64,000 nucleotides of DNA. Source: Thelonectria olida (Eukaryota; Ascomycota; Sordariomycetes; Hypocreales; Nectriaceae). Both the position numbers and the translations under genes were made by a program. The stretch lies in contig JAGPYM010000071.1 of assembly GCA_020736575.1 (NCBI GenBank), positions 40,152-104,151 on the forward strand. Reading direction: 5' to 3'. Under the pieces are notes generated by a model, which saw nothing but the letters and a program-made list of their open reading frames with translations, was not told the DNA's origin and did no database searches. Every line of letters begins with the position of its first letter. Positions within the stretch are counted from its first letter, which is position 1. This document shows, in pieces, positions 1 through 64,000 of the stretch.

Positions 1-600
1 TTTTCTTGCCCCAGTTGTCGAGCCACTTCTCTTTCCCGTGTGGTGATAGCTGGAGGGCCTATGTTTCAGCGACTTTGGCCCGACTGAGATCAGCGGGCTT
101 GAACAGGCGGTAATGAAGCTGTGAGGGATCTGGGCCTCCATTTGTCTGGAGCTAACTGGCCCGCTCCTGGAAAATATCCTTTGACTAGGTCGCAAGTGTC
201 GACGTGACTGGTGAGACTGGATGCGACACCGAGTGCATGTGATCACAACCCTATTATAAATACGGTGTTCGACTGTACACGGATTCTTTTTCTTGCCACT
301 AGAATCTGGCCTGCATTGAATGCAATACTACGAGAACTGGAATCACTCCAATTGTGTACTTTTCTGCAAATCTAGGCTGAATGACCATCACAGCCTGCAA
401 ACTTGACCGTTTTGGCACCTTGAGCTTCTGTATTGTCACACAACTGCTATTGCCCTCCGCTCCTTCAGGCGACTCACGCATTTTACTCTTTCCATTTTTA
501 AAGTTGCGTCCTCTCCTTTCCAGCCCAATATTATCCCTTTTACTTAGAAACTATTACATTCTAGGTTCACCCGAGGAACAGGCTTCCCTATAGTTTGTAT
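1..600. other. Left-edge non-coding or gene-edge sequence
   Basis: Base composition is ordinary and no gene is recognised. On the minus strand an ATG at 139-141 opens a 47-codon frame that runs off the left edge, and a TATAAATA string lies near 254-261. This could be the start of a gene leaving the window, but the translated piece resembles no family I know. No conclusion is possible without sequence to the left. Confidence 0.3.
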
Positions 601-1020
601 AAATAACCCTTTTCTTCTTTCTTTCTTAACCTAGTGCTAAGGGGTTGCTTTTAGGTCGAGTGTATATATTTATAAGTAATATAGGAGTTAAGGTGCCTTT
701 TTTATTACTCTATCTTATATTTAAATAATTATAATAGTAATTAAAACAAAATGGTTTATAAATAAAATTTTAATAAAAAGAATATAAAACTATTAAAAAA
801 CTAATATATATATTAAGTTAATTAAACTATTAGTATATTTTATAATTCTTTTAAACAATTAAATATTTACTTATAAATATTTTCCTTTTAATATAATTGC
901 TAAATAGTATATTTAAATTCTTATATTTACTAGAACCTATTTTCTAACAGTTTTCCTAAAGCTTATATAGTAATAAAATGTTAAGCTTCTAATTGGTAAA
1001 TTTACCTATTTGCCCGCTAA
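601..1020. repeat. Small AT-rich, RIP-like patch
   Basis: The stretch is almost entirely A and T, with the few C residues followed mostly by T or C. This is the pattern left by RIP in fungi. No open frame of note. It lies directly before the promoter of the C6 regulator at 1154. Confidence 0.6.
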
Positions 1021-1026
1021 ATTACT

Positions 1027-1032
1027 TCGGGA
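1027..1032 (+). promoter_or_regulatory. TCGGGA half-site upstream of the C6 regulator
   Basis: TCGGGA occurs 122 bp before the predicted start codon at 1154. It shares the CGG-containing core of the repeated promoter motif described in the findings, but not the downstream TT, so it is a weak member and may be chance. Confidence 0.25.
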
Positions 1033-1153
1033 GTGCTTCCAGCTTTAGCGTTTGTAATAAAGTCCCCTCGCTACTCGGATAAAACGGCAGCCCCTCCGTC
1101 GTCGATAATTTTATCACCATCACGCTCACTGCCTATCCCCCCCGATCTATTTA

Positions 1154-3026
1154 ATGTTTGCCAATTTCGAGCTCTACTCTGCGGGCTGGGTAACCTCCGA
1201 CCACACGCCAAAACGTCGACGGTCTCGAAGGGGATGTATACCATGTAGGTCTCAAACTGAGCTTATCTTTCGTCCAACAAGAAGAGCTTATCGGGTAAAC
1301 TCGACACTGCTGATTTCTGCTGTGCCTAGGCCGTCAGCGACGCAAGAAATGCGACGAGGCCCGCCCTATCTGTGGCAGCTGCTTCTCACGTCAGGTTCAT
1401 TGCTGTTGGCGCAAGACCTCTCCAGCTTTGGACGACGCATTGAAGTACCATCAAGAACATACCGGTAGTCAAGCATCTGCGTCTCCGAGCTTTGTCAGCT
1501 CTCGATTTCCTAGCTGTGACACGGAGAGCATTACATCGGGTGCTGAAATTCCATGTCTTTCTCAGGGCGATTCCCTGTTGCGGCGTTGTAGCCTCAACCC
1601 CTCAAATGTCTTCATAGAATGCACGAAAGATCTTCCATCGTGCTCCTTGGTAGACCTGCTAAAGGTGTTTGACCAGGCTACATCGGGACACGATTTCGGA
1701 CACGAATATTCACTCCTTGCCCAGGGGTTCTCATCACTGTCACGGTCTCGAAGCATGCTTCACGCTTGGCTATCGTGCTCGGCCATGCTCATCTCGCAGT
1801 TCCAACCAAGCTGGCGTACGCATGCGCTCATACAATACACGGAAGCCATACGAGAACTTCGTATCAACATCCGAAGGGGTGTCGACGTGGAGGACGAGTC
1901 CAACTTTGCTACGGTTTTGATACTGAATGTTTTCGGTGTAAGTTCGCCGGGAGTGTTTCTTCGCCACAGACATTGACGAGTGGTATAGAGATTTGGAGAT
2001 TCTGGCAACAATTCGACCATGGTGCACTTGGAAGCAGCAGCCAGGCTCTATGCAGCTATCGATCGACCCCCTTCAAGCGCTCATCAGGCGTTGGTTCTGG
2101 AAGCGTTCATCTACCAGATTGCAATCAACAGCACCTTTCGCCCGAGCTGCTTATCCAACTACCAAGATCTCTCCAGAATCATTAGACTGTGGTCAAGCTC
2201 CTCGGCGCTACAACAGAATGCAGACAGTGCTCACTTCATGAAGGCTGGTTTATCGGTCTGGCTTCCCATTTGGAGTTTTGACATCATATTCAAGGCCTCT
2301 CATCTCTACCATCACCAGAAGAGCATTTCTTCAAATGACATTCAGACCAAGCTACATGAGTTGCAGAAGCAACTCAATGATCTCCAGCGAGAGGTATCAG
2401 CTAGTACATCTGCACACGATGGGCACGAACGAACGTCGTCCAAAGATGAGCCGACCTTCGATGGGAGTGGAGCACGTATCGATGGAGCAACGACGAGTCT
2501 TTCAGACCCCGCGCCGTCATTCCCCTGCACCAATCTAGCCGATGAGGGTTTTCACATGCGAGAACTCTACTTCCTAGCAACCAGTCTTCTAATCGCAAAA
2601 CTTGCGTGCCCAACGATTACAGCCGAAGATCCGAGCGTCGCCTCCATCTCCAAGGCAACATTACTCCATCTCCGCCACGTTCGCTCGAACTTACCCTGTC
2701 TCCTATGGGCAATTGCGGTTCTTGGGATCGCAGTAACATCGCCCGAGGATAGGTCAGTGATAGTTGCGCACCTGGAAGCCATGCGTCACTTTGCGGGTGA
2801 AAGGGCGATATCATCAGTCCTACGTTTCCTCTCTTCAGCATGGGGACCAGGAGCTAGATGCTTCTCGATCTCGGCAACGGACGCGGATTCGGGAGATGAG
2901 TTCGGTAGTTCAGCTCGGCGGAGCCAACAAACTGGTAGGCCTTCGGAAGAACGCTTCCTGTTAGACAGGTCACTAGGGCTGGACGTGCTGTTTGAAGAAT
3001 CCCTGCTAGAGTCAGTGATTTTATAA
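1154..3026 (+). CDS. Zn(II)2Cys6 fungal transcription factor
   Basis: Probable nuclear DNA-binding regulator. The model has three exons (1154-1244, 1330-1937, 1989-3026), giving 578 residues in frame. The first intron starts GTAGGT and splits the second zinc cysteine codon. Splicing restores a complete cluster C28-x2-C31-x6-C38-x6-C45-x2-C48-x6-C55, preceded by basic residues. The remainder looks like the large helical fungal-specific regulatory region (Fungal_trans_2 type), with HLEAAARLY about residue 245 and HLRHVRSNLP further on. The C-terminal part is Ser-rich and less family-like, so a further small intron is possible. It lies tail to tail with the M20 gene. Targets unknown; it could be a local pathway regulator or an unrelated flanking gene. 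Confidence 0.8.
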
Positions 3027-3246
3027 GAGCACGGTGGTTATGGGCAATGCGATGTCAATGGACACTTCCATAATTCCTCCTATTCTATGATCCAATAGAC
3101 CACAAAAGTTGAGGTACACTTTGGTGGCCTGGCTGCTGGGGAGGCACCATCCCAGCACACGGCTGCCCCTTCCCCGGCATACCAATGCATGTCTCCTCGG
3201 GAATGAAGTTAATTGTGAGGGAGAATTTAAACCGATGACTGTTTAT

Positions 3247-4600
3247 CTACACCGATGAACGTCGGTCTTGGAAATCCCTCGCAATCTGGGCAAACACACT
3301 ATCGTCTACAAGAATAGACCACGCCGTCAGGGCCATCGCCTTCGCAGCCTCTAGGACCCTCTGGTGCGCTTCAACAGTTCCGGCAGCTTCCGCAAAAGTC
3401 CGATTGTGGATAGAAGTACCCGGAGGTGCGGGAATACCAATCATAGCATGCAGTCCAGGCACGGCTTGACTGACGTTGCCCATATCTGTTGAGCCTCCGA
3501 TGGTGTTATCCTCTCCAGGCAAGGACACGGGGACTCCGAGGGCATCCATTTGTTGCTTGAAAAGCAAACTGAGAGGCCTGTTAACCCAGAGATCCGCGTA
3601 CGCCAACTCCTCCTTGACGATAACCTCACAACCTGTTGCCATCGCGCCTGCTTCGATGCAGCGGCGCACACGCTCAGACAATTTCTCAAGGGTCTTGATG
3701 TTGGCGCTTCGGATGGAGTACTTGACCTTGGTGCACTCTGGGATGGCGTTGGTGAATTTCGGAGCCTGCATGATGCAGCCGTGGATGCGCTCGCCGGGCT
3801 TTATCTGCTGCCGCAGCATTGAGATGTTGTTGTATGACCCAACGAGAGCGTCTAGGGCGTTGATGCCATCCCATGGATTTGCTGACGCGTGGGCGCTGGT
3901 GCCTCGATACTCCGTGACCAAATCTGTGATGGCGATGGAACTGGAACCAGTTGAGCCAACCGTGCCCTGATGTTGAAACTCGGCTTCAGTTATTGGGTGG
4001 CTATACCAACGTTAGCAGAACTACGAGAAATGATACCAAGACGACTCACATCATCAAGGAGACATCAACCCCTTTGTATGCTCCCGCATCGAGTAAGAGG
4101 ATCTTTCCCCCACCATCTTCCTCAGCAGGAGTCCCCAGCAGCTGCGCCCTCCCCTCAACGCCGTACTTGTCTAAGACATACGACAGCGCCAGATACGCAG
4201 AGATGCCAGCTGTTGCAATCAAGTTATGGCCACAGGCGTGACCAAGGCCTGGAAGGGCATCGTACTCGGCGTTGAAGTTCACACAGCGGCCCCCGGAGCC
4301 GTGTCTTGATTCGAGCGAGGTGGGCAGGTTGTATCCTCCTTGTTGCACGTGATGGCCTTGTGATTGGAGGTAGGTGGATATATGTTTCCGGGCTTTGAAC
4401 TCTTGGAATGCGATCTCGGGCTCATCGTGGATCTAAGATCATTGCAATTCGTCAGTCATGGCTGCTGCTTGTCACGTCAAAGGGCCTTGGCTCGCCTGTC
4501 TGTTCAATTTGTACAGATCATCTGACAGACCTCGGATGTAGCCTTCGATCGTTTGCCGCACCTCGTCAAGGCCGGGCTTGAATGAAGTCTTGACCGTCAT
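3247..4600 (-). CDS. M20-family amidohydrolase / metallopeptidase (aminoacylase-1-like)
   Basis: Predicted cytosolic zinc hydrolase cleaving an amide such as an N-acyl amino acid or small dipeptide. Three exons on the minus strand (4496-4600, 4050-4432, 3247-4000) give 413 residues. Recognisable parts are the IHDEPEIAFQE N-terminal signature, the metal-binding DALPGLGHACGHN segment, the TPAEEDGGGK segment with the catalytic and bridging acids, the dimerisation domain, and GIPAPPGTSIHNRTF near the end. This is the ACY1L2/PM20D2 branch. The first intron appears to be GC-AG (GCGAGC donor, 4433-4495); the second is 4001-4049. It is divergent from the MFS gene at 5242 and shares that 640-bp promoter. 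No cluster motif was seen there, so a pathway role is unproven. Confidence 0.85.
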
Positions 4601-5241
4601 TGTTGGGGAGCGATTAGGGGAACTAAGTACAAGGAAGGGACGTTGTTGATGGTCTCGCTGGGAGGACAGAAGCTAAGACAGCTGATCCTTTATAACCCCA
4701 TCCCCCCAACCCCGCGCAGTTGGTGCTCCATCATCCCCAGATCTTCGGAAAGGACTAATGCAGCATGTTCCACTTCCAACTCAGACTTGCTGGGAAACAA
4801 TCTCGGTCAGCTTCGGCTTCGGAATGCTTGTATCGTGAAAGTTACATAAAATAATACGGGGGAGATAGCAAAGAGCCCTCGCCGATATCGAAGATTACCA
4901 TCAGCTTTGCTTCCCTGGACTTTTAGACTGTCGGAAGAACCATTTGGGCTTAGCTATACGCCATCCCCTCAAACCCCACAGCCGATGGAATTCGTAGAGT
5001 AGCAAGCGTGTCGGAAGACTCTTTTGAGCTTGGCCTCCTCGCTCGCTAACTAAGAGTTTCGCTATCATCTCGAGAGACTCAGCGGGCGGCACCTCAATCG
5101 GCAACATGTCGAAGGAGCGACTCCTTCGCCATGGAACTTCGGCTTGCACTGCGCCGACGTTGTTATAAGAAGCGCCGCTTCAGCTAGGAAAGGATCCTCT
5201 CCTCACCTCAAATCGTCGCTTCAGCAAGGAGTATCGTCATT
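4601..5241. promoter_or_regulatory. Divergent promoter between M20 hydrolase and MFS gene
   Basis: The 640 bp between the two start codons have normal composition and no gene. I see no TATA box that fits either side and no TCGGGANNTT site. Two CTGTCGGAAGA-like strings (about 4927 and 5010) are the only repeated element noticed. Confidence 0.5.
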
Positions 5242-7054
5242 ATGGAGTCTACGGCACGCGACCTCCCTCGTTCCCCAGACTATCATGTCGCCCCTGGCAC
5301 GGTCTACATCATTGAACAGCCTTCAGCCTTGAACAGCGAGTCGAAGGCTGAGATCATTATGATACCCACCCCTAGTGATGACTTGAGCGATCCTCTGCGC
5401 TGGTCCACCTGGCGCAAGAGGTACCATCTGTTCATTCTGGTCATCTACAGCACTCTCATGACTGCCCTGGGCAACTGGGAAGCGTCCATCTACATCAACA
5501 TCCAAGAAGCTCTGGGCACTACTATCACTCTCATGAACGTTGGTACGGCCTTAACTTTACTGATGCTTGGTATCGGCAATGTCTTCTTCACGCCCCTTTC
5601 CCACAGTGAGTCCCAATCAACTTCCAGCATGTGCATCCGCGACTAACAATCTGCAGAGTTTGGCCGCAGATTCACCTACTTATCAAGCCTGATCCTCGCC
5701 ATCGTCAGCCAAATCTGGCTCGCTGTAGCCAAGAACACTGGCGACTTTATCGGCGCCCATGTCCTGTTTGGCCTCGGCCGTGCGCCGTATGAAGCCTTGG
5801 TGGCCATTTCCATCACCGACGTGTTCTTTGCGCATGAAATAGGCCTTAATATGGGTGTCTGGACCTTTGGTCTGATGTTCGGATCTTCCATGGGCCCGAT
5901 CTGCTCTGGATACATGGTCAAGACTCTCCACTGGCGGTGGGTGTATCGATGGGGGGCCATCTTCTGCAGTATCGTCTGGGTGGTTATGTTCTTCACCCTT
6001 GAGGAGACTCGGTTTGTTCGAACGTGTTCGCACGATTCAGGCGCTTTGGACGAGTCAGTTCGGCCGGTCGATAGAGCCAGTTCCCGAGAACCCGAGGCAA
6101 TTCAGCAAGATGTCAAGGACGAGAAGCATGGGCTACACCGCCAAAACAGCAACACCACCGTCTACAGACTCGGCGAGGTCTTGGACACAAACTCGTTCAG
6201 GTTTCAGTTCAGCCTGTGGACTATCTTTTCTGGCACTCTCCGGGAGTTTATTCAGCAATGTTACCAGCCGCTGCAGCTGGCTTGGTTTCCGGCCATCTTC
6301 TGGGTAAGCGCTTCTGTAACTGACAGCCATTGCAAGGGACAAGAGAACTAACCCGTGACAGAGCGGAATCGAATACGGTACTTCTGTCTCGTGGATCAGC
6401 GTTCTAGGCACAACTACTGCCATCCTCCTCAGTCCCCCGCCGTACAACTTTGGCAATGATGCCCTGGGCCTCATCTGGCTCTCTCCACTCGTCGGTGCAT
6501 TCTTCGGGTAAGTCTCTCAAATATCTCATTACATACATGCTAATTATGGCTTCCCCAGCTCTTACTTTGCTGGGCCTCTCAATGACCAACTTATGATGTT
6601 CCTGTCCCGCCGCAACCGCGGCTGGCGTGAACCCGAATTCCGTCTCTGGTCTTTCCTCCCAACAGCATTCATCATGTCAGCAGGCCTCATTCTTTACGGC
6701 GTCGGCGCAGCGAAGGGTCTGCCCTGGATCGCCCCCATTATCGGCATGGGTCTTGTGGGATTCGGGTTGTCAGTTGCGGCAGCTCTGACCATGGCGTACG
6801 TCGTGGATTGCTACAAGGCTATCGACGGCGAGGCGGTCACGACGGTCATATTGATCCGGAATATCATTGGCAGTGCCCTGACCTTTGGGATCCAGCCGTG
6901 GATCGATAGCATGGGGGTACAGGATACCTTCATCATGGTTGCTTGTCTGGCCTTTGCTATTACTATTGCCTCTGGACTGCTGATTGTGTGGGGAAAGAAG
7001 ATGCGCCATCTGACAAACGCAGCGTACTTGGACTTTGCTCGTGGGTCACAATAG
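5242..7054 (+). CDS. MFS transporter, DHA1 type (12-TM drug:H+ antiporter family)
   Basis: Plasma-membrane exporter or multidrug antiporter. Four exons (5242-5605, 5657-6303, 6362-6507, 6559-7054) encode 550 residues. The order of parts is a hydrophilic N-terminus with DPLRWSTWRKRYH, six membrane segments, the KFGRR loop after TM2, a conserved GRAPYEALVAISITDVFFAHE segment in TM4-5, a central charged cytosolic loop, then a second six-segment half with SRRNRGWREPEFRLW. All three introns are short with GT-AG ends and join complete family motifs. It is a common neighbour of fungal secondary-metabolite clusters, but its substrate cannot be read from sequence and no cluster motif precedes it. Confidence 0.88.
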
Positions 7055-7917
7055 TGAGCAGAAGGGTTCACATGCCCATCGACCAATGCGTCTCCAAATC
7101 TAACCGTCAGGCATTGACGTGGGCGCCAATTCAAATTGCCATGCTAAAAAGGGATATTGGTCGGTTTATCTTATAGCTCAGCAGTGACGGTGATGACGGA
7201 AGGACGGAGTCTTCTCTTCTTGTTGGCATTCATATTCATACTTGGAGCAATCAAAGTACTACATCAATGTTATAAAGCCTTTGCGGTAACAAGCTGCCTT
7301 GAAGTTGCGAGGCTGTTAGTTGGTGTGACGAGGCCGTAAATATCATTCGTTTATTCAAGATAATTAAGTAACATGAGCTATAATTAAATAGAGAGATATT
7401 TTTTATATTAGAGGCTTGTAATATGACTATTCAAGTAATATTTATTTAATAAGGGGCTTCATTTTAAACCTAGTTATAAGCATGGCTAGGTTTAAGCGGC
7501 ACATCTTGAGGTCGGAGGATGAGGACGAGGCCACCGAAATTGTCATAACAGTGACAACACCATGACCTTCAAGTCCGATTCGGGAGAGTCTGGGACTGTT
7601 GTGACTGATGAGGCTGTTGAGAAGTAGGAGGGGCTGATACCGATGAGTTGACACTGAGTGGGAGTTGGTCATTGCACCCGAGAATAGCCTGTGACTGGAC
7701 AGGTCCTACCTTTAACAATACGTCAGATTCTGTATATGGAGGTAGATTACATGAATGATAAAGTATTACGACATGTGTACCAGATAAAGTGCCTAAAGGC
7801 GCGGATATATATGTCATACTAAATGCGAAGCGTGACTCGATAATCTCGCTGACATTTGACAGTTTGGAATGTGAGGGGCAGTGACTCTTAGTCTGGCTGA
7901 TACTGCTTGGACTCTTC
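7055..7917. other. Convergent intergenic region
   Basis: This lies between the stop codons of the MFS gene and the metallo-beta-lactamase-fold gene. About 7340-7480 is AT-rich. Short frames on the minus strand are low-complexity and unlike any known protein. A lone TCGGGA at 7580-7585 lacks the following TT and is treated as background. Confidence 0.5.
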
Positions 7918-8991
7918 TCAACACCGTCGCCGGATCTCCTCTACAGCCTCGATGTTGTTTCGCAAGGCCGTGAAGCCAGCCCTGCTCCCAAGGAATGAAA
8001 CCCGCCCGCCTTCACCCTCGTACAGTTCCAGCTGCTCGCCTCGCTTGACGCCCCCGTCGACTGGCTGAATCCTTAGCTCAACCGCGTCCAATAAAACTTG
8101 GTCAACTTCCATGAGCATTTCAAGAGCATCTACATCACGGGTGTTATGGCCGCATGCCATTTTCACCCGCGATGCAAACAATTGATCTTCGGTGGGCCCT
8201 TCAATTTCAGTCAGTTTATGATACAATGAGGAGGTGTAGCTTCTTACCACTCCCTTGGTTCCATTCTTGAACCAGCTTTTTGAGTCTCCCAATACTTCCG
8301 CTATATGCAGTGACACTGCCCTCGGGAGGAAACAAGATGGCCGACCACTCATAGATGGTGTCGCCGACGAAAAGGAATCTCTCTCGAGGATCCCATATAG
8401 CTAGCTGATCCGGGGTATGCCCCGGTGTTTGGTACAAGGTCAATCCCAAATCATCTCCTCGGCTGTCAACTAAATGCTGGCCATCGCCAGCCCAGTTTGT
8501 GACCTGGTATTCTGGAGTCTCCATGCCGGCAAATCGGCAAAGTGAAGACTGTGGCAAGCGACCTGGACCCTCAATGAAGTCTTTGTCATAGGCGCTCGCC
8601 CAGACGGTGCTTTCGGCGTCGGTGAACTGTTCGATGCCGCCTGGCTCGGTAAGTGTGAAGAAGAGAAATTGAGATTGGGAGGCAAACCTATGTGGTCAAA
8701 GTGGCAGTGCGTGCAGATGACTACATAATTCCTCGTGCCCTTCTCATTCAGCGGCTCTCCGGCGTTGTCGGCCACTGGGAATGTCTCAATGAATGTTCGC
8801 AGAGATGACAACTCGACGCTTGGGTCCTTGGCGGCGCCACCACAGCCAGTGTCAACAAGGACGAGACTGGTTGGGAAGAGTTTGACGTAGATGTATGGGT
8901 TCTCGTTCCACTTGTCATCTTCGACAATGACGAATGTCGTGTCGTTTAATCTACTTGCAGAGAAACACGTGGTTGGTGTAATTGTAGACAT
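7918..8991 (-). CDS. Metallo-beta-lactamase-fold hydrolase
   Basis: Predicted zinc hydrolase of the MBL superfamily, possibly a lactonase or thioesterase-like enzyme. Three minus-strand exons (8688-8991, 8248-8640, 7918-8198) give 325 residues. The metal site H95-x-H97-x-D99-H100 (THCHFDHIG) lies at the first exon junction. TPGHTPDQLA supplies the next histidine and FVGDTIYEW the bridging aspartate. The last exon carries the final ACGHN histidine. Introns 8641-8687 and 8199-8247 both restore reading across these motifs. I start at the ATG at 8991; the frame extends upstream only from a non-ATG codon. Fungal polyketide clusters often hold MBL enzymes acting on thioesters, but this one has no cluster motif in its promoter. 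Confidence 0.85.
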
Positions 8992-10015
8992 GTTGATATG
9001 AAAGATAACTGGAATGCCAATGAGGTCGGCGAACTCTTGAGCAAAAGAGGGGGACTCGGCGAAGGAACAGCTGTAAGACGCGTCCACACCGGAGCAAGGA
9101 ATAATTCCTTTGAGCTACGCTAGCAACTAGCGGGTCGGATGGCCTTATGAGGCTAGCCCGTGATTTCAACGCGACCGCTTGTAGCCGCGTGTGTCCTTCT
9201 TGCAGGTTGATGATGTCAGCGTACTTCACGAACGCAAACATGTGAAAAGAGGGATAGAAGACGTTCCTGTCTGGCTCAAAGACGCTTAACTAAGGCTTTA
9301 ACTATAGGCTACATCCAGTGGCACTTGCTTGGTCGCCTACCCGATCAGGAAGGCAGGTAAGCGAATCAGACTGGACCGTTCAGGTGGCCACTTAGGACAG
9401 ACATTCTACACGAGAAGCAAACAGCTCAAAACCGCCAGCGGTTTGCCTCTCCTGTACGTTAAGAGCCCTTTACGCGTTGTTCGTGTCGCGTTTCTTACTT
9501 AATACCTCAGCTATGATTGGCGGGCGTAAAAATGAACCCAGCTCTGGTAAAATGGGGCAGGAAAAAGAACTCTACTCGAGTTCGTATAGTAATACTCCTA
9601 TAGGGAATTCTCCATGGCGTCTTGACTCCTGGTGGCGGCCTTGGGAGGAGCTGAGGCGGGGGCCAAAGCAGTGAAGACAGTCTCAAGGATTTTGCATCGT
9701 GTTTGTCCGGGCTTTCAGAAACAGGCTATTTCTTCCACCCTGGGCATTGTGTCTGTGAAATCTGAGATACCGCTCTTCGAAATATGCATCAGAGGCGTGC
9801 ATTTCTGTTGTGTTTTTGTCGTCATGATACCCTCAATCTCAGCTCCATATTATTGCTCCCCCCAATTGTCCACCTTTTTGGAGCACAGGTTCATTCAAGT
9901 GGTATGAGTTGCAACTCTGAAGAGACAGTGACACTTGGAGATCGAGGGTCGTGGCCTGGGCAGTTCATGATCAAGTTACTCTCCTACTGCGTCAAAACCG
10001 GTGGCCGACAGCAAC
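8992..10015. other. Intergenic region, no gene seen
   Basis: About 1 kb between the start of the MBL-fold gene and the stop of the AflR-like gene. Composition is ordinary. The short open frames show no recognisable domain and look like chance. Confidence 0.5.
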
Positions 10016-11365
10016 CTAGCCGTCCTCTCTCAAGAGGCCCAGCACGTTTCCAATGTTGGCTCGCAAGGATGCGACAAGAGCCCGTCCGGATTTCTCAGAG
10101 GGGCTACAAGCCTGCTCCATGATGCTCTCAAATAGCCCAGGCGAGCCCACGTAGCCAAACAGGCTCTTCGAGGGCGTCCGCTGGGCCGAGAGGCACAACT
10201 CTGCTGGGAGGCCCAGGACTCGTTCCACGCTGCTGAGGTTGCGCTGCGTGACTTGAACAACGATTTTGATATACAAGTCGCCCTTTATGGGCGGTAGGCC
10301 ACTAATATGAGTGAACCCAGGCATATTATCAAAGAAGTCGACAATGTCGTGCAGGCCGCTCAAGATCTGGTGAACTTGAAAGAAGATGGAGTTGTATATC
10401 TGCAGCAGTTGGATGTAGCCAGACAAGCACATGAGCACGACCGGTGTGCTCAAGGGCGACGAGTCGTGGTCCTGGATCGGCGAGATGACCTGCTTGACAA
10501 TGGCAGCCAATTCGGAGGTACTCTCCAGTGCATTGAGGATGGGATTGAGCTGCACGTCCTCGACTTTGTCGACACATGAATGAATGAGATTGGGAGGGGG
10601 GGTGCCCAGAACGAAAGTGTCGATTTTCGAAAGCTGAAGGGCGATGGCCTCGTTGAGGCGAGCAAGTCTGCCGAGGACGTGGCTCGAGCCGAGAGACAGC
10701 TCTGGCGGTCTATTTGCGATATCGAGAGCGCTGCCGGGGAGAAGTTGAAGCTGAAAAGCAGGGTCAACGGAGAGGCTCAAAGGATTGGGATCAGGCAAGC
10801 ATATCAGCTGCTGTCCACTCTGCATCTCATGAAGCTCTGTTCCCATGGTGAAAGCGCCAGAGTTTGGACCGCCGACAAGGTCCGAGAGCGCAACAGTGTC
10901 GTTGTGGAATCCAAGACTCAGGGTGTCGATGACGGCGTCCGTGGTCTTGTTGCTGGACGCTCCCTCGTCGAAAAACATGGCAAAGAGTTCCGAGTCTACC
11001 GTGAGGCGGCTGTGGGAGCCCTCCGAGCTTCCACTGGGATTCGATGGTGACGCAAGCTCCAGTGCAGATTCGGTGGCGGATTCAGGCTCTGGCTCAGGAA
11101 TGGATGCGGGCGACACTTCGGGCGTAGATCTGGGTACCGTGGCAGATACAAAGACAGAATGCCGTAACCTCTGCCGTTGAGCATTAGGGTTGGTGCGAGG
11201 ACGCCCCAGCGGCCTCGGAGCTCCCGTTACGCAGGATGCTCCAGCTCGGAGGCAGCGGGCGCAGGGTTCGTCGCCCTGGCCTTGCAATCGTAAGCATCGC
11301 AGCTTGTGCTCTCGGCATCGGTCGCAGGCGGACCGCTTAGCAATTGGCCGCTGCTGTTGCTGCAT
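10016..11365 (-). CDS. AflR-like Zn(II)2Cys6 transcription factor
   Basis: Single-exon 449-residue nuclear regulator. The binuclear zinc cluster is at the N-terminus: C14-x2-C17-x6-C24-x10-C35-x2-C38-x6-C45, in the CDRCREHKLRC form typical of the aflatoxin/sterigmatocystin regulator family, followed by a basic GRPRTNP linker. A Ser/Pro/Glu-rich middle follows. The C-terminal half has the helical STPVVLMCLSGYIQLLQIY segment seen in AflR-type proteins. The ATG at 11365 puts the zinc cluster close to the N-terminus, as usual. A second protein of this class lies at 50579-52153 with the same domain order. Either could bind the TCGGGA sites; this is inference. Confidence 0.87.
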   Translation of the reverse strand: MQQQQRPIAKRSACDRCREHKLRCLRLQGQGDEPCARCLRAGASCVTGAPRPLGRPRTNPNAQRQRLRHSVFVSATVPRSTPEVSPASIPEPEPESATESALELASPSNPSGSSEGSHSRLTVDSELFAMFFDEGASSNKTTDAVIDTLSLGFHNDTVALSDLVGGPNSGAFTMGTELHEMQSGQQLICLPDPNPLSLSVDPAFQLQLLPGSALDIANRPPELSLGSSHVLGRLARLNEAIALQLSKIDTFVLGTPPPNLIHSCVDKVEDVQLNPILNALESTSELAAIVKQVISPIQDHDSSPLSTPVVLMCLSGYIQLLQIYNSIFFQVHQILSGLHDIVDFFDNMPGFTHISGLPPIKGDLYIKIVVQVTQRNLSSVERVLGLPAELCLSAQRTPSKSLFGYVGSPGLFESIMEQACSPSEKSGRALVASLRANIGNVLGLLREDG

Positions 11366-11840
11366 AGCTGCGTTGGTTATCGGAGGGTTAATTCATGGGC
11401 TCGCGGGGTATTCGGAGTTGTCAAAGGTAGCAGCAGCTTGATTGGATAAGCAGACCCACAATAGGAGCGCGGTGTGATAAAACGTAAATCCCTTTTAAGT
11501 ATAATAAGGCGCAGGCAGACCCTACCGCCCTATAGCCCCCTTATAATAGGCGTATAATAATAATTTATAATATTTTCCGATTTTTATATTATATATATTA
11601 TAATTATTTTATAATTAGTAATTATTAATATTATATAAATATTTAATATATTATATTATTTAAATATTTTATTTATTTTTATTAATTTAAATATATTAAA
11701 TTTATATTAAATTTTTTAAAAAAGTTTTATAAAATTATTTTTAAAATAGGCCCTATTACATAGTTAAAATAGTAGTTTAATATATATATTTCAACTGATC
11801 CTTCTAGTAAAAGATGCAAAATGCTAAACATAGCTCAGGT
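11366..11840. repeat. Promoter region plus AT-rich RIP-like patch
   Basis: 11366-11530 is ordinary sequence in front of the AflR-like gene. About 11540-11810 is nearly pure A/T, with CpA and TpG almost absent, consistent with RIP. No gene. It adjoins the stop codon of the small gene at 11841. Confidence 0.6.
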
Positions 11841-12466
11841 CTATATAGGCCGAGGCCGGATATAATTATACACCAGTCTCAGCTTCGCAACCTCATCTCC
11901 TTTCCTTACCACAATCCGCCTAACATGGAATCTAGTTCCCTCAATCTCCTCATACCCAAAGATTTGATGTGTTACTGCATCAATGTCCAAATGTTCTGTC
12001 ATCATATGGATCATTGATTGTGGCCCCCTCTCTAATCCTTGTGCCAGGTACCTATCTATCTCGTCAAGCTCTTTGGCCGTCCCCCAGCGCGTTCGCACTC
12101 GTAGTTTCCCAAGATTCGGCACCGCGAGTTCGTCGGGCTCGTAGTTGAGCGCTCGCTCCTCAGACATGCCTGGCAAGCCCAGAGGCGGCGTGTGTTCCAA
12201 GAGAAAACGGGTCTCGCCGGTTTGGGTATCCAACCATGTCTTTATGGAGACTGTCACCGAGACCCAGTTGGCGAGTTTACGCATCAGCCAAGGCATGCCT
12301 TGGAGTTTGAGCATGTGTTCATTAGAGTCGCAGAGAACCCAGTTCTACCGCAGTGATTAGTATTGGGGATGCAAAAGTGAGCGGACGACGAATAGTGCAC
12401 TGGGAGAATTACCATTCCCCATTGGTCATTGGTGTTCTTGAATGTGACATATGCGGGAGTTGCCAT
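11841..12466 (-). CDS. Small protein of unknown function, possible beta-rich fold
   Basis: Two exons (12413-12466 and 11841-12344) give 185 residues without signal peptide or membrane segment. The intron 12345-12412 has a GTAATT donor and TAG acceptor, and joins TNDQWGM to NWVLCDSNEHMLKLQG. The protein has WLMRKLANW, a stretch of alternating polar and hydrophobic strands (VSVTVSIKTWLD, TRFLLEHTPP), an acidic helix with RWGTAKELDEIDRYL, and ends in strand-like VRRIVVRKGDEVAKLRLVYNY. This suggests a small barrel, but I cannot assign a family or reaction. A TATA box lies about 95 bp upstream, a TCGGGA half-site at 12722, and a cluster of cluster-type motifs at 12985-13061. That makes it a candidate pathway gene. 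Confidence 0.75.
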
Positions 12467-12560
12467 TGTTTTTTCTTTTTTTCCTTTTTTTTCGTTCTGG
12501 GATGATGAATTATTCCAGGTTGGAAGAGTTTTCTCCGGTTTCTAATCCGTTTGGATGAAA

Positions 12561-12570
12561 GGATATATAA
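12561..12570 (-). promoter_or_regulatory. Probable TATA box of the small gene
   Basis: Read on the minus strand the sequence is TTATATATCC, about 95 bp before the ATG at 12466 and in the correct orientation. Confidence 0.5.
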
Positions 12571-12721
12571 CAGAGAAAGAGCTTCGCCAGAGACTGCTGG
12601 GCTCCTACCAGTCTTATTCTTTCCCTTAAATAGCGCCCGCCTTGTTACGCACTCTGCATCGGACCAGATCCTTTTCAGCCTATGACGTTGGCGCTGCTTG
12701 GTCATGTAATTCCTTCAAGCT

Positions 12722-12727
12722 TCGGGA
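12722..12727 (+). promoter_or_regulatory. TCGGGA half-site (weak)
   Basis: TCGGGAGTAAAA lies 256 bp upstream of the small gene at 11841-12466. The core fits the shared motif but the TT at positions 9-10 is missing. Confidence 0.3.
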
Positions 12728-12984
12728 GTAAAACAAAAAACAAAACAAAAAACCTACATGTAGAAGCGAACCTCCGACATACGCATGCACTAAACTCATT
12801 TCGGGCTTACCCTATTGATCTCCCACTCGCCGCAATCAATACTAACACCGGGCATTCAACTCAATACAAAATAACCTTTCCTGAGAAATGCTCTCTTGTT
12901 GGCTGTCTTTCGTTGGAGGGTATTTCTTAATTGAGCTTAGTTTTGTGAATATCTTCGAGAATCGGCCATGTATGTTTAAATGTT

Positions 12985-13061
12985 TCGGGAATATTAGAAT
13001 CTCCCGGAACTTCCGATGAGGAGATTCAACCTCCCGACTTCTCCAATAAGAAATCTCCCGA
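12985..13061. promoter_or_regulatory. Cluster of four TCGGGA-type motifs
   Basis: Within 77 bp there are TCGGGA at 12985 (+), a one-mismatch copy CCGGGAGATT at 12998-13007 (-), TCGGGAGGTT at 13028-13037 (-) and TCGGGAGATT at 13052-13061 (-). The last three fit the extended motif TCGGGANNTT, one with C in first position. They lie 520-600 bp upstream of the small gene ending at 12466. The CGG core is typical of Zn2Cys6 proteins. Binding is inferred, not shown. Confidence 0.55.
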
Positions 13062-14121
13062 CTTGTTTCTCAATAGTTCCCCGGTTTTCGTTTTCCAGGT
13101 AGGTACCTCTTGCGCCGTTCTGATATCGAAAATTTATTTGGTGCCTGGCATAGTAAGCTTGACGACGGGGTCAGATCCGTATGTTGTGATTGCTGCGGCG
13201 CTGCCCTCCAGCGTCTCAACTTGAGAGATTGTCAACGCTCACGCGCAGTAGCTGTTTCTGTGCTTAAGAGAACTAAGTGAAGCCCATCCCCAGTGTTGCG
13301 TGGCCCTACACTCACTCCGGCCGTTACTCTCAAAGCCGTGCCTGCATGGCCGTTGACTTAACAAGCCACGAACCCAAGCACACCGCGTTAAGGAGTGCCC
13401 TTTCTATGAAGAACCTGACTATAATGAAGCTCTAGCCACGTCTGCACTGTGACGGCTAGACAGACCCTGGCATCTGTCCTGAATTATTGACTATGCCACA
13501 ACCGGTAGCAATCTTCCGCTCCTTCAAAGGGATGCTTCGATCCGTGGCCCTGTCCCACCTTTCCAGAAGCAATGACGACCATGGCCAGCACAACAGGAGG
13601 GCTCAGAATCCAGAATATGTTCAAATAAAATTTAAATCAGATCGGGAATTTGAAATTGCAGATATCAGAACTCTCAAGGTACTAGTCAAGGATGAACTGC
13701 CCTAGGGTTCAATACTTCAAGAAGTTCTAGACGGAACTCCATGTTTTCTGCCAGCGACCGCAGTCACACGCTTTATTCTGGAATCTCTAGAGGCGAACCA
13801 CCCCGCATTCCACAGCAAGCACCTATCCTTCTCACTCAGCGCTGCAAGTGGCCGGAAGTTGAACGAGGTTGAAGTTACAAAACGAGAATGAGGTCTTCTG
13901 GCGCCAGCCACCCCATCAGATGAAACCTTGGATTTCGCTTTGGGATATGTGTGTACCAAGTTCAGAGGGCACCGGACTCGTAATTCTGGGATTCTCGTAG
14001 CCGACGTTTCGAAATGACTAGAGAATACTTGAATAATTACATGTTCTCATATCAACAGAGACGAAAGTTTAGCACCGCCGTTCCAAATAGAATTGTGCAT
14101 CTGGCCATTAGGGTTAGGCCA
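13062..14121. other. Intergenic region with one further motif, no gene recognised
   Basis: Composition is ordinary. Two short open frames (13487-13705 plus, 13717-13959 minus) show no recognisable domain. TCGGGAATTT occurs at 13642-13651. A small unannotated gene downstream of the motif cluster cannot be excluded, but nothing supports one directly. Confidence 0.4.
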
Positions 14122-15320
14122 TTATTCCGCATGTACCCGGATTAGGACCTTCCCCCGAGCCCTCTTGCTCGTGACCCGTTCGTACCCCTTCATAAGGTCC
14201 TCCATTGCAAACTCAGAGTCCAGAATGACGTTCAACTTTCCCTGTTCGACCATCTCAACCAGAGTCAAAACTTCCGGCATGTTGGGAGTATTGCTGAACA
14301 GGATGTACGGCCGAGGAATGCCCCCGAGCCAGGTCGGACGCCAGCTGTTCATGAACCATCGAAACATTTGGCTCAGGATGCCGTCTCCGAGATCGAAAGC
14401 GCCGATGTTGACCAAAGGACCACCGGGACAGAGATACCTTGGAGAGTTTTCGTAGAGGGCCTGCGAGCCAACACAGTCCACGATAGAGTCAAAAGGCTGC
14501 GAACCAAAGGCCGAGGCGAGATAGTCCGGCAGCGAGGCGTGTTTCTTGTAATCCACAAACTACAGACAGTAACACTCATTATTAGCAGAGCTCCAGAGCG
14601 TAGTAGAGGATAACTCAGGGTGAAGCATACCTCGTCAATTCCGTATCCTCGAACCAAAGCCTCGTTGGCACCACTTGCAACTCCCACAACGAAGGCGCCC
14701 CGGACACGGCACAGCTGCGCGGCGATGTGCCCGACACTCCCACTCGCCCCATTGATGAGCACCCGATGCCCCGGACGGACCTTTGCAGCTCGAACCACGG
14801 CCAGGGCGGTTGACCCGTTGGAGATGAGTCCAACCCCCTGAGGCAGGCTGAGGACCTGGTGCTCACCGACGCCCGCCTCCGAGAGCGGCACCACGTAGGC
14901 CTCGGGCACCCGCATGTACTCTTTCAGCGCGCCCGTACCGTAAAACAGCATGCTCATAGGGTCTGTCATGGCCAGCACGCGCGTGCCGGGCTGTCGTAGC
15001 CCTTCCGGGGCCTTGCCGCCGGCGACGACGACGGTGCCGGAGACGCAGAGCTCGGGGACCAGGGGCGGTGCAAAGGGCAGGGCGGGAAAGACGCCGATAA
15101 AGTGGGCGATGGAGAATTCGAGCGCGACGTAGGAGACGCGGACGACGACATCGCTGGAGTCCGGGCCGGGGACCGGCGGCGTGGGAAGCGTATCGACGAG
15201 CTTGAGGGACGACTTGTAGTGGCCGCGATACTGACGCACCCAGGCTCGCATGGTGAGCGGCATCGCTGCCGCGGGTTCGGAGGGTGTCATGTCCAGCTGC
15301 TGCACGTCTGCAGGTAACAT
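14122..15320 (-). CDS. Medium-chain dehydrogenase/reductase (zinc-independent, quinone-oxidoreductase-like)
   Basis: NAD(P)H-dependent oxidoreductase of the MDR superfamily. Two exons (14631-15320, 14122-14559) give 375 residues. It has the N-terminal GroES-like fold with TMRAWVRQYRGHYKS, then the cofactor-binding NGASGSVGHIAAQLCR Rossmann segment, a substrate domain and the C-terminal SKRARGKVLIRV ending. The structural-zinc cysteines of true alcohol dehydrogenases are not apparent. The intron 14560-14630 joins YGIDE to FVDYKK. I use the ATG at 15320; a second in-frame ATG is at 15290. It is divergent from the DHA2 transporter, sharing 553 bp. It is distinct from the trans-enoyl reductase at 18472 and could reduce a pathway enone, but lacks the promoter motif. 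Confidence 0.85.
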
Positions 15321-15873
15321 ATCGGATGCAGCCTGGAACGGATGGAGAGCGGTTTGGCGTGGCCTATAAGGGCGAGAGAGCGTCTCGCTGCTGGTGTCTT
15401 TCAAGGCAGGGAACCGGGCCGCTGTGCGAACGTCAGCTTCATTGACTGATCAACAAGCGAGCGCGACACGATCTGGACCCAAGCGCGATCAGGAATCTGG
15501 TTCAGCAGCTTCAAGTCAGGCAGTGTCGGGTTTGTCTGCAATTCAATGATAGATCCTCGCAAAAGAAAAAGAGGCCACGGGCGATGCTACGTCAGACCCT
15601 CCGAATTTCCTAATTAGGCAATCCTTAGTCCCCGAGCAAAACCCTCCGATAAGGCACAGACAGATCCCCTCCGTAGACCGCGACGGGACATGTCCTTTCT
15701 TTCATGTCGAAAATGCTGCATCCCTTTTGCAAGGGATGGCCTCCGAAATCCGAGATTAAGGGGCGAAAAAGAGAACCCTAGCCAGTAGGCAAACACACCG
15801 AACTCCATATATATGGCATCCGAACCCAGCGTCGCAGAGGATCGCCTTCAACCCACATACATCTCTCGCGAAA
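15321..15873. promoter_or_regulatory. Divergent promoter of MDR and DHA2 transporter
   Basis: This 553-bp region separates the two start codons. A TATATATA string at about 15807-15814 lies some 60 bp before the transporter ATG and is the likely core promoter. No TCGGGANNTT site was found, in contrast to the divergent promoter at 19648-20040. Confidence 0.5.
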
Positions 15874-17644
15874 ATGTCTGACACCACGCAAGAGGCCTTG
15901 ACCAAGGGTGCGGACGATGACGCGCCCAGCAGCAATACAATGGATCCCTCAGAGGGCTCAGCGACTCCAGAGACTCCAGAGACCCCCGAGGCCACGCATG
16001 TGCCCCCGACGAAAAAGGACTGGAGATTCTGGGCGCTCTTGGGCGCCATCAGCCTCGCGGGGCTCCTCACGGCTTTGGAGGGCACCGTCACGTCGACGGC
16101 GCTGCCCTCGATTGTCGAAGATCTCGGCGGCGGCCATCTCTACATCTGGGTCGTGAATGGATATCTGCTCGCCATGTGAGTAACCCCGGCGCTGAAAAGG
16201 CCCCGTCTCGGGATTGACTAACCCAACTCCCCTCGCTAGGACGGCGGTACAGCCCATGTACGGACAGCTGGCCAACGTCTTTGGTCGCCGCTGGCCCATG
16301 CTCGTTGCAACCGCCTTGTTCGTGCTCGGCAGCGGCATCTGCGGCGGCGCAACCAACATGGGCATGATGATCGTCGGCCGAGTAATCCAGGGCATCGGAG
16401 CGAGCGGCACCACCGTGCTCACCGAGACCATCATCTGCGACGTCGTGCCGCTGAGGGAGCGTGGCAAGTTTCTGGCTATCGTCATGGGCATGATCTTCCT
16501 GGGCACCGCGCTCGGGCCCTTCTTCGGCGGCCTCATTGTGCAATACTCGTCCTGGCGCTGGACCTTCTACATGGCGCTTCCCGTGGGTGGCGCTGCCCTC
16601 ATCTTTCTGTTCTTCTTCCTAAACGTCCGCTACAAGAAGGAGAAGAACCTGGCTACAAGAATGACGACGATTGACTGGACGGGGAACGTCATCTTCGTTG
16701 CGGCCATCTCGTCGGTTCTCATAGCATTGTCGTGGGCCGGAGTGGTGCACCCATGGTCGTCCTACAACGTCCTCGTGCCGCTGCTCGTGGGTATGGCTGG
16801 CCTGGCTGGGTTCCTCGTCTTCGAGGGGTCTCGCTTTGCCCCGAATCCCACCGTCCCGCTGCACCTTTTCTCCAACCGAACCTCTGTCACCGTCTTTGTC
16901 ATGACCTTCTTCCACTCCATGATCACCATGTGGCAGCTCTACTTCATGCCTGTCTACTTCCAGGGTGTTCTAGGTTCGTCGCCCAGTCGTTCGGGGCTCC
17001 AGATCCTCGCCACGGTCCTCGCCATCCTCCCCGCGGCGGGCATCGGGGGAGGTCTTATGACCAAGCTCGGGTTCTATAAGCCCATCCACTACGCCTCCTG
17101 GGCCATCAGTCTCATCGGCCTTGGCCTGTTCACCCTCCTAGGCAGGAACTCAAGCACCGGGGAGTGGGTTGGCTTCCAGATCGTCTACTCCATGGGAGTC
17201 GGCATGCTGGTTCCCACGCTTCTCCCCGCACTCATGGCGCCGCTGAGCGAGTCCGATACTGCGTTGGCAACGGCAACGTGGTCGTTTGTCCGCAGCTTTG
17301 GCATGACGTGGGGGACGGCTATGTCCGCTGCCATCTTCAACACCCGCTCTAACGAACTGGCACCCCGGCTCATCCATGATGCCACGATCAGAGCCAAGAT
17401 CTCCGGGGGCCAGGCTTATGAGCACGCCACTGCCGCGTTTCTTAAGACACTATCTCCGAATTCACGTGTGGAAGTCACCGAAGTCTTTGCCCAGAGTCTG
17501 CGCCGAACGTGGCTGGTGGCGCTCGCTGTTGCTGCTGTCGGATTCCTCTCTGTGAACTTCGAGAAGGAGGTGCATATGCGGAGCGAGCTAGAGACAGAGT
17601 ACGGGATGGAAGAGAAACAAAAGGCGAAGGACTCCGAGGCCTGA
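15874..17644 (+). CDS. MFS transporter, DHA2 type (14-TM)
   Basis: Predicted plasma-membrane exporter of the 14-segment drug:H+ antiporter family common in fungal toxin and metabolite clusters. Two exons (15874-16175, 16240-17644) give 568 residues. The N-terminus is acidic and holds a short ETPETPEA repeat. TM1 carries LTALEGTVTSTALPSI. YGQLANVFGRRWP is motif A after TM2. GRVIQGIGASGT and LGPFFGGLIV (motif C) follow, with a second hydrophobic half to about residue 545 and a charged tail. The intron 16176-16239 has GTGAGT and CTAG ends and splits an ATG codon. Substrate not determinable; export of the local product is a reasonable guess. Confidence 0.9.
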
Positions 17645-18471
17645 GAATTTGGATCGTGCGAGAAGAAGCGGCTTTTCTTTGTACAGTCAAGATCGAGGGC
17701 ATCTAGACAGACGGTGCGGAGCTGAGCGGTCAGGTGTAGTACTGTCACGCGACAGAATGAAGGGACCTGCCATACGGATTTCATAGTTTTATTTCTCTTA
17801 GCCCACCCTCTGGGGACGAGGTGTTCATAGACGGCAATTCCATTGTTGGGGCCCCTCGGGCAGGCTGGCAGGCGAAGCCCCAGCCTTGGAGTGACGCTCC
17901 GATAGATAAGTTGTAATCGAGATATCAAACAGCGGCCTTTGCATCAATCTTGTTTGTGAGGTTCAGCATCTTGAGCGTGAATATTAAAGCATGTTCCTTC
18001 GACGTTGGAGGTGAAACGTTGCACACGAAGATGTTTGTCAGTGGCTTCGACAAGGCGATCGATGAGCACTCACTCTAATCCAATTCCGGGACTTGGCGTC
18101 TTCAACCATCCATCCATCTCTTGCAACGAGTCCGTGCAATCGCGCACCTTCAGCTTTACCTTGAGCCATTATTAACTTCCTGCCAGTCCACAGTCGGAAG
18201 TAAATCGCAGCCCCCACCCCCCTTGTCCCTCTACAGCGCCCGAGTCCGCGCCTAAACCAGAGCCTCATCGCAGTCGCAGCGGCAGCTCAGACGACGTAGC
18301 AAGTCGGAGATAACGATAAGAATAATGATAATTTTAACAAGGCTCTTCTGCTATGGAAGAAACTTTTCTGACATCCCTTGATGTGGCTGACCTGAGGTTG
18401 AGGTTAGGCTGTCCAGTCCAAGTACAAGCAATAGTATTAAAGTCTAGGATCCTATGCTTTAGACTGGCATT
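17645..18471. other. Convergent intergenic region
   Basis: This is 827 bp between the stops of the DHA2 gene and the enoyl-reductase gene. No coding frame with family character. CCGGGACTTG near 18087 resembles the shared motif but lies in a 3' region and lacks the TCGGGA start. Confidence 0.45.
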
Positions 18472-19647
18472 CTAGGAGCTTGCCGTGTTATATAGAGGAT
18501 ACACTATCTTCTCACCCGAAATCTCCTTTCGTCGCATAGTTTCAATGCCATCGATCACCTTGTCCAGTCCGCCTTGCTTCAATGCTATTGGATGTGGTTT
18601 AAGCCTGCCTGAATCGTACAGGGCCACATATCTTTCTTTCCAGAGAACAAACCACTCGTGTAACTCGGGATTTGCCGCGCGATAGTAGCCTCCGGGCAAA
18701 TCAACTTCTTTCCCAGTCAATTCGAGCCCCATGGTCCAGTCCGCCTTGACAGACTTTCGCAATGTGGCAATCAGGTCATCCGGTAAGAGCTCGAAGCCGC
18801 AGTATTTGCCGCCTCCACGCCCAATGGCAGCATAGCAGTGCCGGATAGTTCGAGCTTCAGTAATGATGTCCAGTGCGTACTCCAAGCTGTTTTTGGTGTA
18901 TGCACGTATGTCCTCTCCACATGTCGAGGAGTGATAGTCAAAGGCCTTCTCGGCGCCATAGTCTTCCACCATCTTGAAGTTCTTCGGGGAGCATGTGGTG
19001 ATGACCCGGTAGCCAGACCTAAGTAAATATGGAGATCAGCTTCGGCGGTTTCATGCAGAGGACGGTGATATCACTTGCAGCTTTAGCAATTGGATAGCGA
19101 ATGTACCGCTGGCGGTAGAACCGCCGTAAACGAGGACGAACTTCGGCTCCTGAGTCGGTTCCTCGGGTGTTCCAGTCAGTCCCAACGTGATCCAGAGTGC
19201 CATCCCCACAGTGCTGGTCGTCGCGCACCCTATTGCGGCCGCTTGTTCCCAAGACCAACCATCTGGCACTTTCCAGACCATATCGTGCTCGTGTCTAATA
19301 TACTCTGCAAACGCCCCGGCCCATGGACGCCGACGGCTGGAGGCCACCTGAGCGCCTGCGACCCGGTCTCCGATACGGAGCCCTGATGTGAGAGCTGCGG
19401 ATTCGCCCATACGCACGATGGTTCCTGAATAGTCGGCTCCATCGACTGCGCCAGGGCATGGAACACGGCCAGGCATCTTCCAGTCGCAATGATTCAGCGC
19501 TACCGCTGATACCTTTATGAGGAGTTCATTGGTCAGAGGGACCGGGATTGGTCTGTTTTCGGATATTTCGAAAGTAACAGGATTTGTATCGGCCTGAACA
19601 ATCGCCTTTTGCGAAGTAGGCAGTGTTGGAAGGCTCATCGTTACCAT
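18472..19647 (-). CDS. trans-acting enoyl reductase (LovC-like MDR)
   Basis: NADPH-dependent enoyl reductase expected to act in trans on polyketide chains held by the PKS-NRPS, whose own ER region is degenerate. Two exons (19079-19647, 18472-19018) give 371 residues, close to LovC-type enzymes. Landmarks are QKAIVQADTNP near the start, ALNHCDWKMP, PGAVDGADYSGTIV, LVYGGSTASGTFAIQLLKLSGY cofactor region, TCSPKNF, and the family-typical YALDIITEARTIRHCYAAIGR. The intron 19019-19078 uses a GC donor (GCAAGT), which restores KLSGYRVITT. Start at the ATG 19647; an in-frame ATG at 19638 is equally possible. It is divergent from the cyclase gene and shares a promoter with three cluster motifs. Confidence 0.92.
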
Positions 19648-19813
19648 TGTGGTGATCAGGTTCAAAGAGTGGTTTGGCTTGCAAGACTTCGGTTTTCGAC
19701 TCTGAGTCTCTTTCGAACCGCTTGAGTCCCGACCGTAGAGGAGTCCCCTATCGTCAGGTCATTCATCCCATTTAACGCCGAATGGCCGAGGATGAGGGCG
19801 ATGCCGCTGACGT

Positions 19814-19905
19814 TCGGGAATTCGATATCACAGTTCGGGACTTTTTCTAAATGCCAGCCATTAGACCCGCATATAATATAACTTGGCCAAGCAGTTCGGG
19901 ACTTT
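19814..19905. promoter_or_regulatory. Three TCGGGANNTT motifs in the ER / cyclase divergent promoter
   Basis: TCGGGAATTC at 19814-19823, TCGGGACTTT at 19835-19844 and TCGGGACTTT at 19896-19905, all on the plus strand. The last two share the longer form AGTTCGGGACTTT. They lie between the start codons of the enoyl reductase (19647) and the cyclase (20041). A TATAATATA string at about 19872-19880 sits between them. This bidirectional promoter of two core genes is the best place to look for pathway-specific regulation. Confidence 0.65.
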
Positions 19906-20040
19906 CTGTCTGGTGCCCTTGACTTATCTGTACGCTCTCAAATATGTTTTTCTTAGTTCCTTGTGGCTTTCTGTTCTCTAGCCCTATCTGCCGCTTGAGA
20001 GCATACTACAACACTATCATTGAAGAGTCGCGTTGCAACT

Positions 20041-21333
20041 ATGTACAGAAGTCTTACCGTGACAGCACTCGTTGGCGCTGCCGCAGTTCTTGCGTTTCAA
20101 TCACAAGTTCCGCTCAACCCTCCTTTTCCTGCAAGCCTGAATGAAGAATGGGACGATTCTTGTTCGATCAGCAAAAGCACCGCTTACGAAATGCACGATG
20201 GTCCCAACACCTTCTCTACATCGCCTTCTGAACATATACACTCGGTCAAAATCACACCAGCCATCAACGCGACAAATTGGGAGCAATGGGAGTTCGACGG
20301 TCTTTCGCATACCGGCCTATCTGGGCTCCTGATGGCATTTTCCAGAGATGCATCCTACGCCTTCTTCGGGCAGGGAAACCTCCGTGTGGAATTCTACATC
20401 ACGCTTGGCGATGGCACGGTGATCCAAGAACTGGACTACATCAGCGAATCTTACGTTATCGACTGCCCAGACTTTACCGCTGGGGTATGGAATAGTACGG
20501 ACAGGACTTACTCGTTTCATGTTACCAAAGACCACAAGTTCGCGAGACTGAAGTTCGACTCGTGGAGGATTCGTGGCGGCTTCACCATGTCCTCCAGCAC
20601 CACAGCTCACCTGGCTGACGGCTCGCCCTGGACTCCAGATGGCGGCAAGCCAGATGCGACCGAGATTTCTCCCGGGCTGTTTTACGGTCTTTCCATGGGA
20701 GGGGCGGAGGTCGATGTGGACGCCACTCTTTCATCTGGTAGGCGTATCGCGTTTAAGGGGAGAGGTGGCTCTACGCGTCTGTGGGCAGCCGAGGGCTGGC
20801 TCAAACTCTGCGAGGGCTGGAAGGTGTTCCGGTCTTGGGCGGGACCGTATTCCATCGTGTACTGGGACACGATGTCGCGTATGGGCAAGGGCGGCAAATA
20901 CGTCTCAGGCCACCTGTTCCACAACGATGAACTGCTGGTCGGTACCAAAGTTGGCAATGTTTCTGACAAGGACGATTACGTCTTGTTTACTGACAACTTT
21001 GACGGGGAGATGTCGGGCAGGTACAAAGACAAGAACACCGGCCATACTCTGGAGTTTGTCTCGCCTACCAAGGACAAGAAATGGAGGTTCGACTTGGAAC
21101 ATATTGTAACCCAGTATGAAATGGGTGCTGGTGCTGGCTTTGGCATGAGCGGGTTCGCAAACCGGGTAGTTGGTGGTGAGGTTGGTGGCGTGCAGTACGA
21201 GGGCAAGGGTCAGTCGGAACAAACCTACTGGCCGGAGCACATCGAAAAGTGGAAGATATGGCTCGTCTGGGGTCTTGGGTTCCTTGGAAAAGGGAAGACC
21301 TATGTTATGAAGTTGGTTGGCTACGTACTGTAG
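20041..21333 (+). CDS. Secreted lipocalin-like protein, candidate Diels-Alderase
   Basis: Single-exon 430-residue protein. It begins with a signal peptide (about residues 1-19, hydrophobic TVTALVGAAAVLAF), then NWEQWEFDGLS, GNLRVEFYITLGDG, many Trp/Tyr-rich strands, and near the end RYKDKNTGHTLEFV and KKWRFDLEHIV. These strings resemble the two-barrel lipocalin-like [4+2] cyclases of fungal decalin and cytochalasan pathways (Fsa2, CghA and relatives). That likeness is from memory of the family, not a search. The start at 20041 is the first ATG; upstream in-frame codons are not ATG. It lies between the trans-ER and the PKS-NRPS. Likely role: stereoselective intramolecular Diels-Alder reaction on the released polyene. 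An AttH/CrtC-like role in another reaction is the alternative. Confidence 0.82.
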   Translation: MYRSLTVTALVGAAAVLAFQSQVPLNPPFPASLNEEWDDSCSISKSTAYEMHDGPNTFSTSPSEHIHSVKITPAINATNWEQWEFDGLSHTGLSGLLMAFSRDASYAFFGQGNLRVEFYITLGDGTVIQELDYISESYVIDCPDFTAGVWNSTDRTYSFHVTKDHKFARLKFDSWRIRGGFTMSSSTTAHLADGSPWTPDGGKPDATEISPGLFYGLSMGGAEVDVDATLSSGRRIAFKGRGGSTRLWAAEGWLKLCEGWKVFRSWAGPYSIVYWDTMSRMGKGGKYVSGHLFHNDELLVGTKVGNVSDKDDYVLFTDNFDGEMSGRYKDKNTGHTLEFVSPTKDKKWRFDLEHIVTQYEMGAGAGFGMSGFANRVVGGEVGGVQYEGKGQSEQTYWPEHIEKWKIWLVWGLGFLGKGKTYVMKLVGYVL

Positions 21334-22118
21334 CCGTTGCTCTCGACTTACACACCAAGAAGATCAGCTTAGTATGCCAGGAAACGCAACTCCGTTTTCT
21401 TGGCGTAACGAAATAAGTACTGAGAGCCAATTCTCTGTTCTCGCTTGGTTCAATTTTATGATAAGTTATTTGATAAAAAGCTGCACCACTTCGTTTTCAA
21501 AGTGTATGTAGCTTTTTGTTTTAATTACAACGCTATAACGGAGATAACATGGCCAAGATAAATGGTTGAAATGTTGTCTTTTCTCCTACAAAGCTGGAAA
21601 CGGGAAAACTAATCAAGTATGTCACCTACATAGCGGCCTATCATGTTTGTGAGAACTTGCAAAATGACGTTTGCTAGTCAGCTGTGGGATGTTTTCCTAG
21701 GCATCAGCCGTACGGAGTTCATTTGTCAAAACTACCGAGTACCGCAAGCTGAGGACAGCCGTTGGTATCCCCAGCTGCGCAGAATCCGGCTTTCGGGGGT
21801 TCGGATCTTGTGCAAACCTCCGAATGCGCTCGTTTGACCGGCAGGAACCGAAATCCAGGGCTCCCATAGAATTTCCCGAAGTAATATCCTTGCAGGCCCC
21901 GACTCTAATCTGCTTCCGATTTCTTCCTTTACCTGAATAGGAAACTGATACTTTTGCTTTGAATGTATCAACAGCTTCGAAGAGTAATATTATCACCGTC
22001 TTGATAAAGTTATCTATCTGTTCTGCTCTATGTCCCATCAAACCCAAACCCTTCTATCTCTACGCACCCGACTTTGTCAGGTTTCAACAACGTATCGAAT
22101 CGATTTGCAGTCACCATC
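21334..22118. promoter_or_regulatory. PKS-NRPS upstream region with one motif
   Basis: This is 785 bp between the cyclase stop and the PKS-NRPS start. One extended motif lies on the minus strand: TCGGGAAATT at 21870-21879, 240 bp before the start codon. No clear TATA box. Short frames in this region show no domain. Confidence 0.5.
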
Positions 22119-25100
22119 ATGAGTGGTCAGGGCAATACTCAAGGCAGTGGCGGAAGAGAGCCCATTGCGGTTGTTGGAAGCGGGTTTCGATTCCCAGGCT
22201 CATCGAACAACCCCTCAAAGCTTTGGGAGCTTCTGCTCAAGCCACGCGATCTTCTGTCGAGGATTCCCGAAAACCGGTTCAACACAGACTCTTTCTATCA
22301 TCCAGATCCGTCTCATCATGGAACAACAGACGTCAGAGAGTCTTACTTTCTCGAGGAGGATCACCGTCAGTTCGATGCGGCCTTCTTCAATATCAAGCCG
22401 GTGGAAGTGCATGCGATTGACCCGCAGCAGCGTCTGTTGATGGAGGTGGTATACGAGTCACTCGAAGCCTCTGGAATGTCAATGGAGTCGTTGGCTGGGT
22501 CTCGGACTGGAGTCTATGTCGGGTTGATGTGTGCCGACTACGCTGAGCTCGTGAACAGCGATGTAAACACACTTCCAACCTACACCCCAACTGGAAACGC
22601 GCGAAGCATCATGTCCAACCGCATCTCGTACTTCTTTGATTGGCACGGACCGAGTATGACCATTGATACGGCGTGCTCATCCAGCCTGGTAGCAGTACAC
22701 GAGGCAGTCCAGTTGCTGCGCACCGGTGACTCGGATCTTGCAGTCGCCGCCGGATCCAATCTGATGCTCGCACCTCTTCAATATATTGCAGCGAGCAAGC
22801 TGAAAATGCTGTCCGCAAGCAGTCGATCTCGCATGTGGGACATCGACGCTTCTGGATATGCTCGCGGCGAAGGAGTTGCTGCTGTGGTCCTGAAGCGCTT
22901 GAGCTCTGCAATTGCGGATGGAGACCACATCGAGTGCATCATTCGAGAGTCGGGAATCAACCAAGATGGCCGAACCAAAGGCATCACCATGCCCAGTTCG
23001 GTAGCGCAGACAGATCTGATTGCGAGAACTTACGCCAAAGCAGGCCTGGACCCCAGAAACCCCAGTCAGCGCTGTCAGTATTTCGAGGCCCATGGAACTG
23101 GAACGGCTGCAGGCGATCCGAAGGTAAGAAACATTCCCGAACAATGGTTGACCATATGCTCACCTATAGTTCCCCAGGAAGCCGAAGCCATCAGCAAAGC
23201 CTTCTTCCACCCTGGTGAAGATATTTCTGGCAAAAGTGATCCCCTCTATGTGGGCTCCATCAAGACCGTAATTGGGCACACCGAGGGCACTGCAGGGTTG
23301 GCTGGTCTTCTCAAAGCTTCGCTTGCAGTTCAGCACGGCGTTATTCCGCCCAACTTGCTTTTCAATCAGCTGCATCCAGCTGTCGAACCCTTCTACACCA
23401 ACCTCGAGGTATTGACAAGCCCCAAGGCCTGGCCAGAGCTCGCAGAATGTGCCCCAAGACGTGCCAGTATCAACAGTTTCGGCTTTGGAGGCACCAACGC
23501 GCATGTTATCATCGAGAACTATGTCCCCTCACCAGTACAGAACGACCAAGTCGTTCCCACTCGCCACTTGACTCCTTTTAACTTCTCCGCCGCGTCGGAG
23601 AAATCCTTGAGAGGCATTCTGGCTGAATATTCGCACTATCTTCGACTGAATCCCGAAGTCTCTCTTCAAGATCTCTCCTACACATTGTATGCTCGAAGGA
23701 GTGAACATGCTGTGCGGACACACATCTCGGCAAAATCGGTCACGGATCTCTATACCAAGATTGATGATCTTCTGCGGGCGCCTTCCAGTGGCGGCAATGC
23801 CCAGAGCCTTGGGACCCGTTCGAAAGCATTGTCGAAACCAGTTCGCGCGCTGGGTGTGTTCACCGGTCAGGGGGCACAGTGGCCAACTATGGGGAGAGAG
23901 CTGGTCCGCCACTCTCCATACGCCAGAGAGCTCGTCCAGCAACTAGATACGATGCTGCAAAAGTTGCGTGAGGTGGAGCGGCCTGAGTGGTCATTGATGG
24001 ATGAACTCACATGCGACGATTCCCAGTCGCGACTCAACTCGGCTGTCATTGCCCAGCCGCTCTGCACCGTTGTCCAAATCATACTCTATGACCTCCTGGT
24101 TAGCGCAGGTGTCAACTTCCAAGCAGTCGTTGGCCATTCATCAGGAGAAATTGCCGCGGCATACGCGACGGGCTACCTCACTCGAGAAGATGCTGTCAAG
24201 GTTGCCTATTACCGAGGCTACTTCACCAACCTGACACCGTCGAACCGACCTGGTGCCATGATGGCCATTGGGACCTCGGTAGACGATGCCAATGAACTGT
24301 GTAGTCTGTCCATGTTCAAGGGCCGTCTGGCTGTCGCGGCTATCAACTCACCCTCCAGTGTCACAATTTCCGGAGATCGCGACGCTATCGAACGGGCCAA
24401 GGAGGTCCTCGAAGACGAGAAAAAGTTTGCAAGGATACTGAAAGTTGACAAGGCCTATCACTCTTCGCACATGATCTCATGTGCAAAAGGATATCTCGAG
24501 GCACTGAAGAGATCTGAGATCCACCCTCTATCGGGAAGAGATGACTGCGTGTGGTATTCTAGCACCCACGAGAACAGACAAGTGCACAGGCATGAAGATC
24601 TTGCAGGGCAATACTGGGCAGACAACATGGTCCAGCCAGTTCTTTTCTCGCATGCTGTTCAGGCAGCTGCAGCGGCAGGGGAGTCCTTTGATTTCGCCGT
24701 TGAGGTTGGGCCCCATCCGACACTGAAAGGACCTGCCCTACAAACACTTCAGGAGACCTATAAAGACACACTTCCCTATACCGGTCTCTTGCATCGTGGC
24801 AAGGACGATGTCGAAGCTTTCTCCGACGCTTTAGGTTACCTTTGGTCCCAATTCTCTCCCTCACTTGTGGATTTCCGAGGCTTTGATACATTGGCGTCGC
24901 GATGCGAGAATAGACATTTGGTGCACGATATACCCACATATCATTGGGATCACGACAACATCTTTTGGCACAAGTCTCGTGCAACAAAAGCCTTCCTCAG
25001 TCAAAAGACCATCCCCCACCCTCTACTTGGCACGAGAACGACGGATGTGATGGAGCAACAAATTCGATGGAGGAATCTTCTCCGACTGAGCGAACTCCCT

Positions 25101-28100
25101 TGGATTCGAGGTCATCAACTGCAGGGACAAGTGATCTACCCAGCCACGGCCTACCTTTCCACCGCCATGGAAGCCGCTATGTTCTTGGTCCCAGAGGGGA
25201 AGAATGCCGGTGTAATTGAAGTTCAAGACTTCAACCTTGGGAAGCCCCTCGTTTTCGGAGAAGATGGTGCTGGCATCGAAACCGTCTTCACCCTGAGCGA
25301 TATAGCCAAGGACGATGATAATACATACTCCGCTTCGTTCATTTATCACGCATCTAGCAATGCAGACACCGAACAACTGTCAACTCATGCTACTGGCAGA
25401 GTCATTGTCACAACCGGCGAAACCTCTTCACACTGGCTCCCATCGCGGGAGAGGGATCTCCCGAATCTGGTTAGCATCCCCGAGGATCGCTTCTACGCCT
25501 CCTTAGAGACTGTGGGATACGGCTACAGTGGATACTTCAAGACAATGTCGTCTATCAAGAGGAAATTGAATTTCTCGTCCTCCAAAATCCGAGTGCCTCC
25601 GCAAGACGAGGAACCCGGGAAGATGCTACTCCATCCAGCGATGTTAGACACTGCCTTGCAGGGAATCTTCTTGGCGTACTGTTGGCCGGGCGATGGTAGC
25701 CTCGACCAACTACATGTTCCGACTGGAATCAAGAGTTGCCGCGTGAATGTCGGCCTTTGCCAGCAACGCCTCGTGCCTGACACAGACGTGTCGTCTTGTT
25801 CCCAGCTGACTGGAAACCCTCTAGCTACGAAGAATCTCAACGGAGACGTTGAGATCTACACTGATGACGGGGCTTGTCTGGTTCAGATGGAAGCTTTAAA
25901 AGTTGTCGCCTTCGCCGAGCAATCTGCGGACGTAGATCGTGCCGTTTTCTCCGAGTACGTTTGGGGCGTGTTGGCTCCCAATTGTGAGCGTGCCATGGGC
26001 GGAAGGAGGGCAACCGCAGAGGACTACGAACTCGCTTACGCCATAGAGAGAGTCTCTGTCTATTATATGAAGCAGTTGGTCACTCTTTTCCCGGAACCCC
26101 TTCGGAAGACCATGGACCTGGAGTGGCACTTTATATGTCTCTTCAACTTTGTCACTGACGTCCTTTCGACTACCGAAGCTGGGGAAAGACAAACTGCTAA
26201 GAAGGAGTGGTTGCAGGATGACGCAGCTGAGATTGAAAGGATCAAAGCCAAGTAAGCGCTCGCCCGGCTCGTACGTCAGAGAAATTCGGTCGCAAAGATG
26301 CTGATCATTGTTCAGATATGCACACACGGTGGACATGCAGCTCGCCCGTGCCGTGGGTGACAATTTGCCTGCTGTGCTTCGAGGCGAAACAACCATGCTG
26401 GAGCACTTAACCAAGGACAACTTGTTGGATCGCTTCTACGAAGTTGGGCTGGGCCTGAAAGAGTTCTCAGGCTACCTCGGAAAGACTGTGGAGCAAGTCG
26501 TCCATCGTCATCCTCGTATGAAGATCCTTGAGATAGGTAAGGAAACCCAAGGTCTTATGGTGAGTGTCAACTGACATTATGTTAGGAGCTGGGACTGGTG
26601 GCGCCACCAAGGTCATCATGGGAGGTATCGGCCGTAAATTCTCCTCATATACCTATACCGATATCTCTCCCAATTTCTTCGAGACTGCTTCAGAAGTATT
26701 CGCTTCCGTTGCAGACAAAATGATCTTCAAGACTCTGGATGTGGAAAAGGACATCGTCCAACAAGGCTACGAAGATCATTCGTATGACCTAGTGGTTGCT
26801 TCGTTGGTTCTTCATGCGACTACGGATCTGAAGCGAACCCTGACCAATACTCGGCGACTGTTGAAACCTGGTGGTTATCTCATCATTCAAGAGGTTTGCA
26901 ACAACGAACCTTCCAGGACCGGGTTTATGATGTGTGCCTTACCAGGATGGTGGCTTGGCCAAGACGATGACAGAAAGCTATCACCGTGTGTGTCGACGCC
27001 CGAGTGGCATGAACTGCTCGTCCAAACAGGCTTCTCCGGTGTCGACTCTGCTACGCACGAGCTCGACTCGGTGCCCTTTCAACTCGCGGTCATTGTTTCT
27101 CAGGCTATCGACGATCGTGTCACCTTACTCCGCGAGCCTCTCGCTCTGGTCGGAAGCGACGCACCCTTGGATGAGCCCTGGGACTTGGTGCTTATTGGAG
27201 GCCAAACCTCGAAATCAACCCGGCTCATCGAGCAAATTGTCGGTCTGATCGAGTCCTCCAGCGTAACGCATACGATTATCAAGACTATCGACGACATCGA
27301 TGACGCACGAATCTCACCCACAACAGCCATCCTGTGCCTTGAGGATCTGGATGAACCAGTCTTCAAGAGAATATCGGAAAGGACGCTGGAGGGCATGAAG
27401 AGGCTTTTCGAAACACAAAGAACAATTCTATGGGTCACACAAGGGTGCAGATCAGCAGATCCATACATGAACATGTCAGTCGGGCTTGGGCGGACTTTGA
27501 TTCTGGAAAATCCCGACCTGGTCTTGCAATTCCTTGACCTGGAGACTGGTGCAGAGCCAAATTCCCGACAAATTCTCGAAGCACTGCTGCGCCTACGACA
27601 GAGCGATAGGTGGGAGAAAGAAGGAAAGTTCGATGATGTCCTATGGACAAACGAGCATGAGCTGGCCTATGACGACGAAGAACTTACCCTGTCTCGTGTT
27701 CACCTTGCCCGTCCCCTCAACGATCGATTCAACGCATCCAAACGAACGGTGCTCCAAAAGAAGAACCCGCAAACCGTCCCGCTGAACCTCTCTCTTGGAC
27801 CTTCGTTGAAGCATTCTCTTGTTTTGGACAATGCTTTAGCCGTTAGGATGCTCGGCTCACAGGAAATGGAGGTTGACTCCGAGATCCTCATCAAAGTCAC
27901 CCACTCACTTTTGATGCCCGACCTTGCGACACCTCTTCCGTCATACTTGATCCTTGGTACTACCAAAGCGATGAAGAAAACGGTTGTCGCCATTTCAGAT
28001 AACAACGGCTCATATGCTCTAGTCTCTTCAGAAAAAGTACTGGAGATCGAACTTCCTGCAGGCAAAGAGTCACTGCTGTTGTCTCACCTGAACAACCAAT

Positions 28101-31100
28101 TGCAGGTCGACAATATGCTGTCAATCTGTGAGAGAGGCTCTGTCCTGGTCATCCACGAACCCCATCCAGACCTTGCGTCAATCATCGTCGAGCGTGGCTC
28201 AATCGCAAATATCAAGTTGTTCATCACATCAACGTCTTCCGCGGACAGCTCGTGGACAAAGATTGATGCTTACTCCCCCAAGAGAGTCGTCCAGTCTTTG
28301 TTGCCTCCCAACATTTCAGTCTTCATTGATTGCTCCGCGAGCGGCCAAAGCCAGCGAGCTGGGTCTTTGATTGCATCATGTCTACCTCAGTCATGCCTCA
28401 AGACGACAGTTGCTGGACTTCCGTCACTGCGACGCATTCGCAGCTTCTCTGTTGGCGACTTGCACCAGACGCTCAGCACCACACTGCAGAGAGCTTTGAA
28501 GGAAGTCGCCGCACCCAGCAGCTCAAATACATTGCCTCTGATCGGATTGGATCAGTTAGTCGACGGCTCTGCGGTTGCTCCGTCTGCACCAGCTATTGTG
28601 GATTGGGGCATCAGTACCGAAGTTCCTGTCCAGATATCCACGGTTGACAGTCATGTTACCTTCAAGGGTGACAGGACATACGTCTTGTTCGGACTAACGA
28701 GTGATTTAGCCCAGTCTATCTGTGACTGGATGGTGACTCGCGGAGCCCGGAACATTATACTAACAAGTCGCAATCCAAAGATCGATGCCAAGTGGATAAA
28801 GCTCCTGAAGGAAGCTGGAGTCCGGGTTGAAGCCTTCTCAAAGTAAGATTGGGTTCCTGGCGGAATCCGTGAACGAGAAGCTGACAAAGTCGCAGTGACA
28901 TCACCAATAAAGTGGCCCTCGTTTCTCTCGTCAACCACATACGCCAGAGCTTCCCACCCATCGCTGGTATTGCTCACGGTGCAATGGTTCTCGACGATGT
29001 CTCATTTTTCGAGATGCCTTTCGAGAAGATGACCAAAGTCCTTGGACCCAAGGTGCAAGGCGCGATCTACCTGGACGAACTTTTCCAAGCGCCTTCTCTC
29101 GACTTCTTTATCTTCTTTTCCTCCTGTACAGCTATAGCCGGGAACCGTGGACAATCCGCCTACACCGCTGCTAACATGTTCATGTCCTCATTGGCGAGTC
29201 AGAGGCGTGAGAAGGGGTTGGCCGGTTCGATTCTTCATATCGGAGCGGTAATGGGTGTTGGCTACATCAACCGAGGATTCCGAGAGTCCATTTTCACTGC
29301 CCTCAGCCGGGCCGGTTACATGATGGTGTCAGAAAGAGAGTTCCATCTATGTTTCGGCGAAGCGGTCCTCGCCTCGCACCCTCTGTCTGGACGGAATCCC
29401 GACGTTGTGACGGCGCTGGAGACAGCGAATTTGGGCGACAACCCGCCTCTGTGGGCCAAGTTTCCTCGGTTTCAGTACTGTCTTCAAGCAGACGATGGAG
29501 CAATCAAACAAGCCCAGAAGAAGAACACGGCCACTGTGTCCACAAAGCTCAGACTGGCCGAGGCAACTACGGCAGAAGAAGTGCTTGAAATTGTCCAAGG
29601 TGAGTCTGTCGCGGTACAGCTGTTAACAAAATTTAACGTTGAAATAGACTCCTTCTACCTGAAACTTCGGGTTGTCCTCCAAATTCCAGATGAGACGGAT
29701 AAATCTCAAGTTCTGGCTTCCGGAACAGATGATCTTGGCATTGATTCTTTGGTGGCGGTCGAAATTCGCTCCTGGTTCTTGAAAGAAATCGAGACCGAGA
29801 TCCCTGTGTTCAAGGTCTTGTCTGGAGTCTCAATTACAGAGCTTATTGAATTCGCCGTTGAGAGCATGCCTGCAGAATTAACTCCGAACCGAACCGACGC
29901 CTTGAAGGCTCCTGAGCCAGAGGCGCCAGTCATCTCGCTGCCACCACCAGGCTCAGTCTCTTCGGTGCCGAGCAGCCTAACGAAGACCAATGCAGAAGCC
30001 AGCCAGCAGCTGAGTGAGAACAATTCCAACTCCAGCCAGCTGAGCGATAAACAAGACGAGGACAGAGGCTCATCCGATACCTCGCTGAATGAGGATTCAG
30101 AGACGACTTACGAGAAGGTTCTACCCGTATCCCCGGGCCAGTCGAGATTTTGGTTCCTGAAGCACTTATTGGAGGACCAGACGACGGCGAACAACACCAT
30201 CTTGGTCTCCATCCAAGGGCCAGTCAAACTCGACAATCTTGAGACGGCGGTTCGAAAGGTTGCAGATCGCCATGAGGCACTGCGCACCTCATTTTTCATG
30301 GACGTGAATCAGAAACCTGTCCAAGCCGTGTCAGAAACCTCTCGCTTGTACTTGGAGAAGAAAGTCCTCGACTCGGAGTCTCAAGCCGAGAAAGAATTCG
30401 ATACGCTCAAGAATCATGTTTACGACATTGAACATGGCGAATGTATGCGACTTGTCTACCTCGGTGTCACAGCTACGGAGAGTTATCTTCTCATCGGCTC
30501 ACACCACATCATCATGGATGGTGTCAGCTTGGAGGTCTTCTTGAACGACATCCAGAAAGCCTACAACGGCCAGAGCCTTTCAGATCAGGTCTACCAGTAC
30601 TCCGACTATTCCGAGAAACTACGTCAAGAGCTGGAACAGGGTACCATGCAAGAGGAGATCAAGTACTGGGAGTCAGAATTCGCTGACGCGCCTGCACCGC
30701 TGCCGCTGCTCCCCTTCGCAGCTGCGAAGCAGCGTAAATCTCTCACAGCATATGAGCACACCTCTGTAAGTCGCGTCGTTGATCCAAAGGTGGCGAGGCA
30801 GATCGCAGACACCTGTCGCAGGTTGAAGGCAAATGTCTTCCACTTCTATCTCGGGGTGTTTGAGGTGCTCCTCTTCAAGCTTTTCGGCACCAGCGACGTC
30901 TGCATCGGGATGGCAGATGCCAACCGTTGGAACGATCAAGTCTCTCAAAGCGTTGGAATGTATCTGAATCTTCTTCCGCTAAGATTCCGTCTTGACGGCA
31001 AGCAGTCATTCGAGGCTGTGCTCAAAGATACTCGTAGGAAGGCCTATCTCGCCATGTCAAACTCGAGGTTGCCATTCGATATCCTGCTCGACAACGTCAA

Positions 31101-34100
31101 CTGCGAGCGTTCGACTGCCTTTAGCCCTCTTTTCCAAGCATTCATCAACTATCGTCAGGGTGTCAAGGAGAATCGGGCGTTGGGCTCTGCTGCGGGCACA
31201 ACAAAGAAGATATCGCTTCCCGGAGCCGGTTATGATATATCCCTGGACATCATCGAAAATCCAGGCGACGACACGCGTCTCATCTTCATGCTTCAGAAGG
31301 CCCTGTATTCTGAAAGCGAGACGTCCCAGGTGCTGGACTTGTACTACAAACTTTTGGGCGACCTTTCAAGCTTTTCTGCCCGGATGCTGGAAGAAGTGTC
31401 GTTGTTTACGGACCAGGACATCAACAATGCCGTCCAGCTTGGCCAAGGTAACGTTTCCCGGCTCTTACAAGAGCATCCATCATTACGCGATTTCATTGTA
31501 CTAAACCAATTCAGGTCCTGTTTTGCCCCCTAAGTGGCCAGAAACTTTGGCGCACCGCATCGACACAATAATTGCAGCTCGCCAGAACCACGTTTCGCTG
31601 CGAGAGACTACCGGCAAGTCATGGACTTACCAGCAACTTGAGAAAGAAGTCTACCGAGTATCATCTGCCTTGCTGCAAGCAGACATAACACCAGGGTCGG
31701 CAGTTGCGGTTTATCAAGAGCCTTCCCCCAGCTTCGTCTTTTCCCTGCTCGCTGTCCTACGGGTCGGCGCCATCTATGTCCCGCTGGACAGCAATCTGCC
31801 AGAAGGAAGGCTCCGTCAGATAATCACAGAGTGTAAGCCTTCTGCCATTATCATCGACGGGACGACCCTTGTGCAAGCCGGCAGCCTCCGGCTCCCACCA
31901 TCTGTCACTGTTCTGAACGTTTCCACTCTCCCCAACGCGACGACATCCATCCACCCAGTCACTGTCAACGCCGGGAACCCAGCTGCGGTGTTTTTCACCA
32001 GTGGTAGCACTGGCGTGCCGAAGGGTGTTGTCCTCTCCCACGGAAACTTACGCAACCACGTGGAGGCCTTGGTCTACACACATGGATTTGGATCCGAAAC
32101 CGTCCTACAGCAAAGCTCAGTGGGCTTCGACATGTCCCTGAACCAGATCTTCATGGCCCTGGCCAACGGAGGCACCCTCGTCATTGTGCCGGCATCTCTC
32201 CGCCAAGACTCGTCTGCTGTGGCAAAGATTTTGTTGGAGCAGAACATTACATACACCAGTGCAACACCATCCGAATATTTGGCGTGGCTTCGACATGGTT
32301 CCGACAGCCTGCTTCGGAGCAATTCATGGAGATTTGCAACGGCTGGTGGTGAGCAGTTTACACCCGAGCTTCTGCAAGTGTTCCAAAAGCTCAAGAATCT
32401 TTTCCAACCTTCGTTCCGCGCATTCAATGCCTATGGCCCGACAGAGTGTTCCATGTCCTCCAACGAGCTGGAGGTCAATCTGGAAGGTCCTAGTGCCCAG
32501 CATGTAACCACTGGCAGAGCCCTTCCGAACTATGCGATTTACATCGTCGATGAGAACGCGGCCCCTCTGCCGATTGGATTCCCCGGAGAAATTTGCATCG
32601 GCGGAGCAGGTGTGGCCCTTGAATACCTAAACAGTTCTGATGAGACTGCGAAGAAGTTCCTGAAGGACCCCCAGGCATCCGTCTCCGCTACAGAGAAGGG
32701 TTGGAACAGGATGTACCGAACTGGAGATAAGGGATTGCTCAAGCCCGATGGTACTCTGGAAGTTCTCGGCCGCATCGAAGGAGATACCCAAATCAAACTT
32801 AGAGGTCTTCGCATTGAGATGCAAGACATCGAACATTCAATCCTGGACGCTGCTGAAGGACGACTGAGGGAGGTCATCGTCACTCCTCGTGGAGATCCAA
32901 CCATTCTTGTCGCCCATGCCGTTATAGCGTCCAGCGCTTCGATTGACAACGAGCAGGAGTACCTTCGCGTCTTGGCTGCCTCGCTTCCACTCCCGCAGTA
33001 CATGCGCCCTGCGGCCATTATCCCCATTGTCTCCATGCCGCTGAACACATCTGGCAAGATCGACAGACGAGCCCTCCAGAGATTGGACCTTCCAAGCACA
33101 TGGAAACAGAATGCGGAGTCGACAAGAAAGCTCACAGAAATGGAATCCAAGTTGGCCCAGATCTGGGGAGATGTGTTGCCACAGCAGCTGCGACAGGTTT
33201 ATACCATTGACGGAGCCTCCGACTTCTTCCACGTTGGCGGCAACTCCATGCTTCTGATTGAGCTTCGACAGCATGTGAAGAGTAGATTCCAAGTACATCT
33301 TCCACTGTTGCGGCTTTTCGAAAATAGCACACTCGGCGCCATGGCGGCGGCCATCCAGGATCTCTCATCCGGCCAAAAAGCTGAGGTCGACTGGGACGCT
33401 GAAACCGAAGTCCCGTCTAGCTACTCGCAGCTCAACATGCAGCAAGCGCCAATGCAAAGCCACAGCTCTCGCAAGACTATCGTGCTTACTGGCGCAACAG
33501 GGTTCCTCGGCAATTGCATGATGCGTCTCCTGGTTGAGGCCCCTGACGTCGACAAAATCCACTGCATTGCCATTCGTAACAGTGATAAGCTGGCAGAGTT
33601 CGCCGATTCTAAGAAACTTGTCATTCACTATGGAGATCTGACACAACCACGTTGTGGCTTGTCGGAAGCAGAAGCTGCTTCGATCTTCAACTCAGCGGAT
33701 GCCATTGTTCACAACGGTGCTGACGTTTCTTTCCTCAAAACATACAGCTCCCTGAGGACTTCCAACGTGCTTTCAACAAAGGAGCTCGTCAAACTTGCAC
33801 TTCCTCGCCATGTTCCATTCCACTACATATCCACCGCCACAGTTGGCAAACTTAACAAGTCAGACGCTCTGGCTCCCGAGTCACTTGCAAAGTTTTCCCC
33901 TGGGCCGTCATTCGCGGATGGCTACGCGGCATCGAAATGGGCCAGCGAGGTGTTCCTTGAGAAGGCAGCCAGGCAATTTAGTCTCCCAACCTTCATCCAC
34001 CGTCCCTCATCAATCACTGGCGACCAGACGGGTGAAAACGACATCGTTCCCAATGTTGTCAAGTATTCGTCAATCATCAAAGCGCTCCCCGACTCCAGTC

Positions 34101-34441
34101 AATGGAGCGGCTATGTCGATCTTATCACCGTCGAAAAAGCAGCTGCTGGGATCGTCGGCTCTGTCTTGAAGGAAAGACGGGACGATACTACAGCAACTGG
34201 AGTGGAATATCTTCATCATGCAGGAGAGAAGGTGATTCCCGCCCAATCAATCAAAACCCTTCTTAGTACCGATGATGAACAACATTGGGAGTCACTGGCA
34301 ATGCATGACTGGGTGGACAAGGCCGTCCAAAATGGTATGAATCCTTTGGTTGGCGAATTCCTCCGCTCGACAGACAAAGGGCAGGGTCTACAGATTGGAC
34401 AGAAGCTGTTGCTGAGACAGGGGGCAAAAAAAGACTTGTAA
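22119..34441 (+). CDS. Hybrid highly reducing PKS-NRPS (KS-AT-DH-MT-ER0-KR-ACP-C-A-T-R)
   Basis: Megasynthase building a methylated polyketide and joining it to one amino acid. Seven exons: 22119-23123, 23178-26251, 26316-26536, 26586-28842, 28896-29599, 29648-31447, 31515-34441; together 3995 residues in frame. KS triad C186, H325, H369. AT GHSSG with S656. DH H981 (HQLQGQVIYP) and D1159. C-methyltransferase LEIGAGTGG near 1434. A degenerate ER-like stretch lies near 1840. KR has S2262, Y2275 and N2279 but a changed cofactor loop at 2136-2142. ACP S2454. Condensation HHIIMDG at 2706-2712. Adenylation has D3226, YGPTE and the SGK lysine; carrier S3598. Terminal reductase has TGATGFLG at 3679 and Y3824-x3-K3828, so NADPH-dependent release looks possible; Dieckmann release is the alternative. 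Start is the ATG at 22119, just before REPIAVVG. Confidence 0.95.
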
Positions 34442-35636
34442 GGCGTTTTAGGTGGGTTTATCTTTTTATTATTTTGTTTCTCTATTTGATTGTCACTTGG
34501 AATTTCTTAGCCTGATAGGCGTAGTGGGACTTTCCATTTCTTATCTCTTTTTAATTGCTATTTAGTTATTATTTAAGAAGTATATAGTTAAGATTGTTTA
34601 CTTTAGCTAAATGGAGTTTACTTTATTTAATTATATGCTTTAGTTTAATTTTTAAGGTTTAGTTTTATTAATTATTAAATAGTATATAAATTAAAAATTA
34701 TAAAACTGTTATATTTAGCTTATATTTAAATAAATTTTATTAAAAAATATTTTATATTTTTATTATAATTATACTTATATTTATAATTTATAATTTTTAT
34801 AATTATTAATTAAAATAAAGTTAAATTTTAAATATATAATAAAAGTTAATTTTAACTTAAAATATAATAGTATATTTCTAATTATAATTAAGTTAAACTT
34901 TTTAAATTAAAAACTTAAATTATAAATAAAAAAAACTATAATTAGTATAATTTTAATAGCTAGTAGCTAGTTAAATATACGTAATTTTTATAATACTGTT
35001 AAGCTATATATAAAATAGCTTTCTAATTAGCCCGCGCTATATTAATATATAAATAATTAAATATAATTAGTAAATTTTTCTAATATTATAAGAGCTAAAA
35101 CCTAGTATTAAATTAAAAATTATTAAATAATAAATTTAAAATTTAAAATTAAAATAATTAAGTTAATAGCTATATTAAATTACTACTCTCTATTTTTTTT
35201 ATTATATGTTTTTAAATTAAATTATATTACTTATATATAAGATATTAAACTCCCCGCGCCCTAGCCTTCTTTTACTTTCCTATCTATTTAATTAAAAGCT
35301 AAGTTAAATAGTTCATATTATAATAGTTGTTAAATTCGCTACTTTATTATAGCTTGGGCTAAATTACAAGAGCCGTGAATACTATCTTACTTAAGTAAAA
35401 TACTCTTAATATAAATTATATTAATACCGCTTTGCTAGGCCCCTCCGCATTTGCGTGATAGCATTGGGAAAACCACATGGGGCAAAAACCAATACCAAAG
35501 GGCAGACAGATTTTAAAAAATACACTTCCTAGAGTGCATCATAGTATAATCGTCCGAATAACTCCCCCGTTATTTCCAAGATGTCCCTGACTTGCATAGA
35601 AACCTTCTAGATAAAGAAGCCATCTAATATTTCAAC
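34442..35636. repeat. RIP-like AT-rich block after the PKS-NRPS
   Basis: From about 34540 to 35450 the sequence is nearly all A/T, with CpA and TpG rare. It holds one copy of repeat family 2 (34855-35105). About 35450-35636 returns to ordinary composition. No gene. It separates the PKS-NRPS from the protease gene. Confidence 0.75.
34855..35105 (+). repeat. Repeat family 2, copy 1
   Basis: This stretch includes AATTAGCCCGCGCTATATTA and is closely matched by the reverse complement of 41085-41345 and, more loosely, by 42575-42835 in the same orientation. The GC-bearing core survives because it contains no CpA. Probably an eroded transposon fragment; ends are approximate. Confidence 0.7.
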
Positions 35637-37084
<1,448 letters not shown>

Positions 37085-39640
37085 TATGGACCTTTTGAAT
37101 GATTATTAGTAATCTGGAAACGACCTAAAAAGGTGGGAGTTAAGTCTTTAGCCTATACTTAATGTTTGCTGTGATTGATGCGGTTGATGAGTTGGGAGTT
37201 GAGGAAGGAAGATGGACCATTGCGTTCTTATACTTTTTTAGGTCCCTTATGAGTCTACCTTGATCAAAGTAAAGATAGTTGGCGAACTTTGGAGGAAGAG
37301 ATGTGAACCCCCCTTCTGCATTCAGGCCAGTTCAGGCACTGCACTGTTTGTCATGGCGCCAACAATCATGGTATGCAGTCACCTAATATTTTAACTTAGT
37401 TGAAGGCACATCTAAACCATCCCAATGGTAGAGCGAGTGTCTTCAAGTACGATCTGTGTGTGCTGAACCTGCGGGGTTCTTATGTTGAAACGGGCGCGGA
37501 ACTAGGATGACTTGGCATGTGATCAATGTCTCGAGCAACGTACCAGGTAGATAGAGGAGTTATTATCACCTCCATGGAGGGATCTTTGCTACTGGTACAT
37601 ACCAAGCGACTTCTCGACAACTTGATGATTTTTCCAACATTAAGCTTCAATATATTGAACCCTGAGCCGTGCGCCTCACCGTAACATTGTTAGTGCACCT
37701 GCAGGCTGAATACGAAATCTTAGCCAATAGTATATATCAAGGTGCTTCTCAACAGTTAGATGGCTTCTCAACCTTATCCAAGCCGCTGCATATCAGATAC
37801 CATTCGCACGTCTCGCCTGCATCCCGTCTCAAGACGACCAGACTATTTCACTCTTACAGGAGGAATACAGGTCGGCGAAGCTGCTAAAGGGCTCCTTAAA
37901 ATACCACCTGTTTCCCCCTCTATTCTTCCCTGGCCCATGACACTCCAGAGATTACAGCTACCCTTCTCCTCGTGTCCCTTAATCTCGCTCTCTCACTCAC
38001 TTCCATCTCTACTGACATTTGATCCCCTGTATCGGAGGCTGAACCCAGATCAATCACGCCTAGGGTTCTAAATCCGTATCACATGCCGCTTACTCCTCCT
38101 CTGATGCCTAGAAAGGGAAGGTTCAAACGACCAATTCGGTGTAACGTAAATGACGCAAGCATTACAATCATTGGGTCGAAGGACTGCGCCACAACCAAAC
38201 AGACAACTGCCGAGAGTGCGTATTGCTGTTCCAGTGACGGGAAGGAAGGTAGGTGACTGGGTCCGTCGAGGATACGACATTCAAACACAAAGGCGGAGAC
38301 TTCCGACTTTTCGCTGGTCACATCTGCACACAAACCGTGTTTTATTGCGGCAATAACAACGGCGTAAGTTAGACGACCTGTCGCTCTCAACGGCCGGGGC
38401 GATGCTCCCCTTAGCCTCCAATTAAATCTAGCCGTGTTTGCGTCAAATGGCCATTTCCCAGTTGTAGGGCGTTGGGGCTGAGGTGGAATTCTATCTTTAC
38501 GACGGTAAGTGCCGTGTTACGAAACTAGTTCCAAGATGTGAAAACCACCAAATAGTTTGCTGCCTCGATGGTGCCTCGAAGTTTATCGATGTTCAGCCTC
38601 ATCTTGCTAGCGCGACCCACTACGACACCTTGAGACCGATTCTAGGATTCCCTCTAGCACACAAAGAAGCGTCATTTGCGGTCTAAATCGATAAGTAGTC
38701 GTACAGGCCTAACTACATATCCTCAACTATATTAAAGTATGCCTAAGTTAGGTAAGGACAATATTATAAACAACGGGTACTTAGGACGGCATTTGCCACC
38801 TTAGCAGCGGCAGCCAAATATGGTGCGGCCCAAAGTAAAAGCTTAGAACTGGGATTAGCAACTCAAGAGCAAATGACATTACAATAGGCAAGTTCGTAGG
38901 TAGAGCTTAACGGCCTTTATCTTATACCTTCTTTCTCGATGGACTATACAACTATATCTAACTGAAATATTGCCTGTATATTCGATCTTTCTTGGAAATT
39001 TGCTTTGGTGCAAGCGGAAAGCAAAATTTAGCGTTCAATCTGTGGCGGAAGTCATGTCCGAGCTGATGGGCGAAGGGCAGGCTCTTCGTAGCTGATTAGT
39101 GTATATGAGGGCACGTACACAAAACCAAGTCCAAATCGCCTCGCCGTTGGAGCTTGACAATCGCAGTAAGCCACGTCTTCGGCAGCATAAGCACTAATAT
39201 ACTCATCTGTTAAACATCTCGTCGCCCCCGCCATCCTGTAGCTGCATGTATGGAACTAAGCAAATACCTCTGCGGTCCGTGAGAGAGGTTTGCGGGATGG
39301 TTGCATCACAGGACTGGCCGCTGTTCTCAGCTCGGCTCTACGTTGTCGCTGCGAGAACGAATATGGACGGCATGCTGTACAGAAACGCTTCAATATACAG
39401 GTACCGAAGAAGCAACACCTCCTATCTTGGAGGAAAGTTGCCGTCAGACGACCAAATATAGATTACTCGCACTTGAAGGCACGAACTTCAACATCATGAC
39501 GGGGTGCTCTATCATCTGCAATCATGTGGGCAATGAGTAACACCCTCAGTTGATTCGATTGTCTAAGAGGGACATCTGGGTAGTGTGGTTCCGCAACCCT
39601 TACTCGCCAGAGCGAGAAAGTTCGCATTGTATTATCTATG
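37085..39640. other. Non-coding island, nothing recognised
   Basis: 2.5 kb of mixed but not extreme composition between the protease gene and the large AT block. Several short open frames exist on both strands (for example 37669-37887, 38079-38390, 39246-39540), but none shows a domain or consistent coding character. It may hold decayed gene or repeat remnants. Confidence 0.45.
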
Positions 39641-40333
39641 GTAATTAATTGTCTAATAGTGCCTATAGCGGAAAGGTTTATATTTTATAAGATATAATTA
39701 TAAAATAGTAAATGCCTCCAATTACTCTAGTGTAATTGTTTTAAAATTAGCTAGAATATAAAATATATTACTTTATATTTACCAGTTTATATAAAACATA
39801 TATTATAATTTAATATTACTATTATTATAGTAATAGCTACTAGGGCAGGAAATTCCATTTTATATATTATAGCTTAGTTTATTATATAAGGTTTAATAAT
39901 TGGAAGTTATAGCTTTTAGCCTTATTACTTTTATTAATAATATACTATGTTAATATTATTTTAAGTAGTATAGTATTATATAAGTAATTAGTATTTTAAA
40001 AAAATATTATAATTAATTTTAAGAAAGTTAAATAGTTTAAATTTTTAAAAACTATATTAATTATTTTTTAAGTAGCTTAAATAATAGTAAGTTATTAAAT
40101 ATTTTATTTTAATAAGTATTATAAAATATTAAATTTTATTATAATATTAAAATAGTAATAAAATAGTTTTTAAAACTCTATTTAAAATATATTAAATACT
40201 TAAATTAATAAATATATTATTAACTAGAAATATAATATAATAAGTATATTTTAATAATTAATTAATTTAATTAATTAATATACTATTATATTTTTTAATA
40301 ATTAGTAATTTATATTATTATATAAAGCTTTTA

Positions 40334-40775
40334 ATTATATAAACTAGAGTTAAATAGAAAGGTACTTTTATATTAAAAGCTTAAAATAACGTTTTTTAAA
40401 TAAAGTTTATTTAAAAAGGCCTTTTATTTTAAAACGAATTATAAGCCCTATTTAAAAGCTTATTATAATAAATATAGGGCTGAGTTTTACTTATATTAAC
40501 TTTTATTATATATTAGTATTAAGGTTATTTTAATAAATATTAAACTTTTTAATATATTTTACTACTTAATTTTCTTATTTTATTTTTATTAGTTTAAATA
40601 CTTTTATATTTATTTTAATCTTTTTTAAACCTTTTTTTTATTTTACCTTTTTAGCCCCTTACTCTTTTAACTCTTATATTTATTTAACTTACTTTTTATT
40701 TTTATATTTTTCTTTTCTTTTAAATAACTATTAAAACTATTACTATTATATATAATAGCTCCTAAAGCTATAATA
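40334..40775 (+). repeat. Repeat family 1, longest copy
   Basis: The first part starts at ATATAAACTAGAGTTAAATAG, passes AAAGCTTATTATAATAAATA and ends near TTTTATTATATATTAG. A T-rich second part follows, with TTTAGCCCCTTACTC and CTATTACTATTATATATAATAG. Both parts recur together or separately at several other places. It probably represents one eroded mobile element at least 440 bp long. Confidence 0.65.
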
Positions 40776-41084
40776 TATAACTATTTAATTAAATTATTTT
40801 AATAAATTACTTATTATTATTATTAATATAGTTTTTTCTTTTCTTTTTAAAAAGTTATATAAGGATTTTAACTTTTTATTTAAAAAGGTTATAATAATAA
40901 TAATATTATTTATAATGTTTTATATCTTTTTATAGCTACTGCTATTTTCTATTATTTATAAGGGAAAAACCTCTAGCTTTTAAAAATATATAAAATTAAA
41001 TACTTTTAAAACTAATTAGCTATAGCGCGTAGCCTTATAATTAACTAACTAATAGCTAATATATTATACTTTAGCTTTTAAAAC

Positions 41085-41345
41085 TAGCTTTTAGCTCTTA
41101 TAATATTAGAAAATCTACTAATTATATTTAATTATTTATATACTAATATAGCGCGGGCCAATTAGAAAGCCCTTTTATATATAATTTAAAAGTATTATAA
41201 AAATTGCTTATATTTAACTAGCTACTAGTTATAAGAATTAAACTAATTATAGTTTTTTTATTTCTAACTTAAGTTTTTAATTTAAAAGGTTTAACTTAAT
41301 TATAACTAGAGATATACTATTATATTCTAAGTTAAAATAATAATA
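41085..41345 (-). repeat. Repeat family 2, copy 2 (inverted)
   Basis: The reverse complement matches 34855-35105 over about 250 bp, including the GCCCGCGCTATATTA core, with only scattered differences. The two copies lie 6 kb apart in opposite orientation, on either side of the protease gene and the 37-39.6 kb island. Confidence 0.7.
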
Positions 41346-41475
41346 TTGATATATATTAAGACTTTTAACTAAAATCTTATAATTTAAAATAATTAAATTA
41401 ATTTTTTAATTAATATTTAATAGTATATTTATATTAAATAGTATATAAATACTTAAAAGTTATAACTCTTTTAAA

Positions 41476-41690
41476 TATTATATAAACTAAAGTTAAATAG
41501 AAAGAGAAAGCGCTTTTATATTAAAAGCCTAAAATAAGGTTTTTTAAATAAGGTTTACTTAATAGGGACTTTTATTTTAAAACCAATAATAAGGCCTATT
41601 AAAAGGCTTATTATAATAAATATAAAGCTAGAGTTTAGCTTATATTAACTTTTATTATATATTTAAATTATTAGCTTTTTTAATAAGAAT
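41476..41690 (+). repeat. Repeat family 1, copy
   Basis: Matches the first part of 40334-40775, including AGGCTTATTATAATAAATAT and TTATATTAACTTTTATTATA. The copy stops before the T-rich second part. Confidence 0.6.
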
Positions 41691-41861
41691 AATAACTCTT
41701 TTAAATACTTATTAAAGTTTTTTATTAGTTTAATATATTTAAAAAATTTATATATTTTAATATATAATAAGTAGTTATATAGTTTTTATTATTTAATTAA
41801 ATTATATTATTTTTAATTAATAAAAAATTACATTTTAACTATTATATATTATATTATTAAT

Positions 41862-42070
41862 TAAGTTATATAAACTAGAGTTAAATAAAAAGGTACTTTT
41901 ATAATAAAAGCTTAAAATAAAATTCCTTAAATACAGTTTATTTAATAGAAACTTTTATTTTAAAACTAATTATAAGTTCTATTAAAAGGTTATTATAATA
42001 AATATAAAGTTAGAATTTAACTTATATTAACTTTTATAATATATTTAAATTATTAGCTTTTTTAATAATT
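41862..42070 (+). repeat. Repeat family 1, copy
   Basis: A second tandemly placed copy of the same 200-bp part, sharing TAAACTAGAGTTAAAT at the start and TTAAATTATTAGCTTTTTTA at the end with its left neighbour. Confidence 0.6.
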
Positions 42071-42194
42071 ATAATATTATTATATTTAAGCTAATATATT
42101 TTAATTTTTCATATTTAATTTTTAAGTTATTACTATTTTAATATTATATATTATTTAATAAATTAAAAGTATAATATATATTATATAATTAATT

Positions 42195-42415
42195 AAATTA
42201 TAGAAATTATAATTAAATAAAATAAAATAAAAAGCTTTTATATTAAAAGCTTAAAATATAATTTTTTAACTAAAGTTTCTTTAATAAAAGCTTCCTTTTT
42301 AAAGTTTTAATAAATTTTATAAAAGAGCTTATTATAATTAATATTAAATTAAAATTTAATTTATATTATTTTTAATATATATTTAAATTATTTACTTTTT
42401 AAATAATGCAAATAT
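42195..42415 (+). repeat. Repeat family 1, strongly eroded copy
   Basis: A third copy in the row, recognisable by AAAAGCTTAAAATA and GAGCTTATTATAATTAATAT, but with more A/T drift. Confidence 0.5.
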
Positions 42416-42574
42416 ATTATTACTATTAATATATTATTCAATTAAAATAATAATTAATTTAAAAATAGCCTAATTAAGCTTTTTATATTATAATATAATT
42501 ATATTTTTATTATATATTAAATTATAATTAATATTATTACTATTTTAAGTATTATTCTTTTTTTATAACATTTA

Positions 42575-42835
42575 ATATATTAGTTAAAATATAATAATAT
42601 ATTTTTAATTATAATTAAACTAAACTTTTTAAATTAAAAATTTAACTTAAAAATAAAACTAAAATTAATTTAAATTTAATAGTTAGCTAACTAGTAAAAT
42701 ATAAATAGCTTATTATAAAATTATTAAGCTATAATAAAAGGGCTTTTAATTAGCTTATATTATATTAATATATAAATAGCTAGAAAGAAATTAGTAAATT
42801 TATTTTATAATTAGCTTTTTAAGTTAAATTATTTA
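42575..42835 (+). repeat. Repeat family 2, copy 3
   Basis: Same orientation as 34855-35105 but more diverged. The core GCCCGCGCTATATTA has become GCTTATATTATATTA, as expected if it was mutated further. Confidence 0.5.
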
Positions 42836-42899
42836 AAAGCTTAAATATATTATATTTAAAATTAATAAAATAATTATAAAATTATAAGGCTATTACGTA

Positions 42900-43060
42900 T
42901 TATTATTAAAAAAGCTAATAATTTAAATATATAATAAAAGTTAATATAAGTTAAATTTTAGCTATATATTTATTATAATAAGCTTTTTAATAGAGCTTAT
43001 AATTAGTTTTAAAATAAAAGTTCCTTTTAAATAAACCTTACTTAAGAAACTTTATTTAAA
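42900..43060 (-). repeat. Repeat family 1, inverted copy
   Basis: Contains TTTATTATAATAAGCTTTTT and TAGAGCTTATAATTAGTTTT, the reverse complement of the family's central part. A nearly identical inverted copy lies at 57950-58095. Confidence 0.6.
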
Positions 43061-43199
43061 TATTTAAACTAATAGAAATAGAGTGAAGTAACTAAATAGT
43101 AAAATATATTAAAAAGTTTATATAATAATAAAAGTTACTAACTATAACAAAAGCAATTATATATAAGAGTATTTAATTTTATATATATTATTTATAAGT

Positions 43200-43346
43200 T
43201 TACTTAATAAGAATTTTCACTTAAAAGCTAATTATAAACCTTATAAAAAAGCGTATTATAATAAATACAAGGCCGGGTTTTACTTATATTAACCTGTATT
43301 ATATGCTAGTACTAGGCTTATTTTTATAAATAATATATATTATTTA
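43200..43346 (+). repeat. Repeat family 1, less eroded copy
   Basis: It keeps more GC than its relatives (TACAAGGCCGGGTTTTACTT), and thus may be closer to the ancestral element. It matches 47431-47640 over most of its length. Confidence 0.6.
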
Positions 43347-43720
43347 TAAGTTTAAAGTTTTTTCCTTATAAATATACTTAAATAGAGTTAGTTATAATAA
43401 AATATAATATATTTTTATAATTAACTTTTATTATTTAATTAGTTTAACTTTTTTATTATAAAATATATTAATAATAAATTTAATTTTATAACATTTTTAC
43501 TTAATTTAAAATAGGTTTTTAACTTATTTAATTTATTTATTTAAATATTAATTTTATTATATTTAAGTTATAATTACCACTTTATATATTATTTAAAAAA
43601 TATAATAAAACACTTCCTATTTTCTAACTAGGCTCTATCTTATTAAATTTATACAAATTGTTTATAACTATATATACTAAAAGCTCGCTATTTCCGTCCT
43701 TAATAGTCACTTCCCACTAG

Positions 43721-44614
43721 ACATTATTATCGCGTTATAAGGGATGCTAAGTTGCTGCCCGAGCCTCGTATTTGGGGAATTAAAGTTCTCGCAAAAGCAA
43801 GCCGCCGAGTCATAGTTTTGAGGGCGTTGCTAAGCCTCCCACCACGAACTTGTGATATCGGCCAATGAGACATATGCCGAGCTAAGTGACATGGAATTCT
43901 CAGCCGCAAATCGACATATCGGAACCTCGGAGTCTTGTTTCCACTAGGGAAGCAGCCACTGATAGCTGTCTCGACGACGCTCAATATTATCAGGATGGAA
44001 CGTCGAAACATGAACGAAAAGTATCTACAGAGTACAAGCAAATAATTCTGAGCTTAGGCTCAATTCGACAGAAGAATACCACCTATGCCAGGCGAATGTG
44101 TTTCCCCGCTGTATTGTTCCATAGCGCTATTAGAATGTGTCGAATAATACCCTACCCGCTATAGTGTCTTGAGTTCCTGATCACTTAGAATGCCGATATA
44201 TCATAGTAGTTCCAAGATGAAGACGCAGTGCGTAATGCGATAAAACAAGGGAGACATCATCATTGCTCCCTTAGCCAGGGACCAACGCACTGACCAGATT
44301 TGTCGACCGGGACATTTGAATAATACTAACGGCCAGAGCCAGTGGCCTCAACCATAGCCTCACAACAGATGCGTGGCTGAACCGTCCTGAGCAGCGCCAG
44401 CACATACGTTCGGGGTGGTGCAGTAGTGGATTCCGCGAGCTCAATATGTGACACAGGTAGATTTACGTGATCAGCTAGTTAAAGAATAGTTACTCCTCTC
44501 TCTTCTGCTCCCAGCAGCATTGACGATGAAATATTGAGTGGCCACAGATCCTAGCCGCGCAACAGCTCTCCAACCTTTGGGAACAATGCCTTCATAATCC
44601 CCCAGAAAGCTATC
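43721..44614. other. Ordinary-composition sequence before the phospholipase gene
   Basis: Composition is mixed and not RIP-like. Two short opposing frames (43727-44041 minus, 43886-44164 plus) show no recognisable domain. This is the 3' side of the phospholipase gene. Confidence 0.45.
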
Positions 44615-45100
44615 TCATTCGAAATTAAAGCAATTTCCGCCCCCGCATAATCTTACTGCATTATAATAAATATCTGCGATACCCATACAAAACATTCGTC
44701 TCAACAGCTCGGTAACGCCACGGAACTTGCCACATTCGTTATATAGGTCCATCTTGAAGGCATCGTCAATACGCAACCTCATGGCTTCGGTAAGCCTCTC
44801 TTCCCTCTTCGCATTCTGATAACCGAAATCGTGGCGTCTGCAGCTTGGTATGAAGTTGAAGCCAGCAGGCATATCAGGGGACCAGGAGCATTCATTTGAT
44901 GACCAGTCGAAGCAGGGGGGATTCCGGGCGTCCCGTGCGCGGCTAAAGGTGTCCATATCGACTTGGAAGAGCAGTCTGTCGAATTCGGCGGCGGTGCATC
45001 TATCCTGTCGGGCGATGTTGTAGGATGGAGACTCATCTGCAGCTGGAGAAGTGGCTGAGACTGCAGACAGGTTGACAAAAAGCCACAAAGATAGCTTCAT
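44615..45100 (-). CDS. Secreted fungal phospholipase A2
   Basis: Predicted extracellular enzyme releasing fatty acid from the sn-2 position of phospholipids, with calcium. Single exon, 161 residues. A signal peptide covers about residues 1-16 (MKLSLWLFVNLSAVSA). The mature part has the fungal/bacterial group PLA2 signature CRRHDFGYQN with the His90-Asp91 catalytic pair, and paired cysteines (C35, C63, C71, C87 and four or more later ones) suited to disulfides. The length is normal for this family. The gene sits alone on a 2.6-kb island between RIP-eroded blocks and lacks the cluster motif in its promoter. A TATA-like string lies about 105 bp upstream. Confidence 0.88.
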   Translation of the reverse strand: MKLSLWLFVNLSAVSATSPAADESPSYNIARQDRCTAAEFDRLLFQVDMDTFSRARDARNPPCFDWSSNECSWSPDMPAGFNFIPSCRRHDFGYQNAKREERLTEAMRLRIDDAFKMDLYNECGKFRGVTELLRRMFCMGIADIYYNAVRLCGGGNCFNFE

Positions 45101-45200
45101 TTTGAAACGCAGTATAATGTTCTAGTAAGGCGACAGGCCCAATGGTTTTGGCTGGCCACATGATGAGACCGAGAGGCAACATTCATTGCCAGGCGTAACG

Positions 45201-45211
45201 ATTATATATTT
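45201..45211 (-). promoter_or_regulatory. Probable TATA box of the phospholipase gene
   Basis: Read on the minus strand it gives AAATATATAAT, about 100-110 bp before the ATG at 45100. Confidence 0.4.
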
Positions 45212-46340
45212 GGTAGAATAATTGCCAGAAGCTCTTAACTTCACCGATCGACGTCAGTAGCTCGTCAGGAATAATCATTCACAAGCAAGTCCAAAGGCAA
45301 AACCAGAGGCGTATCTGAAATTCAGTCACCGGTAACAGATGCGAGAGAGTCGTGCCGGAGGCTGATGCACACGTGCGCCATTCACAAAAACATTGGTGGG
45401 CTTCCCACCTGATGGAGGGGTAGAGACACGTCAGTCATCTGCACCAAAGCAAAAGTGTCGAATTCCAGAAGGTATCGTCAATGCTGGTTAGCCTCAGCTC
45501 TTGCGGTTAGTTTACGGGATGAATGCACTGTACCGGGAAATTCACATGTTCGCACCGATCTTTGTATAACGAAGCCCTCTCGAGCCGTGGCTCTGGGCAG
45601 TAGCATGTTACGGAGACTTCTCCATTCCAGAATTTGGGGAGGGATATCTGAGGAATTGTGTTAGACCCTTTCTCGCGAGCTCTGCGATGTCATGCTCGTC
45701 ATATAGATGCGTCGTAACGTGAGATTTCATAATGCCGAGAGCAAACTTGCACTGGTGGCGGATGCATATTACAGAGAATACCCGCAGGACTATGAATTTA
45801 CCAATTCCTAGTTTGCTGGATAAGGCTTAATACATAGAGTAAGGATAGTGTTTGAAACGCCGCTCAACTAGCCGTAGGTGCGAAGACCAGCCTGCCCACC
45901 CTCTCAGACGTCCAGAAGTGGACAACAAAAGCCCCATGGTGCCAAAATATTGGATATGCGCTAGAATATCCACTATTATCCACGCCCCGTTGCAATCTGA
46001 ATTTCTAATGCCTGTACATACCGGGGTATCAGCAGTGGTAACCGGCGCGAGATCAGGTGTCGAGATGTAGTATTCCGGACTAATGTGGGCATAACTAACA
46101 AACATAGGTGGCGCATGGGTGACTGGGTCATTGTAATGCGTGGCGCGATAGTTGCCACCAGCTTGATTAGTGATATACGTGCTGAGGGCGTCGTCACTAA
46201 GACGGGGAGCGCCGAACGTGTACTATCAAAATATGAGCAAATCCAAAACGCTGTTGGGGTGTCGGTAGGTAGAAATACTAAATCTATGCTGTATTTATAA
46301 TTCCTCAGTTCTGCTATAGCGAGACTGGCAATGGCTCCGC
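45212..46340. other. Island sequence with no recognised gene
   Basis: About 1.1 kb of ordinary composition upstream of the phospholipase gene. Short overlapping frames on both strands around 45827-46300 have no family character. Possibly decayed coding or repeat sequence. Confidence 0.4.
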
Positions 46341-46534
46341 CCAGGCTATAATATAATTAATAATATAATATATAATAATTAAAATACTAAACATTTTAGT
46401 AATAAAATATAATAAAATTTAATTAAATAATAAAAGCTATATAGTAACTTATTATATATTAAAATATATAAAGTTTCTTAAATATATTAAATTAATAAAA
46501 AGTTTTAAAAGGTATTTAAAAACTTATAAGTTCT

Positions 46535-47010
46535 AGCTTTAAAAGTTATAATATATAATAGTAATAATTTAAATAGTTATTTAAAAAGCTATAAAAAAAA
46601 TTCTAAAAATGAAAAATAAGTTAAATAAATATAAAAGTTAAAAAAGTAAAGAGCTAAAAAGTTTAAAAAAAGTTAAAATAATATAAAAAAAACATTTAAA
46701 CTAATAAAAATAAAATAAAATAATTATATAATAAAATGTATTTTTTATAATTAGTAATTTTTATTATTATATTAACTCTTTTATATATTTTCTACTTAAT
46801 TGCCTTACTTATTTCTATTAGTTTAATTACTTTTAAACCTATTTAACCTATTTTTAAACTTCCTTTTTCACTTAACCCTTTTAGCCCCCCCCCCCACTTT
46901 TTAACCCTTATATCCACTTGCCTATTTAACTTACTTTTTATTTTTAAATTTTTCCTTCCCTTTTAAGTAACTATTTGGATTATTACTACTATATATAGCA
47001 GCTCTTAAAG
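46535..47010. repeat. Head-to-head pair of repeat family 1 second parts
   Basis: The left arm (about 46535-46720) is the inverted and the right arm (46765-47010) the direct copy of the T-rich part also seen at 40550-40775 and 55350-55620. Together they form a large imperfect palindrome. Confidence 0.55.
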
Positions 47011-47430
47011 CTATAGCTTTAAATTATACCTTTATATTTTTTTAAGAAATAATTAGTTATTTTAACTAAGCCTATTATTTCTTACCTAATTTAAAAGGCA
47101 ATTAAATTAGCTAATTTCCCTATTAAAGAATTTAAAATTATCTTTTTATATATTTAGTCTTTTAATTAGAATATACTAGCTTAAAAGGACTAGGTTAATC
47201 CTTTATATTACTTTTAATAGTATATTTATATTAGCTAATATAAAGATATTAAAAGTTATAACTGCTTAAAATGCTTTTTAAGCTTTTTAATTAAATAAAT
47301 ATATTTAAAGAAATCTATATAACCTAATAAATATTAAACTGCTATATTAATATTATCTTTTTAAATTCTAATTTATTTAATTAGTAGGAAGTTAGTTATA
47401 TTAAGTTATATATTATATAATTAGTTAAAT

Positions 47431-47640
47431 TATATAAACTAGAGTTTAAAAGAGTAGTACCTTTATATTAGAGGCCTGAAATAAGGTTCTTTAAATAAGG
47501 TTTATTTAATAAGGATTTTTATTTAAAAGCTAATTATAAATTTTATAAAAAAGCTTATTATAATAAATATAAGGCTGGGTTTTACTAATATTAACCTTTA
47601 TTATATACTAGTATTAGGCTTATTTTAATAAATAATAATA
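47431..47640 (+). repeat. Repeat family 1, copy
   Basis: First-part copy starting TATATAAACTAGAGTTTAAA, with AAGCTTATTATAATAAATAT and GGGTTTTACTAATATTAACC. It is closest to the 43200-43346 copy. Confidence 0.65.
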
Positions 47641-48348
47641 AAATATATTAAAAAGTTTATATAATAATAAAAATTACTAATAATAAATAAAAAGTTTTTA
47701 TAAGCTTTATTAAAAAGCTTAATATAAATATAAATTTAAATTTAATTTAATTATTATAAAATTAATTTAATTATTTATATAATATAAATATATTTATATT
47801 AATAACTATTAGCCTTATTAAAAAATATAAAGAAATAATTTTTAAAATAGTTTATATTTTATTAATATAACTACTTACTATTAGCTTAATAAAAAGCTTA
47901 CTTAAAGAGAAATTTATAAAATTTATTTAATAGTTTAAACTTATTAACTTTTTTAAATAATTAAAATATAAAACAATATATAAAAAGTGTAATATAATAG
48001 TAATACCCTTAAGCTAAAAAGGCGTATTAGATTGGATAATATATAAAGTATTAAATAGGGTAGTTTTATACTAATACTAGGGGCTTTATTAAGGCCCGGG
48101 ATGGCCTAATGCGTTCAGGGGAAGATAAACACTCGATCGATCACCGAGGACACCTCCTACAGAGACATCTACCCACACATTAAGACTATTAAAGTGCCGT
48201 GCTAGCTTTCCGACAGTTAACTCCTCTATTAGTGGGAGAATTCAACATAGAACTTGGCCTAAACCCTCTCGCATGTTCAGTGTCTGTTACTGTTTGTATC
48301 GCAAGCTATTTACTTCATTGCCACTCTGGCGTTTTCTTTCTTTCTTGT

Positions 48349-48837
48349 TTATAGTACCTTTAGCGCCGCAGTAACGAAACACACCCAAGCCGGCAAGTCA
48401 GTTAACAAGGCCCGACTCCAGTTCATCCTCAGCCAGCTCCCCATCGAATACGTAACATTTCCCTTCGGAAAGCCATTTTCGATATTTCCAATCCATTTCA
48501 GAGCCGTCGTTAAATATGCCATATGCGCAATGCTGAAGAGCAGGCCAATAGTGTACCACGATGTTGAGCCAGTGGCTTGAAGTTCATCCCGATTGATGAG
48601 TAGATTGAGGATACCCAGAGCGTAATTGAGGGGATAACCTATAATGAGGACCCAGCGCCACCGGAGGCCTCCTTTGGTCCACCAGGCTGGGAGATTGGCG
48701 TTTGCGCGTTCGCGGAGTGAAGGGTGCATCCAAGTTCCAAAGATGAGGTGCTCGTCAAGAGCGAACATGAGGACCCATGTGGAACTAAGAGCCGGAAGAA
48801 GGCGGAGAAGGCGAATTGAAGATACGATGAGAGACAT
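48349..48837 (-). CDS. Small integral membrane protein, about four TM segments
   Basis: Single exon, 162 residues, starting [15 protein letters not shown]. Hydrophobic segments lie near residues 8-28, 60-80, 90-112 and 140-160. Between them is the polar [12 protein letters not shown] loop and a loop with [20 protein letters not shown]. The composition and pattern look like a real conserved fungal membrane protein, but I cannot name a family or function with confidence. An in-frame ATG at 48963 would add 42 less hydrophobic residues; the shorter form is preferred because it starts directly before the first membrane helix. It is divergent from another small membrane-protein gene at 49581, and the shared region carries three cluster motifs. 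Confidence 0.75.
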
Positions 48838-49580
48838 GGTAGCCGGAGATTGGTGTAATTGAGTTTGTAAATGCTTAAAGTCGGACTTCGGGCAGTGAAA
48901 TTGACTGATGGCTGTGCTCTCCGCAGCTTTGAAGTAGCCGTAGATCGCGATAATCATAGCCATTTTATCCAAACGGAACGCTCGGGGGATGCCGAAATAC
49001 GCTTGCGGGTCTCGTCATGATCGTACGCCAGATGGTAAGATTTCAGCAGGATCATTTGCTGGAGAGGCAGACTGGTGCGATCTTTACTGCACCCGCAGCG
49101 AGGTGATCCATTCTGCAGCAGTCGGGTGGAATACCACTCACACATTAAGTCCCGAGTGTGAAAGGCGGCCCCATAGGCCGGAGTCCTGGGAGAAAATGAG
49201 GGGAAAGAGGAAGCAAAAGTCTCCTCCGCGCAAAAAAAGAAAAAAACTCCCGAGGGCATGTTCGAGTTCGGGAGATTTGACAAGCGACACCCAGAGCTAA
49301 GCCAGACATTCGTAACATTTCAGACTCCCCACGTCTATGTCATGCCATATATGACTCTCTAATTCTATGATTGCTCATATGACCGGAAACCAGATTTCAT
49401 CCATGGGCATCTGGTGAATACCCAACACAACAATCGTAAGTGAAGCAAGATTTCCCAAACCTATCCATAAACGTCCAACATTAAAAAGAATTCGATCACT
49501 AACAGGCCTACCAGCAAGTATCTACACGGCCCTGAGCCGATTACCAAACAAGTGGCGGACCGATCACTCCTCGCACCACT
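48838..49580. promoter_or_regulatory. Divergent promoter of the two membrane-protein genes, with three motifs
   Basis: Extended motifs TCGGGACTTA at 49146-49155 (-), TCGGGAGTTT at 49244-49253 (-) and TCGGGAGATT at 49268-49277 (+). The last two face each other as an inverted pair CTCCCGA / TCGGGAG with a 14-bp gap, a geometry many Zn2Cys6 dimers use. The same motif is found at the core biosynthetic promoters 29 kb away. Confidence 0.6.
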
Positions 49581-49955
49581 ATGGCTGCCCTCCACCTCTT
49601 GAGCGATGTGTTGTCATACGGCATCGCCGGCTTTAGTGCGCTCTGCGTCCAAGCGCATTTGACCTCAAAGTTTACGCCTGCCTTCTCCAGGAACCTGGAA
49701 GAAAAGTTGCCCGAACATAACAAGGCTGTCTTCTGGTGGGCTGGCATCTCTGATGCCGCCCTGAGATTCGTCTTCGTCTCAATCAATATCACCATAACGG
49801 TTTTGCTTTTGTCAGACGAGCTCAGGAGTTTCGGGCTGAAGTTTTCCCTTGCACTATTGGGCGTAGGCTTTTACTCGGACATGAAGTTGGGAGAGAGTCC
49901 GATTCCCCATATGTTGTTGTGCAGCATTGTGGGCGCGGCGATATGGGTGAGGTAG
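49581..49955 (+). CDS. Small membrane protein, three to four TM segments
   Basis: Single exon, 124 residues ([17 protein letters not shown]...). Hydrophobic stretches lie near 8-26, 47-70, 74-95 and 100-122, with a charged loop [13 protein letters not shown] in between. It looks like a compact DoxX- or DUF-type integral membrane protein, but I do not recognise the exact family. The coding frame ends at TAG in 49953-49955 and has no intron. It is divergent from the gene at 48349, with a motif-bearing shared promoter, so co-regulation is likely. Confidence 0.7.
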
Positions 49956-50578
49956 GGGTCGGAAAAGTTCCGTATTATCTGCCAACATAAATGTGTCGTT
50001 CCTATTGGGCCAAGAACGAGCCCGGTAGTGTTTACTGCAAGTTGGAACAAGATGGCTATATTGTGTATATCACGTTCCGTGGTATCCAACCTCGGGCCAC
50101 CCGGACAGCTTGCGCCTTGGTTAGGAGCGACGGTGCTCTGGGAAAAGGGGGGCAGTCCACAGTAGCTAAGAGGTACACCACACGCCTACTTCCCGTCTCT
50201 ACTCATCCGCACCCTAACAGGCTCCTTGAGATAAGACCGCCTTCATTTGGGAATTATCTGGATTGCCTTCTCAGCTATTTAACTACAAATAGACCGTTAT
50301 CACCTCAGCCTGATTGTTTAATGCTGAACGTGACCCTTTGCTGCGTAAGGTACGTATTTCGGCTCTAATCTACGGGCAACGTACGGCATACTCCACGAGG
50401 GCTACAAAGCCATGTAGACCAATCACAAAATACTTTACAAGTCGAGACACATGTTTATCATTTTCGATTTTGTCCACTCGACAACGCGGGACAAGTTGGA
50501 ATCTCTAAACATGAGGCCTAAGATGAAAACAGCTCTGGGGAAATATGCCTACTCCTCATAATTCCAGGTCAATCCTCC
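49956..50578. other. Convergent intergenic region
   Basis: About 620 bp between the stop of the membrane-protein gene and the stop of the AflR-like regulator. No recognisable gene or motif. Confidence 0.5.
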
Positions 50579-52153
50579 CTATATTGGCTTATAAACCATC
50601 TCACTTAGTTTCCGTATCTCTTCCCTCAACGCTTCTATTCGCTCTTTACAAGACGGCTGCCCCTGCATTCCCTCCTGCCCCAGTACGAAGTCTAGTAACT
50701 GCGGTGACATCGCTTTGCCGCAAGGGCCGTTCACATCTCTTTTTCGGGCTTGGGCCGTGGAGCTGTACGGGTGGCCGAGGTAGAGTCCAATTCTGTCAAT
50801 GAGTCGGACGACGACCTGAGTGAGAATTATGATTTGCAAATCAGAGTCTTCATGGACTGATACCCCGTTGATCTGAAAACCCGACAGCTCGAGCAGGGTT
50901 GCTTGGTGACCTGGGACGGGCAGGGCACCTCGGATGGCAGCGAAGACCTCTTGACAAAGCTGTATGAGATTGATATAGCAAGACATGACCAGAAGACTCG
51001 TAGGCATGTCGAGCCAAGCAATCTGAGGTGGGCTATCTTGACCGTGTCGGATTTCGGAGTTCGTATCCGACCGTGATCTCGGCCGTTCTCCATTTTCAAA
51101 TTCCGAGACAGTTTCCATGTCGGAATCCGCGAGACTCAATATACTGCTGGGGCAGTGCTTCGTTTTCTGCCATGTTACAGTGTTCTGCACCGATGCACCA
51201 TTTTTCTGGGAGCTGTGTTGCGAACCACGTCTAGCTGTCTCTTTGCAAGAATTCTGACTTGCAGCACCAAGAATCTCGAGAAGCAGTTCGTGAAATGTTT
51301 GTAATCCTTGAATCATGGACACAACGGCACACGAGAGAGGGGTTCTCTGGTCCGGTGAGTCCATTAAGCTGGGCTCGGTGGTCGCATATTCCTTGGCCAA
51401 TTGGCTTACGATGCTCAACTGCCGGTGGATTTCCATGTTTAAACCTGACAACTTCTCGACGGCTTCTTGTGGCCATGGTGAAGCAGGGAGAATCGCGTCA
51501 GCGTTTGGCTTCTCTACTGCGGTGTTACTGGTGGCCAGAGGTTCAATAGGCATGAATGGGGCGGGTTCCAATGGGCCACTTGTTGCTTCGGATCCGAACT
51601 CGCATATTCCGAAATCCGATTGCGCTCGGGTTACTTGAGGAGAGACAAAATCGAAATTCGCTTCAAAAAGGTCCTCTGGAGGAGCTATCCGCATCTGATC
51701 ATTGTCGAGGGCGCCGCTGTGCAGTCCGAAATCGAGAGACTCGAGATACTGAGCCCCCGCCAGATTCAAATCACCTGCGTCTTCCGAGCCATGGTCCAAC
51801 CACATACTACCATCCGTAGTAGGATTTTGAGAAGCTGCTTGAGATGACATCCGGCGGCCGGTCGGCGACTCTGGTGAAGGTATCGGCTGGGACTTTCGCG
51901 AGCTGGCCGTCCCCCGGCGTTCCTTATCTGTGCGCTGGGGCCGTCCCATGCGCACCGACAGATCGACAACGCAAGTTGCACCGGCCTTCTGGCATCTCTC
52001 ACAAGCATTATTGGGGTTTGGCGTTCGTGTACATCGCAGCTTCTGGCCTCTACAACGGTCGCATGCGAACTGTTGGTGCCGTTGTTGAGTTTTGGCAATT
52101 CCAGACGTTGGTTTAAAGCTAGGGAGGCGACCTGAGGAATCTGGCCGAGTCAT
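50579..52153 (-). CDS. Second AflR-like Zn(II)2Cys6 transcription factor
   Basis: Single-exon 524-residue nuclear regulator. Zinc cluster C31-x2-C34-x6-C41-x9-C51-x2-C54-x6-C61 in the CDRCRGQKLRC form, followed by a GRPQRTDKERR basic linker and a long Ser/Pro-rich middle. The C-terminal half contains MPTSLLVMSCYINLIQLCQEVF, which parallels VVLMCLSGYIQLLQIYNSIF in the gene at 10016-11365. The ATG at 52153 is the first in frame; the longer frame begins with a non-ATG codon. A perfect 27-bp palindrome lies 203 bp upstream. It sits within the span of the motif-bearing genes, between the membrane-protein pair and the hydrolase, and is a good candidate for the pathway regulator. Confidence 0.86.
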   Translation of the reverse strand: MTRPDSSGRLPSFKPTSGIAKTQQRHQQFACDRCRGQKLRCTRTPNPNNACERCQKAGATCVVDLSVRMGRPQRTDKERRGTASSRKSQPIPSPESPTGRRMSSQAASQNPTTDGSMWLDHGSEDAGDLNLAGAQYLESLDFGLHSGALDNDQMRIAPPEDLFEANFDFVSPQVTRAQSDFGICEFGSEATSGPLEPAPFMPIEPLATSNTAVEKPNADAILPASPWPQEAVEKLSGLNMEIHRQLSIVSQLAKEYATTEPSLMDSPDQRTPLSCAVVSMIQGLQTFHELLLEILGAASQNSCKETARRGSQHSSQKNGASVQNTVTWQKTKHCPSSILSLADSDMETVSEFENGERPRSRSDTNSEIRHGQDSPPQIAWLDMPTSLLVMSCYINLIQLCQEVFAAIRGALPVPGHQATLLELSGFQINGVSVHEDSDLQIIILTQVVVRLIDRIGLYLGHPYSSTAQARKRDVNGPCGKAMSPQLLDFVLGQEGMQGQPSCKERIEALREEIRKLSEMVYKPI

Positions 52154-52355
52154 GCTTAGATGGACGGTTTGTAAGGTAATCAATTTACCCGCCACTAAGC
52201 ACGGGAAGGGCTGGAGCAGCAAGAAAGAGACTTGGTTTTCACGCGGCGGAGGAGCCGACCTTTTTTTAGTATCGAGCGTTAGCTGAATGTAAGGAGGCTC
52301 GTTGGTCGGCGAAGGCGCGTTGATCCTACGGCTCCTTAGAGGCCGGTGTGTGGTG

Positions 52356-52382
52356 CAGTTATCTCACTGAGTGAGATAACTG
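52356..52382. promoter_or_regulatory. Perfect 27-bp palindrome upstream of the second AflR-like gene
   Basis: Arms CAGTTATCTCACT (52356-52368) and AGTGAGATAACTG (52370-52382) around a single central G. All 13 pairs match. The position, about 200 bp before the start codon, suits an operator for a dimeric factor. An RNA hairpin in a 5' leader is the alternative. Confidence 0.55.
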
Positions 52383-53540
52383 GTTGATCTCTTTGGCCTT
52401 ACGGCTGGATTGGTCTATTGACGGGCGAGTTACACCACGCTAACCCTTACACTGAGTAAGACGCGGGCCGTTGATGCATGTGGTATGTATGTGATAAAAA
52501 GTGACTGAGCAGTTATTAGTTTGTGGAGAAGTAGAGCTCAGGCCCTCATTGGCTTGTAATTGGGGGATAGAATTTTAATAAAAAGACTTAAATAAGATCT
52601 TAAAAGGATAAACTTTTCTCTTTTAAGCTATATTTTTCACTTTAGTAATAAAATAGAAATTAATATATATTTATTTGTATTTTAAAAAAAGTTATAAAAT
52701 ATTAGCTTTTAATAAAAATTTACTATTTATTTATTTTTATTAGTTTTAAAAATAAGTTAAAATATTATATATTATTTAAAATAAAAATTTTATTTTTAAG
52801 TTTTTAATTATATTAAATTAATATTAATATTTAAATATTTAGATTCTTCCCTAAGCTATAATAACAAGTATATATAATTTAATTTAAAACTGTTATTTTC
52901 ACACTTAACTATAAGATGGGGGGTGGATTTTAGCACTCCTGTATTAGTTAACGCCACGATTGTTATAAATGGTTAGCCGGTTGCGGCCAAACCTCCCTTG
53001 CGCTAAAAACATTGGGGCCGCTGCACTCGTAGTGCTTCTTCTTTAGAATCTCATGACAAAACGATTATCCCTTTAACTGAAAATAGACATGTTTGCTAGA
53101 GACTTGCTAATTGTTTATTAAAATTTGATAATTAATAAGGATCTCAACTTTTCGCGGAGAGAGGACAGCCTATGTGCCTATCCACGTTTAAGGGATACTG
53201 CGCGCTTGGGTTCAACTTGATCCATGGTGAAATCGATTGGCCTCATCCAGGGCAGCAATATTGCGTCGGCAGATTTAGTCGAATCCATTTCTCTGGGGGC
53301 CGCTGTTTAGTTTCCCAATGGCAGACCTAGTCACGATCAAGCAATTTCGCCATTTGCACTTTCCGGGCTTGGGAAGAAAATCCCCGGCTATGACAACCGA
53401 AGCTCTATCTATCATGTATGTCATCCAAAGCAAGAGACTAATGCATGATCTTTCGTTTATGGTACCCTCCAGCACGGCCAGTCTTCAAACTAGATAAAAG
53501 TGTGAAAGGCAATATGAGGCGGAAGGAGGACGAGAACAAA
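52383..53540. other. Intergenic region with AT-rich patch
   Basis: About 52570-52910 is AT-dominated and RIP-like. The remainder is ordinary sequence. A minus-strand frame at 53275-53475 has no recognisable domain. Nothing else seen. Confidence 0.45.
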
Positions 53541-53564
53541 AGTCCCGAAAAATGAAACTCCCGA
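53539..53564 (-). promoter_or_regulatory. Two TCGGGANNTT motifs upstream of the alpha/beta hydrolase
   Basis: TCGGGACTTT at 53539-53548 and TCGGGAGTTT at 53555-53564, both on the minus strand and 16 bp apart, about 300-325 bp before the start codon at 53864. They match the motif at the enoyl reductase/cyclase promoter, which ties the hydrolase to the core genes. Confidence 0.6.
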
Positions 53565-53863
53565 CTGCAAAAAGTGCCGCAGTACACGTGCTTGCTTTCG
53601 GTCCGGCCGCTCATCCTGCGGGACCGAATTGCAATAATGCATTAGCCCGATTCCAAAAGGCGTATGTACCGAACCCTGAGAGGAGTGGCTTGGTAACATC
53701 CAATTATCATGTTCACAGCAAAGCAGGAGTAGCAGCGATATTTCACGTGTGATAACCGCCTGCATTACTCGCGGAACAATCTCGTTGCGAACTTCTTTAA
53801 CGACTCTCGACATCTGTGTTAATCATCTTCGTTTTGTTTTGGTTCCCATAATCAAACCAGACC

Positions 53864-55141
53864 ATGTTCACCTTTTCCACCTCGTTTATGTTCGATTTCG
53901 AACTGACCCGAATTCTGGGCAGTGCATCAAGCGGCGGCTGCGATGTTGGCGAGTTCAAGAGTGCTCTCGGCATCATCAAAAAGAATGACCCTGAATCCTG
54001 GTATACGGCATGGAAAGAACAAGCAGAGCGGGCGCAAAGGATCGCAGACGAAGCTGCGAAGTCTGGCTACAGAGAACTCGCAAGGAACGCGTACCTTCGA
54101 GCTTCCAACTACTTTCGGGCAACGTCGTATATGTGCAGTAACGATGATGCCCGGGTAGTCCCCTTTACCGAGCAATCGATCGGTTGTTTCAAGAGGGCAA
54201 CGACTTTGATGGACGGCGAAGTCGTGTGTGCAGAGATTCCGTACGAGGAAGACATTAGTCTTCCGGGGTACTTATTTCTTCCTCCTCAATATGCGCGACT
54301 TCCGGGCAAGATACCCGTGGTCATGTATGCAGCAGGAGCCGATTCGACAAAGGAGGAGTTGTACTTCTTGTATGGGCACACCGGGCCTCAACTAGGCTAT
54401 GCCGTTCTTTGCCTCGAAGGCCCCGGTCAAGGGTTGCTTCTGAAGAAATCAAACATCCCGCTCAGGCCAGACTTTGAGGTTGTTGCAGGGAAGGTCTTGG
54501 ATTTCCTCCACAGTCTGTCTCAGGCTCGGCCAACCTTGGAGCTTGATCTAGGGAGAGTTGCGATGGCGGGAGCGGCAACTGGCGGGTACTTTGCCCTTCG
54601 CGCTGCGACTGATCCCCGGATCAAGGCATGCGTATCCATTGACCCATTCTTCAGCCTATGGGAGCTGTGTTTGAGTCGTGCCCCACAGGCGTTCTTCAAG
54701 CTGTGGGACAGTGGTTGGGTTCCAGACGGGACATTCGACGCGTTTACGGACAGGCATGGTAGAGGAAACTTCCAGGCAGGCTGGGAGATCAACTTGGGGA
54801 AGAGCAGCATGGGTGTCGAGAAGCCTACCACTATGTTCAGACGATTCAAGGAATTCACTTTGGAGCCGGCAGATGGCAAGACGATCTTGGATAAGATTAC
54901 GTGCCCCGTGTTTATCACAGGACCTGGCGCTGGGCAAGATATGTATTCGTCGGCTGAAGACAGCACATTCAAAATCCATAGACTGCTTACCAACGTCCCG
55001 GACAACAACAAAGAGGTCTGGATACCAACGGATGTGGCCGAGGGCGGTTTAACAGCCAAGGTTGGAGCCTGGGCGTTATTAGCGCAAAAGACTTTCGAGT
55101 TTTTAGATAAGCATTTTGATATTAAACGACGGGAGCTATAG
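53864..55141 (+). CDS. FrsA-like alpha/beta-hydrolase, cluster type, nucleophile replaced by Ala
   Basis: Single exon, 425 residues. The N-terminal helical cap has FDFELTRILGSASSGGCDVGEF and DPESWYTAW. The hydrolase core has KIPVVMYAAGAD (oxyanion side), LCLEGPGQG and the nucleophile elbow AGAATGGYFALRAATDPRIKA, and the tail has GGLTAKVGAWALLAQKTFEFLD. This is the type found beside PKS-NRPS genes of cytochalasan, pseurotin and fusarin pathways, where it is linked to steps after chain release. The elbow usually reads G-x-S-x-G; here residue 238 is Ala (codon GCA), and no His is seen in the tail segment where one is usual. It may therefore be a non-hydrolytic member acting as a chaperone or cyclisation aid. 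Start at 53864; no intron needed. Two cluster motifs precede it. Confidence 0.88.
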   Translation: MFTFSTSFMFDFELTRILGSASSGGCDVGEFKSALGIIKKNDPESWYTAWKEQAERAQRIADEAAKSGYRELARNAYLRASNYFRATSYMCSNDDARVVPFTEQSIGCFKRATTLMDGEVVCAEIPYEEDISLPGYLFLPPQYARLPGKIPVVMYAAGADSTKEELYFLYGHTGPQLGYAVLCLEGPGQGLLLKKSNIPLRPDFEVVAGKVLDFLHSLSQARPTLELDLGRVAMAGAATGGYFALRAATDPRIKACVSIDPFFSLWELCLSRAPQAFFKLWDSGWVPDGTFDAFTDRHGRGNFQAGWEINLGKSSMGVEKPTTMFRRFKEFTLEPADGKTILDKITCPVFITGPGAGQDMYSSAEDSTFKIHRLLTNVPDNNKEVWIPTDVAEGGLTAKVGAWALLAQKTFEFLDKHFDIKRREL

Positions 55142-56085
55142 CCTAAACTATTAGTATAAGTATTTTTTAAAAGTATAATTGTAAAAACTGATTCTATTAA
55201 TTAAATAGATTAGAATTCCTAAATATAATAGGAGTTAATCCTAAGTGCTATTTATATTAAGGGGCCTATTATTATAACTAATATTTAATTAAAAAGTAAA
55301 ATAAGTAGTTAGAAATAGTAAAATAATTATAAGTTATATATACTATTAGTTTTTATAATTAGTAATTTTTATTATTATATTAACTTTTTTATATTTTTTT
55401 CTATTTAATTACCTTACTTATTTCTATTAATTTAATTTCTTTTATATTTATTTAATTTATTTTTAAACTTTCTTTTTTATTTAACTCTTTTAGCCCCCTT
55501 TATACTTTTTAACTCTTATATTTACTTATTATTTATTTTAATTTTTAGTTTTTAATTTTTAATTTTTTTTTTATAACCTTTTAAGTAACTAGTTAAACTA
55601 TTACTATTTTATATATTTAATACTATTATATTTAAAAATATATTAAAATTAAAAGCTAATTAAATTAAGATTTAAAATTTTATTTAATATTAATAGTAAA
55701 AGTATATTTTAAAAAGAGTTTAAAAAGACTTTAAATAAAATATATAATTAATTTTAAATACATAATAATTATATTATAATAAAATATATATTAATATATT
55801 AATAAATAGTTAATATTAAAACTATTAATATATAAAAGCAGCCTTTTTAAATAGTATATTTTATTAAATTTAGTTTTAAAATATTAATTTATTAAATATA
55901 TATTAAAACTTAGCTAATTAATTATAATATTATTATAAATATATTTTTAATAATAATTATATATTAGGCTTTTATTAAACTGTATCTTATTAGAGCTTAA
56001 AACCTTAGGAAATTTATTATTTAATAGTCCAAGCTAATATATAATTAGAAGTAATTTATTAAATAAAAGAAACCTAGGCAGCTTT
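55142..56085. repeat. RIP-eroded block with repeat family 1 piece
   Basis: A/T-dominated DNA starting directly after the hydrolase stop codon. About 55350-55620 is a direct copy of the T-rich second part of repeat family 1 (TTTTAGCCCCCTTTATACTT). No gene. Confidence 0.75.
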
Positions 56086-56880
56086 TAAGGTTGCAAATGC
56101 CTTAAAAGGGCCGCTTCTCGTAACAGCGTCGCCCATATTGCGTGTGTAGGGGGCCTCAACACTCGTCAAACGAATCGCATTACTATCCTCAAGACAAAAA
56201 TGCGGTCAGCACGTATGTGAAGTTGGTGGGTTAAAGAAGACGCAGCCGCAGCGGCCGAGAACGAGAGAAGTGCAAAAGGGAAGAGAGAACAGGCTTTCCC
56301 ACAGCACTAACTGCGATATGACGCCATTCTAATATCGCTAAGAACACTCCTCAGTCGGAGAGTTAAAAGAGAGCAAGCCACATCTATGACGCCAATGCCG
56401 GTTAGTGTTGTTCGCCCACCTGAATGTTAAGCTAGCGTTCCAAGTTTTCTAAAAGCGAAAGAACCCATTTGGTCCCTCGTACTATTCCTACAGTACCCTA
56501 GTCCCAAAACATGGCTAAGATTATCAGGCCATGGGAGATGCAGGTATGACTAGTGCCACTCCGAAGGCCTAATACAGAAGACTAAACATGATCCATCCAT
56601 AAAACAGCCACACCACCTGATAACATGCATAAGAGCCCGGCGCCTTCTGCAGCTGCAGATAAAGGCCCGGGCCGAGCCGGACCGGATGGGGTTAGGGTGT
56701 GATCTAGTTGGTAAGCCAAATTACTTTCTCCAGTGCGGCTTTAGGAATTACTTGTTCTAGTCATTCCGTCCAACTACCCTCTAGCTATTGGGAGTCATAA
56801 ATAGCATGTTAGCAAGGGCTTGTAATAAGGCCTAGGAGCGGCTGTTAATAATAGCAGAGTGGTAAGGGAAGCTATAAAGT
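56086..56880. other. Short island of ordinary composition, no gene seen
   Basis: About 800 bp with normal GC between two eroded blocks. No open frame of note and no RNA gene recognised. It may be unique sequence that escaped RIP between two repeats. Confidence 0.5.
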
Positions 56881-57719
56881 AGGACTCTTTTTATTAGATA
56901 GAAATTAAAGGAATAAGTTGTAAATTAGCTTAAGATTTAAAATATTCTATTTAAATATAAGAGAAATAAGTGCGCTATATTTTTACTTTTATATAAATTA
57001 CCTTTTTAAATTTTAATTATAATTTTAACTAGAAATAATAAAAATATATTTATAATATTATATATAATAGCTAGTAATATTTTATATATTATATAAATAT
57101 AATAAGTAAATAGAAAAATATTAATATGTAATAATTTTTATAAATATTTATTTTATTTTAATTAAATATAAATATAAAATTATAAAAATAAAATATAAAA
57201 AAGCTTTTATTAGTTAATTTTCATAAGCTAATATTTAAAATATATAATATAAAAGAATAAAAGTTAATTTAAATTATTATAAGTATTTTAATATAATTTA
57301 TAATTGGTTTTAAAATAAAAATTAAAAGTAAATAAATTTTATTAAAATAAATTTTATTTTAAAATTTTAATATAAAAGTATTTATATTTTTTACGTTTAA
57401 TTTATAAATTGAATTAATTATATAAAGTATAAATTAAAAATAGTTAACTATGTATAAATTAAATATAATATAATTTAATAAGTAAATAAAAGTTATATAA
57501 TTATTTAATATATATATACTATTAAATATTAAGTTAAAATTTAATTTAAGAATTCTAACTTATTATATTTAATTAAAACGTATAATATATAATAATATAA
57601 TTATAATTTTTTAAATAGAAAGTTAAGAACTTTAAAAAAGTATTTAAAAAAAAAGAAAAATAGTTCTAATAATAGTAAAAAGAAATTTATTAAAATAGTT
57701 TAATTAAAAGCTTTTAAGC

Positions 57720-58095
57720 TATAATTTTACAAGTTGTTATATATAATAGTAATAATTTAAATAGTTATTTAAAAGAAAAAGCAATTAAAAAAAAGGAAAT
57801 ATATTAGAATTAATATATAAGTTTAAAAGTAAATAGGGCTAAAAATATTAAATTAAAAAGAAAAGTTTAAAAATAATTAAAATAAATTTAAAAGTATTTA
57901 AACTAATAGAAATAATATAAAATAATTAAAAAGTAAAATACATTATTATTATTATTATTAAAAAAGCTAATAATTTAAATATATTATAAAAGTAAATGTA
58001 AGTTAAATTCTAGCTTTATATTTATTATAATAAGCTTTTTAATAGAGCTTATAATTAGTTTTAAAATAAAGTACCTATTTTCTCTATTTAACTTT
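57720..58095 (-). repeat. Repeat family 1, inverted long copy
   Basis: The reverse complement reads first part then T-rich second part, the same order as 40334-40775. This supports the two parts being one element. Confidence 0.6.
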
Positions 58096-59911
58096 TAAAA
58101 AGGCTAAAACTATAGTAAAAAATAAAAGTTAAAAACTTTAGGAGCAAATAGAAAAATAGAGAGTAAGAATATTTAAATTATAATTAGATATTTAACTTTA
58201 ATAAATTAAAATAATTATAAAAATATAAAAAAGGTTTCAATTAGTTAAAAGTTTATTATAAATATTAATAATAAAATTAAATTAAATAAGGGGAGGAAAA
58301 CCCTTATCTTTTATATATAATAAATTAAGTCCTATTAGCTGTAAGTAAAAGATATATATATTAAATAAAAACTTTATTATTCCTTTATTTAATAGTATTT
58401 AAAATGCTTATATAAGTATATTTCTCTTATTTAAATAGTTAGTTAAAAGTAAAAGATTTAAAAAATATATTAAATTATTATATATTTTAATATGCCTTTC
58501 TATTTAAGATTATATATATTATTAGAGCGGATATTACCTATTAAAATAAGGGCAGTATATACTAGTAAGTTTACTTTTCTAATTTAAAAATAAGTAAAAT
58601 ATTTTAAATAAAAATATAATTAATAAGGTATATAAAGTAAAAAATATATTATTATAATTCTTATAATTTTATAAATTTAATAATAAATTTTATTTTTTAA
58701 TAGGTATAATATATTTAAGTTATTTTATTTTATATATTTAAGCTTATATAAAAACTAGCTTTTATAATTCTAATTTATATTATTTAACTAATAATATAAT
58801 ATATAGTATTTAAAATACTTAACTATTTAGAAATTAAATATAATATAATTTAATTAAATAATAAAAGTTATATAACTACTTATTATATATTAAAATATAT
58901 AAGTATTATTGAATATATTAAACTAATAAGAGACTTTAATAAGTATTATAAAAAGTTATAACTTTTAAGTATTTATATACTATTTAATATAAATATACTA
59001 TTAAATATTAAATATAAAACAAATCTAATTATTTTAAGTTATTAGATTTTAATTTAAAAGACTTAATATATATAAATATTATTATAGCCTTTTTAAATAG
59101 AGAAAGTTAAAAACCTTATATAAACTTTTAAAAAGGAAAAGAAACCTATTTTAATAATAATAATAAGTACTTTATTAAAATACTCTAATTAAATAATAAA
59201 ATATATTAAAAAGAGTTTATATAATAATAGAAATTACTAGTTATAAAATATTATTTTACTTATAATTATATTTATAAGAAAACTAGTTTTATTTAAGCTT
59301 TTAAAATTATTTAATTAAATATAATATTTTATAATTATATTTATTATAAAGTAAAACTATTTTTAAATTTTTATTTAATTTTTATATTTAGCTTTTACTA
59401 AATACATTTATATAAAAAATACATTTTTAACTTTATATATTATTTAAAAAAATAAAAAATATAATATATTTTAATAAATAATATACTATAATTAGCAAGT
59501 ATTTAATTAGTTATATTTCTTTATAATATATAATTAAAAAAGAACCTTTTATATATTTAAATATAAATATATTAAATAATAATTTCTTTTTAAATTTAGT
59601 ATTTATTATAAATTTTTAATAGTATAATAGTAAAATTAAATACTTTTAAATAATAATATAATTACTTTTTATTTATATATAAATAGTTATAATATATTAA
59701 ATCTCTTATTAAAATTACTATTAAAATTACTATTATTATATAATTATAATATAATAAACATATTATAAATTATATATCTAACTAAATAACTTTAATCTAT
59801 TAAACTTACTTATAAACTTATTAGGCCTTAGGGCTAAAGCAGAATTCTAATATTAACTCTAAGCGCTAGCCCCATCCGTTTAAAACTCTAATAATACTTC
59901 TACTTTAAATA

Positions 59912-59980
59912 CTAATCCGTCTATTAACCCTAATAATACCTTTACCCAGGCTCTAATCCGTCTATTAACCCTAATAATAC
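59912..59980. repeat. Two identical 28-bp units, 41 bp apart
   Basis: 59912-59939 and 59953-59980 are identical and contain CCGTCTATTAACCCTAATAA. Shorter CCCTAATA pieces continue on both sides, so this is the surviving part of a longer tandem array. Confidence 0.7.
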
Positions 59981-61090
59981 TATCTATTTAAAACCCTAAT
60001 ACTAGTAACTATTTCTATTTCTTTGCTAATATAGCTTATTATTATAATTAGTTGCAGGGTTATCCTATAATTCTACTGCCTTTATTAGCAAATATAAACT
60101 AAATTTAGATTAGCTATTAAATCTATTTTCTATTAAATATTTATATTAAAAAAATATCTTTCTTTTAAATTTAAAAGCTATTTTATTATTAGCTTTTTAG
60201 CTAACTTTTATAATAAGCATTTCTCTTTTTAAATTTAGGGAATTATATTAAGTATATTTAGAAAAAAATTAAAAAAAAGTAAAATTTTATAATTAAAAAT
60301 TACTAGTATAATCTTTTCCTCCTTTTTAAACTTTCTATTTTATTTAATATATATTAGGCCTAATTTATATATTTAATATTTAATTTTATTATAATCTTTT
60401 ACTAATATTTAAGCTTAAATAATAGTAATACTTATTTAATTATATTAGAGCCTATTTTAATAAGCTCTTATAAAATTGCTATTAAAAGGCTAAAAGTATG
60501 TTTTATAATTAGCTTTTAGTATTATTATTTGTATTTTTAAAAGTATTATTAAAGGGAAAAGGGCAACTTAACTACGGAAAGAAAGGGCTTTTATTCCTAC
60601 TCTAACTAGTTAAGAGGTAATATGTTTATTTTAATAGAGTTAGTTAAAACTAAAAGTTATTATATTATTAAGGCTATATTTAAACTTTATTAATTTAACT
60701 ATATTAAAATATTAGACTTAAATATTAAGCCTTTACTATTATTTTTACTAAAACTTCTATTAGGCTATTTTAATTTCCTTTTTAAATAGTATAAAGTTAA
60801 CTACTAATAATATATTAAATATTTAATTTTAAAATATTTTAAATATTTAAAATATTATATATATTTTAGTTTTAGTAATTAAATTAATGTATTTAATAAT
60901 TAAAAATTTATTAATTAAATAACAAGTTAAATAAAAAAGGGAAAAGTATAATATTTATTTATAAGGGGCTAGACTTAAGTTTTATATAATTAAGGATAGT
61001 TTTAATATTAAATATCTAATACTAAGGAAAAGGAAGGAAAAGGCATTTTAGCTAGGTCCTAATAAAAGCTTAAATACCTAGCAGCTACTT

Positions 61091-61170
61091 GCCTCTTAAG
61101 GTAGTAGGCCCTTAAGGTAGCAGCCCCTTAAGGTAGCAGCCTCTTAAGGTTATAGTCCCTTAAAATTAGC
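61091..61170. repeat. 16-bp tandem repeat, five units
   Basis: Units at 61091, 61107, 61123, 61139 and 61155, of the form GCCCCTTAAGGTAGCA; the middle copies differ by one to four bases, the last is more degraded. It is GC-richer than the surrounding eroded DNA. Confidence 0.8.
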
Positions 61171-64000
61171 TAGAATAACTTAATAAAGTTATTACTATTT
61201 TATAGCTATTTAGGTAGCCTATGCCTTTAGGGATAGCCGCAGCCTTCTAGGTTATAACATTCTATAATAGCAGCCTAGAATAACTATTAGGCCACGCTTA
61301 TAATATTATTCCCCCCTTCCCTAGCTGCCTTACTATTAGGTTTTTATAGCCTTACTACCTTTTTTTAATATATAAAATAAATGCCCATTTTATTATTTTC
61401 TAGCCCGCGCCCTATATTAGTAGTCTTATTATATATTATTTTATATTTAAATAGAAAGTTATATTATTTCTTATAATATTACTTTTAATAAGCTTTAAAT
61501 AACTTCTTTTAAATTATTATAATAAATACTACCTAATTATAATATAAATACTACTTATTATATATTTATTTTATTTTATTATTTATTTAAATTAATAAAA
61601 ATTACTATTTATTTTATTATTTAATATACTTATTAATAGGTTATTATTTTATTACTATTTAGTTTAGCTAATTCCTACTTATTTATTTTATTTAACTGCC
61701 CTATTAAAATGTATATTATAAATAGCCTTTTTAAATTAATAGCTATTTGTAAATTAATTATTATTGCCTATTTGCGGCAGTCTTGCGCTATAAATAGCCC
61801 TTTACTAGCTTTTTTAAGATTTGTTTTTCCTTTTTTAATAACCTTATTCCTACTTATAAGTCTATTACTACTTAGCTAGCTTTTAAGTATTATTTATTTA
61901 ATTTTTAGTAACTTATAGCTAATTTATAAGTAGTTATAACTTACTTTTTATTTATTTTAGCTTCCTTTCTCTTAACTACTATTATAATATATATCTCTTA
62001 TTTTATTTAAAATTGCTACTAACCCACTTAGGCCTAATTGCATTTTTACTTAAGTATACTATTAACTAAAAGCCTAATTAAACTATTACTATTAAGTAAA
62101 AGTCTATTTTAAAAAAGCCTATTACTAGTTATAATATGTATACTCCTATAAGTTTAATTATTAGTTATATTAAATCTTAACTAACTTATTTAATAGCTAC
62201 CTTAAGTAAGTGCTAATATTATAAAAAAATAGTAAATCTTATAATTAGGTTTATTTTATAATACTTTTATTATACTTACTAACTTTTATATAACTCCTTA
62301 TAAATATATTTTTATATTTTAAGCTCTTATTATTTTTTAATATAATTTTATATATAAATCTACTAATAATTATAAAAAGATAAGGTAAATAACTTTTATT
62401 TTACTACTTATTTATTACTAACTTATTAGAAGGATATTAAAATTGCTATTATTATAAGCTATTATACCTTTTAAAAGCTTAAATATAATAATAAGTTTAA
62501 ATATACTTATACTACTACTTATGCCCTTATTATTATTAAGTAGTATAAGACTTATAATATTACTAAGGCCTAGTAGCTTATTACTATTAATATTTTTATA
62601 TTTTAATTAATATTAGTAACTCCTTTTACTATCTTATTATAAAAATGCCTTTAGTATTATATATATACTATTTAATTATTAGGTTTTTACCTCTTACTCT
62701 TCCTACTTATATTAGGCCTATTAAGCTAGATAAGCGTTTATAAAAACTTAAAAAGAATATATTTAAAAATAAGTTAAAAGTAAGTAATAGCTTAATACCT
62801 TATTATAATATTTTACTAGTTTATTATATAATATAGTTAGGTAGTACTAGCCCTTAAGCTAAAAATAAATTATATTTTTAAAGCTAAAAAATAATATTTC
62901 TAACTATTAGTTATACTTTTATAACTTTTTTTTTATTATAATTTTACTAGCTTTCTTATTAGGTATTTATTAAAGAACTATTATTTATACTAGCCTTATT
63001 ATAATACTATTTAAACTAATCTAATATAACTATTTATAAAACTAACTCTAATAGCTCTTATATAAAATTATATATTTAATTATTAAACTAATATTTAATA
63101 ATAATACTTATAATCTTACTTTTACTACTTTATATATAAGATTTCCTTTACTTTCTACTTATTTTTACTATTAACTTATATTAGTAGGGTTAGAAGTTAT
63201 TATTAAGTTGCTCTAATAGAGGGTCTTATGGCGCCCTCTTAAGAAATTAATATAAAAATATAGGAATATTACTTTTAGTATATTTAGTTAAATTATATAT
63301 TTACTAATAACTTATAGAATTATATATATATAATATAACTAGTTTAGCTTTTTTAAGGCCTTATAAAATAAATATTTATAAAGTTAAGCTATATTTTATT
63401 TTCTATTTAAATCTTTTTATAAGTAATTGCTATTATTTATTATATCTTTCTAATATTACTAGGCTATTATAGTATTTATTTAAATAAACTTTATAACTTT
63501 ATTAAGCTATTTAACTAGCTTTTTTACTATTATTTTATTATTATCCTTTAAAATAAATATTATAATTTTACCTATTAGAAATAGGTATATATAGTAACTA
63601 TATAATATAAAAAATAGGCTTATACTTATTATTAAATAGTTATAATTATTTAGTAAGAGCTATACTATAAGTAATAACCTTTTCTAATCTAATTATATAA
63701 AGTATATATATACTTATAAATAGGCTTAGACTTTCTAGTTAATACACTCTAGCCCTCTATTTATTTAAGAGTGCTAGGCTGTATTTAACTATTATATAAT
63801 ACTTATAAAATAGTAGAAAGTCTATTAGAAGTTACTAGTCCAGTTAGATCTTTTATTACTAATAATAGATTTAGGTATTTTATAAAACTAATAATAATAG
63901 CTAAGAAATCGCTATATATATACCTTAGCTTTTATTAAATTTATAATTTTAAGCGTAATTATATATATTAAGCAGTCCTTAATAACTTAGAAATATTAGG

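Follow-up and report, generated by a model that had tools for sequence, protein, structure and literature searches.

The stretch of DNA analysed here (64,000 nt, referred to as the window) encodes a LovC-like trans-enoyl reductase (trans-ER; 18472–19647, minus strand), a Diels–Alderase with DA_N and DA_C domains (20041–21333, plus strand) and a PKS–NRPS (22119–34441, plus strand, introns included) with KS, KR, C, A and PCP domains and a terminal reductase-like domain, the side-by-side arrangement of a PKS–NRPS/Diels–Alderase cluster. To the left lies a small gene (11841–12466, minus strand; two exons by our own reading), while to the right, beyond a gap of about 14 kb (34.4 to 48.3 kb) that is AT-rich in about half, are found two genes judged by eye to encode membrane proteins, memb1 (48352–48963, minus strand; the start may be 48837) and the small memb2 (49581–49955, plus strand), and an FrsA-like alpha/beta hydrolase gene (53864–55141, plus strand). 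The products of the small gene, memb1 and memb2 belong to no Pfam family; single-sequence structure predictions reached a mean pLDDT of only 46.9 for the first and 50.0 for the second, and were set aside. The cluster also carries two Zn2Cys6 genes on the minus strand, TF2 (10016–11365) and TF3 (50579–52153), whose products match Zn_clus over the curated cut-off and are related to each other (29% identity over a 156-column N-terminal alignment).

Placement of the motif

The initial annotation of this window had described ten exact intergenic copies of the motif TCGGGANNTT, all of which are present. Upstream of the small gene (region A), TCGGGAGGTT (13028–13037, minus strand, 562 bp from the ATG at 12466) and TCGGGAGATT (13052–13061, minus strand) are arranged in tandem with a gap of 14, followed by TCGGGAATTT (13642–13651, plus strand), which lies 1.18 kb upstream of the same gene and 3′ of a second ADH gene and is the weakest promoter assignment among the exact sites. 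The divergent promoter of the trans-ER and the Diels–Alderase contains two tandem copies of TCGGGACTTT on the plus strand (19835–19844 and 19896–19905, gap 51), and a single copy, TCGGGAAATT (21870–21879, minus strand), stands about 250 bp ahead of the PKS–NRPS ATG (22119). Between the divergent membrane-protein genes, TCGGGAGTTT (49244–49253, minus strand) and TCGGGAGATT (49268–49277, plus strand) form a divergent pair with a gap of 14. Finally, TCGGGACTTT (53539–53548) and TCGGGAGTTT (53555–53564), tandem on the minus strand with a gap of 6, occupy the intergenic region common to the hydrolase and TF3, the former copy lying 325 bp ahead of the hydrolase ATG (53864). About 1.4 kb separates this copy from TF3, to which these two are the nearest exact copies.

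The earlier description of the sites as promoter elements is right in a loose sense. For six of the seven genes served, the distance from site to nearest start is 145–340 bp (for memb1, if the upstream ATG is used); the small gene has two sites at about 560–590 bp and the third at 1.18 kb from its ATG. Two extra copies had also been mentioned in PKS coding sequence; they were located at 27507 and 27559 (27507–27568, minus strand), within the PKS–NRPS coding DNA, and may be chance occurrences.

Altogether, the window holds 12 exact matches against 2.09 expected, a figure in line with the approximately two chance matches in 64 kb first estimated, and none of 100 shuffles reached 12; the rate of the genome itself predicts 1.86. 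All ten intergenic copies fall in five core regions (4409 bp; 0.20 copies expected), which adjoin the small gene, the trans-ER/Diels–Alderase, the PKS–NRPS, the two membrane-protein genes and the hydrolase, while the 14 other intergenic regions of the window (12639 bp) contain none against 0.32 expected, the division into core and other regions having been made partly with the motif in view. A search of the 20 kb left flank returned no exact copy.

The motif was chosen post hoc, after inspection of the window, and its raw count was compared with those of other patterns. An enumeration of one-gap eight-base patterns (at least four G/C, at least three letters) over the 17.0 kb of annotated intergenic DNA ranked the TCGGGANNTT pattern first with ten occurrences, against top counts of 6–8 in 30 Markov nulls. 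Outside the window, top counts of 7–17 were reached in seven batches of 17–20 kb of real DNA, coding and noncoding mixed, and, with open frames masked, of 8 in 17.1 kb (a palindrome, counted twice) and 6 in the 11.1 kb remainder; the identical mechanical mask reduces the window to 8.1 kb, and there the motif is joint first with 5. Since top counts elsewhere are comparable, the raw count is suggestive only, and the case for the motif rests on its placement and on its genome-wide pairing.

Pairing across the genome

Single sites are not enriched in the genome as a whole: its 52.5 Mb contain 1529, against 1768 for the reversed-pattern control, so that genome-wide the single site is at background, promoters and other sequences being counted together. 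A census of exact copies at most 61 bp apart found eight places in the genome, five of which are in the window (0.12% of the genome), and such pairs occur in four of the five core intergenic regions. Often paired before the main pathway genes and rarely so crowded elsewhere, the motif is very probably a site of the pathway's own regulator.

It is very unlikely that the motif represents a statistical accident, a chance run singled out after the fact. The post hoc choice, the similar top counts of other patterns in real DNA, the two copies in coding DNA and the background level of one-mismatch forms (see below) speak for such an accident. Against it stand the confinement of all ten intergenic copies to the five core regions, close pairs in four of them, the presence in the window of five of the eight close pairs found in the genome and the first rank of the motif in the enumeration of annotated intergenic DNA.

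The initial annotation's proposal that a common motif marks the pathway genes is well supported by the confinement of the intergenic copies to the core regions and by the share of genomic pairs found in the window, but its variant sites lack statistical support. The three variants that it named are present, CCGGGAGATT at 12998 (minus strand), TCGGGAATTC at 19814–19823 (plus strand) and TCGGGACTTA at 49146–49155 (minus strand), and a fourth one-mismatch form starts at 12985 (plus strand; with the form at 12998 it spans 12985–13007). As a class, these forms are at background: matches with up to one mismatch number 49 in the window against 51.8 expected, and one-mismatch forms in the core intergenic regions number six against 4.07, which is not an enrichment. 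The variants are therefore without statistical support and were rejected as real sites. With a degenerate protein-binding site, some one-mismatch forms would usually be expected, and their lack of enrichment is a point against the interpretation preferred below. Plain TCGGGA, previously listed at only three places, occurs 37 times in the window, 18 of them intergenic, and the occurrence given as 16206 is at 16208.

The three pairs outside the window bear on the origin of the reader of the site. As judged by eye, one lies within a coding frame adjoining a Zn2Cys6-like frame (C99), one between two 3′ ends (C146) and one with no clear gene start adjoining (C122), and on these pair contexts a wider regulon beyond the cluster was set aside as unlikely. 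That the site is real but has as its reader a global or wide-domain factor whose gene lies elsewhere in the genome, rather than TF2 or TF3, is likewise an unlikely explanation. It would suit the fact that neither protein has a demonstrated link to the motif and that the genome has other genes of the Zn2Cys6 type, 13 matches to TF3 being found outside the window; a wide-domain factor should, however, leave paired sites before other genes, whereas only three of the eight pair places are elsewhere, in the contexts just described, and the genomic total of single sites is below that of the reversed control.

Architecture of the site and comparison with known regulons

The motif contains a CGG half-site, but not the two CGG/CCG triplets at fixed spacing that define a classic Zn2Cys6 dimer site. 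Within 45 bp, no CGG or CCG partner recurs at a fixed offset, at most three of 14 sites sharing any one offset; the idea that each copy is one half of a dimer site, its other half having escaped notice, was therefore rejected. Orientation and spacing of the copies vary from promoter to promoter, and in the flanks of the ten intergenic sites (columns −10 to +19) no column outside the ten bases is common to all, the best being T at +13 (eight of ten). The sites are consequently not copies of one duplicated promoter. Promoters can be copied during cluster formation and AT-rich blocks are present in the window, yet with such unlike flanks, orientations and spacings it is extremely improbable that the copies descend from a duplicated promoter segment or mobile repeat and mark shared descent rather than selection; this origin is disfavoured, and duplicated promoter segments were rejected.

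A cluster regulator acting through a common promoter site is a textbook arrangement, and AflR is a Zn2Cys6 protein. The present motif adds a putative new site to a familiar type of arrangement, that of TerR, XanC and AflR. TerR, from the terrein cluster of Aspergillus terreus, is described as having a zinc binuclear DNA-binding domain and measured binding to a motif that came from an in silico search of the cluster promoters; its high-affinity sites precede genes required for the product and were not detected before three dispensable ones (PMC4360782). TerR and the present case share a zinc regulator encoded in the cluster, a motif in the cluster promoters and a TCGG core. The high-affinity TerR site TCGGHHWYHCGGH differs in having a second CGG, whereas here a G follows TCGG and no second CGG recurs at a constant offset; TerR binding was measured, whereas the present site is a predicted one. 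The single match to TCGGHHWYHCGGH in the window (19777) coincides with none of the ten sites, and TCGGHHWYHCGGH was rejected as the identity of the motif.

The AflR site, TCGN5CGA, as quoted in a report on XanC (PMC8406171), belongs likewise to an in-cluster regulator with a TCG half-site, but has two halves. TCGGGANNTT carries T where the second AflR half needs C and cannot match TCGN5CGA, so that the AflR site is rejected by letters as its identity, as had been noted at the outset; TCGN5CGA itself occurs in 28 rows over both strands of the window. XanC, from the xanthocillin cluster of A. fumigatus, differs from the candidate Zn2Cys6 readers in being annotated as a bZIP protein with the site AGTCAGCA, tested by mutation (PMC8406171). 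TopC, from the top cluster of Tolypocladium (pyridone alkaloids), is a Zn2Cys6 regulator reported to bind the promoters of its own cluster, but its published MEME consensus is a T-rich 20-mer without CGG, unlike the present motif (PMC10609478).

A string search of the literature, partial in its coverage, returned no published site like TCGGGANNTT. With cluster terms, neither TCCCGA nor CGGGA was found in the literature searched, and among the matches listed for TCGGGA with fungal cluster terms one paper, on Streptomyces, contains the string; TCGGGA with Zn2Cys6 led to one paper, on a Candida mutant. The trichosetin paper (PMC5408200) contains no motif, binding-site or consensus wording, and the accessible parts of PMC12895699 and PMC10512409 hold nothing bearing on the site.

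Candidate regulators and a possible pathway gene list

The CGG core and the presence of two related Zn2Cys6 genes within the cluster make a Zn2Cys6 factor a plausible reader of the site. The TF3 gene sits between two motif-bearing intergenic regions, while the upstream region of TF2 has no exact copy. Together with the distance of about 1.4 kb from TF3 to its nearest copies, this absence leaves self-regulation as no more than a possibility; it counts against the preferred interpretation, as does the presence of two copies within the PKS coding sequence. The best of the TF3 matches outside the window has another PKS KS domain some 4.4 kb away, the kind of neighbourhood in which a cluster regulator would be expected, and the five 3.2-kb loci searched among the 13 matches (L046–L050) contain no motif near the match.

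A pathway-specific activator, most likely TF2 or TF3, probably binds TCGGGANNTT and so switches the core genes together; that the motif is bound, by which protein and with activation as the outcome is what we infer from the sequence. As an upstream activating element, TCGGGANNTT would turn on the small gene, trans-ER, Diels–Alderase, PKS–NRPS, two membrane-protein and hydrolase genes together, the likeliest factor being one or other of the Zn2Cys6 pair that the cluster itself encodes. The zinc cluster would read CGG and neighbouring residues the flanking T and GANNTT; each site would be bound singly, whatever its orientation and its distance from the next, and occupancy would rise where a promoter has two copies close together. 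More tentatively, and as a possibility that we regard with some doubt, a single-unit Zn2Cys6 site of undescribed specificity (TCGGGA with TT two bases on and no second CGG), used by two related in-cluster regulators, might alone hold the split Diels–Alderase pathway together and mark the two membrane proteins and the small protein as members.

If the activator interpretation is right, the motif allows the genes of the pathway to be listed objectively; the list takes in the three proteins without a Pfam family (those of the small gene, memb1 and memb2) and omits the neighbours that lack the motif, namely the transporter at 15868–17644, the second ADH gene, a protease and a phospholipase. The motif also bridges the 34.4–48.3 kb distance, which could mislead cluster-boundary tools, and, on the same interpretation, the choice between TF2 and TF3 would be reduced to a single binding experiment. 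A connection between the proteins without a family and pathways of the pyrrocidine type (PydY; PMC11109268) is no more than a lead.

Enrichment and placement of the motif

The 10-base motif TCGGGANNTT (TCGGGA, followed two bases on by TT), proposed in the initial annotation as a promoter site shared by the genes of the PKS-NRPS/Diels-Alderase cluster, is real and concentrated at this locus. The claim that it is present above chance stands, with 12 exact copies in the window against 2.09 expected, a maximum of 7 in 100 shuffles and an expectation of 1.86 at the genome rate (1529 copies genome-wide; 1768 for the reversed-pattern control). Ten copies are intergenic, all in DNA of normal GC, and two are in PKS-NRPS coding DNA (27507 and 27559). 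The one-mismatch variants, which had also been taken as sites, do not share in this enrichment: sequences with at most one mismatch number 49 in the whole window versus 51.8 expected, and 6 in the core intergenic regions versus 4.07, a count reached in 45 of 200 simulations. Since such forms are at background, the variants at 12985, 12998, 19814 and 49146 carry no weight on their own; three of the four have an exact site or another variant as a neighbour no more than about 30 bp away.

The window (C135:40152-104151) is the final 64 kb of a 104-kb contig in a 52.5 Mb genome of 165 contigs, and was annotated from open frames and from Pfam, NCBIfam and PDB sequence matches. Its gene content (Zn_clus and Fungal_trans_2 domains, a PKS-NRPS together with a Diels-Alderase) is typical of fungi. 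Gene limits are approximate, with introns modelled only for the small gene (11841-12466, minus strand), whose start was set at 12466, and the intergenic limits used in motif counts differ from the final start codons by up to 76 bases. From 32.3 kb of noncoding DNA, 17.0 kb was used to assess placement; the rest is mostly AT-rich and contains no copy. The five regions adjoining pathway genes (4409 bp) hold all ten intergenic copies and the 14 others (12639 bp) none (expected 0.20 and 0.32, respectively), a split made partly with the motif in view because the small gene and the membrane-protein genes were rated pathway members mainly through it. Five of the ten lie in the PKS-NRPS, trans-ER/Diels-Alderase and hydrolase regions, which count as core regions irrespective of the motif. 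The left flank (L043 and L044, 20 kb) is devoid of copies.

Among one-gap 8-base patterns with four or more G/C and no fewer than three different letters, enumerated across the 17.0 kb, TCGGGANNTT ranked first with ten copies, while the maxima of 30 order-2 Markov nulls were 6-8. When genomic DNA outside the window was scored in seven batches of 17-20 kb, without separating coding from noncoding sequence, the best pattern reached 7-17. These batches drew on 33 of the 55 fetched loci; those of the window itself, eight selected on account of the motif and most of the loci that overlapped one another were excluded, L017 and L039 being a remaining overlap. The last three loci (15 kb), too little to fill a batch, were left unscored, and each palindromic pattern was counted twice. 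The enumeration was repeated after removing open frames of at least 100 codons from 35 loci outside the window, giving a maximum of 8 (a palindrome; the next reached 7) in a 17.1-kb batch and 6 in the remaining 11.1 kb. The window masked likewise (8.1 kb left) retained five copies of the motif, level at the top with GACTTGCT. The high best-pattern count is thus suggestive, not decisive.

Anatomy and pairing of the site

Alignment of the ten intergenic copies revealed G, A or C, never T, at position 7 and T or A at position 8 in nine. Among the columns beyond the ten bases, T at +13 is the strongest (8/10), ahead of T at +15 and A at -3 (7/10 each); with no flanking column above 8/10, copying of a longer repeat does not account for the sites. 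Orientation differs within and between promoters, tandem copies in intergenic DNA are separated by 6, 14 or 51 bp, and for the triplets CGG, CCG, TCG and CGA no single offset within 45 bp is shared by more than three of 14 sites. These features would fit a protein binding the ten bases as a single unit, for which the nearest published parallel found is TerR, whose binding is reported to be mostly that of a monomer at a single CGG (PMC4360782).

Exact tandem pairs occur three times genome-wide at gaps of 0-30 bp (two in the window; two in the reversed control) and three times at 31-61 bp (two in the window; none in the control). Convergent pairs occur at a single place outside the window at gaps of 0-30 bp (control 0) and nowhere in the genome at 31-61 bp. 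Divergent pairs were searched from a gap of 4 bp upwards with a shortened left half, giving 12 matches (control 19) for gaps of 4-34 and 11 (control 16) for 31-61; a full pair matches on both strands in such a search, and only 49244/49268 did so. Altogether, the window (0.12% of the genome) holds five of the eight paired places found, one of the five being the coding pair, and the two tandem pairs outside it equal the two of the reversed controls. Judged by eye, none of the three places outside the window makes a convincing promoter: that on C99 is inside a coding frame adjoining a Zn2Cys6-like frame, that on C146 lies between the 3' ends of transporter-like and bZIP-like genes and that on C122 is in DNA with no clear gene start beside it. 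The C146 place (L055 2044-2070; C146:33544-33570), the sole convergent pair found genome-wide at gaps of 0-61, consists of TCGGGATATT and its mirror, separated by 7 bp and flanked by the two 3' ends.

The coding pair (27507-27568) comprises two exact minus-strand copies inside the PKS-NRPS gene, with 42 bp between them and a one-mismatch form beside them at 27570. Genome-wide, six tandem pairs with gaps of up to 61 bp were found, this one included; it may reflect either chance or an internal element.

Motif-bearing genes and candidate regulators

The motif-bearing genes encode the PKS-NRPS (22119-34441), with a terminal reductase-like domain, a LovC-like trans-ER (18472-19647, minus strand), a DA_N/DA_C-type Diels-Alderase (20041-21333) that has Fsa2 and CghA among its relatives, an FrsA-like hydrolase (53864-55141) scoring well below the NCBIfam cut-off for FrsA itself, the small protein, which has no Pfam family and is matched at one further place in the genome (33% identity), and two membrane-protein-like products with no Pfam family (48352-48963, minus strand, and 49581-49955). 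No motif was found upstream of the two transporters, M20 peptidase, lactamase-like protein, second ADH, subtilase or phospholipase A2. In the stretch from 34 to 48 kb, seven of 14 one-kb steps have at most 31% GC; the presence of the motif at the genes beyond this stretch (48-55 kb) argues that they are still pathway members. The genome holds three more Diels-Alderase matches, L039 (C157), L041 (C114) and L042 (C88). A PKS KS domain is present on the contigs of the first two, and no exact motif occurs in the 3.4 kb surrounding any of the three.

TCGGGANNTT is most likely the site of a cluster-specific activator, probably of the Zn2Cys6 type, that would read it in these promoters. Such an arrangement of cluster regulator and shared promoter site is already well known; string matching over part of the literature revealed no earlier description of this exact site. 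Two Zn2Cys6 genes are candidates, TF2 (10016-11365, minus strand), which adjoins the small gene, and TF3 (50579-52153, minus strand), located between the membrane-protein and hydrolase regions. Their products share 46 of 156 residues (29%) over the N-terminal part containing the zinc cluster, with a second match near the C-terminus. No exact motif lies upstream of TF2, which in this resembles xanC of the xanthocillin cluster, likewise reported to have no site copy upstream (PMC8406171). TF3 has no copy within 400 bp; since its upstream region is common to the hydrolase and the pair at 53539/53555 lies about 1.4 kb from its start, this pair may act in TF3's own control. On position, TF3 is slightly favoured over TF2 as the reader of the motif. 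The best TF3 match outside the window (C86:84143) has a KS domain (C86:88763) about 4.4 kb away, which would be consistent with TF3 belonging to a family of cluster regulators; the motif is absent from the 3.2 kb around this match and four further ones.

AT-rich blocks and a possible gene remnant

AT-rich blocks (40000-44000, 46000-48000 and 55000-64000) lie between and beyond the cluster genes, with 8-27% GC in 14 of 15 one-kb steps and 42% at 56-57 kb; we infer that they are of the kind left by repeat-induced mutation in fungi. A small phospholipase A2 gene (Phospholip_A2_3; 44615-45104) lies in an island between blocks, and the adjacent 45105-45829 contains no motif. Beside the AT-rich DNA, at 45830-46356, lipase-like open frames recognized by eye and having no obvious start look like a gene remnant.
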